From contig CP099839.1 of assembly GCA_030062745.1 (NCBI GenBank), forward strand, positions 14,926,044 to 14,990,043: a DNA stretch of 64,000 nt, read 5' to 3'. Positions 1 through 64,000 of the stretch are shown piece by piece. Origin of the DNA: Capitulum mitella. Lineage: Eukaryota > Arthropoda > Thecostraca > Pollicipedomorpha > Pollicipedidae. The translations under genes and the position numbers were made by a program. Under the pieces are notes generated by a model, which was not told the origin of the DNA, made no database searches, and was given only the letters and a program-made list of their open reading frames with translations. How positions within the stretch are numbered: the first letter of the stretch is position 1; every line of letters begins with the position of its first letter.

Positions 1-1609
1 ATTTGCAGCTCAGTGAATAAACGTATCGATTTACTCAAGATGAACCAAGCACAAGTCTGGTCGAGGTGCAAAGTTTCTTAGTGTTCCGCGAATTTATCGA
101 CTTGTTTTCGCCTGGGCCTCTGAGGGTGTTCCTGCAACATCAGTACGCAAGGGGTCGTCTCGAGCGATTGTGTACTCATCCGATCTGTCCCCGTGCCTGT
201 TAACGCATTTTCCCAGTGAGACAAAAACGGAACGTTCAGACAGACAGTGGTGACTGCCATCGCTCCGTGTTATCGGGAACGGCAGCATCGTCTGATGAAG
301 GGATCCCGGAAAACGAACCGATTGTTCTGGCCCGTGAATGACGTAAATGGCCCGGGCAAATGTGAGGCGAAGTGCAACAGAAACCACCCTGTTATATGAC
401 ATCTGGGCCGCCGTACTGTTCGTGCAGATCAAATACCTGACCTGTGTCAGTTTCCTTACTCTGTGCTCGTGCGTTCGTCGTGCTGTGGGGCCTTCCGCAG
501 AGCTGGTAATATGAAGTGCGCCGACCGTCTGACGGGATGAGAGCTCTTTCCAGCTTGTCAACATATTGTGTTTCACGTGCGCTCCCAACATGAGGATAGC
601 AGTGAAACGGTTTCGAATAAAAATCGCAGTAACTTTCCGGAGACTGGACGGACGCCGGTCAGTGTGAAAATGTTCTGTTAGCAAACAGCTCGTATTTTGG
701 AGTTCGTATGAACTTTTCAAGCACAGTTGACGACGATTGGAAACTTCCGACTTTGGTAGCGTCCGACGACCATTCGGAGGTTCCGTGTTCATCTTCTACC
801 GTAAATATATGTATCTGCCGACTTCCGCATCATGCGACTGCGGCATCGCTCGGTTCGAATTCCAGTGGTGTCAAACAGCGTGTCGGACCGAGGGACTGGG
901 CGTCCGGGTGAGGCTGGGATCTCCGCCATCCTCGAGAGGCGGGACAGGGCTTGGATCGGGATCTCCTGCGGTCGTTCGTGGGCGGCGACAGGGGTTGGAG
1001 GTATGGATGGATCGTGCTCCGGCTGGCTGTGATCGGCGGCTGACCGTGCATTGCATGCTGTTGGTCCTGGTCTGATCACCGTAATAGTCTGCAGGAGAAG
1101 TCGTCACGAAGAGGAGTGCAGCAGCCGTCAGTAACATGATGCTTTCCTCATGTCATATTCCCACCTATATGAGATCAAGTTGATTGGTACAGTAATGTGA
1201 TATCTGAACGCGCACGGACTACGGAGGACGTCGGTGTTCAAATCTGTGACTGGTGTCATACGATGTTGGAAACGGGGACAGTTTTGTAACATTTTGTGGC
1301 TGGTAAGATTTCTGGACTACCGAGAAACGTCTGGCTGTAATCTGTTGTGTGATAAACACACTGGTCTCAGAGACGGTATTCGGTGTACTCCTCTGCGGCT
1401 GGCAGTGAGTTGCACTTCTCGGGGATGAGGGACAGAGCTGCCATCTGAGCCTGGGGCCTTCTGTAGCCGTCGGCAGTGTGAATACGGCGGCCAGATCTGA
1501 GGCGGACCAACCCGTCCCGCCCGCTGTTCGATCCGAGACCGACCCACTCTTTGGAGATTGCTCGAATGTCCGAGGACGAACGGAGAGGAGTCTGGAGTCT
1601 GAACGGGAG

Positions 1610-1998
1610 GGCAGAGGCCGGGTGTGTGGGTCCGACCCGCTGCTGCTGGAGGGGACGGCGGAGGCCGGGTGTGTAGGTCCGGCCCTCTGCTGCTGGAGGG
1701 GACAGCGGAGACCTGGTGTGTAGGTCTGGCCTTCTGCTGCTGGAGGGGACGGCGGAGGCCAGGTGTGTAGGTCCGGCCCTCTGCTGCTGGAGGGGACGGC
1801 GGAGGCCGGGTGTGTAGGTCCGGTCTCCTCTGCTGCTGGAGGGGAGGCGGAGACCGGGTGTGTAGGTCCGGTCTCCTCTGCTGCTGGAGGGGACGGCGGA
1901 GACCGGGTGTGTAGGTCCGGTCTCCTCTGCTGCTGGAGGGGACGGCGGAGACCGGGTGTGTAGGTCCGGTCTCCTCTGCTGCTGGAGGGGACTGCACG
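1610..1998. repeat. 49-bp GC-rich minisatellite, copy A
   Basis: About eight tandem units of roughly 49 bp, some shortened by 2-4 bp. The unit core reads GTGTGTAGGTCCGGTCTCC followed by CTGCTGCTGGAGGGGACGG. Because 49 is not a multiple of three and the unit lacks stop codons on the minus strand, all three minus frames stay open and give long spurious proline/serine-rich ORFs. The last unit grades into the candidate exon at 2012. Confidence 0.9.
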
Positions 1999-2011
1999 GA
2001 GAGGGCGGCAG

Positions 2012-2070
2012 TGTTCCGGCGAGGTGACCTTCAGCAAGCCAGCCGACTGTACCCGGCGGACGGCCTACCG
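2012..2070 (+). CDS. Candidate internal exon, copy A (function unknown)
   Basis: A 59-bp segment bounded by an AG acceptor (GGCGGCAG before 2012) and a good donor (CTACCG then GTAAGA at 2071). It reads CSGEVTFSKPADCTRRTAY in the open frame. An identical segment with identical splice sites lies in the second duplication copy. The acceptor aligns with the last unit of the adjacent 49-bp array, the same arrangement seen at real acceptors in the SLC41A and GGT7-like genes of this window. No flanking exons were recognised. There is a faint resemblance to the start of FKBP7/14-type domains, but it is too short to assign. Confidence 0.25.
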
Positions 2071-2950
2071 GTAAGACGCCGCCCGACAGCCCGGGACGAA
2101 AACCGTCGGGCTTGCAAGTTTTGCGTGCCATACCTGTGGTCTGTCCTGTAGTGTGGTTTTATTTCGCACCTTGTGTGGTTACTGTGCTGGTCAGACTCGG
2201 AACCACGCTGAGACAAATTCCACTGGACATGACCATGTCGCGGGCCAGTGCTTTTGAGTCTGCCTCCGATTTCCTTGGGGAAGGGTGATTCGCACTGTTC
2301 CGGCTTTGCGTTCTTCGATGGTGCATGAACTGTGTCCTGCAAGGGGTCTCTTCGTTTCCAGCCGTTGACCTGAGAAAAGAGGACGGCTGACCAGCAAGTG
2401 GGACGTATCACGTTTTTACCTTTGATTTTCTTCCAACTCATCATGTTTTTCTGCGGTCGCATTTCATGAAAGGTTTCATGCTGAGCGTAATCCTGAGTAA
2501 CCTAGATGACTGGAAAGCGTTTTTTACCTGGCACCGTCCATATTGCCGTTTGTCCTGTGCATTGGGTTATCCGTGAATCCCTGTTTCAACTCTCCTGCAG
2601 TTATATCGTGTGCCGTTCAACCGGGGGCGTGCGGTTCGTGCAAGGTATGAGACTTGAAGACGCCGGCGACAGATATCGGTTTACGTCTTGCAGGCTTCTT
2701 TGAAGTACGGGAAACTGGTGTGGAGCATGTCTAGCATTGGTTGGGCTTCACATATCAGCCGTCGCCAGTATTCACCGTTTGGTCACCTTCGAGAGAACAA
2801 GCTCCGTCCCTCCAGCTGCGCTGAGTGCGAGCTAAAAGATTGTGCAGCGTGTGTCGCGGCAGGTGTGGGAAGATCTGGGCTGCAGCTGCTTCACGCTTAC
2901 GAAGCTATATCGAAAGGTTTTAGCTAGTGCGGCGCTCTGCTTGTTGGATT

Positions 2951-3729
2951 TCAGGTATCTCAGTTGGTGCAGGTGTTGTGCGGAATATCCACTGTAGGGC
3001 TGTTTGCATTGCGCTGTCATGTTGTTCGCGATGCCATATGACAAAGATACTCCCGTTTGATGAGTGGATCGCATGTTGTTATTTTTGCGCTTGAGGATTT
3101 GTCGATACTTGAATATCGATTTGTCGTTGGTAAAGTTCGGCCTGAACGGCGAAATGTAGTGAAACCGCGTGTAGAGATTTGTTCTGAATTATTGTGTCAT
3201 CGGTTCCGCTCTGCAAAAAAAAGAAACTGGGGCTTTTCTTATACCATTGACATGTGAAATGGCGAGTGACATCTTTACTTTGGGTATGTGGCTTCGTGGT
3301 GATCTTGAACAGGAGATGACATTTTGTGGCACAGGTCTTCGATATTCCTTTTTGTTGGCGGCATTCTGCCTTCGTCATTGACTCCAGTTCACGGTTATGC
3401 TCGGAGTTTTTTTGGCAGTGACATCCGGATTCATTCCAGTTGAGGATGTTTTCATCGCGATCGCGAGTTTCCGTGAACGGCGAGTTCCGTGCGGTTGGAC
3501 TTGCCCGAGCCTTGTTTCGAACTGCGATATTTTGACGTGAGATGAACTCGCGTCCACGCCGAACAAGCTTGCTCCTCGGGAGTCGTCCCAAACACCCCTC
3601 CGTGCAATCGCGTATGCGGTTTTCCCGAGTCTGGCTTACGTCGCGCTGTCGTGGCCTTCCGATTTTGTATCGCCGCACGATATTCGTAAACAAACCCATG
3701 GCGCCAGAAAATGCGATGTAGTGCTCACG
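2951..3729. other. Spacer between the two duplication copies; nothing recognised
   Basis: Moderate-GC sequence with no recognisable coding region, RNA gene or repeat array. The long minus-strand reading frame around 3079-3699 has no similarity I recognise and no codon pattern that separates it from chance. Confidence 0.5.
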
Positions 3730-5039
3730 TTTTCATGGTGTCGGCCTTCTTAGCTGCCGTCGAATTTGCCGTCTTGTTTTCAGCTGAGCCATTTCGGGTA
3801 TTCCTGCGGCATCAACAGCCGGGGGCGTCTCGAACGCTTATGTGGTAATTAAACCTGTCGTGACTACTGACATTTTACGGAATGCGGTCAAAGTGAAATG
3901 TTTGTCAAAACCACAGACAGCTCTTGTTCACGTCCAACGTTCCGTGTGATCAGGGAAGGGGACGTTACGTGATCAAGGGATCCCGGTAAGTGAATCGATT
4001 GTTCTAGTCTGTGAATGTCTGGGACGTCGGACGTAGATGTGAGGAGTCGTGCAGCAAGTCATGGATGTCGCGGGCGTATGATGACTGGGCCGCCATGGCG
4101 TTGGTGCAAGTGAGATATCTGACCCTTATTTGTTGCAGTGTATTGGAGTCGCTCTGAGGCCTTCTGGACAGCGGGTAGTGTGCCGGCTGTCAGGGAATGT
4201 GATGATTCCTCTCATCAGCTTTAGCGCGGATTGTGACAGCAGATCAGCAGAACCACGGCACCGCTGGGCTCAGATTCCCGGCGAGTCGAACGGCGTGTAG
4301 AACAGAAGGGCTGGCGTCCGGGTGAGGCTGGGATCTCCGCCATCCTCGAGAGGCGGGACAGGGCTGGGATCGGGATCTCCTGCGGTCGTTCGTGGGCGGC
4401 GGCAGGGGTTGGAGGTATGGATGGATCGTGCTCCAGCTGGCTGTGATTGGCGGCTGACCGTGCATTGCATGCTGTTGGTCCTGGTCTGATCACCGTAATA
4501 GTCTGCAGAAGTCGTCACGAAGAGGAGTGCAGCAGCGACAAATAGCGTGGTGCCTTCCTGACGTCATATTCCTTCTCATGTGAGATCAAGTTGATTGATG
4601 CAGTACTGTGATATTTGAACGGACACGGGCCACGGAGGACGTCTGTATTCAGATCTGCGATTGGTATGATACGATTTTGGGAACGGGGAAAGTTTTGTAA
4701 TACTTTGTGGCTGGTAAAAATACTGGACTACCGAGAAACGTCTGGCTGTAACCTTTCTTTGCGGTTAACACACTGGTCTCAGAGACGGTATTCGGTGTAC
4801 TCCTCTGCGGGTGGCAGTGAGTTGCAGTTCTCGGGGATGAGGGACAGAGCTGCCATCTGGGCCTGGGGCCTTCTGTAGCCGGCGGCAGTGTGAATACGGC
4901 GGCCAGATCTGAGGCGGGCCAACCCGTCCCACCCGCTGTTCGATCCGAGACCGGCCCGCTCCCTTGACATTGCTCGAGTGTCCGAGGACGAACGGAGTGG
5001 AGTCTGAACGGGAGGGCAGAGGCCGAATGTATAGGTCCG

Positions 5040-5890
5040 ACCCGCTGCTGCTGGAGGGGACTTAAAGATCGTGGTGAAGGTCCGGCCCTCTGCTGCTGGA
5101 CGGGACGGCGGAGGCCGGGTGTGTAGGTCCGGCCTTCTGCTGCTGGAGGGGACGGCGGAGGCCGGGTGTGTAGGTCCGGCCCTCTGCTGCTGTAGGGGGA
5201 CGGCGGAGGCCGGGTGTGTAGGTCCGGCCCTCTGCTGCTGGAGGGACGGCGGAGGTCGGGTGTGTAGGTCCGCTCTCCTCTGTTGCTGGAGGGGACGGCG
5301 GAGGCCGGGTGTGTAGGTCCGGCCCTCTGCTGCTGTAGGGGAGGCGGAGACCGGGTGTGTAGGTCCGGTCTCCTCTGCTGCTGGAGGGGACGGCGGAGGT
5401 CGGGTGTGTAGGTCCGCTCTCCTCTGTTGCTGGAGGGGACGGCGGAGACCGGGTGTGTAGGTTCGGCCCTCTACTGCTGGAGGGGACGGCGGAGACCGGG
5501 TGTGTAGGTCCGGTCTCCTCTGCTGCTGGAGGGGACGGCGGAGACCGGGTCTGTAGGTCCGGTCTCCTCTGCTGCTGGAGGGGACGGCGGAGGCCGGGTG
5601 TGTAGGTCCGGTCTCCTCTGCTGCTGGAGGGGACGGCGGAGACCGGGTCTGTAGGTCCGCTCTCCTCTGTTGCTGGAGGGGACGGCGGAGACCGGGTGTG
5701 TAGGTCCGGTCTCCTCTGCTGCTGGAGGGGAGGCGGAGACCGGGTGTGTAGGTCCGGTCTCCTCTGCTGCTGGAGGGGACGGCGGAGACCGGGTGTGTAG
5801 GTCCGCTCTCCTCTGCTGCTGGAGGGGACGGCGGAGACCGGGTGTGTAGGTCCGGTCTCCTCTGCTGCTGGAGGGGACTGCACGGAGAGG
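5040..5890. repeat. 49-bp GC-rich minisatellite, copy B
   Basis: About 17 units of the same 49-bp family as 1610-1998, with mixed variants (CCGGCCCTCTGC, CCGGTCTCCTCTGC and CCGCTCTCCTCTG types). The long minus-strand ORF through here (about 4779-6278) is a by-product of a stop-free unit with period 1 modulo 3. The array ends at the acceptor of the candidate exon at 5898. Confidence 0.9.
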
Positions 5891-5897
5891 GCGGCAG

Positions 5898-5956
5898 TGT
5901 TCCGGCGAGGTGACCTTCAGCAAGCCAGCCGACTGTACCCGGCGGACGGCCTACCG
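5898..5956 (+). CDS. Candidate internal exon, copy B (function unknown)
   Basis: Identical in sequence and splice sites to 2012-2070: a 59-bp segment with an AG acceptor and a GTAAGA donor, ending in phase 2. Identity between the copies does not by itself show selection, because the surrounding 130 bp are also nearly identical. Confidence 0.25.
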
Positions 5957-6589
5957 GTAAGACGCCGCCCGACAGCCCGGGACGAAAACCGTCGGGCTTG
6001 CAAGTTTTGCGTGTCATGTCTGTGATCTGTCCTGTAGTGTGGTTTTGTTTCGCTCCTTGTGTGGTTACTGTGCTGGTCAGCTTCGGAACCACACTGAGAC
6101 AAGTTTCACTGTACATGACCATGTCGCAGGCCATGCTTTTGAGTTCGCCCTCCGTTTCCTTCAGGACAGCTTTTCGTCCACATTTTGTTACGTACATTTG
6201 ATCCGGAGTTTTACTGGGATGATACAAGAGACGTGAGTTTGTGCCAAACAGCTTGTTGCACAGATTCTGGCATTCCATTTTGGCTTGGCGTGCGTCGATG
6301 GTACGTCTTATTCACCCCGCTAGGGCATTCCTATGCATTCCATTCCAACCGTGGACCTGGGAAAAGAGGGGACGGCTGGCTGGCAGGTGGGAAATATCCC
6401 ATTTTTACACGTGAATTGTGCCAATGCATCATGTATTGGTTTGGTCGCATGTCGTGATTGTGAGCGTATTGCCCGGTAGTTGGGACAACCGATATCCCGT
6501 TTGTATCCGGCAGCACCCGTATTGCCGCGTGTCGGTGTGTTGGGGGCAGCCGTGAATCCTTGCTTTCTACGGTTACGTCGTATCTACCG

Positions 6590-6675
<86 letters not shown>

Positions 6676-6718
6676 GTGATATATATATATATATATATAA
6701 CCGTACCTTATATATATA
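6590..6718. repeat. (TA)n microsatellite
   Basis: Long alternating TA tract with short interruptions (ATGTATAT and GTGATATA), found inside duplication copy B only. Confidence 0.97.
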
Positions 6719-6999
6719 ATCTAGGGTTACGTCGTGTGCAGTTCAAAAGCAGGAGCGTGCGGCTCGTACATTGTTTGGGACCTGAAGGTGCCGCAGATAG
6801 AAATTGGTTTGGACATATCGAGTTTGTGTGAACCATCGGAACCTGACGTGGAAACATTTCCAAACCTGGCTTGGCCGTCACATTTTAAGATGTGGTTCAG
6901 TCGATTGGTTTGCCCCTCTCTGCGTTGTATTCCGACGTGTTTTGGTCGTGCTGAAAGGTGTTCGCGTGTTGGAGGCGGCGGGAATTGATTGTCAGTTGT

Positions 7000-9900
7000 G
7001 GCGTATAGTTACGAAGAAGTGACAGATGATTCTTAGGATATCCCAGGTTATGACTCCCCATTCTTTCCGAGGGCCTGAGGTGTCAAGGTTCCAATGCACG
7101 TGACTGGACTCCGCACGTGAAAATCTCCGGAAAGTATTGTTGGAGGCCATGTGGACGAAACGCATTGCGTGTGAAGTCAGACGGACGAGGAGTGGGGATG
7201 CACAGTACTCCCAGTGCGTGGCGGATGTCTTTTTTTGAGACGCCAGGACGTCACGCGTAATCCCGCCCCCTCTGGCTGGCCTTCGACTGGCCGGAGGTGC
7301 CGTCGTGCGGTGGGCGGGTTCGTGCGGCTGGTGATGGAGGTGCGGTCGGTCGGGACGCGGGGACGACCGGCCGCACGTGGGAACTCCGGGCGCCGTACAC
7401 ACAACAGCGGCCTTCCCTGTTGGAAGTCGTGGCGCCGCACCTCGCTGGTCGCCCCTCCCGGCGCGGTCGCCGTCGTTGGTAAGGAGAGCCAACCCGGATC
7501 TATGATTCGTTTGTCTGCATTGCCAGCACCTGTCTCCAGGTGCAAATGTGGGCGTCATGAGTGTGAAGAAAATATGGTGGGTGTGACAGGGAAACGTCGA
7601 CCACGCGACTGTGTTGACTTAATTGTCCTGGATCTTGGTGTCTGATAGCATCAGTGATAAATCTGCCCGTCACGTTCCACCGCAGTAGTCCGGGGACCAG
7701 GACTTCCGACATCGATCATTCTGCGGTTTAACCGTTTCTGAGGGTCCTGCATTCCGGCCCGTACTAATTAAATGATCATATGTGCTTGGCAGTTAGCCGG
7801 ATTGCTCGGGGATTCTGAGACAATTTTTGATGATGGTCAAGGTAACATTGGCCGCCAAATTTTCCTTTACTCCAATGCTGTAGACGGAAACGCGAGTGTC
7901 GTATGCGATCTCGTGCCTCTGCTCCTCAGCCTGTTCGTTGGTCTCCTGTCTGCATGCGGACGTGTATTCTTCTGAGGCGGCATTTTTCATTGTTAGGGCA
8001 TTGTCGTGACGGTAAAGGCTCGGTTCCGGGGAATATCGTTGTCCTCTACCTGGCCCACCTGGCTTTGCATGTTAGCTGGTTTGACATGTGGCAACTGGTC
8101 GGTGACTGTCGAGGTAATCGCGGCCGACACGAAATCCAGGCAATGCATCCGTGTGGGGAATCGTGCAGTCGTGGTGCAGGCCCCACGGCGGTCGCCACGC
8201 ACTGCCCTTGGAGCGCTGGTGATGCCGGACCGCGCTGAGCTCACCTCGTCAGTCCCGGGAGGTGGCGGCTCCCGGAGGGTGTCGGCTGGCCGCTGGGGGC
8301 CGTCCCAGCTATCGACCACACACTGGCCGGATCTGTACACGGCTGCCGGGCCGGCCTGTCGCTGCTGCTGCCCGCCAGCCGGCCGAGCACGGGCCGACTG
8401 CCGTCCGTTTTATCGGCCTCTGCAGATGTGCGGAGTCCACTGTTCGTCGCTGGCACGCGACTGATCGGACGCGGTGGGACGGTGCCGGGTAGCCCGCTGA
8501 GCGGGCGGCTGTCGCTCGGACGGTACAGTATCTGATGATTCCGGCCGTACTGGGCGCCGCGGTCTGCCGTTCGGCCGCGCGTCTGCTCGGCGTCACTGAC
8601 CGCGGGCCGCTCTGCATTGTACGGTGTCGCCCAGCGCACTACCAAGCCTTTGTGCAGGAGTCTCCCGCCCGCCCTGAGGTCCGCCCTGTGCTTTCAGCTG
8701 GGAGCGCCGAGTTGGCGGCTGCCGCCCGGCCGCTGAGACGGCGTCATCAGACGACTCCGGCCGCCGTGTGATGAACTGATGGAGGCCAGGCGTCTCTGAT
8801 GGCTCCGGCGACCGTGCCTCCGTTGACACAGAGCTGTGATCTCGGGTGGAAAGCACGTCGACAAAAGTCCGTGCAACAGTGTTCCTATCTGTGATATACC
8901 AGGTACAATTCTACCGAAGTGGGCCTTATCCACTCGCGGCGTTTTTCGTCTTATGAGACGGTTTTGTCGACGTGATGTGTCAGTGTGATTCACATAGCGA
9001 GCTTTAAGTCGGATCGGGATCTGGAATGGTACATACAGGCGCATGGCGCGAAGAAGCGACTAGATACGCCGCGGCCTCGGGCTGGTTTACGCCGTCTCCG
9101 TGGCAACAATACCCGTACAATAGTAGCATTGTATTCTTTGGGCGGATTCACTCGGCAGCTTTCACGATCGCCGTTTAGAATGCGACAGACCGGACAAACC
9201 GAGGATGAACATGTTTTGTACCTACATTTACGCTAATAAATACGAAAAACAGGGAATGCCCACCATTGTCTGCGCAGGTAGCCGCCCAAGATAAGATGGC
9301 AAGGGAATGAGACCAGGGTACTAAGTACAAAAGGGTCGAAATAAGGCACCAAACAACACAGCGATAGTCACCAACGCATGCGCTCAGGATTTCCCTCGCC
9401 TAAACCGGCGTTGCTTAAGGCGACGGTTGGTGCCGGTGGTAATCTCGGCTTCCGGGCGTTCGTGGAATCTCGGTATCGGCCGCCTGCTACCGGTCTGTTC
9501 ACTACAGGCGTCGCTCCTCGCTTCCCGAGGTCAAAGCTCGAACTAGGCATGGGGGACGGGGGGGAATGAGGGGATCCAGACAATTTCTGGGGCACCATCT
9601 CACAGAGGACCTCCGTCGTCGCTCTTCCCTCCCCGGCCCCACCAGATGCCCTCCTCGGCCAGCTGTCGTCCAGCGCCAGGCGCCGTGCACAGCCCCGTCA
9701 GCTGGCCTCTTCTCGCCGGTCGACCGGGGCTGGGGCTGTCCAGTCGGTGTTACATCACCCAGCCGGGGGTGGGTGATGTAACACGGCACCGCAGCGGTTA
9801 CCGCGCTCAGAGGCCCCCACCCGGGCAGGATGCGCGTGCCGGTGGTACGAACAGAAGCACACGACACAAAATAGCCTCGTAGGGCACAACGGTCGAGCGG

Positions 9901-10386
9901 CACCTGTGATATCGGTAGACGGATTTAAGTACGCCAGCAATATCATTTCGTGTAAATACCATTACCGTCCACCTCGGGAACACAAGGGCCCGTTCCAAAA
10001 TAAAAACATCCATCTGTCCCGTCCATGCCACACCCCAGCACAGCGTTCGCCAAAAAAGGAAAAACAGCTTCAAATCCTCTCCCGCCGCAAAGTCCTTTTG
10101 TCAATCGTCATTATCACGAAACAGTAGACTGACATTTCGCGCCAATTTCGCGCTCCGCCGGCGAGCACGCTTCAGCAGGGCCTGCCGACTGAGACGGCCC
10201 TGAGCGGCGGGTCGTCCAATCTCCGGGGCCCAGGCGCCCCATCAGACCCGCCTCGGAAGCCCGTCACCGCACGTTCTCCACAGCCGCCACGAATCTCTGC
10301 TGCCGGGCACGGCGGGCGACCGCGCGCCGCCGGCCGCCGCCGGGCGCCGCTCGGGCCGGTCCGGCCCGGCCGCCGCCTCAGTCGCC
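7000..10386. other. CpG-dense intergenic region; no gene recognised
   Basis: Between duplication copy B and the 3' end of the SLC41A-type gene. About 7220-7500 and 8150-8830 are rich in GC and CpG, and there is a good donor-like site (GTTG then GTAAGG) near 7480 on the plus strand. Several ORFs of 100-190 codons exist on both strands, but none resembles a protein family I know. It may hold unrecognised exons or a CpG-island promoter. A perfect hairpin at 9747-9784 is listed separately. Confidence 0.5.
9747..9784. repeat. Perfect 15-bp inverted repeat (hairpin)
   Basis: The left arm GTGTTACATCACCCA at 9747-9761 is the exact reverse complement of TGGGTGATGTAACAC at 9770-9784, around an 8-nt G-rich loop. 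No transposon ends were seen around it. Confidence 0.95.
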
Positions 10387-13300
10387 TCAGTCGCCCAGGT
10401 CCGAGTCTCGATCGCCGATGACGAACAGGAACTGGAAGGCCAGTGCCAGCAGGCCGGTGCCGATCAGGTCCCCCAGCTGCCGGCGCAGGGGGGAGTTACA
10501 GTGCTGAAAGGGGGTGAGTCCGCCGCCACTGCGGCATGGAACAAACTGCGGCCACCTGACCGCATATTCCGACGCTCGCGCGCAAGCAAAACCACAGCCG
10601 ATGTCCGCACGCGAGGACGGAGATTCGCAGTTGAAACATTCCTCAGTTTACGTAAAAAAAAAAAAAAAACACGCCAGGTGCCAGCTCGGTTGCCCTACAG
10701 TGAACAATGTGGTCGTCAAGTCGTGTTTCGCGTGAAAAACCGTACACTGCACCCGAGGATCGGGTCTCAAAACAGCCCAGTCGCCCGTGCCATTCAGTGC
10801 CGCCGCCTCGCCCGTCACGTCGTCGCGAACTGGATCGGCGCGTCCGGTTCGAGCACGAAGCCGTGCCGGCGGCAGAAAGCTCGTGATTCGGCGCTCACGC
10901 GTCACGTACGGCCGTCAGGTAGGGGATGGCCGAGTTGTCCGGGTCCACGCCGTTCTTCCACATCCAGTGGATCATGCAGTGCGCCACGTACAGCAGCACG
11001 ATCACCTGCGACGGCGGACGGGGTCAGAGCTCGTCCCATTGTAAAGCAAACAGGCCGACACCAGGCAGGAGTCCGGACCCTTAAAGACATATGTATGCAT
11101 CATAACAGGATTGACGCATTACGATCGACACACGACAGCTGAATTACCCAACAGTGACATCTGCGAAAACTCACACGCACAGGGAACCCGTAAAGATAAG
11201 CTGTTACTGAGGGTGACGCCGGCGCACCTCCAGTCCCCACATGTGCCCTGACGCCCGAGTCTCGGAGAATCACGGTCGACGGCTGACGCCGGCCAACGGC
11301 GCCATTCAGTAGCGGCTGACGTCAGCGCCAGCCATGCCGCGCCGCGACGCCGACCGTCAGCAGAAACCACGGCCCGTCCCGACAGCCGGTCTGCGGCCGC
11401 CAGCGAGCCGGCCGAGCTCTGTCGGCCCCGCCCCGGCCGTCCGCCGCTGGACCGGACCAATGGGCCGGACCACTGGACCGGACCACTGAACCGGGCCACA
11501 GGACCGGACCACGGGGCCGGACCACAGGACCGGACTACGGGACCGGACCACTGGACCGGACCACTGGACCGGACCACTGGACCAGGCCACTGGACCGGGC
11601 CACAGGACCAGACCACTGGACGGGACCTGGTCGCGGTCGTCCGCCGCTGGACCTGACACCGGCCCAGCGGCCCCGCTGACCTGCAGCAGGGCGGCGCTGT
11701 TGTACACCACCAGGAACATGGGCGTCAGCGAGGTGTGGCCGGCGCGCAGGTAGCTGATGCTGTAGGTGAACAGCAGGTGGCCGGGCACCACCATGCTGAG
11801 CAGCACGCGCGCCGTGCGCGAGTGGCCGCCTGCCGGGCACGGGCGGGACCGGGTCAGCCGGATGCGGGGACGCTGGCAGACGTGACACGGTCCAGCCGCA
11901 CCGCCTGCGCCGTCCCCTGTCCGGTGAAACACTGACCACGGCCGGATGTGCGCTGGTGCGCGGACGCTGGGTCAGGAGTCATAGCTAAACTGAAGCCCGA
12001 TTATTTCCACGTCCCCAGTCCCAGAGGAGACGGGAAACCGGAAACACATGTAGGCCGTTTAATATTTTTCACCTAAAGCAACGCAACCAAACTCAAAAGA
12101 GGCCATAATGTTCCGATTTTGTGCGGCCAACAGGTATGAGGCCATCCTGCCGGCAGCCGACAACAGGCCAATATCTATCGGGTACGCCAACAGCACGCTA
12201 ATGGGCACACCTGAACGACTCAAGTGCCGTTTTTATCCACTCAGCCCGCCGGCGCCGGCAGCGGCGCGACCACCTGCGGGGGAGGGGCCGCACCTGACTG
12301 GCAGAACACCGAACACGGGGTCATGCAGACGTCGAGCGCGCCGGGCGGGGCGCCGCGCGGCCGCTCGCCCGGCCGGCCGGTCCGGTGCAGCGCCGTCGAG
12401 ATCCGGCTCGCCTGCACAGCCACCAGGTTGCCGCCGACGCCGTTGATGACGGGCTGGAAGACGGCGACGCCCTCGTACGCCGACACGGCGAAGTCCAGGA
12501 TGAGGCCGCCGGCGCTGCGGCGGGGCGGACGGGCGTCACGTGGCGGCGGGGCTGGCAGAGGCGGCCGGCGGCCCGCACGCCCGTAACAGCCCGGCAACAC
12601 AAACCGATATCCACCAGCGCAGGAACCTTACGACCAGTTAGCCAGATCAAGCAGAAAAAAAACCCTGCTGGCAATCGCCGTTCACTGATCCCCACGCTGA
12701 GAGGCCTCCCAGCCGCCGCGGGCCGTCCGGCGCGGCGCCGGCGGCGGACGCACACCTGCTGATGAGCACTGAGAGGCCTTCCAGCTGCCGCGGGCCGTCC
12801 GGCGCGGCGCCGGCGGCGGACACACCTGCTGATGAGCACTGAGAGGCCTTCCAGCTGCCGCGGGCCGTCCGGCGCGGCGCCGGCGGCGGACACACCTGCT
12901 GATGAGCACTGAGAGGCCTTCCAGCTGCCGCGGGCCGTCCGGCGCGGCGCCGGCGGCGGACACACCTGCTGATGAGCACTGAGAGGCCTTCCAGCTGCCG
13001 CGGGCCGTTCGGCGCGGCGCCGGCGGCGGACGCACCTGCTGATGAGCATGGCTGCGATGACGGGCGTCCAGCCCTCGAGCAGCACCACCCGCGTGTACTG
13101 GTTCCGGTACGAGATCCAGGCGAACACCGGGATCAGCAGCAGGTACACGGCGATTATTGATGGCGCTAGCCACGGGTCAGGTTCTGTCGGCGGACCGGCA
13201 CACGCGAGTCGGTCGCCCGCACGGCCACGCCCGACGATTGGCCTTCACATATGGTAAGACACTGGCAAAACCTCTCCGGAAACGCGAACCACAAATGAGA

Positions 13301-15724
13301 GAAACAGTTGCAGGCGAGAGACGAGGAAAGACGAGGCAGGCACAAGTACCAAACGCTAACAGCCCGCTAGTAAAAACGAAACAAAAAGTGGTTATCTTGA
13401 CAAGTGAACACATCGACATTCCGGAAGCGAATAATTGGCCTTTTTGTACGACGATGATGCGGAACAAGCACGCACAGATGGCGGCGCACGTGCCCATCGC
13501 AGACCCACCAATCGCCCTGTAGAGAAGTGACGCTATCGAGGACAGGAGGGCCAGCGTGACCAGATCGCCCATGCTGGCCGCTATCGGCGTGGCCACGTTG
13601 TCTGGGTTTATGCTACATCGCTGCGATAGCGTGATCACTAGGATCATCACCGTCCCTGCGGCACATCCGCGGCTTTTGTCAGCGTCCCCAAAACGGCGAC
13701 TACCACCGCCGTCCCTGTGACATATTCGCGACCACTGGCAGCGGCCCCCAAAACAGATGAACCGCGACCACCACCGTCGTCCTTGTGACATATTCGCGAC
13801 CACTGGCAGCGGCCCCCAAAACAGATGAACCGCGACTACCACCGCCGTCCCTGTGACATATTCGCGGCCAATGGCAGCGGCCCCCAAAACAGATGAACCG
13901 CGACCACCACCGTCGTCCCTGTGACATATTCGCGGCCACTGGCAGCGGCCCCCAAAACAGATGAACCGCGACTACCACCGCCGTCCCTGTGACATATTCG
14001 CGGCCACTGGCAGCGGCCCCCAAAACAGATGAACCGCGACCACCACCGTCGTCCCTGTGCCATATGATAGTTCGCTCCCGTCTTTGAGGTACATGACGAC
14101 GACTGCCACCATACTCAAACCCCACACAGGGTCACCGCCGTTGCTTAAATACCACACAGTGTCACCATTATCACTGAGACATCAGTCAGCGTCATCGCTG
14201 TCCCTGGGGCACGAGACGGCGGCCCAACGGCAAAACGACACGCGATCGGCTCTTTACGATACGGGTCGATCAGGCTGGCGACCGCCAACCCAACGCCAAG
14301 CTTCGGTTGTTGCAGGTTAGCAGCGGCTGTTCAAAGCCACGCTCCGGACAGAATCACAAGAAAAGCTTTACGCGGATAACACGGTTACTTTGCAGTGCGG
14401 TACAATATTTCCCGACAGCAGAAATATGGCATGCGTGTAACTCCCTCACAGTAGGTCCCGCTGCCCGCTAATTCATACCGAGTATGAGACTGGCCAGAGA
14501 GGCGGTGACGACGCTACTGGCACACAGCAGCAGCGTGTGGTGGATGTTGAACTCCCCGTCCGGAATCCAGCCCATCACTACCGCCGCCGTCGACGCCAGG
14601 AAGCCCACCACTATCGCCTGGCACTGCGGGCGGCGGCAGGCCGTCAGCTCGGCCACCCGACACCGCGCCGTCTGACCGACGAACGGCTCGGCTCACGGTG
14701 CCGATCCCCTGTCATCGGCTCCGCAGACGGTCGACACCATGTTATCCGGAATCGGGACAAGTACGAAAAACGTGTGGCAACGGGACAACTATGTTTATAC
14801 AATGTCGCAGTCAAAATCCCCGGAAATGGAATATAATGAAGTTGCATTCACCAGCATGTATGCTGCAGACAGCTACCCCATTAAATACGTATGACGCAGG
14901 ATCGTTCATCGACTGAAATTCAACCATCTTCGGCATCACAATTCTTCACAGATATTGGAAGCTGTTCACTAAACTGCACCCGCTGCTGCCAACACTACCG
15001 CTGTGACTGTGCCGTAACAGCACACACCTGGATGAGGCCCATGTTGCTGAGTATCAGGCTCCACATGGCGTGAGGCTCGTCCATGCGTCCCAGGTTAGCG
15101 TGTGTGCTCAGTCGTGACGCCAATGTCATCTCCAGGTTCCCCTTGAGCCCGAGCAGGGCCGGCACCAGGATGAACACCTCCGTCACTTCCGTGAACACGC
15201 GCCAGTGCTGCCGGGGAGGCGCAGAACATCTCGGTCACCGTACGGTGAACGCTGTAGACGGGATCTGCGCCTGGATTTCAAATCGTTTTACAAGGAGGTC
15301 AAACTAACAACCAAATGTAAACGTGAAGGTCATCAGCTTGCATGTCCGATGCCGGAAAGGCACGGTTTACGGAACATTAAAAATGCGCTACGTCACTGCC
15401 GTATCCGGCGGCACACGGACGCTCCTCTCCGTGTCGGCCTCCACTGACCTGGACCACGTCGAGCACGATTCCGGCGCCGACCATACCGAAGCCGGCCACC
15501 AGGTAGGGGAAGAACACCTGCACGGCGATGGAGAACCAGGTCTCCTCGAGCGAGCGCGGTTTGCGCAGCTCCATGAGGCCGTCCTCGGCGTCGGCCAGCT
15601 GCTCCAGCTCATCCTGAGTGGTCAGCGGTATCTGGTCGTCGTCGGCCAGGACGGACATCTCCACCGAAGACGCCATGGCCGCCGCTCGCCGCCGCCGCGG
15701 CCCGTCCTCACCGGCCGCCGCCAT
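10387..15724 (-). CDS. SLC41A1: SLC41A-type magnesium transporter, complete, 9 coding exons
   Basis: Membrane Mg2+ transporter or exchanger of the SLC41 (MgtE-related) family; human SLC41A1 works at the plasma membrane. Coding exons, in order on the minus strand: 15724-15449, 15207-15028, 14623-14479, 13655-13509, 13165-13036, 12514-12294, 11829-11681, 11005-10910 and 10476-10387. All introns are GT-AG, all phases match, and the sum is 1434 nt (477 residues; human SLC41A1 has 513). Both MgtE-like halves are present. The first has [17 protein letters not shown] and [13 protein letters not shown] followed by GDL. The second has [17 protein letters not shown] and IPYLTALGDL. The tail [11 protein letters not shown] matches vertebrate SLC41A. 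The start is the first ATG of exon 1; a second in-frame ATG lies at 15676. Exon 5's donor and exon 4's acceptor are built into tandem arrays. It could equally be called SLC41A2-like; the family assignment is secure, the paralogue is not. Confidence 0.95.
11446..11650. repeat. GGACCGGACCACT minisatellite in SLC41A intron 7
   Basis: Degenerate tandem repeat with a short unit (about 11-12 bp or multiples), variants of GGACCGGACCACTGGACC. It begins about 30 nt inside the intron after exon 7. It makes the Gly/Pro/Val-rich minus-strand frames seen here, which are not genes. Confidence 0.9.
12698..13040 (-). repeat. 70-bp array carrying copies of the SLC41A exon 5 donor
   Basis: On the minus strand each unit contains GCTCATCAGCAG followed by GTGTGTCCGCCGCCGG, against GCTCATCAGCAG and GTGCGTCCGCCGCCGG at the real exon 5 end. 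The real junction ends the exon at 13036; equivalent junctions occur at 12966, 12896, 12826 and 12756, exactly 70 bp apart. The last unit has a 2-bp insertion beyond the junction. The reading frame from exon 5 stays open through the array. Using the third extra donor (+210 nt) would keep the frame; the others shift it. Confidence 0.95.
13640..14072 (-). repeat. 68-bp array carrying copies of the SLC41A exon 4 acceptor
   Basis: About six units. On the minus strand each unit ends TATGTCACAG and then GGACGGTGGTGGTC; the genuine acceptor reads GATGTGCCGCAG and then GGACGGTGATGATC. Upstream intron sequence (TTTTGGGG, GCTG, GCCGCG) also aligns, so the true splice site is the terminal, diverged unit. 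Equivalent exon-start positions are near 13714, 13782, 13850, 13918, 13986 and 14054. All frames are open, which creates decoy ORFs. Confidence 0.9.
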
Positions 15725-17084
15725 GGCCGATGACGTCCTGGCAACGTCACAACGGAAACACTGTCGTAATGTTGCAAGTTACACCGCACGAGCCATTCCA
15801 TAATGAAGGGCTACATGTCATCTCTTTGGCACGTACGGTAAATCATCTCTTTACTGAAGACTTATGCACCACAATGAACACACAGCACTCACATCACATC
15901 GTCAATACAATAAGAGTAACCAACAAAGCAAGTAGCAAATGCCGACGATAAAACGTTACACACAGCTGTCATGGGAAAAATATTTTTCCAGGTATACTAC
16001 TCTTGCGCATCCTCAAGCAGTTACGACCCTACACAGAAGACAGGGGTGCAAAGGTCCCCTGACACAATGTGAAAGGTTTCTGGGCAGCCTTAAATATGGT
16101 GGTTGGTGTCCATTAGGTACAGATGGTATAAATGACGGTGTGAGGGGATTCAGCAGCATACATGCAACAGCGAACGATAACAGGTCCTTATACAATTATT
16201 TGATTTTTCGTCTGCCCTCCAAAGAGCCCAAAATGCAACAAATGTTACTGATGACCCAACGCAGCATTGATCTACAAGAGTAAAATGAGAGTAATAAAAC
16301 TACAAGTAGAATTTTTTGTATCTAAAAAGAGTGGCAACCTTATAAAGAACCTCAAATGTGGTCAGGCAAGTCGGTGCTCGTGCCCATCGATCCTTTGGGA
16401 TGTGCACCATATAGGTGACAGCGCGGTCACGCTGGACTGGGGGTTGACCACTTCCTCTAACTCACGAACGGCTGGTCGCACGATAAAAATAAGCACACCG
16501 TTCGAAAGCTCGTGACAAGCAAAGCTCGAGATTGGTGTGATTTTTAGCTTTGGATAATATGTACGCCACTTACGTCCTACATATCTTTTATCACAGCCGA
16601 TTGCATGAAACCGAGAAGCGGACTTTTTAATTAATTAATTAAAGCGGACTCTAATTAATAAACTCTAGGCACCAATGAACACGCAGAAGTCCGCAAATGT
16701 CGACACACGCCGAATTTCTCTGATTTGTTTAATACATACGCCGAAACGTTGAGTTAAAGACACGACGATTTTCGCGCCGACTGCCGGCGGGTGCCGCGGC
16801 CGGACGCGGTATGAAATGAACAGGAACTAACTCTGGCGTATCTTTAGGGCTTTTCATGCAACATTTCCCAGTCCTAGTGGTTCTTGTGATGGTTTGTGAT
16901 GCTTATGGCGGAGCTTTATTCGCGAGTCTGTTTATTTGCAAAACATGCAATTTTTTAAACTTTTCGAACTTCTTGGTATTACTCGCAACTGTAAGAGCCA
17001 GTTCTACCATTCTCTACCCGTTTTGAGAAATTCATCGCCGATTTCGACGGCGGTGCATTTTGGCTCATAACAGTTATTCGTAAC

Positions 17085-17412
17085 CTGACCTCAGGTCAAT
17101 GGCTGGAAGTCAATGATATTTTGTCCATCGATGGTAACGGGATGTCTGCATCACCTTGTGCTAAAAATGTTATAAAAAATCCCGCCAAATTCCGGAAAAA
17201 CGACATATCTTCAAAGTAGGCCTGACCTTAGGTCAGGAAAACTCCGAAAAATCTGAGATAGCAGATCTGTTGCATCCATCACGACCTCTATTCCTAAAAT
17301 TTCTATGGTGATGTCTTGTTCCCAGAAAAAGTTGTAGGGCGTTAAACTTTTTTGGACACTGATCCACTTGATCTGACCTAGGTCAGGCACCTGACTTGAC
17401 CTGAGGTCAACA
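17085..17412. promoter_or_regulatory. Cluster of inverted AGGTCA half-sites
   Basis: Four near-palindromes of the TGACCT/AGGTCA nuclear-receptor half-site with 0-1 nt spacing occur within about 330 bp: TGACCTCAGGTCA, TGACCTTAGGTCA, TGACCTAGGTCA and TGACCTGAGGTCA. The motif is known as an inverted-repeat hormone-response arrangement. The same hexamer is also the core of a satellite at 57-58.5 kb, so a repeat origin is equally possible. Confidence 0.45.
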
Positions 17413-17819
17413 TCTTGGCAAAAGATCTAAAAATGATCAAGCAAAAGGCACACAAAGTTTCGCGTCGCTACGTTCGTTCGTTCTCCTGCAATCTTGGAAA
17501 AAACTCAGGGGGGCCAACCGTCCCCAGTCGGGGGCGGGTTCAGAGACCATCAGACAATTTGATGAAAAAGTTCAGGGACTAAAGCTACTATTACGAAGTG
17601 ATTTCGTACTTCAAATTACTACAAAAAATCTTTTTCAGGTTGATGAGAGGTTTAAAAAGTTTAATGAACTCAATTCATGCTGATTACTTGGGATGACTTT
17701 CATCACTGGCAACAGAACATCCAAATTTAGCCCTTTTTCCATGCAATGGATTTTGCTTGAAATCCATGCAGGAGGACGATTCCACGGGCGGGTACAGCGG
17801 CTCCATTTGGGAAGGAGCC

Positions 17820-18022
17820 AAACCAGTGGCTGATCCCCTCAATCTGCCAGTGGCTGACCCCCCTGGATCTGTCAATGGCTGATCCCCTCTGGATCTGACA
17901 GTGGCTGATCCCCCTGGATCTGCCAGTGGCTGATCCCCTCTGGATCTGCTAGTGGCTGATCCCCCTGGATCTGCCAGTGGCTGATCCCCCTGGATCTGCC
18001 AGTGGCTGATCCCCACCCAGAT
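17820..18022. repeat. 25-bp satellite (CAGTGGCTGATCCCC...)
   Basis: About eight tandem copies of a 25-26 bp unit with the core CAGTGGCTGATCCCCCTGGA. It adjoins a tRNA-like SINE head on the minus strand (18036-18118), so it may be the expanded body or tail of that SINE. Confidence 0.9.
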
Positions 18023-18035
18023 CAGCCAATCTGGG

Positions 18036-18118
18036 GGGGCGGGAATCAAACCGGGCTGGTTTCAATGAAATGAAATGGCCTAAATAAAAGCTCACAATCT
18101 GAGCTAGCATTTCATCAA
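18036..18118 (-). mobile_element. tRNA-like head of a SINE
   Basis: On the minus strand an A-box-like TAGCTCAGATTGTGAGC (18093-18110) is followed about 40 nt later by a B-box-like GGTTTGATTCCCGC (18039-18052). The fold is not that of an intact tRNA, so a tRNA-derived SINE or a decayed tRNA pseudogene fits best. Confidence 0.4.
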
Positions 18119-20344
18119 AAATTGAAAAGAAACATCAGTGACAGGTTCATGGCAGTAAAAAGGGGTATGCAGCTGATTTCCATCATTTGGAACATCATGA
18201 TGCTTAATAAGAGTCCAATACTAAATTCTTGGACTTCAGGTAGTCTTCATATGGGCTTCAAAACACATTTTGGAGAAATGGTGGATTCAGGCTCTCAAAC
18301 ACATGGTGCAGTCATCTAAACACTGGCATTTCTTTCCACTTGGTTTTCCCACATCAGCTAGGCCAATTTCAATACCATTTTGTGAAGTGATGGTTACAAT
18401 ATATTAAAAATATCAATGGCTATACAGAAAACCAAAGCAGGGGGCAAATGTAGCCTAATGAAAATGTCCATGGTGCATTCAAATAATCTAACCAAAGATA
18501 TTATTTTCTCCTTTCCCCTTTTTCCTAAATACACCTCTGCCAATGGGGTTTGAGTACACTTTGTATCTGCCTGTTTCCTAAATGCCACTATTAGGCTGAA
18601 ATCAGTGATGTAAGTCTTTTGTAACTGTGCATCAAGGTCTGAGCCCCCCAAATTTCTTCACCTAGCCCTGCCCTTAATTGTTATCTGTGTTTCCACTGCA
18701 GCCTGAAAGAGTCTAGAAACATCAAGAAAAGTTGGGGGATCAGAGGAATTTTTCCTCATTAGGTTACTGTTAAATTTCCCCAAAAGTGAGGGGTCACGAC
18801 CTACTCGGTTCCCCCGTTCTTACGCTCGTGACAACCTATATGCTTTATATCATAACTGTGGTGTCTAAAACAGTAATTTACTGAGCTACACCTTGTTTTC
18901 AACCCAGATCCCCATAACAAATGGTGTTGCATTACCTCCCATGATGTTCCCCACATACATTGTACCTTGTACCTTAGGGTAATCAAAATTTAGCAAGCCT
19001 GAAGGCTTGAAGGACTCTGTCTCATCAAGTCTGTGGTATGTCTACAAGTATTAGTACATCTACCCTTGGCAGCCTTAAAGTATTTTGTGGACTTTAGGGA
19101 TGGTCAGTTGCCATAAATGTCACTCACTGAAATAACAGAGATGCTAAATATTGGCATAAGTCACCAATATCTAAATGGGCAAGCACATGTATGAAACAAC
19201 CACAAAATGGCTTGACAAGCCTCATAAGAAGGCCTCTTGGAACTGCCCATTTTCCATGTACGACATCCAAATGCTATGTTATGTGTAAAAAGGATATGCA
19301 TAACAAGTCACCACATGTCAGCATAACAGCACAAAGGGTTTGGATTTAATGCCAGAAAAATAAATGTAGGTGGCAAAACTGGCCCCTGCATGACAATGCA
19401 GTTATGGGAACACAAGCCATTTTTGAGACATTTTATTATGGTCCATATCACACAGATAATTTCAAATTTTAGGTTTTAAGGGAGTACAGCACTTATTGCC
19501 TCACCAGACCTCTTTAAAACCAATATATAAAAAGGAAAGTATCTCACCATCAATCCAGCAGGTCTGTTGCCTGTGATGTAAACTTTTCTGTACTTCGATT
19601 GCTCCACTATTGTTACTACTATCAGCGTACTGACTAACTGAATAGTCGGTCGAATTAACCGCAGATTTGAGAACCAGATGTCACATCAAAGGCGCGGGGA
19701 ATTTTGACTGTTATGCACTGGTATTTTAAATGGGCACTCAAAGAATTTCTTTCGCCAATCCCGAATTCTATCAAGTACACAAGGCCGCCAAAATGACGGA
19801 AACGACAGAGATTTGCAGTGTCACACCTCCCCCTCACAGGCCATTCTCGAACTGGAACATTTCTATCAATGTAATGAGAGTAACCAATGGGATTCCAAAT
19901 AGTGATGTAACGAACCAAACGCGTCAGAGATGCCTCAACATTATTGCTGCCATATCGATGACTATTCCAAGAATATTCTTAGTTTTCCCGATCGGGGAAA
20001 ATAATTGTTTTCAGTAAAACGCCGAAGCAAAATGTAAATATACCACACCTTGGCCCGTTTTTGTTCCTAGTCGCGAGCTCTGTCATTCCACAATGTTCAT
20101 CACTGCATAAAAAAGGGCGCTATTTTGATGCCTGCCCATTCCTGAGAAGCATCGTGAGCGCCGTAACGCTTAAGATAACAACAATTAGATAAGATAAATC
20201 TTATCTCGTTGTTATGGGGCCTCCAGCTACCAGGGGAACTACCAGGGGAACTAACGGCGGCACCACGAAATTGAGGGATATTAAGAGAGTAGGCGTTACG
20301 AACCAAGGATGGAGCTGGAGAGAGGCGCATAGACAAGATTCTTC

Positions 20345-20591
20345 TCAGGGTGGGGTCAAATGTCAAATTTTGTGATATGCCACAGGCATATCACGAAATT
20401 TACAAGAAAAGGCAACAGTTTTAGGTAATATATCTCATATTTAATGCACAGGAGAACATACGATGTTTGTTTTTGGGACATATATATCACCACTATTACG
20501 TATTCATGTGAAATCGCCATGTACCTAGTGCAGGCTCCTTGGCTCAGGGGGGCCATGGCCCCCATGCCCACCCCCTTTGGCTACGTCCCTG
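20345..20591. mobile_element. hAT-like MITE, diverged copy
   Basis: Related over most of its length to the clear MITE at 58905-59164. Shared stretches include ATCTCATATTTAA, TGTGAAATCGCCATGTACCTAGT against the matching TGTGAAATCGCTATATACCTAGT, and GGCCATGGCCCCCATG. The right end TGGCTACGTCCCTG is a good terminal inverted repeat, but the left end is degenerate and no target duplication was found. Confidence 0.6.
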
Positions 20592-23156
20592 GCTGGAGGG
20601 TCAGTTAGGCATATTTCAATTCACCGGGTATTTGTGTCACACGGGTCACATGGATCAGGTGCAGCTTCCCGCGAAGGTAAGATGAATTTCGTTACATTCC
20701 TCTTGAAACTTGTAGCCGAAAGCTTGTGCCGTTTGTCGCGGGGGCCACAACACAAAATGAGAGGGTCAGGTCTCCCCAGTTTTACGCAGAATGTAACATC
20801 ACGCCTCTGCACGCGGTATGGCAAGGCACGCATTCAAAAGTTACGTGTTCCCGTTACCTTTGATCCCAGTCCTGGAGAGCGGAGTACACAAATGCAATGA
20901 ATGAGCATCACCAATCGGATTCACAAAGCTTCATTCACCCCTGTCTACAAAATTCATGGCATGTGCAGTTTGTCGTCATGGTTCCCTCTTGCATTTACAA
21001 GCTGGTGAGGAAATGTCTTAATCGCTGTCGTAAGGTAACAAATGGTTCTGAATGATGTAGACGCATGGATACATGTACGTTGCTGCTTCCGCATGGAAAC
21101 GGGCTCATTGTGTCTTTTACATACCCTTCAAAATGCGCAAAACGCGTTGTTCCCGCCGCCGATCGACGGAATTGCAGCATGGCCATGTCGATCGCCGAAG
21201 ACAGAAACTGACAGTCAATAGTACATCCATGAACATTTCACAGGCCTCAGTCATACGACTCATAGCTCACAAAGTGAAACCAGGACACACCGCCCGGTCG
21301 CCAGCAAGCCCTGCTGGATGTTTTAAGACTGGATCTCATGCTGAATAGCTCCCAGTGTTCCAACAACCGTCAGGTGCACCGGGCGGTGCCGGGTTAGCGT
21401 ACCTGGTGCTCCTGAGGGCGCCCAGCAGACAGTCGGCCCGCACCTGAGCCGGGACTGACCGCGTCTCTGGCCGCCGCCGCCGGCCCGTCCTGCGCTGCTG
21501 GCATAACGCCGCGGGCGGAGCGGTCACTTTTCACCGGGCGGCGTCTTTGTACTCGCATCATTTGGAGACCGTCCAGCGGCCGGCAAGCCGGCGCCAACCG
21601 TCAAGGAATGCAGAGAGGCAGACGAAAACCTGGCTACATTATTAACAGAGTGGCCAGCGCAACAGCAAAAGAAAATGACTGGCAAGGTTCATGTAGTGGC
21701 GTTCCGTATCACCAACGCGAAGCAGCGTTACCTTAGCGCCAGGATAACGGCCAATGCATTCGCGTTCCCCTCGGTGCCGTGGGTTATCACTCTATCATGA
21801 AGCGCTCGCATCACGCCCGATAACTGGCCTACATGCCGACTCACCCTTTATGTTTTAGAATAAACGAAACTAGCATCCGCGGACCGATTTTTCGCACCGA
21901 TCCTGACTGGCCAATGATCAGCCTCGTGATATACATCTTAAACTCGGTCTATCAGCCAATCCCAGGCACCAGCCACCGGTACGTGCCGTGTACGGGTGCT
22001 ACGCATCGCAAGGCGAGAGAGCATCACAACGTTCCGAGCTCTGCCCGCGGCTGGTTCGATCATCTGCCGTTATCGCAGCCCGCCACTGCACGAGCGCGAC
22101 CTCTGGAAGACGCCCACAAGTGTCGGGCAGTCATCACGGTTTATTGAAAATGGACTAGTCTGATGGCGGCGCTGGCCTCGGCGGCACGGTGGCCGGCGGT
22201 AGGATTCCGCCCGCGTGCGAGGCCGTCCACAGCAGGCAGGGGACGCCACAAACCTTGACGACTTCAGGATAACGTATTCACGCAACCAAGTTTGGCACCA
22301 AACGTCCAAGACAAGCCGTTTGTACACAACATCAAGCGAGATTGCAAATGGAACGCCGAATCACATCGTGTGAGCAGCAACGCAAACAGCAGCGACCAAT
22401 CACAGACGGTGTTGACTAACGTAAAAGCGAGAGGATGAGAGCGCACCGGCGTCGGCCCGGCCCGCCGCAAAATTGCACTTGTAACAACAACGGGCCGCCC
22501 GGCAACTGATAACATGCCGTGCGACCGCCACCGCCCGGCAATAGCCGATCCATGGGTCCCGACTTCGGCGCCGCGCCGCCCGCAGCGCGCTCCGGCGCTC
22601 GGCCTCCGTTGACGCCGCAGTCGCCGCCGGCCGCCGGCCGCGCGGCGCCTGTCGGGCGAGCAGCGGCGGCGGACGTGCACTCTCGGCCGAGCTGCGGCCA
22701 CCCTCTCCGCGCGGCGCCGGGACGTGCATCTCTAAAAATAGACAGCGCCGCGCCGGGCGAACGGCACGGTGTGGCCGCTCACGGCAAGACTAGTGGTCGT
22801 ATTATTGGCGGCGCGGTGCGGCGCGTCCGGCCCGCGCGCGCCACGGTAAAACGCTAACCACCCGCAGAGCCACAGCGCCAGGTCACGAGCCCCGGCCGGG
22901 CGGCGCCCGCTCAGGCCGACGGTGCGACGCCGGCCGCACCGCCCGTCACGGCTCAGTCACATCAGGTCATATCAGGCCGCCGGGCCGAACCGCTGGCGGT
23001 GGTCTGACCGGCCGGGTCGGGCGGCGGCAGCGGCCCGACCCGGGCCCCGGCCGCCCCCGGACCGTCGGCGCGCCGCCGGCCACTGTGACGTCACCTCCGC
23101 CGGCGGGCCGGCGTTCAGGCCCGGCGGCGGCGCGCCGCTGCCACGTCAGACGTCAG

Positions 23157-24845
23157 TCACGCCTGCTTGCAGTTGGACCAGGACTTGACGTTGAGGCAGG
23201 CGCGTGGCTTCCGTCGTCTCGTGGAGGAGCCGTTCTCAGACGGCGCCTCTGCGCCGCCGGCCCGGGCCGCCTCCCGCTCTGTGGCCAACCACAGCCGCCG
23301 TAAGTTGTCACGTCAGAGCACAGCACCATACCGACCTGACATGTCACGACAGTACTCACAATGCACTTCGTCAAGCGTGCGAAAGCTTCGTATTTTCTAC
23401 AACGAATGTTTCATTATTCTGTCGGTGGAATACTCAAGTAAATACACGAAATAATCAGTTTTGAAGTTCGGCCATTTATTTCTAACCGCTCATCAGTCGC
23501 TCCGCGAATTAATCACTGCCACCTGTGCCGCCACTCGGCGAGTAAATTACTGACCGTTACAACCTGGCTCTGTGACTGAATTGCTGACTGTTAATAAGTC
23601 ACTGGGTGACTAAGTTACTGACGGTTACGCCGCAGCTCAGTGATACAAATAATGGCAGTTAAGCTCCAGTTGTTGGATTGAACTGCTGACGGTTAAATCC
23701 TCGCTCGGTGATTGAATTACTGCCCGTCGAGCTGTCGTTCTGTGGTTGAATTACTTACCGTTGGAATCTCGTTCTGTGACTGGATTCATGGTGGTTAATT
23801 CGTCGCTCTGTGACTGAATTACCGATCGCTGGACTTTCGTTCGGTGACTGAGTTACCAACCGTTCAGCTGTCGCTCTGTGACTGAATTACTGGACGTTAC
23901 GCCCTCCCTCTGTGATTGAATCACTGACCGTTGAGCTGTCGCTCCGTGATGTACTCCTCGCTGCTGGTGTTATCGTCGTCTGGCCCGTAGTGCAGGTCGC
24001 GGATGTAGGGAAGCACCGTCAGTGCGTGGCATTCACTGCCGTTTCTCGGCGGCACCGGCACACGTCCGGACGCGGGCGGCTGCTTCTTCCGGAACCAGCT
24101 GCGCGCGAGAGGACGTCATCAGGCGATAGCGGTGAGAGGGTCTGCAGGCAGCCCTGGAACATCTGGCTGGGACCACCCGGGTATAAACAAAAACAAACAC
24201 GGCCACACTCTTGAGTCACAACAGCCCACTGCAGCAGATGGCTATACGCTCGTAACCAGATAAGTGGGACATCCGAAAGTATTTAAAACTACTGAGGGGT
24301 GCCAGCAAGTGCCTACAGCTGGCTAACGTTACCAGCACAGAGCACGAGCGTGCCTTTACATGAAATAGCCGTCCGTTGGGCTGGCTCGTGGCGTGGTGCG
24401 TAATCGGTGCTACTAATTACTGGACCGATCTGTGATGCGGCGTGCGGTCGCTAATGTAGACTGGCTAACGGTGCCGTGCGCGGTTGACACTGCTGATGTG
24501 ACACGTGGTGGAGCGCGCAGTCGAAGCGAGCGGTCTACTGGACTGACTCGTGCTGTTGTATCTGGGCGACACCCAGCCGATGCTCTGGCTCCTTGCGCAG
24601 CATCCCTCGTAGCAGCGAGGCAAGCGATGGCCCGACCGAGTCTGGAATGTGGAACTCGCCCCTACTGATGTTGTCGTACAGCTTGAACACCGTCTCGCCC
24701 TCGAACGGGTACTGGCCAGTCACAAAGTTGTACCTGCCGGACAACAAACGCATCAGCACGACGCAACACTATCTTCGACGTCGAAGCCCTAGACTGAGGC
24801 TTTTCAGAAGGCATGCATAATGTTTTTCAGAGATGGATATAAGTT

Positions 24846-24895
<50 letters not shown>

Positions 24896-27830
24896 TTATC
24901 TACATGTAACTGAGCTCAAGAGTTTCTGGTATAACTATCTGTCCCTGTTCTGCTTGTCGGTTTCCTCTTTAAATTTAGAGTGACATTTTCATTTTCTTCT
25001 CTGTATTCAGAATGGTGCAAAACAAAGGTCTAACGGTTCCAATATTGTCTTCTGAGCACAATACCTACTTTCCAGAGTGAAACAGCTGACCAAGTCATCA
25101 CAAAACCATCCTAATGTCAATATCTAAGAAAAGGAGCAGTTTTCGATGGCAGTCTGTGGTTTTGCGTCATTTCGTTTCCTTGCAATTTTGCTTGCTATAA
25201 TTACCATGCAATTTTACACCATGAATGTTGTGTTAAAGTAAAACAACTCATAAATGATTAATGTAATGACACCAAAGGTCACCTAGCATAAACGTCTATC
25301 CATTGGCAAGGACCTATTGTTATAATGAAACATAACACGTGAGCTTCTCATCAGAATTTTTCAGCTGACTGGCTTGATTTACGCCGGACCGCTTTTTTAC
25401 TGCAATGCGATTTGACGTGAAAATACGCTCTTCCGATGACAGTTCGCATGTAATAATATATATGACACAATTCTGGATAAAAATACCTGCAACTGCCACG
25501 CACATAAGTCATACTGGAAATGTAACACAATGCATGTTATAAAAAGTGGCCCAATCCTTGACGTGTCGAAAAATGTCTTTGCATAACAAAAGAGAAAAGT
25601 ATGCATGATCCAGCAACTGGTTCCCGTCCGTGGCCATCATGAAGAAACTTGAAGATTTCCACCGAAATTTACCACAAGGTTCATGACAAATATTCTCTTC
25701 AATGTAAAATGAGCAATTCTTTATAAAAGAAGGTTGAAACGCAATCCTTCTACTGTTGTCTTGTGTGACAATAACACACGGAATATTACGTAAGCATATG
25801 GTTTAGAATTAATGTGTAAAATTAATGTGCTTGTGTCACACACAGTTTTCGTGGTACTAGAGCAGCACTATTTCAAAATAATTTTCAAAGAGAACGGCAA
25901 ATCCTTAATAATCAAATCAACACACTAAATAAATAAAAAGCTGCATTCATGAATCAACAATCGCCAATCTAGGCAAAGCGAAATACCGAATCAATAAACA
26001 TCCCCGCAAACTTACAGCGTTACGCCACTGCTCCAAATGTCCACCTTGTAGCCCGGAAACGTGTCACTTCCGCTGGCGATTTCCGGCGGCTGGAAGGCCG
26101 GAGAGCCCTGGCTGACGGCGATCTCGTCACTCCTGCGGTACCGGTCCAGCTCCTGCGGCCGAGGACCGTGTCAACACCGCCTGCACGGGCTCAAGTGGCG
26201 CACAGACGTCCTCTGCCGTAACAGGCCGAGGCCAGCGCACCGTCTGTGGTAGGGTACCGCTCAGGAGGGCAGTTTGCACGGGCGGTCAGCGGCGGCGACT
26301 CTCACCCTGATGTCTAAAAAAACGCGGGGCATCAGAAATACACCCAACACTCCGGGGAAGAGAGCGAAGAAGCTCCACGCACAGGAGCACGCGGTTCTGG
26401 CCCACCGAACCATTGCTAGGTGGCCGGACGCCTGCAGATAGCACGGGCTGCGGGATGTCCGGGTGACCGGTGGCCTCACCTCGGCAGTGCCCAGGTCGGA
26501 AATCTTCAGAGTCATGTCCGACGTGAGGAGCAGGTTTGCTGGCTTTATGTCATTGTGCACCACAGCCTGACTGTGCAAGTACTCCAAACCAGTCACCAGC
26601 TGCACAAAGTACCTGCAAACAAAGCAGAGCAAAGCACGATGATGTGACTGTACCTGAAATATACCTCAATATGTTTGAGGAATGCTACAAGCATACTCCC
26701 AGGAAAAAAACGCCAATACAACATCATATAGGTATTACTGTACGCCAACTCACATTCAGCACTTCTTGCTAAGGCCCCACACAACACTACTACAGTCGGC
26801 CAGAAAATACGAGATGCCAAATCGACATGGAAATATGGTTAAAACTGGTTCAAAACGAGGAGAAGAAAATCAGAAGTGCCATACGCCAAGAAACAATGGT
26901 GACCTTCTCCATGGCAAAATGTCCTGTCTCGAGGAATTTGATTGATTTGACAGCTCTGAATACATCCATACTGAATACATCAGTGTTCTGTAAAACATGT
27001 GACTTCAGTAATGACACTAACCCGTGAGCTTGCCACACCGGAAATCGCTTCTCGTGGGCTTGGTCGAGCATCTCTTTCAACTGGCATACACAGAATTCCA
27101 AGATCATGTATATCTTTTGCTTCTCATCATTATGGAGAACGTCAAACAGCCTCAGGATGTTTGGGTGCTGCAGCCGGTTCAGCAGTCTTATCTCCCTAAA
27201 AAAAAAAACGCGAGATGAGCGTGAGTGAAAAGAAGTGAGACGGACTTCTGCTGACACACTGGCAACAGTTACGTTACTAGTACAAGCTTAGAATGCGAGA
27301 TCAAAGACAAGATATAGCAAAATCATGTCCCACAAAATGATAAATGCCATTTGTCTGGACCCCATAGTGATGCTGTTTCAGGAAGTGCAATGCATACAAA
27401 ATGGGTTCCACTGAAACATTCTAAGATGGCAGACCTTCACTCTGCCGCCTTACCTCTGGAGATTCTGTTCGCCGTTCAACTTCCGTCGGAGTTTCCGCCG
27501 TTTGAAAATTTTGACAGCCCTCCGTTCAAGAGTGTCCTTGTCCATGCACTCTTTGACCTTGCCGTACGCGCCTTCGCCCAGCAGATCGCCGAAAATGTAG
27601 CGTCCCACCAGCTTGCAGCGTTTCCGTTTGTTGCGGTAGATGATTTCGCTGGAGGGCACGCGCGTGAAGACGCCCATGCCGAGACCGTCGTCCCAGTCGT
27701 CGTCGCCGCCGTCGAACGGGGCGCCGACCAGGGCCAGCGAGTCCGGCATGTCGCCGACCGGCGCCAGCTCAGCCTGCACATGGTTGGCCGCGCTCGGGTC
27801 CAGCAGGTTGCTGTCGGGCTGCGAGGCCAT
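23157..27830 (-). CDS. STK11: STK11/LKB1 serine-threonine kinase, complete, 7 coding exons
   Basis: Master kinase that, with STRAD and MO25, phosphorylates AMPK-family kinases. Exons on the minus strand: 27830-27454, 27195-27022, 26612-26480, 26152-26016, 24733-24548, 24098-23929 and 23278-23157. All introns are GT-AG and in phase; the sum is 1299 nt, 432 residues (human 433). Visible motifs are the glycine loop GEGAYGKV at 85-92, AVKIFK with Lys107, [11 protein letters not shown] at 203-213 with Asp205, ISDLG at 221-225, and [15 protein letters not shown]. Then come [11 protein letters not shown] and [12 protein letters not shown], typical of LKB1. The last exon ends SWSNCKQA, matching the human SACKQQ farnesylation end with a serine at the same place. 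The exon 6 donor (AACG then GTCAGT) lies in a 34-bp minisatellite. If it is not used, translation stops 2-3 codons later at 23921 and gives a 394-residue form without CaaX. Confidence 0.96.
23475..23945 (-). repeat. 34-bp array carrying copies of the STK11 exon 6 donor
   Basis: About 13 degenerate units of 34-35 bp (plus-strand core TGTGACTGAATTACTGACCG). On the minus strand the unit includes AACG and then GTCAGT, which at 23929/23928 is the actual exon 6 donor. The last residues of exon 6 (ERQLN) are themselves read from repeat sequence. Several other units keep the GT. The unit near 23759 reads AACG and then GTAAGT, a closer match to the donor consensus than the real site. Confidence 0.9.
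24848..24892. repeat. (TA)n microsatellite in STK11 intron 4
   Basis: A run of alternating TA of about 45 bp ending in TGTAC, inside the 1.3-kb intron between exons 4 and 5. Confidence 0.97.
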
Positions 27831-28211
27831 CCCTGCTGGAGACCCCGCACATTACTGTGGTGTCGCTGGTGGGTATCGGTCCGTACCTTTCACCTCACCA
27901 CACCACCACGTTTTGCGACAATGACACAGTTTTGCATTTACCAAGACTTTCCGTCGCTCGGTTCGGTTTTGTATGATTTTTTCTGCTCTTTATAAATTTC
28001 TTGCCAGTGGTTTACCGGGGAGATGTCAGGGATCGGAGCCCGTGCTACGCAGAGCTTGTTCAGGACACCGACCCCTACACCCAATCGCGCAACGCCGGAT
28101 AAAAGCTAATTTTGGGCGAAAGTTTAACGTACCGCTAAGGGTGCAAAACGACCGTGTCGCATCCAGCGTGACCCTGTGTTCACCAGTTGCCAGCTGACCC
28201 GCGGGCCAAAT
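27831..28211. other. Upstream flank of STK11; nothing firm
   Basis: Immediate 5' flank of the STK11 start codon. It should hold the 5' UTR and promoter, but no TATA box or other element stands out. Confidence 0.4.
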
Positions 28212-28290
28212 ATCGAGCGCCGGGGCGACTCGAAACCGTCTTGCGAGGACGGGAAGACCAGCGCTCTAACAACTGAGCTGCCAATCATGG
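28212..28290 (-). mobile_element. tRNA-derived SINE head
   Basis: On the minus strand GGCAGCTCAGTTGTTAGAGC (A-box region, 28263-28282) is followed by GGTTTCGAGTCGCCCC (B-box region, 28222-28237) at tRNA-like spacing. The anticodon arm does not pair well and there is no CCA, so it is read as a SINE or tRNA pseudogene, not a working tRNA gene. Confidence 0.55.
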
Positions 28291-28499
28291 TACGTAAGTC
28301 CACGGTATGCCAAGATGGAAATGATTTAACCCAAAACATCAAAAGTGTCCTTGATCACATTTCGGAAAAAGCCGCAGATAAACCCACTCATAAAAGTTCG
28401 ACCAAAACAGGACGAATTAAATACGCTGGCCGCGCGTTTTTTAACATCACAAAACAATAAGATAAATAAATATTCCAGGACCACCACGGGAAACTTTTC

Positions 28500-29523
28500 A
28501 GGAGCAACACTTCCTCGCCTCAACGTGAGGTTCAGTGGTCCTTCTTGCCCTTCCAACTTTCGCCCTCTCTATGGTTCTTATCATCCCCAAAACCGTACGG
28601 CGTGCCGTCCATCAGCCGCTCTAGTTACCCACAGCAAAACCTCCTGTCTCCCAACCAGCACCGTTTCCGTCCCGTCATTCCAGGCAAGCCGCTCCAACCA
28701 CCACACCCCATCATATCCTAGTCGTCACGGACCGTAAGAATGTCTTGCTCCTTTGCCTGCTGGACCTGAACAAATCTTCTGACCACTCGGCACTGCTGGG
28801 AAAATTAACTTCTAACAGCATCGTCCCTTCCTAATGTCCGCCCTATCTCCGCAGCCTTACGTAGTGCGAAACTAACTGACGGCCTGGGATCACAGAAATA
28901 TGACCCGCTGCCCGGAGGCACGGGCGCGTTTCAAGCCTCAGCTCTCGGAACTATCATCTAATCACCACGCCTTCGTCAACGACTTTAGTCTGTTCCCAGA
29001 AGGAGCACAGTTGGTGCAGTACGCTAATGACGCTCAAATTTTGGTCACGGATAAAAAAGAAGAAAGTTAAAAACTTGCTGCTGATACGTGAAACGTTCTG
29101 TATTTTCTCGACCTTTGGTTCAGAACTAAGGGTGACAAACAAATGCTGGTCGACAAAATTAGGTAATGACTACGGGGAACGACGAGTAACTTCAGGAGTC
29201 AGCAACCCAGCAATCACAAAAAATTTCGCGATCTTGATCTTCTCGAAACCAAGAATCCAGGAATGATGTCTGATCACCTCAGCTTAGACGTAGGAGTCAT
29301 CTCAGACTCCTACGTCTCAGTGTTCATTAGGCGCTGCCTCGGAGTCCTGAACGGCCTATCACATCTGAGGAGCTACCTTCAACCCAACGTCGTCTCCGCA
29401 CTCGACATACTTTGGCTCTCTCGCAGATCTGGCACTGTACTTCGCGGCATGGAAGTGGAATGCGAAAGGACCAGTCCCAGATTTAAAAAAGAAGCTGCGC
29501 ATCTGAAGTCATTTTCGGCCTAA
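28500..29523 (+). mobile_element. Degenerate LINE reverse transcriptase (L2/CR1-like)
   Basis: Fragments in several frames follow the order of a LINE reverse transcriptase: LLSPNQHRFRP (fingers), then VLLLCLLDLNKSSDHSALL (motif A region, where an intact element would read AFD), then VNDFSLFPEGAQLVQYAND (YADD box with N replacing the first D). After these comes DVGVISDSYVSVF with a downstream RKC-type helix (IRRCLGVLNGLSHLRSYL). At least three frame changes separate these parts, so it is inactive. A 13-bp palindrome lies in it at 29286-29317. Confidence 0.8.
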
Positions 29524-29966
29524 AAAGGAGCATGGTAATGTCCCAGGTTTATTTCTGGGACTGGATTGAATCAGTGTGGACAAATGGTTACATATTATCA
29601 GCAATGCAGCTAGAGGGGGTCAGAGGGGCCAGAGACTCACCACCTCCCCTCCCCTCCCCTCCTTATGGTCAAAGGTGAACAAAAGCTGGCTATTACCACA
29701 AATTACTTGTTAATAGCACAAAAATGGTTTAGAATGAAAAAGTAAAACACTCCTATTTTCAAATCCCAGGTGTGCTCTCCAACAGACACAATTTCCACAC
29801 GCTGGCAATGAAATGGTGAGCGTAGTACCAAGCATTTATATTTTGGCAATGACTCCCCTAAAAAAAATTCTGATTATGATACTACTCATCACACTGTGTG
29901 CTTGATACACATATTATCCCATCATCATCCAGGTGAGCCTGAGGCAATGGGCAGTGTATTTTTGAC

Positions 29967-30249
29967 TAGGGGTGCAATGGATCGGGTTTTTTGCGATCCG
30001 GCCGGATATCGGATACGCCGGAGCGGGGTGCCGGGTATCCGGCCGGATATCAGGTCGGATAACGGATATTATGTTCGCCTATTTTTATGTACTATTTTTA
30101 CTGAAGGAATGGAATGGAAAAGACAGGATGAGAAAAGAAAGATTGAAAAAACTGAGAAATATTAAACGGAAAACGTCAACAGCTTGTGAATCATCACCCC
30201 CTCCCCCCCCCCGCCACTTACTGTGAGGTTTCCATGAATTTCCATGTAA

Positions 30250-30284
<35 letters not shown>

Positions 30285-31170
30285 ATCAGGAACACAACAA
30301 TCCAAGTGGAGTCCACCATCTCTCATTGTAGGCAAAAGTATGGGTGTAGCCACAGTCCAGAAACTAGGGGGAGGCAGTCTGGCTGCAGTCCATCCAGAAC
30401 AGGTAGGGCGAGGGGTAAACATCACTTTTTCGGACGCTGCGTGACAACGTACGTTTGACAGTCCTTTTGTTGGATTTCAAAGTCCAAGAAATTGTGTCGC
30501 CAATGGGAACCACCTATCTGATATCTTAAAAAATTAGGACAAATCTCCACTTCTGGAAAACTGCGGAGAACGTGTCCCCCGCGGCCCCCGCAGACTACAC
30601 CCATGAGCAACGGCTACAGAATTCGTAGGATGCCATTATAGCACCTTTGCATAACTGAAATACCTGGCATGATAAGCATTATTTATGATTACTAAGGTAT
30701 GTCTCTTGAAGTAGATTGTCTCTTAATGCATTTGTATCGGAGAATGTGAGAAAGAAAAAAATGTTTGGAAAATGGAAACATAATGAACCAGAAAATGGGC
30801 TGCTGAGTACACGCTGGCTATTGTTTCACAGCTTTCAGCTTGAGTCCCATTCTTGCAAAACATGCCTCAACCCTCCTGAACTAAGATGGAAAAGTGGTGC
30901 TCTAGACAGTCCTTGTAACTGCTACTTACAGCGACAATCTAATAAAACAAGGCACACTTCTCTTGAAACGGTTTTATACGTAGACATTAAAACAACGTCT
31001 TGATCGGACGCCGGGAGGCTAAATTGCCGGTAATATCGGGCCGGACGGCAGAAACACGCGGCCGGACAACGGATAACCGGTCCGGATATCCGGTTCGGAT
31101 ATCCGGATATCCGGTCCGGCCGGATATCCGGTCAGATATCCGGCCGGACCGGATATCCCGCACGTCCCTA
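29967..31170. mobile_element. Non-autonomous hAT-type DNA transposon, 1204 bp, both ends intact
   Basis: The element runs from TAGGGGTGCAATGG to GCACGTCCCTA and is flanked by perfect 8-bp target duplications TTTTTGAC at 29959-29966 and 31171-31178. An 8-bp duplication is the hallmark of hAT transposition. Both subterminal zones (about 30000-30070 and 31030-31160) are packed with CCGGATAT/ATATCCGG motifs, probably transposase-binding sites. The interior has an (AAAT)n tract near 30248-30287 and no recognisable transposase, so it must be mobilised in trans. Confidence 0.88.
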
Positions 31171-31178
31171 TTTTTGAC

Positions 31179-32399
31179 CATGTTAGAGACCTGTGACAGG
31201 TCCATATGACAGGACCATCTTTACATCCCTCTGCCTCGCACCGAGATGGGCAGGAAATGTCGCTGCTGCTGAGTGGCCACCCAGTGCAGCAAGCTGCTTC
31301 CTGAACTATTAAGACCGCCATTTGCCTATTAAGCCACCATAAGTTATACCTGTGCCAGGTGCCAGACTGAGAAGATACACCTGTTCATCCTGCATTTTTT
31401 GTGATGGCCTTCTCCCCATATAAGTTTATTTTTCTACACACTCACCAGAGGATGTAATAGCTGCAGTGAATTACTGATGACCTCAGTAATGAGTCTCTGA
31501 GTAGGGGTCATTCCTGGTCATCTGGCTATGGGTGGGACGTACGAAAATGAGTGGTGTTAAAGATGCGGATACGACAGATCTGGCAGAACTGATATGTTTC
31601 TGAAGTATGAAAACATCAGAGGTATAATGAGGTCACTGAGCACAAAAATGCCTGATGAATGATTGAAAACTTCTTGTTATCTTGAAGAGCATGTTGGACA
31701 TCTTCAGCACAAGGTTTTGAGGAACTTCATTATTTGTTTAAAAAAAATGACCAATGCTCATCTCAAAATCCAGCTATAAAACTCTACATACTTTTGGTGC
31801 TGCACATCAAGGAAAATAATGCTACTGTCATGCAGTTATAACAATAAAAAAATCAGTCTCAAAGACGTTGTTCACAGAATAATGCATGAAGTTAACAAAT
31901 GACTAGTAATTGTCTATTCCAAGTGAACTTATACCAAATTATAGGCAAATAAAACCATCTCAAGCCATTTCAGAAAAAACTCAAGTTTTTAAGAAGTTGG
32001 CAAAACACTTATAACATGTACACATCTTCATGCCTAATGTTATGCCATTGGTACCTTCTTTCCTGTGTAGATACCAGTATCTAATGCATAAGCACATTAT
32101 TAAACTTGCTTTGCCAGCCTTATTCTAACTTGCCTTGTGATTGTATCAAATGTACTTTGAGTACTAGAAATCCAAAGCCAATAATCCTGTAATATGACAT
32201 TAAACCTACTGCATGGAAATAAACCAAAACTGTTTTCAGGACACCAATAATTCTGGTGCAGTTCCTTCTTTCTATATCCCTTTCTCTAATCCTACACTGG
32301 GCTGACACCACATTTTACATTATGTGCATACTGCACTATCCTGGTATGCAAGCAGACAATCCAAATTGTCCTGCATATCCCATTTGGGGCTGTATGGTA
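31179..32399. other. AT-rich intergenic stretch; nothing recognised
   Basis: No coding sequence, RNA gene or clear repeat ends were seen between the hAT element and the CR1-like LINE. Confidence 0.5.
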
Positions 32400-35300
32400 C
32401 ACAAGGTTAGGTTAGGTTAGATTATGATACAGGCATGGAAGGTCCAATGCACCTGCAGGAGCCCACTCATTAGCCAGTATCAGGCACTCAGAATGTCTGT
32501 CTTGGTGGCCTAGTCTGGTATTGACATCCTTACCAGTGTTTTTCAAGGTTCTTTTTGAATGCGCTTGGGATACAACTTCAGTAGGTAGGCTGTGCCATGC
32601 AGGCACCAATGTGATGCAAAAAGAGTTCTGTCTAAGCTGAGTGCAAGCATGAGGCTGCTGAAATTTCTGGGGGTGACCATGAGTTCAACCACAGCTATCC
32701 ACCTTGAGAAAATCTTCTGGAATAACATTTAGCATGTGAGCTGCTATCTGGCAGACTCAGATCACTTTGCCCCTGCATCTCCTATAATACAAACTTTGCA
32801 GGTGTACTTTTTTCAGGCACTCTTCATTGCTACAATGTTGAATCCCTGCAACCAGCTTCGTGGCACATCTCTGAACATGCTCTACAGCATCTTGATCCCA
32901 ACACAGCACTGCTCCCAAAACACAGTTCCCATACAGTGTCTTGACATTCAGTCTAGCAAATGTCACTTTTACAAGACCCAAGGCTCTGGTAGCTTTCATG
33001 ACAGTTTTTGCAGTGTGTTCACAGTACATAAGGCCTTCATCAATCCATACATCCATGTCCAGTTCACCTGAAATGTTCCCAAGCTCTGTTCCTGCAATCT
33101 TCTACCTAAATTTGGGGTTTTGCTGTCCTTGTTGCAAAACCTTGCATTTCTGTGCATTGAAGGGCAGTTGCCATTTCTCACACCACAGGCCAAGTCTGAG
33201 TCTCCCTGCAGAGACTCTCAATCATAATGGTCAGTTACCCTCCTTGTACTTTTGTGCCATCTGCAAACATCATGGAGCAGCACTTCAGTTGGTCGGGCAA
33301 ATCATTAACATAGACCAGGAACAGCAGGGTCCTAAAACAGTTCCCTGGGGGACACCACTAGTCCTTGTAACCCACTCAGAGCACTTTCTCCACTATCACT
33401 CTCTGTCTCCTATCTGTGAGAAAAGCTTCAAATCAATGCAATATATGTCCATATATCCACAGCCTCCTGAGCCTGGAGACCAGATGTTTGTGCAGTACCT
33501 TGTCAAAAGTTTTCTCGAAGTCGAGATGTACAGCATCGATTGAATCACACTGGTTGGCAGTATCTGACCAGAAGTCAGTGACTCTTATTAGCTGTATTGT
33601 GCAAGACTTGCCCGGAAAAAATCCATACCAATTTACAAGTATCAGATTGTTTTGAATCAAGCTGTCAAGTATATGGTTTGTGACCAGAGATTCCATAAAT
33701 TTACAGATAACAGAAGTCAGGCTAATTAGCCAATATTTTCCAGGGTTACTGCACTGTCCTTTTTGAACAGTGGTATCATTTCTGCATCTCTCCAGTCTAC
33801 AGGCACTGTTAAGGACTCAAGGACCCTGTTAAAAAGTACCACCAAAGGTCCACTCAAACATACTGCTAGTACTCTCAGAATCAGTGTGTGTATTTTGCCT
33901 GGGCTAGGAGATCCATGCCAGTAAAGATTCTCAAGTTTCTTTCTGACAGATTCTTTGGTGACCCACATTCTGCTGATCTTGCACTGTATTTGCAGAGTCC
34001 CTTGATCTGGTGCCAACTTCTGTTTTTGGTGAACAATGAGCAAAAAACTTATTCATCAGGTTAGCTTTCTCTAAGCTCATTCTGGCCTACTTCCCATGTT
34101 TGTACTGCAAGCCCTGGATATGATCCTTAGCTTTCACCTGAGAAGAAATACACTTCCAAAAAGCCTTAAGTTCCTCTTTTATACATGCAGCCAGCCTGGC
34201 TTCAGACTTTTGTCTCAAACTTTGGGTCATATTCCTCAGCTGGTTTTTGGTTTTCTTAAACCTTTCTAAATCTTCAGAACTTCTGGACAGCATGTATTCA
34301 CCATCCTGTTTGTCTTTTTCTTCCTCAAGTTTTATCAATACCCTAATGCTGTAGGGATGTTTATGTTTGGTTGTATGTCTGTTTGCATACAAAAAGGCAT
34401 ATGCCTCCTAATGAGACACTGAATAAAACCCCTTAGATATTTTCAGGTATGTTTCCCATTTTTGACTTCAGTGGTTTGGCAGATACTGGACATCTCAAAC
34501 TCTTCCTGAATGGTGCTGTAATTGCCCTGGGTATAGTTCTTTTTCTTGGTGTTGGTGTAATTATTGTCATAGCATACAACCATAAAGCTAATACACTGGT
34601 GATGACTTCCCTGATGGGGCCTTCTGTTCCAAACAGTCTAACATGTGCTCATCAGGTGAGAAAGCTAAGTCCAATAAGCTTGGCTGACATCCCAGTTTAA
34701 AGCAAGTATGAGACCCAATGTGATGTGACAAGAAGAGGTCAATGACACAGTTGAGAAGCTTCTGCAAGTAATGGTCCTGGCAAGCATTTGAAGAACACAT
34801 AGCCCAGTTCATTTCTCTTTAGCTCAGATTCCCTACTATTACCATCTGTCTTAGTTTCCTGCTTGCAGCCTCTATGAACACTGAGCCAGAACATCAATTC
34901 CATGTTGTCCATCTAAGTTTGGGCTTCTGTATGTGGCTCCAATGAGCAGTTTTTCTGAGGCTTGAAGGGTAGCTTCAATCTGCAGCCCCTCCAAAATTGC
35001 ATATTGATATTCACCAGGGATGATCTAACACTCTCACCCACATGCATAATGACCCCTCTTTCACCAGCTAACCATAGGTTTTCTATTGTTGAATCAAAAT
35101 TCAGGTACATCTGGAATTCTTGGCTAATGCTGAAAGTGGAAACTGAAAGGGGATTTAGCTGGGCTTTGGGGATACTTTTGACCAAGACCATGATGCCAGG
35201 GTATTCAACAAACACCCTTAGCTTCAACTTCAACTAATTTGTTTAACACACCATCTACATTTGGAAAAACAATGCACACTTGCCTCAGCCTTTTGCTACT

Positions 35301-35560
35301 GTGCAATGTGCTTCCCTTTCTTGTGTGGAAGCTTGTAGTTATAACTGACTTATCTTGCCTGGGTGTTACTACACTTAGTGGCAATGACCTTCCATCATTA
35401 GGTATGCTTATAGCCCATCATGCTTGCACTGTCTCACCAGGGGTGATAACACTATGTCTGATAGCTATAATTTCACCTTTCAGCTTTCTTGCCTTGCATT
35501 CATCTGTCAGTTTTAACACAACAACACAACACACATATCAACAGTAATATCTAATAATAT
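32400..35560 (-). mobile_element. CR1-like LINE, nearly full length but broken into several frames
   Basis: Read on the minus strand, the order is that of a CR1/L2-clade ORF2. Endonuclease parts lie at about 35233-34588 (YPGIMVLVKSIPKAQLNPLS, then SLLDLAFSPDEHMLDCLEQK). A linker follows (34392-34087), then reverse transcriptase: VVLFNRVLESLTVPVDWRDA with MIPLFKK (34043-33726) and LDFEKTFDKVLHKHLVSRL (33696-33433). The 3' domain is at 33056-32757 (LVKVTFARLN, VEHVQRCATKLV). The 3' end is marked by three copies of GGTTA at about 32405-32420, the simple tail such LINEs carry. Several frameshifts separate the parts. No intact ORF1 was seen. Confidence 0.85.
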
Positions 35561-37296
35561 CAGGCACACCACTAGTTGTTGCAGTATTTCCACCAAATTG
35601 CACTTTAAGCATTAGAACCATAGTTGTCATGCATGAAAACTGTCATGATGTATGTGCCCAACATGCAATACTTCAATTCTGAAATATTCATATCATACGT
35701 GACATGCACAATGTGCGCATTCATGACATATGACGTGTGGATTCCTTTCAGAATTTTCAAGTATACCACAGTTCATGACAAATTCGTTTCAATAGACACC
35801 CCTAGGGCCCTTAAAAAATCTTCATAAGAGTTCATGGGAAGTTTTCCATCATATTCGTCTTTGGTTCCAGTCGAGGTTACGCACGAAATCCATGTATGTT
35901 GATACCTTACCAGAGCCATCGCCAGTGGCGTACTAACCGGGGAATTGAACGCTCACCGATGACCTTTGTAAATAACTACTTGATAGATATGAAGCTTAAT
36001 ATACAGTACTTCTTGACAATGTCCCATGACACAATTCATACAGAATACCTCAAAACATTATCCATATGTAATATGGGACAAATCGCCTATTTTCCTGCCA
36101 CGAAAAGGATGAACTTCCAACGACACGCTGACCGTACACCGTTTAACAGTTTTCCGCCTTTTGACTCGTATGCGTCATTTTCGTAACAAAAGAAAAATTT
36201 TTCTTTAATCTGTAGGGAATGAATCCATTGTCCTTCTTCAAAATCATTCAGTAATCTGAGAAAAAATTTGAAAATTTCTTATGACACAATAATTTTTGTA
36301 ATTAATCCAAAAATTGGATCTGAACGAGCATTTCTATTACTTGTCTTTAATTGTTGGTTTTTTAGAACAAAGTTTCCTTTCAGATATGAAACCAATTTTC
36401 AGGGGAAAGTAGTAAAACGACGAATTTAGTGAAACCAAATTTGTCGACGGAAAAATGGGGAGGGTCACGGATGTACTTTTGGGAGTAGAGGCGGCGTGCG
36501 CGAGAACAGCGTCGACTTGTGGCTTAAATCCGTAGTTTTCCGCAACAAGGAGATTCTCTTGGCCTGCAAGGTAGTAAATGCATGGACTATCGTTATCAGG
36601 TCGTAAAAAGGTGTTCGATATTAAGTTTTTTGACTCGCAGGCTATAAGGCATGCCAGCGTGTGTCTCCAAGTGCGAATTGTACATTTGGTAATGTTTCAT
36701 CATTGTTTTTGGATAGGCGAGACAACCAAAAAATGTCAGGGCTGAAGGAAGAAAATTCAACATAAGATTGCATTTTACTACATTATATTACATTACAAAA
36801 TGTGGGTGTTTTGAAAGCTACACAAGGTTTGTGGGCATCCAGGGCATTGAGCTTAATTGCCACTGTTGGCTGTCTGTTCGCAGAATTTTATGGGAGCATC
36901 CGCTACCTTCCTTAAGTCATTTCCACTCGTGGTCAGGAGCAGGCAGGATCCTTGCAGAGTATATGCTGAGATGGTCCTTAATGGCAAAAATTTGATAGGG
37001 GATTTTTCACTCCCCGTGCTGAGAATTAGTTTTCATCTAAGCAGAAACATGTGTGGCAATTTGTTGTGACATTTGGTTGATATGTAAACATTTGCACAGC
37101 TGCCATTAAGTTTTGCTCTTGGTGCTGGCAGCCAGGTCATTCTCATCATTTTGAGTATTAGCCACTCAAGAATGGGGTCCAATTACTGCTGAATAGTACT
37201 TGTATTTTTATGTAGAGGGAATCTAGTTTGTGGCCATGAACAAATGAAAAAGAGTGCAGATGCAATGCATGCCCTGTATACTGACACGGTATATAT

Positions 37297-37380
37297 ATAC
37301 ACACACACACACACGGACACACGCACGCACACACGCACACATGCATGCACACACACATGCACATACTCACACACACAGTG
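37297..37380. repeat. (CA)n microsatellite
   Basis: Interrupted CA tract with CGCA and TGCA variants, about 80 bp long. Confidence 0.97.
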
Positions 37381-38399
37381 TATTAACCCTCACCAGGCAA
37401 GAGGGTAGATGCCCTTCCCCTGGCATCAGTGTTTGTGGGACCATATGTACACACATAGTAAATTAACCCTCACCATGCAAGAGGGTAGATGCCCCCCCCC
37501 CCCCTGCAGCAGTGTTTCTGAGATCGAGGCAAAATGGTGCATGCCAGCACAGTGGAATTTGACATAACTGACAATACATTCATTGTTTTCATTTTGAAGA
37601 GGGTGGCCCCTGGTCACCTCAGGTCACCAAGCTATGATGTCATTATTGAAGACTTGCAGAGCAATTTTTGTGCCAAATGTTGTTTTTCTGTTGAAAGGAA
37701 AGAGGTATGCACAGGTTGCAGATGACAGGCATGAGATTGGCTCAGAGTGACTGTCCATTGGATATGTTAATAACCTTTTCAAGGCCAAATAAGATGAATA
37801 ACCAAAATTGACCTTTTTTATCCTAAAGCATTTCTGCAGTAGTTTTTGGCACTGACTGACAAAGGAGATGATTTTTGACTTGTTCAGTCTCAAATGTGTC
37901 ATTTGTAGCTCCAGGGAACTGATTTATAGTTTCCAAACATAAAGTTTGACCAGACCTAGGAGGACACTGGTTGACCTGATGGGACTGACCCAGGTGCCAT
38001 TGGATTCTTTGAGCACACAGCTGTTGATTGCTTTTGGTCCTGAGGCACTAGCTCAGTTAGGGGCCAAATGGCATGCTGTTCCTGCCAGGCCATTCCTACT
38101 AGGCCTGTCATTGGTGCGAGTGAAACGCCCTCCCATCTGGCAAGGGTTAATCAAGTAAGTTAAGCAAGTTAAGCAAGGGTTAATCAAGTCCATCCATGCA
38201 CAGATGGACACATGTGAAACACCCCCACCAATTACTGACAGTTTCATAGATTATAGATTAGTAATCAAGTTGATCCAAGGTCTCAAACTATGCAGATACT
38301 TGGCAGGTACCCTGAGGTCAGGCTGGCACTGGGCAGGAGAGGTTCGAACCCACAGTGCTTAATCTGGACCTGACTTCCACTCACAGGAAAAGGGTGGCC

Positions 38400-38950
38400 G
38401 CCAACCATGCCCACTGCCGCCAGCCGGCGTAATAACAGAATGACTAGCACTATGATCAGCAGATTTACAGGCTGCCACCAGTATCACTGCCGACACCAGT
38501 GTCTTTAGTAGCGTCACGGTGCCTGACTTGACGAACGCCACTAACACCCGCCAGCAAAGTGACACGGATACCGACCAGTGCCGTCTCCTGTCCACACGTC
38601 TGCCGGGCTAGTACTCGGCACCGGCCAGTTTGCGTTTCTGACTGTCCAGTAACCCCTTCCGATGGTCGCTGACGACCTGCAGGACGAACTACAGCTGCAC
38701 CTCATCTTTTGCGAGGCTGCGGTTCTACTACGGCACGCCGTTCGGCGAGCCGCACTCATCCAGTAGAATCGTGACGTGCCGCCGAGGCCACGGGCGAGGG
38801 TGGCAGCCCTCCGGTAGTCCTGGCGCTCTGGCCAAATGCTCGGGTCAACGCCGTGGAAGGCGTCGGTGATGTTCAGCTGGCTGAAGAAGGCCCGCTAGGT
38901 GGTCGTCACGGAGTTCTCCAGCGCGCATCGGGCAACGGCGCTGCTAAGGA
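38400..38950 (-). mobile_element. Possible LINE endonuclease remnant
   Basis: Minus-strand reading gives AFFSQLNITDAFHGVDPS, then SRFYWMSAA, and later QVVSDHRKGLLDSQKRKLAG. The spacing (DAF...HPS, then a SRxDRIY-like box, then SDH) recalls the end of a Tx1/L1-type LINE endonuclease. Internal stops break it. Its GC content and CpG density are higher than its surroundings, so a decayed piece of a host gene is the alternative. Confidence 0.3.
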
Positions 38951-39769
38951 CGGTGTAGGAACGGATAGGTTTGGGAGGGGCCAAAAAGTGATTTATCTAC
39001 TCTGGGACATATGTGCATCTGAACAGGAGGGGTGGGGTGACCGGAACGTCAGTTGGAGGTGAGGACATTTCTAGCCACTAAGGGATTTTTCTCCCAAATT
39101 AGCATGTTAGTCGAGGCCTTCCCGATGGCAGCGACTACAAGGGAATGTCCAGATTGAATGGATAACCATGAAATTTTGGGGAGAATGGAATATCTGGTGA
39201 AATACCTATGGAATAACAGTTTCAGGAACCCAAAGCATTGTATATAGTGCTCGTTTATAGTGATATTTGCAGGTTTTGTGGGATAAAATAGATAAATGCA
39301 CCCTAAGTGGCCCGCCTGCTGCTGCTCTGAGTACAGCTATCCCCATGTAGGAAAACTTCGGGGTCGATGCGCATTGGCCGAATGCACACCAATTTTGATA
39401 ACATTTTATGGTGGGTTGTGTTTGCGATTGGTGCCCGGTTTCCCGCGCGGTAGCCTAACATTTCGGACTTTCGATGCTAAGGACCACCTTACTATATATG
39501 TGATGCGTGCTGGAGGTGCCAAGAGGAAAGTTTTGTATTTGGCTTTATTAAAGGGTATCTCTCAAACATCAGGCAGGCTCAAACATCGGCTCCGTTTCGG
39601 GGGGGGGGGCAAACCAGTTTCCTGGGTTTATATGGTAGGTCAGCGGAGTCGTTGATGCGGGCGGGGGGGGGGGGTTGGAAGGCGCGGCTGGCCGTGAGTT
39701 CGGAGTGTACTTCGGTGGCCGAGTATGAATGGTAAACCATCAACCGTGGGGGGGACGCTGGGCAGCTTC

Positions 39770-39960
39770 AAACTCTGCTTGAGTAGAAATACCCATGTCT
39801 GGGGGAGGCTGATGACCATTTTGGGTTACAAAATTCTTGGAGTGTAAATTTTTTGGTGCTCCTTGGCACCAGAAAACAACAGTTTTTCCAACACTGCACG
39901 TGACCCACAGGCATGCGGTGTCGCCCGAGGGCAGGTCGTGGAACTTCCAGCTGTCGTTTT
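39770..39960. repeat. Dispersed repeat, copy 1 (paired with 45590-45740)
   Basis: Shares a layout with 45590-45740: AAACTCTG or AAACTGTGGAGC, then a TTTTTTGG segment, a small hairpin (GGTGCTCCTTGGCACC here, GGTGTTCCACAACACC there), then AACAAC and TTTTTCCAAC. It looks like a short SINE or MITE of unknown family. Confidence 0.55.
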
Positions 39961-42863
39961 GACTGAACGCAAAATTATTGTCTGTATGGCTTCCAGATTT
40001 GGTCAGTTCCATTTTTTTTTTTTTTTCATGCCTTGATGCTGGATTGTTTGACCTGTTCTATGTTCCATCTCAGCAGTTTTGGCCAGGGCAGTTTCTCAGC
40101 CTGGTGAGGTTTGGCGTTTTTGGGTATGTAGGTGGGAAGCAAAAAGCCCAGGTGCGGTTTTTGCTCTTTTTGTCATGTGTTTAGCTAATAATGTACCGCA
40201 GCAGCAAAGCCGCACGACAGGACGCATTATTGTACTGAGCGGAAAGGCTGTTGATAAACTGGGTCAACCAACGTGAAGCTAGTGGAAAGATACTTGGGTG
40301 TTTGCCAGTGTTTAAGCGGATTTGTGCCAAAATCTTACCAGGTTTTTGCCTTCTTTTAGAGTTTCCATTAAGCCGGAGGTTTTGGGTGAATGCATGGCAT
40401 AAGAGCGTTGTTTAGCGTCGCCTCCTCCCATTGTAGACAGAGTGAGAGCTGACTGGTAACAATTATGTCATTATGCTGACCTCGGTAGCATAACGTACTC
40501 TAGTGAAGTAATTACCAAATTTTTATACACATGACAACCAGCAGGCAAAAATCTCCCTTGTTAGTTGATTGCTGAGACAATGAGACCAAAAATCGGCCCG
40601 ACATATGTACGCTGTGCAAAATTCGGAATTTTTTAGTGAGCGCATCACTTCTTGAAGAACGCTAACAAACAAGGCTAAAATTGCATCACTCCACAAAACC
40701 TATTACCACCCAGGTAAGGTACCTAGGGGTGGGTTCCCACTTCCGAGACGTTATTTTAAACAGTGGCAGATTCGCAAGGCAAATTCTTGCTTTCATTGAT
40801 ATTGAATGTCGGGGACGGATGCAGGATTTATGAAGGTTGTCCAGTGTCAGCCCTTCTTTTTTAACCCACGAGTTCGTGTGGGGTAGGGCATTTTGTTGCC
40901 GTTTCCCGTTTGGTTTTATGGCGTAATGTACGGACGATTAACGCGCTGCCCCACAGTTTCATTGTCCGCGTACCCTGGACAACACACTCGCCTATTGACG
41001 AAAAAATGGCCAGGTCACTGGAAGTAAGGTCATATGGCGCAGTAAATCTAATCATAGCCGGGGTTAGGTAGTCATATCCGTTAGATAATCATAGTCGTGG
41101 TGTTAGATACTGTTAAACTTAACACGCAAACTGGAAGGGGGTCTTTTTGTGCCCCCACCTGTTTTTCTTGATAATCCCGAATACGGATCGGAGCTGGTTG
41201 CTGATACTTTGTGACATTTATAGCAATTTAATAACTCGTCGATTGACGCACAGAAATCGAAAATTGGCCGGCAATTTTTCAAGTTTCAGGCGTTTGAAGT
41301 CAAGAAAACATAACGGAAATAACGGTTGTCGCTGACCAACGGGAACTTTGTGAAAGGACTAGAGTTTTACCTAAGCTTATCGTTCGAACACAATCAGGCG
41401 ATGTCATTCGGGCATAAGTGAGGGATGTACGAAGACCAAAGCGAGTATCAGTAAGGGTCAAGGCCATCAAAGGTCAAGGTCAAACAGCTTGTGACCTGAT
41501 CCGGATTTGCTTTGCAACATGTCGGTTTGTATGAAATATGTTTTCAAAGACCCTACTAAAAACACGTTTGGCACATTGATACTCATATGTAAATACATAT
41601 ACAAACAAACATAAACATAAACGCCGGAAGTGATCATATGTATCGATGTTGGTTGTCTTCACTGAAACGCGCGGAAAGATGCGTGTAGCACCCTCATTTA
41701 CACTCAAATTATCCCTTGTTGCCCAAAATCTGATTTGCAAAAGATGAAAAAATGACGCCGTAGGTCGATGACCTAAAATGGCCTGGGCCCGAAATCTCCC
41801 GTGACAACGCCAAATGATTGGAAGTTGTCATATTCCACGTTTTAACACTCAGACAAACACCCTTTTCTCGTTTCTTTCGAAAAGTCTCACGGAATGGCCT
41901 GTACGGGCCGAGAAAGTGTTCAAAGTCGACATTTCCGACCCCATTTGACCTTGAAGGTACTGACCTAGGGTCATAAAATTGCACGCAGTGTAAACCGTTA
42001 CAGCCCTACCATGTCCATAAAATTTCAAGTCTCTAACTCTTCCCATTTCCGAGATCGGAGGGGAACACTTTTGTGCCCACCCTTCTAGTGCGCGTCAGCG
42101 CCAAATCCCCTTCCATTGCGCGGGTTAAGACTTCGGCGTTTGTCTTCTCCTTTTGACGTAGCATGCCACCTGACCGAAACAGGCCATGTGACCTTTTCCG
42201 AAATCCTGCGTTCGACCTTGGCGTCACCCAGGTAGTTAACTCAGAGCATTGCATGAACCTAAGGATGCTTCGCTACTAATTGTGCCCTGTGGGTGATATT
42301 CATCGGTCATTTGTTATTTATTCGCCCACGATTTGTTCGTGTCTATCGATTTGTATAATTATACGATGCGTATAAAAGCACGTACGTCTAACTTTTCTCA
42401 AGTTCAGAAATCCAGGAAAACAAAGACGCAGCAAAAACCAGCAAAAGCCCCGGATTTGACAAAAGCCCAGGGTTTTTGCCAACCATGCTGAAGGAGCTAG
42501 TTGAATGTTGCGTTTCCGCGCTGGTTTCGTCATCCCGGTGACAGCGGGCATGAGATGCCTCGACGTCTTCCTACTGCAGTAGTTGGCGCAGAATTAAAAT
42601 GCGACAAAAACAGGTTGTGGAAAATGGCGTATTTTGCTGTGGATGTTCGTTCATTTTGACGTTGTCGGTCTTAGTGTTTTCGGTGTTGGCGCTCCATAAA
42701 GTGTGCGTAGGTGTATTGTCCCGGTCTTTTTGGGATTGGCAAATGATGTTTGCATTTAGACGTCACATGACCCCTTTCCAGTGTGCTGCTAATGCTTGTG
42801 CTGAGTAAGTTTTCTTGTGTTTACAGATTCGGAGTATCCTGAACACATTTGATTCGATTCTCA

Positions 42864-45800
42864 ATGTCTCTGAACTCAGAAAGATTCCCATTAACCTCAG
42901 GACTCAGGAACAAGCACAATGAAAATGATGGATTTAAAGTCATATTTGTATGTTTTGTGGTATTCAGTATTGCCATTACAGTTGCTCTGATTGTGCAGAT
43001 TTACTATGGGGAACCCGAGGTAAGAAAGCATTTGTGCTTGATGCAGTCAGCAAGTGCTTGTTTTTCCTGGTTATTTTATGTTAAAGTTACTTATTTTGTG
43101 AATATTCTTAACAAAAAAAAATCTCTGATTCTTCGTATCTAATGTCGAGTTTCATGAAATGGGCCGATTGGCGATATTTTAACACGACCTTGCCTTTCCG
43201 TCAGGATGGTTCATTTTGAAAATATGTATTATCGGAGGCGTAAGAAATTGACCGGTGCGCCAGACCCGGCAATCACACGGTGTTCCCCGATGTGCGTCAG
43301 GTGGTTCCGCACGCGGCCGTCTCCACCGACCACAAGACCTGTTCGGGCCTGAGCACCGAGCTGATGCGGCAGGGCGGCTCGGCCGTGGACGCCGCCGTGG
43401 CCGCCGCCCTCTGCATGGCCGTCGTCCACCCGCACTCCACCGGACTGGGCGGGTGCGTATGCTGCTGGCGCCCATCCTGCCGCTTGTCACTGAGCAGAGC
43501 TGAAGGCTATTTATTCGCATAGCAAGCATCCTCACAAGAAATGTCTTGAAGTGCTCACATTCGGTGTTTCGTTTGAGTTATGCGCCATCCAGTTGCTACT
43601 ATATGCCTGCTTCCCCTTTGGGGATGTTGTTGACTGTTACATCCTTCAATGAAATAAAACGAAAACAAAGCACTGAGCGTGCATCGTCCACCCCAAGCAC
43701 TTTCGGCATAGTTTCGTGGATAACTACGTGTGCGGTCTTGGCGGTCACAGTGTGCTCGTTTCCACCGACAGCGGCGGTTTCATGTTGATCCACGACCACG
43801 CGCGGAACCGGTCCTCGGTGGTGGACTTCCGGGAGACGGCGCCGGCGGCCACCGACCGGGCGGCGAACGTCAGCGGGAGCGGGCCGCGCTCGGTCGGCGT
43901 GCCCGGCCTGCTGCGCGGCCTCGAGCTGGCCCACAAACGACACGGCCGCCTGCCCTGGGCCGAGCTGGTCCGGCCCAGCGCCCAGCTGGCTAGGTCAGAC
44001 GTGCCGAACGCGCCCTCGGAGGGCGCGGTCTGAACGCCCTCGGAGGGGACGGCTGGGAGGCTTCTGAGGGGACAGTTAGAAGGCCTTTTAAGGGGACGGT
44101 TAGGAGGCCTCTGAAGGGACACTGAAGTTTGATAGGAGAGAGTGAGGAAGTCTCTGAAGGAACACTTTGAAGGCCTTTAAGGGGACGGCTAGGGGGCGTC
44201 TGACAGGACATTTAGAAGACCTCGGACGGGACAGCTAGAAGGCCTCTGATGGGACAGTTAGGAGGCCTTTGAAGGAACAGCTAGTAAGCCTGTGAGGAGA
44301 GAGTTCCTGTGGGGAGGATCAGCCCGCTGTCGGAGGAACGGTCGGCGCTGTCTTTGATGGTCGGGACGCTTTGCGGGACCCCGTCATTTGGGTGCGGAAA
44401 TCACGCCCTCTGATGGAAGGGTTTTCACATCGTCTGATCGGCAATCAGGAAGCCCCGTTAAGTGGCTGCCAGCGTGCCGTCTAAACTGGAACTGTCTGCA
44501 CGATATGTGTAGGGAGCGGCTCGCTCTCCCAGTTGTTCCGAAGGCGAGTGATGGCGCTGGCCCTCCCGTTCTTTGCGGCAGCCCTCGCGTGTACTCCCAT
44601 CGGAAGGTTTAGGACTAACACTTGTGAACTCTGTAGCGGCGAACATACCTCGTGAAGGGCCTTCTCCGGGGCATTGTAAATGCACTGACCTCGGGGACGG
44701 TTCAGTTTTCAGCGGTCCAATGTGAATCCGGTGCGCGAGCGGCTTGTTTCGCGTGATCCCATTCACTAGCCAGGCGTGCTCTGTTTGGGTGCGCTGGCCT
44801 GTGCGATATCGGATATGTAGTCTGACTCTTTTCCAAGATCTGCAAGGGCTCAGTAACCATCCCATAGCAAAAATAATCGAAGCGTGTTCAAAAATGGCCA
44901 TCCGCTTATCCCTCGGAGGACGGGTCGTGTACGTTGCCGTCAGTAGTGAGCAGAATCTCTGGCTGTTTTGTCTGCATTTTATGTCATATTGTTCACATTT
45001 GGTGCATATCCGCATATCCGCATCACAAACATCACCATGCTGGATAATCGATTATCACATTTTCCTGACCCAAACAAACAAATCTCCATCACGACGCTGA
45101 CGGCCGCCGTCGTTGTGCCGTCGACAGGAAGGGCTTCGCCGTGAGTGAGCAGCTGGCGGCGGCGCTGGCCGACCACCTGACCGTGTCGGAGGCGCGCGGC
45201 TCGGCCGGCCTGTCCGTGTTCGCCGGGGAGGCCGGCCTGCTGCGGGCCGGCGACGCCCTGCTGCTGCCGGACCTGGCCGACACGCTGGACCGGGTGCAGG
45301 CTCGCGGCGCCGACGGTGAGACGCCGCCCGACGCCCGCGGCGGGACGGCCCTCCGGCCAGCCGGGACAGGCGGCGGAGCGGCGGGTTAGGGGGCCCTTTG
45401 GCATATGTCTCGGGCACGGTTGGAAATTTTAGTTCTTTTTTTTTGTTTTTGTTGTCGGAGTATAATTTTTGTTTTTGAGCGCAAAATTTTGTAAGGAGCA
45501 TTACTGGTTTAAGTTGGCCTTCTTTGTGTAAGTCAGTTATGCCGTTATACCTGCTTACTGAATGGAGACAGTCATTTGCTTGCAGAGTTCGAAATTCATC
45601 AACATGGTTATAATGTAGGTTTTTGGTTTAGGCACAAGATCAAACTGTGGAGCATGAAACATTTTTGGAGCAAAAGTTTTCTGGTGTTCCACAACACCAA
45701 AAAAACAACACCTTTTCCAACCGTGGTCTCGGGCGTATTTGGACCCTTCCAGAGACCACGTCGAGATCGGTTTCCCGCTGTCGCGATTAGCGGCGGACTC

Positions 45801-48800
45801 GCGATGACGAGCGGCCGACCGCAGCCTGCTGTGGCGGCCCGCCGTGCCGTGGATTCTGTCGCGGTCCTCGCGTCCGTTCGCCAAGATTGCTATGAAAAGG
45901 AGCATCTTGGTGTTCGTCATGCAGTGTGGCGCGGTATTCTGCAGTGTTTGAGGGTATCTGGTATGAGCCGGTTTAACTCCGTGTGCGGGGACATTGCGTG
46001 CTCTGGCCGATGTCTGTTGCGCGGTGTGACCGGGCTCCTGTGCCCGAATCAGCTGCCCCGTTTCTCTCCGTTCGACCTGACCCGGCCCTGTGGCGGTCCG
46101 TGTGCGCGTTGTTCGGCGCCGTGGCCGCGCGTATTCCGGCCGCGCTCCGTGCCCACGCCCGGCCGCCCCCGCCCGGCAGCGCTGTACGACGGCCCGCTGA
46201 CGGCGCCGACCGTGGCCGAGCTGACGTCAGCGGGCGGCCTGCTGACCGCCGACGACCTGGCCGGCTACCAGCCGCTCCAATACGAGGGACTGCTCAGGGA
46301 CTACGGTCAGTATTCGCCACTACCGGTCACTGTCGTGGGTCGTCACCAGCTGGCAAAAATCCAGTTACATCCTAAGTCGAAAAAAGATGATAGTTTGAAT
46401 AAGTAGAAATGAAAACGGCGAGGGACTTACTTAAATTACATAAAAAGGCGAGTTAAAAAAAGCCATTGGGGGTTTCTTCTATGCGCGTCGTCCTTTGCAG
46501 AGGAATAAAGGCTAATCTCGATAATGGGTGAGAGCGAGTGATCGTTGGTAGACAGTGGTCAGCGGTGGCGAGTACCACTAGTCCCGGATACGGTACTGAA
46601 GCATTGCGGTGGCTCAGAGCGGCGCAGTTATCAGGAGAGCCAGGATCTGTCCAGAAACTGGCCATCGGGGGCCGTGGTTGGTTTCCCCTACATGAAAACT
46701 GACCATGACGTTTGCTGTCCTACGTAGTGGGGTCTACAACTGCGTCATCTTCGTTTGGGATTGAGGCGAGGTACTGATTTTTTGCTGAGCCGCGCCTTGG
46801 ACTGGACCTTGGCCGGTCGGTATCCACGACATTTATAAAGATAGATGCCTTAAGCGCGATGACGCGGTTGATAGCTCAGTCGGTGGGGCTCAGGATACCC
46901 CATCGTGACAAAGCGGGCTCGTGTCGCGTCGTAACGTGACATTTAGCTCGCGGGTTAGCTGACAGCTGGCCAGTAAATACCAGTGACTGCCGCACGGTCG
47001 TGCCATATTCGTCACGACACGCTGCGTTTGTAGCAAAATCGGCAAAAACCCGAAATGCGCAGTCGGGTGTGAAGCTCAGAGTCTGTGCAGCAAGTTTCGC
47101 CATAGCTCACGCTCTAAACCCGAACATCATCTCAGGATATCATTCTGATGGAGAAAAGACAGTGCGATGGAGGTTTGAATGTATGAACGTTATTGCGACG
47201 TTGACCCACCCGACATTAAACAGGTTATTTTGTATTGCGGACAGCGGACGATTTATTTACATGAATTCTTGTGGTTGTGGCATGCAGTTGCCCGTTTGAT
47301 GTGCGATGACCATCTAAAAGCTTTTTACTGTAAAACGTCTTCTTGGACTTTACGTGCGAAACCGGTTTTACCACATCACTGTTTATGTTCAAGGGTGACA
47401 TTTCGCTTGATGACGCCTTATACGGCTTACAGCTGGGTTTGTGAATTGCCCTCCACTCAGTTCGAATGGGGTTGATGGTCTGGAGAACCTCCATGGTCCG
47501 GCAACCTCATGGAATGAAGTTAATGGAATCTAATAGGAAAAGAAACGGAAATGACACAAGTTAAGGGTTTGTCAGGTTTGGGGAATGTTGGGCGAGCTTT
47601 CCAGGAACCAACTTGTAATGTTAGGCATCCGAAGGTTAAACAAGATTTATCCATGGCTACTTAGATACAAGTATGCATGGAATGGATGCCACTCCGCAGA
47701 GCCCAAGTTATGTTAACTCACCGGACGAGAGTTGGTTGCTACCCTCCCGTAAGGGTTTTTTTCAAGCTGCTGGCCAAGAGCCTAAGTCAAGATCCTGAAG
47801 TTTACAAATAAAAATAAATAAAAAAGCTCTCCATTTCCGGTCCAAAAATGTAGTACCAGGTCATGTCAGGCCACTGAGTCATGACTTCATTACTGATGGC
47901 CTGCTAGCCGTTTTGCAGACAAGAGCCACATTTCGGCTTCTTTCTGAGGAGCGACGAGATATGAAGCCAGTTCTCAATACAGGGCTTAGTGCTATGGTTA
48001 TGCTGACTTATGGTTGTCGCTTCCGGCTGACTTACGGTTATGACTTACTGCTGACAACATATCCACGTTTGAAAAGCCAGTGACCTTCTCATCGTTATGT
48101 GAGGTGACTGTCCTTGTAAGACCTCGCAATACCTTGAAACTTCTTAAAAAGTATTTCCTGTGTACGATTTATTTGATGACGATTGTGCTGCCTTTCTCAA
48201 TGATCAGAATTGTAGTGCGACATAATGAAATACCATTTTCGGCATTAGCAGCGTAACAAAGGCTGAAAATGACACGCGACCTTTCGTTGATCTTGACCTC
48301 GAAACGAAAAAGCAGTCATTGTCTATAGCGAGTAACCTGTTTTAAAAGCAAGTGTTCAGCGCCATTGATAACACTGCCTTGAGCTGCTTAGCCTCCCGAA
48401 TGGTCTTCAGGTTTCACCACAGGTATCGGATTGGTACCGCGTCACCGAAACTGACGTCGTGTAGCCGCCGTCCCAGCCTGAACGTCAGTGGAGCCGCCCT
48501 GACGGCCGCCTGTCTGGCCCTCGTCGAACAGCGGACCGGATGCCGCCCGCCGACAGCAGCTGTCCCACGTCACCCGTCTCCCCGACAGCACGCCCTCACA
48601 CGTCACCCGTCTCCCCGACAGCACGCCCTCACACGTCACCCGTCTTCCCGACAGCACGCCCTCACACGGCACCCCTCTCCCCTGACAGCACGCCCTCATA
48701 CGCCACCCGTCTCCCCTTGACAGCACGCCCTCACACGTCACCCGTCTCCCCGACAGCACGCCCTCACACGTCACCCGTCTCCCCCGACTGCAGCCCTCAC

Positions 48801-51800
48801 ACGCCACCCCTCTCCGTCAACAGGCAACTTCTCGGTGCTGACCACCGCGGCGCCGTCGGCCGGGCCGGCTCTGCTGGCCGCCCTGGAGCTGGTGTGGCGC
48901 GTTAACGCCAGCCGGGCGCCGGACGCGGCGCTGCGCTACCACCGCGTCACGGAGGCGCTGCGGCTCAGCATGGCGCGCTTCTCGCTGCTCGGTCAGTGCT
49001 GGCCCCGCGGTCACGGCCGCCGTTCGGGGAGCAGGGCTGTTTGGGGTAATGACGCGTGGTATGGAATTATCTTGATAACCACGAGCCGTTTTCAGTGAGG
49101 AATGATCGGTTTGCATGCCGTTGTGTGAACAGGAAATTTTCTGCTTCCTTTGAGCTGGTGGGGATACAAGACTGTCCTCGCCCACAATAAGCGTTGATCA
49201 TGTGTGACGGTATCGATCTTTTTTTAACAGTCGAATAATCTTGCCATGAAAAAATATTGACAGGAGTCAGCCATGTATGATTTCACCGTTAGGTTCCGCT
49301 GTTCGGCGGCTTTTCCTTTGTTTTGCCGTCTGAGGAGTCTGTGCGTCTCTGTTGGCTAGTAATTTGCCGTTTTTGATGTCGTGATATGTTTAGTCTCTGG
49401 TAGATGCCTCTGTTGGCTAGTAATTTGCCGTTTTTGATGTCGTGAAATGTTTAGTCTCCGTTAGATGTCTCTGTTGGCTAGTAATTTGCGGTTTTTGGCA
49501 TTATGATATGTTTGGTCTCTGGTAGATGTCTCTGTTGGCTAGTAATTTGCGGTTTTGGCATTGTGATATGTTTAGTCTCCGGTAGAAGTCTCTGTTGGCT
49601 AGTAATTTGCGGTTTTTGGCGTCGTGATGTGTTTAGTCTCAGGTAGATACACTCCATTCATGATGGGTATTTCCGTTCTCTGTTGCACGACTTTGGTTTT
49701 TTGGTGGGCGTCTCCGACTTCTGGTGGACATATCCGTTCTCTGGTGGACGCCTCCGATCCCCGGTGGACACCTCAGATCTGTAGTGGGCGTCTCCGACCT
49801 GTGGTGGACGCCCTCGCTGCCTGGCGGGTGCGCGGCCCGCGTTGGACGTGTCCAGACCGCCGCCAGGTGACCCGGGCTCGGCGGCCGAGGTGACGAACGA
49901 CACCGCCTTGCTGCTGGAGGCCGACACGCTGGCCAACCTGAGCTCGCTCATCTCCGACCAGAGCCTGGTGGAGGCGAGCGGCCTGCCGCCGCTGGACACG
50001 CCGGCCGCCTCCCACGTTTCCGTCATCGACCCCGGCGAGCTCTACGTCAGCCTGGTCAGGTGCGGCGCCGCCGGGTCTCCGGCCCCGGGGGAACGAAGGC
50101 GGTGGTCAGCCTGGTGTTACGGCCGGAGCTGCCCCGCCTCGTCTGTGGGGTCTTAAACATGAACCCTACTGTGGCTGTACATGCTAAGAAACAAAACAAA
50201 CCCCGAACTCAGGAATTGCTGCGCCACTGCATGGGATGTGATCAAAACGTGTATTGGGTCAGCATAGTAATTGCTTATGCCCGTGTGTTTGTGACCTTTA
50301 GATGTTATACTTATCGAAAAACGTATTTTCCCGTCAACAGTGGCCTTGGTTCGTTCTTCGGTTCCAAGTTCCGCACCACGGGCGGCATCCTCTTCAGCAA
50401 CGCTATGTCGGCGTTCTACGACCCGCCGCTGTCGTCACTCGGCACTCTGAACGTGCCGGAGCCCGGCCGCCGCCCGCTGAGCACGCTCTCCCCGGCCATA
50501 CTGATGTCACCCAAGGTACTCCCTCCCGGCACCCTCAGCTCGCCGTCCCAAGCCGTACTGGTGTCACCCAAGGTACTCCCTCCCGGCACCCTCAGCTCGC
50601 CGTCCCAGGCCATACTGGTGTCACCCAAGGTACTCCCTCCCGGCACCCTCAGCTCGCCGTCCCAAGCCGTACTGGTGTCACCCAAGGTACTCCCTCCCGG
50701 CACCCTCAGCTCGCCGTCCCAAGCCGTACTGGTGTCACCCAAGGTACTCCCTCCCGGCACCCTCAGCTCGCCGTCCCAAGCCGTACTGGTGTCACCCAAG
50801 GTACTCCCTCCCGGCACCCTCAGCTCGCCGTCCCAGGCCATACTGGTGTCACCCAAGGTACTCCCGGCACCCCATCACGTTCTCCCAGGTCAGACTGGTT
50901 TCGGTCAGTTCGTTCGTCACCTCCGCCCGTCCCATGAATGGCTTTTCTGAGGTGTGAAGGCTGAGGTGAAAAGTCTGATGCCCTTGCAGACATCAAACGT
51001 TCGTCATCAGACTTAGTCACCATATTTTATTATCAGACGTTGTCAGACCCTTTGTCGTTCATCGCCCGTTCATTGGTTCCGTTTGCTATTTTTTATGTAT
51101 GCATATGTGTGCGCATAATGTATGTGTGCGCACGTACCTGCACGAGAAGGTACCTGCGAAGCCGAACTGACGAAACAGAAGGCCAAACCGAAAGGGATGG
51201 GCGTGGAAGCAGACCGGTACACGCGGAGTTGCCGTCAATTTCGACCTCTCGTGGTCAGAATGAGAGGAGATGTTTAAAGTAGACGTAGGCTTTCGTGTCC
51301 GATCCTTGTACCGCATGTTTCTTCTCCGTTATACGAAGATGGCAGGACAGCGGAGGCTTTGTTATTCAATATCCGCCCGCTGTCTGCTTTCATCTGTCAT
51401 CATTTCCACTGTAGCCTTCGCTCTTCTGTTCGGCTTTACGAGTCCGTCGTTATAGGGCCTAGCAGCGGCACTCTTCTAGGTGGCCTACGAAAATTCATCC
51501 GTAACTGACGAAAAACCAGTTGTGCTTTTAGGCCGAAAAAAAACGTGAAATCCAGCTGATGGTGCGACAATCATGATATCCTAAACAAGCCGCAGGCTTT
51601 CGTTTTGAAGGTATGCCGAGGCCGGACGGTTTTCAGCCTGGACCTGTTCCGTTGACTCGTATCAGCCCTTTACGAGCTGTTTCCGTCAGTTCATTGTGAG
51701 CGCTGTCGGTGCTGTGAGCGCCGGGCGGAGGAGCACGTGCCGCCGCCGCTGACACCGTCCTCTCGGCAGGTGTGCGGTCTCCGGGTGGTAACCGGCGGCA

Positions 51801-52308
51801 GTGACGCGTCCTTGCTGGCCCAGGCCGTCGTCCGCCTGCTGGACCCGCAAGAGAACCTGACCTCGTCGCTGGAGGCGCCGCGGCTGCACGTCAGACAGGA
51901 CTCGGCGCTGCTGGGCGTGGAAGGTCAGCGTCGGGCCGCACCGCGCCGCGCCGCCGCCCGACGCGCAGGCTGGTCGCGGCAACGTCGTTTTTGGGCCGCT
52001 TAGCGATGATGAGTAATGGTTTATCACATTAAGAGGAGCTCCATGTTGCGTTTAGCCCATGTTCACGTCGCGCTGTGCACGTGGAGCGTGTGTGTTGCTG
52101 TGCAGAGTGTGGTCTGACAGCTGGCGTCTCCTCAGCGGACCGGCCCCTGCAGCCGCCGGGCGCCGTGCTGCGCGCCCTGGAGGCGATGGGACATCAGAAC
52201 CGCAGCGAGGATCGGCCCTACCCCAGCTGCAACGGCATCACCAAGTACTTTGATCAGCTGAGCTCGCACTCGGACTCCCGGGGCGGTGGCACCGCCGTCC
52301 GCTTCTGA
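42864..52308 (+). CDS. GGT7: GGT7-like gamma-glutamyltransferase family protein, complete, 10 coding exons
   Basis: Type II membrane protein of the gamma-glutamyltransferase (glutathione hydrolase) family. Exons: 42864-43019, 43301-43452, 43772-43993, 45128-45315, 46180-46305, 48824-48991, 49867-50059, 50341-50515, 51770-51923 and 52136-52308. All are in phase; 1707 nt, 568 residues. The first exon gives a 28-residue cytoplasmic tail and a membrane segment ending VALIVQIYYGEPE, very like human GGT7 (VALVMQIYFGDPQ). Then follow QGGSAVDAAVAAALC, STGLGGGGFMLIHD, VDFRETAP (the substrate-binding Arg), GDPGSAAEV, TGGILFSNAM, PGRRPLSTLSPAIL and VVTGGSDAS. At the nucleophile site, where active enzymes have TSTIN, this protein has VSGLG, so the catalytic Thr is missing, as in GGT7. 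The ATG at 42864 is chosen because an in-frame stop lies upstream in the same exon, whose acceptor is at 42826/42827. Human GGT7 has a longer N-tail. Confidence 0.95.
44028..44300 (+). repeat. ~23-bp degenerate minisatellite in GGT7 intron 3
   Basis: About eleven variants of GGACAGTTAGAAGGCCTCTG begin some 35 nt beyond the exon 3 donor. The exon end CAGCTGGCTAG loosely resembles the units (ACAGCTAGAAGG), but unlike the other arrays the donor itself is not clearly copied. Confidence 0.85.
45590..45740. repeat. Dispersed repeat, copy 2, in GGT7 intron 4
   Basis: Partner of 39770-39960 in the same orientation. It contains the hairpin GGTGTTCCACAACACC followed by a run of A and AACAACACC. Confidence 0.55.
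46865..46940 (+). mobile_element. tRNA-like sequence, probable SINE head, in GGT7 intron 5
   Basis: GATAGCTCAGTCGGTGGGGC matches a tRNA D-arm/A-box, and GGGCTCGTGTCGCG about 30 nt later matches a weak B-box. The remaining arms do not form a clean cloverleaf, so a SINE or pseudogene is preferred over a working tRNA. Confidence 0.45.
48555..48823 (+). repeat. 33-bp array of acceptor-like units before GGT7 exon 6
   Basis: The units read CACCCGTCTCCCCGACAG then CACGCCCTCACACGT: a pyrimidine tract plus AG in every copy. The AG ends at about 48588, 48621, 48654, 48688, 48723, 48756 and 48793. The true acceptor, CACCCCTCTCCGTCAACAG before 48824, is the last, slightly diverged unit. Confidence 0.9.
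49325..49650 (+). repeat. 61-bp minisatellite in GGT7 intron 6
   Basis: Five units built on CTCTGTTGGCTAGTAATTTG, then a TTTTTGG segment, TGATATGTTTAGTCTC and GGTAGATG. Confidence 0.95.
49690..49866 (+). repeat. 21-bp minisatellite ending at the GGT7 exon 7 acceptor
   Basis: About seven variants of GGTGGACGCCTCCGACCTCT. The final stretch TTGGACGTGTCCAGACCGCC runs straight into the acceptor (CCAG before 49867), so the splice site may again be a terminal unit. The resemblance is weaker than at exons 6 and 8. Confidence 0.75.
50480..50875 (+). repeat. 57-bp array carrying copies of the GGT7 exon 8 donor
   Basis: The real donor is ACCCAAG then GTACTCCCTCCC with the exon ending at 50515. The same junction recurs every 57 bp, ending at 50572, 50629, 50686, 50743, 50800 and 50857. 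Each unit is about 35 bp of exon end plus about 20 bp of intron start. Because 57 is 19 codons and no stop occurs, every unit stays in the exon 8 frame and would encode VLPPGTLSSPSQAVLVSPK. Confidence 0.95.
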
Positions 52309-54780
52309 GACGGTGACCTGGCCCGCCGGCCGGGACGCCGTCTGACCCGCCGGCCGGGACGCTGTCCGGCCGCTCCAGTCCGGGTTGCGGTCTGTTGACG
52401 TCGGCAGCTGATGGTGCTTTCCCGAGAATCTTGCTGGAGTGCAATCTCAGTGGGTTTTAAATTGCAGTGTTTTAATTAAATTGGGTAGCACGACACTCAG
52501 ACTTCGGTGGAGACTCAGGTTATGCAGAGCTCCCTTATTTCCACATGCCCCTATTTATTGTTGACGGATGGTGCGGTTGTCTATCGAATTGGCACTGTCA
52601 TCAGTCGTCCTGTTTTTATTGTATTTATTTCAGAGGTGTGGTGAAGGGTTGTGCAGACGGGTCGGTATCGCGTCGCTGGCTACAGTATTATGATGTTGGT
52701 TTAATGATTGTCTTCAGATTGATAAAAAATGCTTTATTTTTGGCAGTGGGGAGGCTGGATCTGACTTATAGTATAAGGTATGAATTTTATCATTGCTGTT
52801 TCACAGAACTCCTTGCATTTTATACAGTCGTGCAGATGCTGGCATTTAAACCAAATAAAAATATCATTGGCAAACTCTTTAGTGTCTGAAGACATCGCTC
52901 TACGTGTTGTATGTGGAGTGAAAAATGCGAATTTAGGAAAGCTGGAATTAAGGAAAAAGAAACTCTAACCAGGAACTACCACCAGAAGTCGGAATGTTTA
53001 GTGTCATGCCTTCTTTACTCAGAGAAGTCCGAATATTCAACCAAGAATGAAATTTGGCATGCGAAAGGTATTTTGGTTAGCATAAATTTCGCCAACCGAC
53101 GAATATAGCAACAGTGTTACAAGTTTCTACCGGAACGCTTTATTGGTAAAGGTAACGTTACTTACGCAGGTGAGTACTGTACATGATGTCGAAGTTCCCG
53201 CCTAACGCTGAAGTGTAAACCCATAGGCTGTGCCGCATTCCCAACAGTTCGGCCGTACAGCCGTGATCAGGTGAAGATCCAATAAAGGTCATTTTACGCC
53301 AGCGCCACCTGCCGCGGCGGCAGTGCGACTGCGCTCTGCAACAGCTGACGGAAGCCCACATGTTTGCTTACGTCATAAATACACCGCAATTCATCATAGC
53401 TTTGGCCCACCAGCCCTGCGCGAGCGCGGTAAATCAAAGTCTCTGATCCGATGATTTTTTTTATGTCGGTCTAATCCGATATGCAACATTGAAGTCTCGT
53501 TTGGCTCAGTGCAATGGGCTTGGGTTTCCCTGAGCTGTCGACCGACTGGCAAATGTCATGAAATACCTCATAAAATCGCGAGACAGGCGCGGCCGTGCGA
53601 GCACCAAAATCGAGCACTGTCGCGCGATTATGCCGCTCGCTGTAAGGCCAACTGGCACGAGCAGCAAAAACGCGGTCTGTTGCTCGACCGACCACGTCCA
53701 ATGGCGGAAACGTGGGGAGCAGAAGATGCAAAACGCCCCTCATCGAAAGGTATGGGGGCAATCATATCTGCCATCAAAAAAAAATGGCCTCATGCCACGC
53801 ACAAGTTCTTTGCAGTCAAGTCGCGAAATAGCAAACGGATGTGGCGTTAAACAGTTTCAAACTTTCATAACTTATACCGCTGAGCCCTAAAATTCCTGAC
53901 CGGTTCTGTACGCGCCTGTAAACATGGTCGTATTTCTTGAGGTTGGTTCAAATGAAAGCGTATAAAAACTTAACATGTCGTGTTTTGCGTGTTTTTGCCG
54001 ATCGCAATGCAAACCAACTCCTTCTGCTCGTAGCTTAACATGAAATTGTTCGATGGTGCTGGGTCTGCGGCACACGCCGATTTCGGGATTTGAAAACGTT
54101 ATAAAAAACCGTCGCTAAACATGTCACTAAAGGTATATTTAGACAGAGATGAACAGAGATAGACAAAGTAAGGCAGAGACCCAAAGACAGGTTCTGGACC
54201 AGAGCAGAATCAGAAAAAGATGGTTGCTTTAGTGACTAAGAATCCATATGCCTCCCTGTGCACAAGAACTTGAATAGTATTGACTTACGTTGAAGATACA
54301 TTTTTGAAGTCGTGCATCTTTTGTCCAAACATATACAGCATGCCCTACATGCATGCGAATCCGATACAGTGTTTCAAGCGTTCGCTTGCAGTCGCAGTCC
54401 CTCTGGCATATAAAAGTTGAAGAACTGTTGGTGCAATGACAAGAAAATGGGTTTAAAAAATATGATTAACGTTATCGTTTGGGCGGCACGTTTCGCGTCT
54501 CCGGAGCGCCAGACCAAACCACCTCTGTCGACTGAAATGATGTATGTTCGCACACGTCTCGTTTCTGTGTAAAAACATGCGATAAAGTGAAAAGATCTCG
54601 ATACAAACTAAAAATACTGTGGCAGAGGACAGTGGGAAGTTCAATAATTCCTTGATCATCATCACCCTAATTTCGTCACATTTATTTCTTGTTCTGTCTG
54701 GTCTGAACCCAAAACGCAGTGACCCAAACGAGGGAAAATTAGAATTTAGGGGTAGTATAGGCTTCGCCGAATGAGGTGGT
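52309..54780. other. 3' flank of GGT7 and intergenic DNA
   Basis: Directly beyond the GGT7 stop is a short GC-rich tail. An AATAAA at 52854-52859 is a plausible polyadenylation signal. The rest is AT-richer DNA with no recognised gene or repeat ends. Confidence 0.5.
52854..52859 (+). terminator. Candidate poly(A) signal for GGT7
   Basis: AATAAA about 545 nt after the GGT7 stop codon. It is the first perfect hexamer I noticed downstream; usage is inferred only. Confidence 0.4.
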
Positions 54781-54829
54781 TGGATCTGCAAACGGTTTCC
54801 CCCCCCCCCATCTCGGAATAGCTCCCGTC

Positions 54830-55055
54830 GACCTTGGCCACGATTGCCTTGCTGTAGAAACGACCAGAGATGCGGAAAGTGCGCCGGATCGGGACACGAG
54901 GCGTTTCAGTGCAGTTCCGGTGTTGTCAAATGCGCAAACTGTGGGGGTAGTCACCCGACCTGGACACGCACCTGTCGCGCATTCCTGAAAGAGAAGGAGA
55001 TCCTGACCAGCATCGCAGTGGCCCTGCAAACTACCCGCACGGTATTCTAGCCGAC
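54830..55055 (+). mobile_element. LINE ORF1 fragment with two CCHC knuckles
   Basis: Reads CGKCAGSGHEAFQC (C-x2-C-x4-H-x4-C), then CANCGGSHPTWTRTC (C-x2-C-x3-H-x6-C), then FLKEKEILTSIAVA. This double knuckle followed by a KEKEI helix is typical of ORF1 of I/Jockey/R1-type non-LTR elements. It is cut off on the left and abuts opposite-strand retroelement sequence at about 55040. Confidence 0.75.
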
Positions 55056-56900
55056 AGTCATAGGCCGACAGCAACATGGCCCAGCGCACTACTCGCGGTG
55101 GCGCCATGAGTGGAAGTGGCTTCTGCTCACCGATCCAACCCAGCACGTTGGCCAGTCTCTATTCGTCGACGACTTGACCTCTGGGGGACCGCATCCACGT
55201 CAACCTCAGCGGAACGCCAGGTCCAAGTCTGTCTGGACAAGGTAGCCAAGTTGGGCGCAAAGAGGGCCCTTGAAACAACAGGGTCCCAACACGGCAGATT
55301 GCCCCTGAGACCACCAGAAGGGCCACAGGGTCCCTGAGACGGCCAACATGAGGACTGAGCCCCTAAGACGGAATAGGGGCCCATGGAATGTCACTGTCGT
55401 TTCGCCGGCCTCGCTCCACACAACACGCCCTATCTCAACGAAGGTATATTCTCAACTGGCGAAACGCCCGCACGCAAGTATGCCACACACCGTACTGCAG
55501 CTCATAGCTGCCTGAGCTGTACGGCGACGCAACTACACTACAATTCCCCCTCCCACCTCACGAGAAAACAGAAGGCGAACACCCCAGCCAGGAGTCCCGT
55601 ACAAGTCACCAATCACCATACTGACAGGGGGCCCGGACGGCGCGCTGAGAACGCCGAGCAGGCGTGGCAGGCGGCGGGTCAGTGGGCTGCCCGCACCCTG
55701 GCCCGGGGAAAGCAGCGGAGGCGGGGGAACAGGCGAGGGGGTCTGAGCCGAGGGACAGCTCGGGCGGGGCGGTTCGGCTCGCTGCTCCGCGACAGCCGCA
55801 GACGACTGAGGGACGTGCAGCGCGGACGAGACTGGGGGCACGACTGGGTCAGTCAACGCCGATGGCCGCCAATCCTGAACGGGTCCGACTCGTCTAGTTC
55901 CGGCGACGGCATCCAAGACGACGGTGTCCGCGTCGAGTCCGCCCGCAGCAGCTGACTGACATGCCGATGCCAGTGTGCCCGACGTCAACATGATATGACA
56001 GAGCCAGTCGGAGGACAATGCGCCCTTTCTTCCATTTCGGTCCCGCATAGCTGCGAGCCCATACAACGTCACCGACATCATACTGGCGAATCTGGGAGTC
56101 CGTCAGCAGGCGCCGCTCGAGATCCTGGGACATCGAGATTCGGATCTGGAGATATGGAGATCCGATCTTATCGCTCGGAAGCATCATGTCCAGGCGAGTG
56201 CGAATGTTGCGACTAAGCATCAGCTCGGCAGGAGCTTTACCGTCTGCCAGCGGAGTGCCCCGATACATGGCCAAAACACGGAGCAGCCGGTCTTGCAGGT
56301 TTCCCTCAGACGACGAGGTCCCTATCAGACTATTCTTCACAATCTGAACACCTCGTCTGGCCAGGCCGTTACTAGCCGGATGGTAGGGCGCAACGCAAGC
56401 GGCTCGAACGCCGTTGTCAGACAAAAACTGAGTGAACTCTTTGGACTGAAACGGGGGTTCACTGTCGCTGACGAACTCCCTGGGAAGACCAAACTGCGCA
56501 GAGTCGACGCAACTCGTGGTCTGTCGCATGACGGTCGCGTAAATCCCCTTGGTAAAGCTACCAATGGCGTCGAGAATAGTGGCGTGGCCAAAGGCGGCGA
56601 AGTCGCCGTGCAGCCGCTGCCACGGCCCACTGGCCGACGGCCATGACAGCACCGGCGCCCGGCCAGGTGCAGCCTTCTTGTTCACGCGGAGACGGTAACC
56701 GCGGGTGAAATCTTCAGCGGCAGTGTCAAATCCCGACCATCACACGTACCGACGACCGAACTGTTTCATCTTCGTGCTTCCCGAGTGACTGCGATGGAGT
56801 TCGAGCAACACTTTCCGTCTGAGTGACGTAAGCATGACTACCCGGCCACCCCAAAAGATACAGCCATTCTGGACCTGGAGTTGGCAGCCTTGACATACAA
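55033..56900 (-). mobile_element. Ty3/Gypsy-type LTR retroelement fossil pieces
   Basis: Two minus-strand pieces are recognisable. One, about 55146-55033, is the end of an RNase H domain of Ty3/Gypsy type (MAPPRVVRWAMLLSAYDC). The other, about 56900-55890, is an integrase: zinc-binding part, catalytic core (FVSDSEPPFQSKEFTQFL, YHPASNGLARRGVQIVK) and C-terminal part (YDVGDVVWARSY). The element is incomplete and broken in several places. No LTRs, gag or envelope were seen. On this strand the integrase piece comes before the RNase H piece, unlike the normal order, so they are probably two separate copies or a rearranged one. It looks old. Confidence 0.8.
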
Positions 56901-57239
56901 ACACGGGATTTCCAATAGAGGGAGGGGCGCAGCCGCCTAAAATTCCACCGTTCTTGTCATTTTTCGGCCACTTTGTACGACCAAACGTAAAACTTTCTCA
57001 AATAAGGTGATGCTCTTAATTTGTTTTCGGTCACCTTAGATGGCAAAAACCGTAAAATTGTATCAGATACTTCCCCCTGGACCGGCGTGGATCACGTCCG
57101 TTAACTTGACGCACATATTCATATTCGTATTCAGCACACACTACAGATTTTCCCCAAATTATCTTTTTTGGTCATCCTGCCCATGCAGTTTCCAAATCCG
57201 AAGTTCTTTCTGCCATAAGTTTGACTATTTCACCTCGAG

Positions 57240-58505
57240 GTAAAAAGGCGCAAATTCAGAGTCAGTGATGAGGACGAGCATAGCCGTCCACATATGGCAT
57301 CAAACTGTACAAATGACATACAGAATCAAAGGGAGGAACCGTCCGCAACTTTGACGACCCAAAGAATCAAGGTCATGGTTCGTCGTCAAGGTCATAATCA
57401 AGGTCAAAAGACGGGGACAAACAAAGCCGCCGATCGTACGGCACCAAACTGTACAAATGAGGTGTCAGAATAAAGAGGAGAATAATCCGCAACTTTGGCG
57501 ACCCAAAAGGTAAAGGTCAAGGTCCGTCGTCAAGGTCAAAATCAAGGTCAAGGACGGGGGCAAACATACTCGCCGGCTTCTGGCACCAAACTGTGCAAAT
57601 GAGGTACCAGACCAAAGAGGGGAACGGTCCGCAACTTTGAAGAGCCATAAGATCAAGGTCAGGGTTCGTCGACAAGGTCATAGTCAAGGTCAAGTGATGG
57701 GGTCAAGCACAGCCAGCGACATATGACATTAAATTGTACAAATGAGGTGTCACACCAAAGAGGAAATCCGTTTGCAACTTTTGCGACGCAAAACGTCGAA
57801 GTCAGATTTGGTAGTCAAGGTCAGAGGACGTGGACAAACATAGCCGTCGATATATGATGACACATTGCACCAATGAACTATCACACCAAAGAGGGAAACC
57901 GTCCCCAACTTTGAAGACCCAAAGGATCAAAGTCAAGGTCCGTCGTCAAGGTTCTCATCACGGTCGAACGATACGGACAAGCAAAGCCGCCGACCTGTGG
58001 CACCAAACTGTACAAATGAGGTATCAGACCATAGCGGGAAACCGTCCATGACTTTGACCTCTCATCAGATCAAGATCAAGTGCCGTCGTCAAGGTCATGA
58101 CGACGGACCTTGACCTTGACCTTACGGGTGGTCTAAGTTGCGGACGGTTTCCCGCTGTGGTCTGATACCTACTTTGTACAGTTTGGTGCCATAGGTCGGT
58201 GGCTGTGCTTGTCCCCATCCTTTGACCTTGACTGTGACCTTAACGACGGACCTTTACCTTGATCTTCTGGCCCGTCAAAGTCGGACCGTTCCCCTCTGGT
58301 CTGATACCTCATTTTTATAGTTTGGTGCCATGAGATCGGTGGCTATGTTCGTCCCCGTCTTTTGACCTTGATTATGACCTTGACGACGAACCTTGACCTT
58401 GGTCTTTTGGGTCGTCAAAGTTGCGGACGGTTCTTCTCTTTGGTTTTGTATCTGATTTGTACAGTTTGTTGCAATACGTGGACGGCTATGCTTGTCCCCA
58501 TGGTA
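57240..58505. repeat. Inverted satellite of ~140-bp units rich in AAGGTCA
   Basis: About six direct units (57250-58090) with landmarks ACCAAACTGTACAAATGAGG, ACCGTCCGCAACTTTGA, and runs of CAAGGTCAAGGTC. From about 58100 the same unit continues in reverse complement for about three copies (CCTTGACCTTGACCTT, CAGTTTGGTGCCA, GTTGCGGACGGT) to 58505. The turning point is near 58085-58110. Confidence 0.92.
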
Positions 58506-58904
58506 GACCTTGAATTTGTTTTTTGTTTTTTGTTTCTACAGGTGAAATGGTCAAACTCATGTCAGCAAGAACTTCAGATTCGGAAACTGTATGGGCAGGT
58601 TGACGAAAAAGGATAATTTGGGCAAAATCTGTAGTGTGTGCAGAATACGAATACGAATATGTGTGCCAAGTCAAAAGGACGTGCGCAGATCCACGTTTCC
58701 ATACCTGAAAAACAGAAAATGGGGGCCCGGCCGGGGGAGGCCCCGCGCTGACCAGTCCTCTCCCTTTGGCGAAATCCTGATTCCGCCCCTCATCACCACC
58801 ACAGCTACTGGGCATGCGTTCAAGGTCAACTTGACCTTGAAACCGTATCTTTGGGTCGTTCGTATGAGTAAAGCTATGTAAGAAACGATCTACATTAAAG
58901 TAAG

Positions 58905-59164
58905 CAGGCACGTAGCCAGGATTTTCCTCGGGGGGGGGGGAAATGTCAGGCTTTGTCATGGGCCATTGGCATATGATGAAATTTTTATGAAAAAACAATT
59001 TTTGCAACTGACCTCATATTTAACCCACAGGAATACATATCATGTTTGCTTTTGCAACATCTATGTGAACACTTCCGTATTCGTGTGAAATCGCTATATA
59101 CCTAGTACAGACCGCTTGGCTGAGGGGGCCATGGCCCCCATGGTCCCCTTTGGATACGTCCCTG
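58905..59164. mobile_element. Non-autonomous hAT MITE, 260 bp, with perfect target duplication
   Basis: Begins CAGGCACGTAGCCA and ends TGGATACGTCCCTG, a 14-bp imperfect terminal inverted repeat. The 8-bp target duplication AAAGTAAG is perfect at 58897-58904 and 59165-59172. A diverged relative lies at 20345-20591. It has no coding capacity. Confidence 0.9.
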
Positions 59165-59172
59165 AAAGTAAG

Positions 59173-62100
59173 TGATCAATAAACGACGGTGACCAGGATT
59201 AAAAGAAGAACACTACAGGAAATAGTTCAATCTAATTCACAACCATTTTTTTCGGATTTCACTCCACCTGCAATCCATAAAAAGGACCGCAAACCAGGAT
59301 CGCAAATTATGCAGTCCAAATCCGAATGATCCCTGCATGTCACACTGACGAAACTCTGGATCAATTAACCTATGTCACATTAGAGGTTTTCATTTACCAT
59401 AATCGATTCTTGGCGGGGCCATATTGACCAGGCGTTGGTTGATCAGGGTTGGTGGGGTCATAGCTATGACGAAGTATGACGTATTTATGACGTAAGCAAC
59501 ACGTAACAACCTCTGTGAGGACACGGTTGCCTTACCGCCGCGACAGATAAAACTGCTGGTGTTAACTGACCTCAAACTCTCCTTGTGGAGAGATCGGTGC
59601 ACGATATCAACTGTTTTCCTAGAGACCAGACAGGCCTCCGACCATTCGTCCTTGTTAAGCTAGATCCGCATCCCCCATCCACTCTTACTGACATTAAATC
59701 AAAGTGGTGTTCAGGGAATGGCGGAATGACGGAATGGGGGATACAGGTACAAGCATGCGATAAAAGTAGAGCAGTAAACACGAAATTTTGCACTGGCTGT
59801 CGCACTACATTTTTCCTCTCAAACGCACAAACGTCACTTTTCTTTGCACTCTTTCGCTTCAGACATCAAAATGTTCTGGACGTCAAAGTTCTTTGATGTG
59901 GCCGCAAACAACGAGCTGCGAGGCAGTCTGCATCCGATTCTGCCTGATTTCCAGCAGGTCCAGACGAGCGCCAGATGCTGCATGGTTTGACAGCTGCTCG
60001 TGACGTTCATCACACTCGAGTGTTCGGCAGTGATCTGATCAGGTGCCTGCTCTTCACGCCTATGTTCGTCCACAGCAGCACTCTTGCCGAAAGACGCACT
60101 GCTGGTGGTGCAGGCCCCGTGTCCAAGGACAGGACATGGGTCAGAGACGTACTAGGGTGAAATGGCGAATGCATTTTTGGCGAATGCTCGGAGGCAGATG
60201 CTAAATGGCGACATGTGAAAATAGCGACATGTTAAAATGACGAACGGTCAAATATAGATTTAAGGTGCAGGTAACAAGATCTGCCTGACATTAACCTGCG
60301 CCAAAACTTATCGTTGCAAGCCGTTGGGGTGCAATTTACTTCAAAAATATCGTCATTTTGTCATTCTCATTTGTCCCTTTGCGACTCCCGTATGTCGCCT
60401 TTTCTGCATGTTGCCATTTTGCCGTTCGCCATTTAGCCGTGTCACGTAATGGCATATCGCTTTTTTACATGTCACCATTTTATCGTTCGCCATTCGGCCA
60501 TCCGCCATCTTGGCATGTCGCCTTTTTACATGTGATCATTTTGTCTGTCGCCATTTGGCCAGTCACCATTTTAACGTGCCGCTTTTTGGCATACCGCCAT
60601 TTTGTCGTTCGCCATTTGGCCGGTCGCCATTTTAACATGTCGCCTTTTTACATGTCGTCATTCAGCATTCGCCTTCTAACTATCACCGAAAACGCATTCG
60701 TTATTTTTACATTTTGTCATTTCATCCGGACACCGGCCAGGGATGTAATTTTCCAAAACACTTGGTGGGTACACTTAGGAGCCAGGGTTGTTACACGAGA
60801 ACAAGCCTAATGCAGCTGGGGACCAAAAACTCCTCGGATTTTGTCCACTTTATTTTCAGATATCGAGAAATCGGGATATCATATTTACTTTAGGGTCGAA
60901 GACGCAAAATTTGAGAACATAAGAGCAATTGGTGCACATTGGGTGCGCCCACGGCAGCGTTTCTGTGCTGCGGTTTGGTTTTGGTCATGTAATAGATGCC
61001 CACACATGCACGCCTGCATTCTTTTTGCATAAGCAGGTTTTTTTCGTGCTATGAAAGAGTTCAGGTTTTGATTTGGGGTCATTAACTGTTTTTTGGTTTG
61101 TGGGTGCAGAGGCCATGGTTGTGGGTGCATAAATATGGTTTGTGGGTGTACGCGCACCAACAAAAAAGGTGTGAAGTTACACCCCTGCATGGGATCTCTT
61201 TGGGTATGTCTTTGGGAAAATAAGATCTCTTTGGGTAAATAACTTCCTGTCACCGTGCATGCTGCATCCGGAAGAGAGGGCAGTGATCTTACAAACCTTG
61301 GATGGGCCAAAGCCGACGAGGCTTTCAGAGGGGAAATTCATACCAAGCTGAAGGCGTGGGTAAACGATTTCTAATATTTCCTTCATTTGATTTAATTTCT
61401 TCTCCTCATTCTAATCATTCCGAAACACCGCAGTCTAAACGGTTTGACGATTTCCGCTTCTAGTCAAGGACGTGGGAAGTGGGGGGAGCAGCAATGTACC
61501 TACCCTCCTTTTTAAACTTTTTTTGTTTAAATTGACCCTATGGACGTTGACTGGAAAGAACTGACTCAAAATGCTACTTTAACCCCCCCCCCCCCCCCCT
61601 TGCCCAAAGGCGAAACAAAGTGACCGAAATCGGGGAAGAAATGCGGTAGATTAGGTTACACGGACAGAGATTCCACCCCCTACCCTATCAGCACGTGGTC
61701 TGGATCCGCCTCTGGTCCTACTAAATACATCTGAAGAGTAGAAGAAAACTGAAGACAAGAAAACTGAGAACTAAAGTAACTTAAAAAAAACAATGGTCCT
61801 TACGCGCATCTTTGCTTTGCACCTCGGCTAATCAAACAACAAATTATTTAAAAAAAGAAATTCACCTTACTCATGTACATACCGGCAAGGCATTTGAGTC
61901 CTGGCAGACGTAAACAGTCTCATGCATGTCCCTAACAGCTCTGTTATCGAGTTATCCAGAAGGGAGCATGTCTCCACCAGGCACCAAAGCAAGCCTCAGT
62001 CTCGGTTTAATGCGGTTAAAGCTGTCGTTTTAGACGTCACGTCAGATGGCGGGACGGGACGGTGATGGAGGGACGCACGAACGGCAGTAATAGGCTCAAC

Positions 62101-62250
62101 AGCCCACTGTCACGTCCTACGTCTTGATGGGCTTCAAACTACCCTTGGCTTTGGTCTTGTGCGCAAAAAAGGCTGTGGTTGTACAAGGCTTGCCTGACGG
62201 CAGGCTTACGGCAAATATCTCTTACCTGCGGTTTGAGATGTTGATCCTTG
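59173..62250. other. Intergenic region; no gene recognised
   Basis: Contains the TGGCGA/CGCCAT inverted element at 60.16-60.72 kb and a run of C near 61582. Around 61455-61715 a GTGGGGGGAG end and a CTGGATCCGCCTCTGG end may be remains of another hAT-like element, but no target duplication was found. Confidence 0.45.
60156..60722. repeat. Inverted low-complexity element (TGGCGAATG / CGTTCGCCATTT)
   Basis: The left part (60156-60250) repeats motifs such as AAATGGCGAATG and TAGCGACATGTTAAAATGAC. After a unique centre, the right part (60360-60720) holds many complementary motifs (GTCATTTTG, CGTTCGCCATTTGGCC, TTTTACATGTCGCC), so the whole can fold on itself. Confidence 0.7.
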
Positions 62251-62260
62251 TATATAAAGA
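62251..62260 (+). promoter_or_regulatory. TATA box of the cysteine-rich gene
   Basis: TATATAAAGA lies 43 nt before the start codon at 62294, placing a start of transcription near 62281 with a very short 5' UTR. This suits a strongly expressed, tissue-specific secreted protein. Confidence 0.7.
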
Positions 62261-62293
62261 CCCACGAACTGCGGCGGGCAGGCAGAAGTAACC

Positions 62294-63299
62294 ATGGTTT
62301 CTAGCTCCGTTGTGTGTATTCTTCTGGCTAGCGCCACTGTGGCGCTCGGAAAGCCCGGTAAGCGAAATTTAGGCGTTATTTTGCGGTGCATTCTCGCCGT
62401 CTGCTGTTCATAAGACACGCATAAATGATTTCTTGTCTGAACCGAACAGATTTCTATCCGGACAAAGTTAAGGTTATATAGTTTGAGCTGGCCGTCGACA
62501 AGTGGCAAACCCACTGCAACACCTTGTTTATGTTAAGCATCGTAATATGACCGTACACTTTCCATCATTAGACTTGTCGCCCATAAAAACGCAGTCGCCC
62601 TTAGTGCCTCTAGCATATCATCTCAAAGTAATACGTTTTTCAGTGTCCGAAAGTGTGTTGCTTCAGGAGCTCAGTAATCCATGACCTGTGCCGGTTTGTG
62701 TCGTGCTACGGCAGTTTCAGTCCTTTTATTTATTTGGATGAGATTTGGCTCACGCGCACCAGTTAAAACGTTTTCTCGTTTCTCTAATGCATTGATTTTA
62801 TTAACGCATATCTGTTCCAGGATGGTCTTCAAAAAGTTACTGTCCCATTCAGTGCGAGCCTTATCAGGAATGCGTCAAGTGCGGCTACGACTACTGCTGC
62901 CAGAGCACCAGTTATTCTGGAGGTTTGCTGCCCGGTCGACTGGCCGTGACCGGTCAGCGCTACGAGCAGCAAGTGGGCTCAGTACTGAACTACTGCGGCG
63001 GCTTATGCTCCTATGATCAGGAGTGCGTGCCATGCGCCTACGGAGGCTACTGCTGTCAGAGCACCTCAGTTTCTGTATCGGAAACGGCTACCATCATCGA
63101 CGGCGGCCAGCGGACCACTGGCGACTACCAATATGTGGACCTTCGTCAGGGGCCTGTTACTTCTGGAGGGCTTACCATCGTCAATGGAGGCAGAAGCACG
63201 GGGAACAGGGATATTTTTGGCAACGCGTATTGCAACCCCTCTTGCGGATATGGTCAGACTTGTCAGTGGTGCCACTCTTCCTACTGTTGCCGGAGCTAA
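62294..63299 (+). CDS. Secreted protein with three cysteine modules, 180 aa, 2 exons
   Basis: Exons 62294-62357 and 62821-63299, joined GT-AG in phase 1, giving 180 residues. The first 19 residues (MVSSSVVCILLASATVALG) are a signal peptide. The mature chain has three modules, each C-x3-C-x5-C-x2-C-x4/5-C-C: YCPIQCEPYQECVKC...YCC, YCGGLCSYDQECVPC...YCC, and YCNPSCGYGQTCQWC...YCC. The first two are adjacent; the third follows a Gly/Thr-rich stretch of about 50 residues and ends the protein at CCRS. Six cysteines per module imply three disulphides each. I do not recognise a named family. A secreted matrix, mucus, adhesive or defence protein is possible, but the function is unknown. A TATA box and an AATAAA frame the gene. 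Confidence 0.88.
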
Positions 63300-63467
63300 A
63301 TGCGATTCTGTCCTTCTGGTCGTCGGACTGTTATTATGTTCTTCTACTGGATACTGGGGTGTTGTTCTGACGCAGTCTAGTGAGATTATCCAACCATAGT
63401 GCGCCCGGGTATAACAGGATGCTGCCACCGAAGTCTTGACGAAATCCTGAAATACTTTAGAATACTG

Positions 63468-63473
63468 AATAAA
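63468..63473 (+). terminator. Poly(A) signal of the cysteine-rich gene
   Basis: AATAAA 168 nt after the stop codon, the first perfect hexamer downstream. Confidence 0.7.
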
Positions 63474-63679
63474 ATGTGGCATGCGTGGTATGTGTAACTG
63501 GATGTGCTTAGTCACTTGAGTTTTGTCGTGGACATCTCCTTTAATTCCATTCTTTGGTCCCTAGATCTGAACCAAATGCCATTTCTGATAATAAATCGCC
63601 AACTTTTAACCTATAACTGTTGTGTCTGACGTCTCAAGAATTGATCCGTAGTGAAGGGGAATGAATATTCCTAGCCTAG

Positions 63680-63885
63680 ACGCGCACAAAACCATATTTG
63701 TGAGCGATTCATAACCCAGTCAGAATCGATTTTGATTCCCGAATCTTCTTGTGAATCAGAATCAGAATCGATTCCTTATTCCTAACGACGGTGAATAAAA
63801 CCTTTTGGCTTAAAAACCAGAATCGAATCGATTCAAAAAGCTGTTGGGACTCGATTCAGGGAAACGACTCGCAAATTCCGATTCA
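63680..63885. repeat. GAATCGATT-rich low-complexity repeat
   Basis: Repeated AGAATCGATT, GATTCGAATC-like and GAATCAGAATC motifs in both orientations, similar in style to the subterminal zone of the hAT element at 29967-31170. One transposon end may lie here, with the other outside the window. Confidence 0.6.
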
Positions 63886-64000
63886 TTTGAATGCATACTT
63901 TGCCTAGTGAATGACGAGACCATTTATTACCAGTATTTATATGAATAATAATGGAGTTTAGTAGCACTGAGAACAGATGACTAAATGAAAAAGGAAATGA

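Follow-up and report, generated by a model that had tools for sequence, protein, structure and literature searches.

The closest described counterparts of the arrays studied here are the mirage minisatellites of amphioxus, which are known from Adh3, TnC, the globin genes Gb6 and Gb9, and PGBD5 (PMC3087553, PMC3902484). The available parts of these papers report regular splicing together with length differences. A first-pass annotation of 64,000 nucleotides of the genome of the barnacle Capitulum mitella (hereafter the window) had mentioned donor-overlapping minisatellites from amphioxus, which is borne out by the accessible text of both papers, and had proposed that acceptor-side arrays would extend that case. 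The latter does not hold, since the same texts already describe arrays at amphioxus acceptors (globin Gb6 and PGBD5). We consider it probable that the five arrays discussed below are likewise mirages, i.e., minisatellites that arose by tandem duplication of a segment straddling or starting at the exon-intron border.

The models of the three genes carrying these arrays were rebuilt; all 23 introns have GT-AG borders, and splicing them out leaves uninterrupted reading frames. The SLC41A gene, encoding an SLC41A1-like Mg transporter (10387..15724, minus strand; nine coding exons; Pfam MgtE), specifies a protein with 88% identity to Pollicipes pollicipes P0121, both of 483 aa. The STK11/LKB1 gene (23157..27830, minus strand; seven coding exons; PDB match STK11, E 1.3e-137) yields a protein reaching 89% to P. 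pollicipes P0241, and that of the GGT7-like gamma-glutamyltransferase gene (42864..52308, plus strand; ten coding exons; identified by Pfam) reaches 71% to the Amphibalanus orthologue P0001, both of 568 aa. The array-bearing junctions align without gaps to the barnacle orthologues, which are themselves predicted proteins. The splice sites called real in this study are those inferred from protein conservation across the junctions, and this conservation agrees with presumably regular splicing that is unaffected by the arrays.

Arrays were detected by TRF, and homology at the junctions was scored against 2000 shuffles and against the other 45 junctions. For all five arrays the intron side (40 nt at the real junction) had the top score among the junctions, a score reached by none of the 2000 shuffles, and the exon-proximal unit is the real site in every case, confirming the claim that the real splice site forms the end unit. 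The units (33, 34, 57, 68, and 70 bp) differ in sequence between loci. The 70-bp unit, the only one searched in the 477-Mb assembly, gave five hits, all within its own SLC41A array, and a dispersed repeat family was rejected for it. The view that the units are unrelated is thus upheld.

Three of the arrays lie at donors. At SLC41A exon 5 the array has five 70-bp units (12697..13048, minus strand; TRF and junction homology), with the real GT at 13035-13034 and four decoys at +70, +140, +210, and +280, all of which keep GT; three of the four would change the frame or run into a stop codon. Its unit includes 13 exonic nt, all identical to the exon (13/13), and the score over 30 exonic nt is significant (reached by 15 of 2000 shuffles). 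At STK11 exon 6 (exon end 23929) the 34-bp array (23478..23955, minus strand) was called by TRF at 23691-23950 and extends in a wrap-around alignment to ~23478; 13 units follow the real donor and take up ~450 nt of intron 6, which is 650 nt long. Here ~22 exonic nt belong to the unit, 21/22 matching the exon (30 exonic nt, 0/2000 shuffles). In this old array GT is kept in 6 of 12 decoy units, against 6.6 expected from the mean conservation, and the donor 9-mer is conserved at 0.75 compared to 0.74 in the rest of the unit. The 57-bp array of 6.5 units at GGT7 exon 8 (exon end 50515; 50495..50865, plus strand; TRF and junction homology) has six decoys that all keep GT, and in all six the 9-mer of the real site, AAG|GTACTC, is identical. 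Its unit contains ~25 exonic nt (21/25 matching the exon; 30 exonic nt, 0/2000 shuffles); farther upstream in the exon the homology is not significant (392/2000). Since the three donor units copy conserved coding sequence (13 to ~25 nt), the direction was from exon to intron.

The two acceptor arrays are related to their junctions mainly on the intron side. The 68-bp array at SLC41A exon 4 (exon start 13655; 13656..14065, minus strand; TRF 13692-14065) reaches the junction through a diverged last unit of 59 nt, and six AG copies lie upstream, one of them displaced by one base; use of four of these six decoys would break the frame or introduce a stop. Its exon side fails the shuffle test (443/2000) and passes only a register-locked test (7/20000). 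In the 33-bp array at GGT7 exon 6 (exon start 48824; 48550..48823, plus strand; TRF 48550-48815), homology is confined to the intron side, AG included; over 30 exonic nt there is none (2000/2000 shuffles), and eight of nine decoys lead to a frameshift or a stop codon. The additional cases that had been listed as possible fare less well. A 20-bp array upstream of the GGT7 exon 7 acceptor (49702..49810, plus strand) is weakly related to the junction (intron side 15/2000, rank 3 among junctions; exon side 1292/2000). Two arrays of 49-bp units, at 1605-1992 and 5010-5878, were rejected as acceptor arrays of the candidate exons at 2012 and 5898: their clear match stops ~20 nt before the AG, so that the last 25 nt are matched as well by 601 and 634 of 2000 shuffles and the last 45 nt by none, and, being near-copies of a single segment, the two places are not independent of each other. 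Arrays with units of 13, 23/46, 24, and 61 bp were also rejected as junction arrays by the homology test; the 13-bp array (11447..11627, minus strand), 53 nt from the SLC41A exon 7 donor, has no significant homology to that junction in the shuffle test, and the 23/46-bp array (44038..44295, plus strand), 44 nt from the GGT7 exon 3 donor, has none to its own.

The placement of arrays was evaluated for the ten arrays in the gene spans with a TRF score of at least 50 and a unit of at least 13 bp; those with scores of 30-50 or shorter units were excluded. Five of the ten contain a junction, compared to 0.87-1.32 expected under uniform seeding (P 0.0005-0.0026), in a sample of ten arrays from one window that was chosen because its arrays had been noticed; counting two further arrays with 14-bp units under the cut-off (scores 45 and 47) makes this 5/12. 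An array edge lies within 60 nt of a junction in 8/10, against 3.4 expected (P 0.001), with weaker results at tighter distances (0 nt, 3/10, P 0.066; ≤10 nt, 4, P 0.032; ≤40 nt, 5, P 0.064); for this test the STK11 array was given the span 23420-23950, more than the alignment covers, which leaves its distance at 0 regardless. The proposed enrichment of arrays at exon borders is thus found in the window, with five of ten where about one is expected.

Base composition may account for part of this excess. In the introns of the three genes GC is 0.66 over the 25 nt next to a junction and 0.65 over the following 25 nt, and drops to 0.46-0.52 farther away. Arrays of a systematic genome sample (44 with a score of at least 100) have a flank GC of 0.60, against a background of 0.51, and the relative array rate is 3.7 at a flank GC of at least 0.65 and 0.3-0.64 below 0.55. 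If borders are given a 4-6 fold boost, the expectation rises to 2.75-3.28 of 10 (P 0.10-0.19); boosts of 2 and 3 give P = 0.02 and 0.056. Much of the window enrichment can, therefore, be explained by GC-rich seeding combined with the silence of border duplications. An array would start when a short border segment is duplicated locally in tandem. Such a duplication would be silent, given that the normal exon is still delimited by the outermost site and the copies fall into the intron; the same event inside an exon would be purged. Later expansion and homogenisation may have proceeded by slippage or unequal exchange, after which the decoys would decay neutrally. Borders would be over-represented because minisatellites favour GC-rich DNA, which in these introns is concentrated within ~50 nt of the exons. 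Of the suggestion that exon borders seed duplication the enrichment thus stands, and border seeding as such is one of two readings.

Border seeding in the strict sense holds that splice sites themselves seed duplication beyond GC and silence, e.g., through transcription-coupled breaks or R-loops near U1 binding. We regard it as rather doubtful; the genome sample and genome-wide searches bear on it as well as on the mirage reading. The sample comprised 280 kb, in which 59 distinct ORF segments were compared with Pfam and ten genes were counted, one of them the LON + Yippee (cereblon-like) gene of L018, which consists of two matches below the Pfam cut-off. Two more matches, at L009:2111 and L029:9823, likewise miss the cut-off, the second UCH gene of L029 is deduced from domain order, and weak matches to ColA_N (L006) and DUF1659 (L026) were dropped. 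Two of the ten genes have donor arrays, NUMB (L010) and a Na/Ca exchanger (L014), which favours the mirage reading. The NUMB unit appears to span the donor border in a wrap-around alignment. Over seven hand-trimmed, hand-gapped units the conservation of its two GT columns (0.86 each) slightly exceeds the column mean of 0.81, which counts against the preferred reading. For the Na/Ca exchanger no exon-side homology was seen by eye; this array and that of GGT7 exon 6, which has none either, are possibly intronic arrays that reached a splice site. Screens for exon-adjacent arrays covered donors in L002-L021 and both sides in 59 arrays (44 of the sample, 15 of the window). Besides the two donor arrays the sample contains one candidate acceptor array; L002, L024, and L026 are further candidates, L008 and L015 were set aside after inspection, and an array in DDRGK1 (L007) was rejected as a junction array as it sits right behind the stop codon.

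An annotation-free donor-motif test on 82 sample arrays gave 30 cases with 7/9 matches against 17.2 for scrambled motifs (0/40), and 2 against 1.5 (24/60) with 8/9 matches. A version of this test run without flanks against GC-matched pseudo-arrays is sounder and was not significant (23 compared to 17.7 ± 3.7; 9/60), which argues against seeding by splice sites and also weighs on the preferred reading. In favour of it is the genome-wide count of the word AGGTRAGT in triple tandem at a spacing of 30-60 bp, which, being defined by word and spacing and not tied to exons, amounts to 176 matches; the controls gave 28 (pattern reversed), 47 (scramble), and 53 (scramble reversed). The matches listed (C1 to C8:13.6 Mb) group into 24 distinct arrays, with two on C6 that are perhaps one array copied, versus 3 for the single scramble that served as control. 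The single word is not commoner in the sample than its controls (8 versus 20, 7, and 15; mean 11.1 over 200 scrambles). Real donors favour C or A at position -3, which the word leaves unconstrained; the 14 AGGTRAGT arrays with letters shown have C there nine times, G four times, and A once. The surroundings of the word in the sample have a GC of 0.47 (n = 8), and yet it is over-represented in tandem genome-wide, so that GC may be only part of the story. However, GC-rich seeding accounts for much of the window enrichment, and the acceptor arrays and those with homology on the intron side only would require a different cause. The broader idea that barnacle donors are hotspots of minisatellite birth beyond GC and silence, with introns extended genome-wide from their ends by border copies, is accordingly put forward only tentatively.

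It is improbable that the arrays are functional splicing devices, in which spare sites or length variation generate isoforms, such as a GGT7 protein with variable 19-residue repeats at exon 8. In C. elegans one minisatellite is over-represented near alternative splicing regions, according to the available part of the report (PMC4039745), and at GGT7 exon 8 the six decoys with the real 9-mer are all in frame without stops, each adding 19 aa. However, a stop-free in-frame unit of 57 nt easily arises by chance in GC-rich DNA, and no repeat insert is present in the predicted GGT orthologue of Amphibalanus. Elsewhere, all nine GT sites tested in STK11 intron 6 bring in a stop codon at residue 394, and use of 15 of the 19 decoys in the two SLC41A arrays and at GGT7 exon 6 would cause a frameshift or run into a stop. 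The STK11 decoys lose GT like the rest of the unit, which gives no sign of decoys kept for use, and a selection-kept role was rejected for them. The ready source of isoforms seen in these arrays by the first-pass annotation would thus narrow to GGT7 exon 8, which offers a natural test of splice-site choice among identical copies of a 9-mer.

Less probable still is an origin of the introns themselves from exonic AG/GT segments duplicated in tandem, of which the arrays would be remnants. This model has been proposed for amphioxus globins (PMC3087553) and some Drosophila introns (PMC2891723), as the accessible text presents it, and has the tandem AG/GT copies in common with the barnacle arrays; the STK11 unit, moreover, is mostly exonic. 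Unlike the introns of PMC2891723, as far as its available text describes them, the barnacle arrays sit at one intron end only, and no new intron position is evident; none of the five spans from donor to acceptor. STK11 intron 6 lies at approximately the place of human STK11 intron 8 (c.1108) and in the same phase, and therefore at least this intron looks ancient. An assembly artefact, or a dispersed satellite family hitting exon edges by chance, is very improbable: the copy number of tandem arrays is often mis-assembled, but the diverged STK11 and NUMB arrays cannot be read duplication, each of the three donor units in the window matches the exon it adjoins, the units differ between loci, and the 70-bp unit, the one searched, is confined to its own array.

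The arrays may also be compared with known systems. Within the crustaceans, the variable tandem repeats of prawn lectins (PMC7536079) are also minisatellites, of 30-33 bp, but these lie, in the part of that report available, in coding exon 2, and the barnacle repeats are intronic save for one exon-proximal unit. The amphioxus mirages, as the accessible sections of PMC3087553 and PMC3902484 portray them, are far more similar. Their units span the border, and in the barnacle both sides are homologous at SLC41A exon 5, STK11 exon 6, and GGT7 exon 8. They occur on the donor or the acceptor side, as do the three donor and two acceptor arrays of the window; many but not all of their units keep AG/GT (4/4, 6/6, and 6/12 in the barnacle), and unit length and sequence are specific to the locus. 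In the barnacle, the 64-kb window alone holds five such arrays, and the 280-kb sample adds two at donors. The main difference is the host, an arthropod instead of a cephalochordate; in the literature found, mirages are reported from lancelets only, and an arthropod host is, as far as that literature was searched, new. Mirage arrays are liable to mislead both gene annotation and assembly from short reads, and their presence in two distant animals makes it possible to compare the drivers, i.e., composition, mutational hotspots at splice sites, and tolerance.

The first-pass annotation had placed splice sites inside tandem arrays, with the real site at the array end, and for five arrays in SLC41A, STK11 and GGT7 this was borne out. 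In all five the exon-proximal unit holds the real site, and on the intron side homology to the unit is higher for the real junction than for the other 45 junctions, with scores reached in none of 2000 shuffles. Exon-side homology is clear at the three donors (SLC41A exon 5, STK11 exon 6 and GGT7 exon 8), seen in register only at the SLC41A exon 4 acceptor, and absent at the GGT7 exon 6 acceptor when junction and unit were compared. The unit consensus is shared by 21 of the 22 final exonic nucleotides of STK11 exon 6 and by 21/25 for GGT7 exon 8; homology of the GGT7 exon 8 unit to sequence deeper in the exon is not significant (392/2000 shuffles). In STK11, intron 6 is 650 nt long, and ~450 nt of it are taken up by the array (13 units of 34 nt). 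Since the exonic sequence within units encodes residues common to other barnacles, copying proceeded from exon to intron.

All 23 introns of the three gene models have GT-AG borders; joining the exons leaves an open frame each time, in agreement with the matches in Pfam and PDB. The joined proteins find their best matches in barnacles: SLC41A (88%, 483 residues each) and STK11 (89%) in P. pollicipes, and GGT (71%, 568 residues each) in Amphibalanus amphitrite. The window is not amphioxus DNA. At the array-bearing junctions they align without gaps to these orthologues, themselves predicted proteins, which implies that the expected protein is obtained without a repeat unit; by this indirect route the sites named here would be the real ones. 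At 62294-63299 we recognised by eye what looks like a gene of two exons, encoding a small, cysteine-rich secreted protein; the splice sites of this gene are without arrays.

Other suggested junctions fared less well. GGT7 exon 7 retains some relation between array and junction, but a weak one, and the 49-bp arrays can be dropped as acceptor arrays because the match stops before the AG and both belong to one duplicated segment. By eye, the two places (1605-1992 and 5010-5878, with their flanks) are near-copies of a more extended segment; both hold a 47-49 bp minisatellite (8 and 18 units, respectively) followed downstream by the same candidate exon. Arrays 53 nt from the SLC41A exon 7 donor and 44 nt from the GGT7 exon 3 donor have no significant homology to the junction. 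Elsewhere, 57272-58501 holds two adjoining sets of 140-143 bp tandem repeats that seem to face each other, since one side is rich in CAAGGTCA and the other in its reverse complement, and 55600-56900 gives the impression of a decayed retroelement.

In this non-randomly chosen window, a junction lies inside 5 of the 10 arrays within gene spans (TRF score at least 50, unit at least 13 bp; two arrays slightly below the score cut are excluded), versus 0.87 to 1.32 expected under uniform nulls (P 0.0005 to 0.0026), and inside 4/10 when GGT7 exon 6 is dropped (P 0.006 to 0.022). An array edge occurs within 60 nt of a junction in 8/10 (3.4 expected, P 0.001), with weaker results at 0, 10 and 40 nt (P 0.066, 0.032 and 0.064). 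Much of this enrichment can follow from composition plus the purging of arrays from exons, because borders are GC-rich and arrays prefer such DNA. Within introns, GC stands at 0.66 in the 25 nt next to a junction, 0.65 in the following 25 nt and 0.46-0.52 deeper, with exons at 0.66. A systematic genome sample of 280 kb, taken as 28 fixed-place stretches of 10 kb each, contains 44 arrays with a score of at least 100; their relative rate reaches 3.7 where the flanks have a GC of 0.65 or more and drops to 0.3 to 0.64 where flank GC is under 0.55, and for GC at 100-200 nt from the arrays it is still 2.6 vs 0.62-0.66. If borders are given a 4- to 6-fold boost, 2.75-3.28 of the 10 arrays would be expected to contain a junction (P 0.10-0.19); boosts of 2 and 3 give P 0.02 and 0.056. 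Nevertheless, GC around donor words in the sample is as low as 0.47 (n = 8), and the excess of these words in arrays despite this leaves room for an additional splice-site effect.

That excess comes from searches of the whole assembly (477 Mb, 16 contigs; the window is C1:14926044-14990043), in which three AGGTRAGT words spaced 30-60 bp give 176 matches, against 28 for this pattern backwards, 47 for a scrambled word and 53 for the scramble backwards. Among the matches listed (up to C8:13.6 Mb) we counted 24 distinct arrays, two of which, on contig C6, are equally spaced and could represent a single copied array; the scrambled word yields 3 up to that point and 11 genome-wide. Word frequency does not explain the difference, as the donor word is not commoner in the sample than its controls (8 vs 20, 7 and 15) and its frequency is equalled or exceeded by 150 of 200 scrambles. 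The excess shows donor-like arrays, some of which may lie away from exons. Counter to a splice-site effect, however, an annotation-free donor-motif test within the 280-kb sample was not significant against GC-matched pseudo-arrays.

Ten genes were recognised in the sample by Pfam, some from weak matches and each covered partly, and two of them carry a donor array: NUMB, with a 33-bp array whose unit is similar to the exon side, and a Na/Ca exchanger, with a 61-bp x16 array that begins at the donor GT and has intron-side homology only (its second exon was called by eye, Pfam giving no match there). In a putative gene of stretch L016, a 55-bp x23 array (6285-7655) ends at a plausible acceptor whose exon side resembles the unit. 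A breadth of such arrays across the barnacle genome is suggested. The NUMB stretch, L010, also holds a 42-bp x16 array (7282-7963) that scores as coding-like in more than one frame and has no Pfam match.

The decoy sites, i.e., the other copies in each array, decay neutrally in STK11: of 12 decoy units 6 retain GT, where mean conservation would predict 6.6, and conservation of the donor 9-mer is 0.75 vs 0.74 elsewhere in the unit; in NUMB the GT columns stand at 0.86 each vs a mean of 0.81 (7 units, hand-aligned). To judge from the predicted reading frames, decoy use would usually be harmful: all nine STK11 sites tested would lead to a stop at residue 394, and a frameshift or stop would follow at 3/4 decoys of SLC41A exon 5, 4/6 of SLC41A exon 4 and 8/9 of GGT7 exon 6. 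Only at GGT7 exon 8 is every decoy in frame, each adding 19 residues, and protein length polymorphism would be possible if these were used. The 57-nt units at 50495-50865 continue the exon 8 frame as a 19-residue repeat.

A literature search of titles and abstract beginnings, with most subscription-journal papers outside its scope, found no mirages (minisatellites whose unit spans an exon-intron border) in barnacles or other arthropods, and term searches within the genome papers on P. pollicipes, C. mitella and Sacculina found none mentioned. On sequence features our arrays belong to this kind, which is already known from amphioxus; the barnacle host is new as far as the search reached. According to the amphioxus reports (PMC3087553, PMC3902484), mirages occur there at Adh3, troponin C, the globins Gb6 (acceptor) and Gb9 (donor) and PGBD5 (both sides), splicing is regular for Adh3 and the globins, and at Gb6 the unit number differs between two haplotypes.
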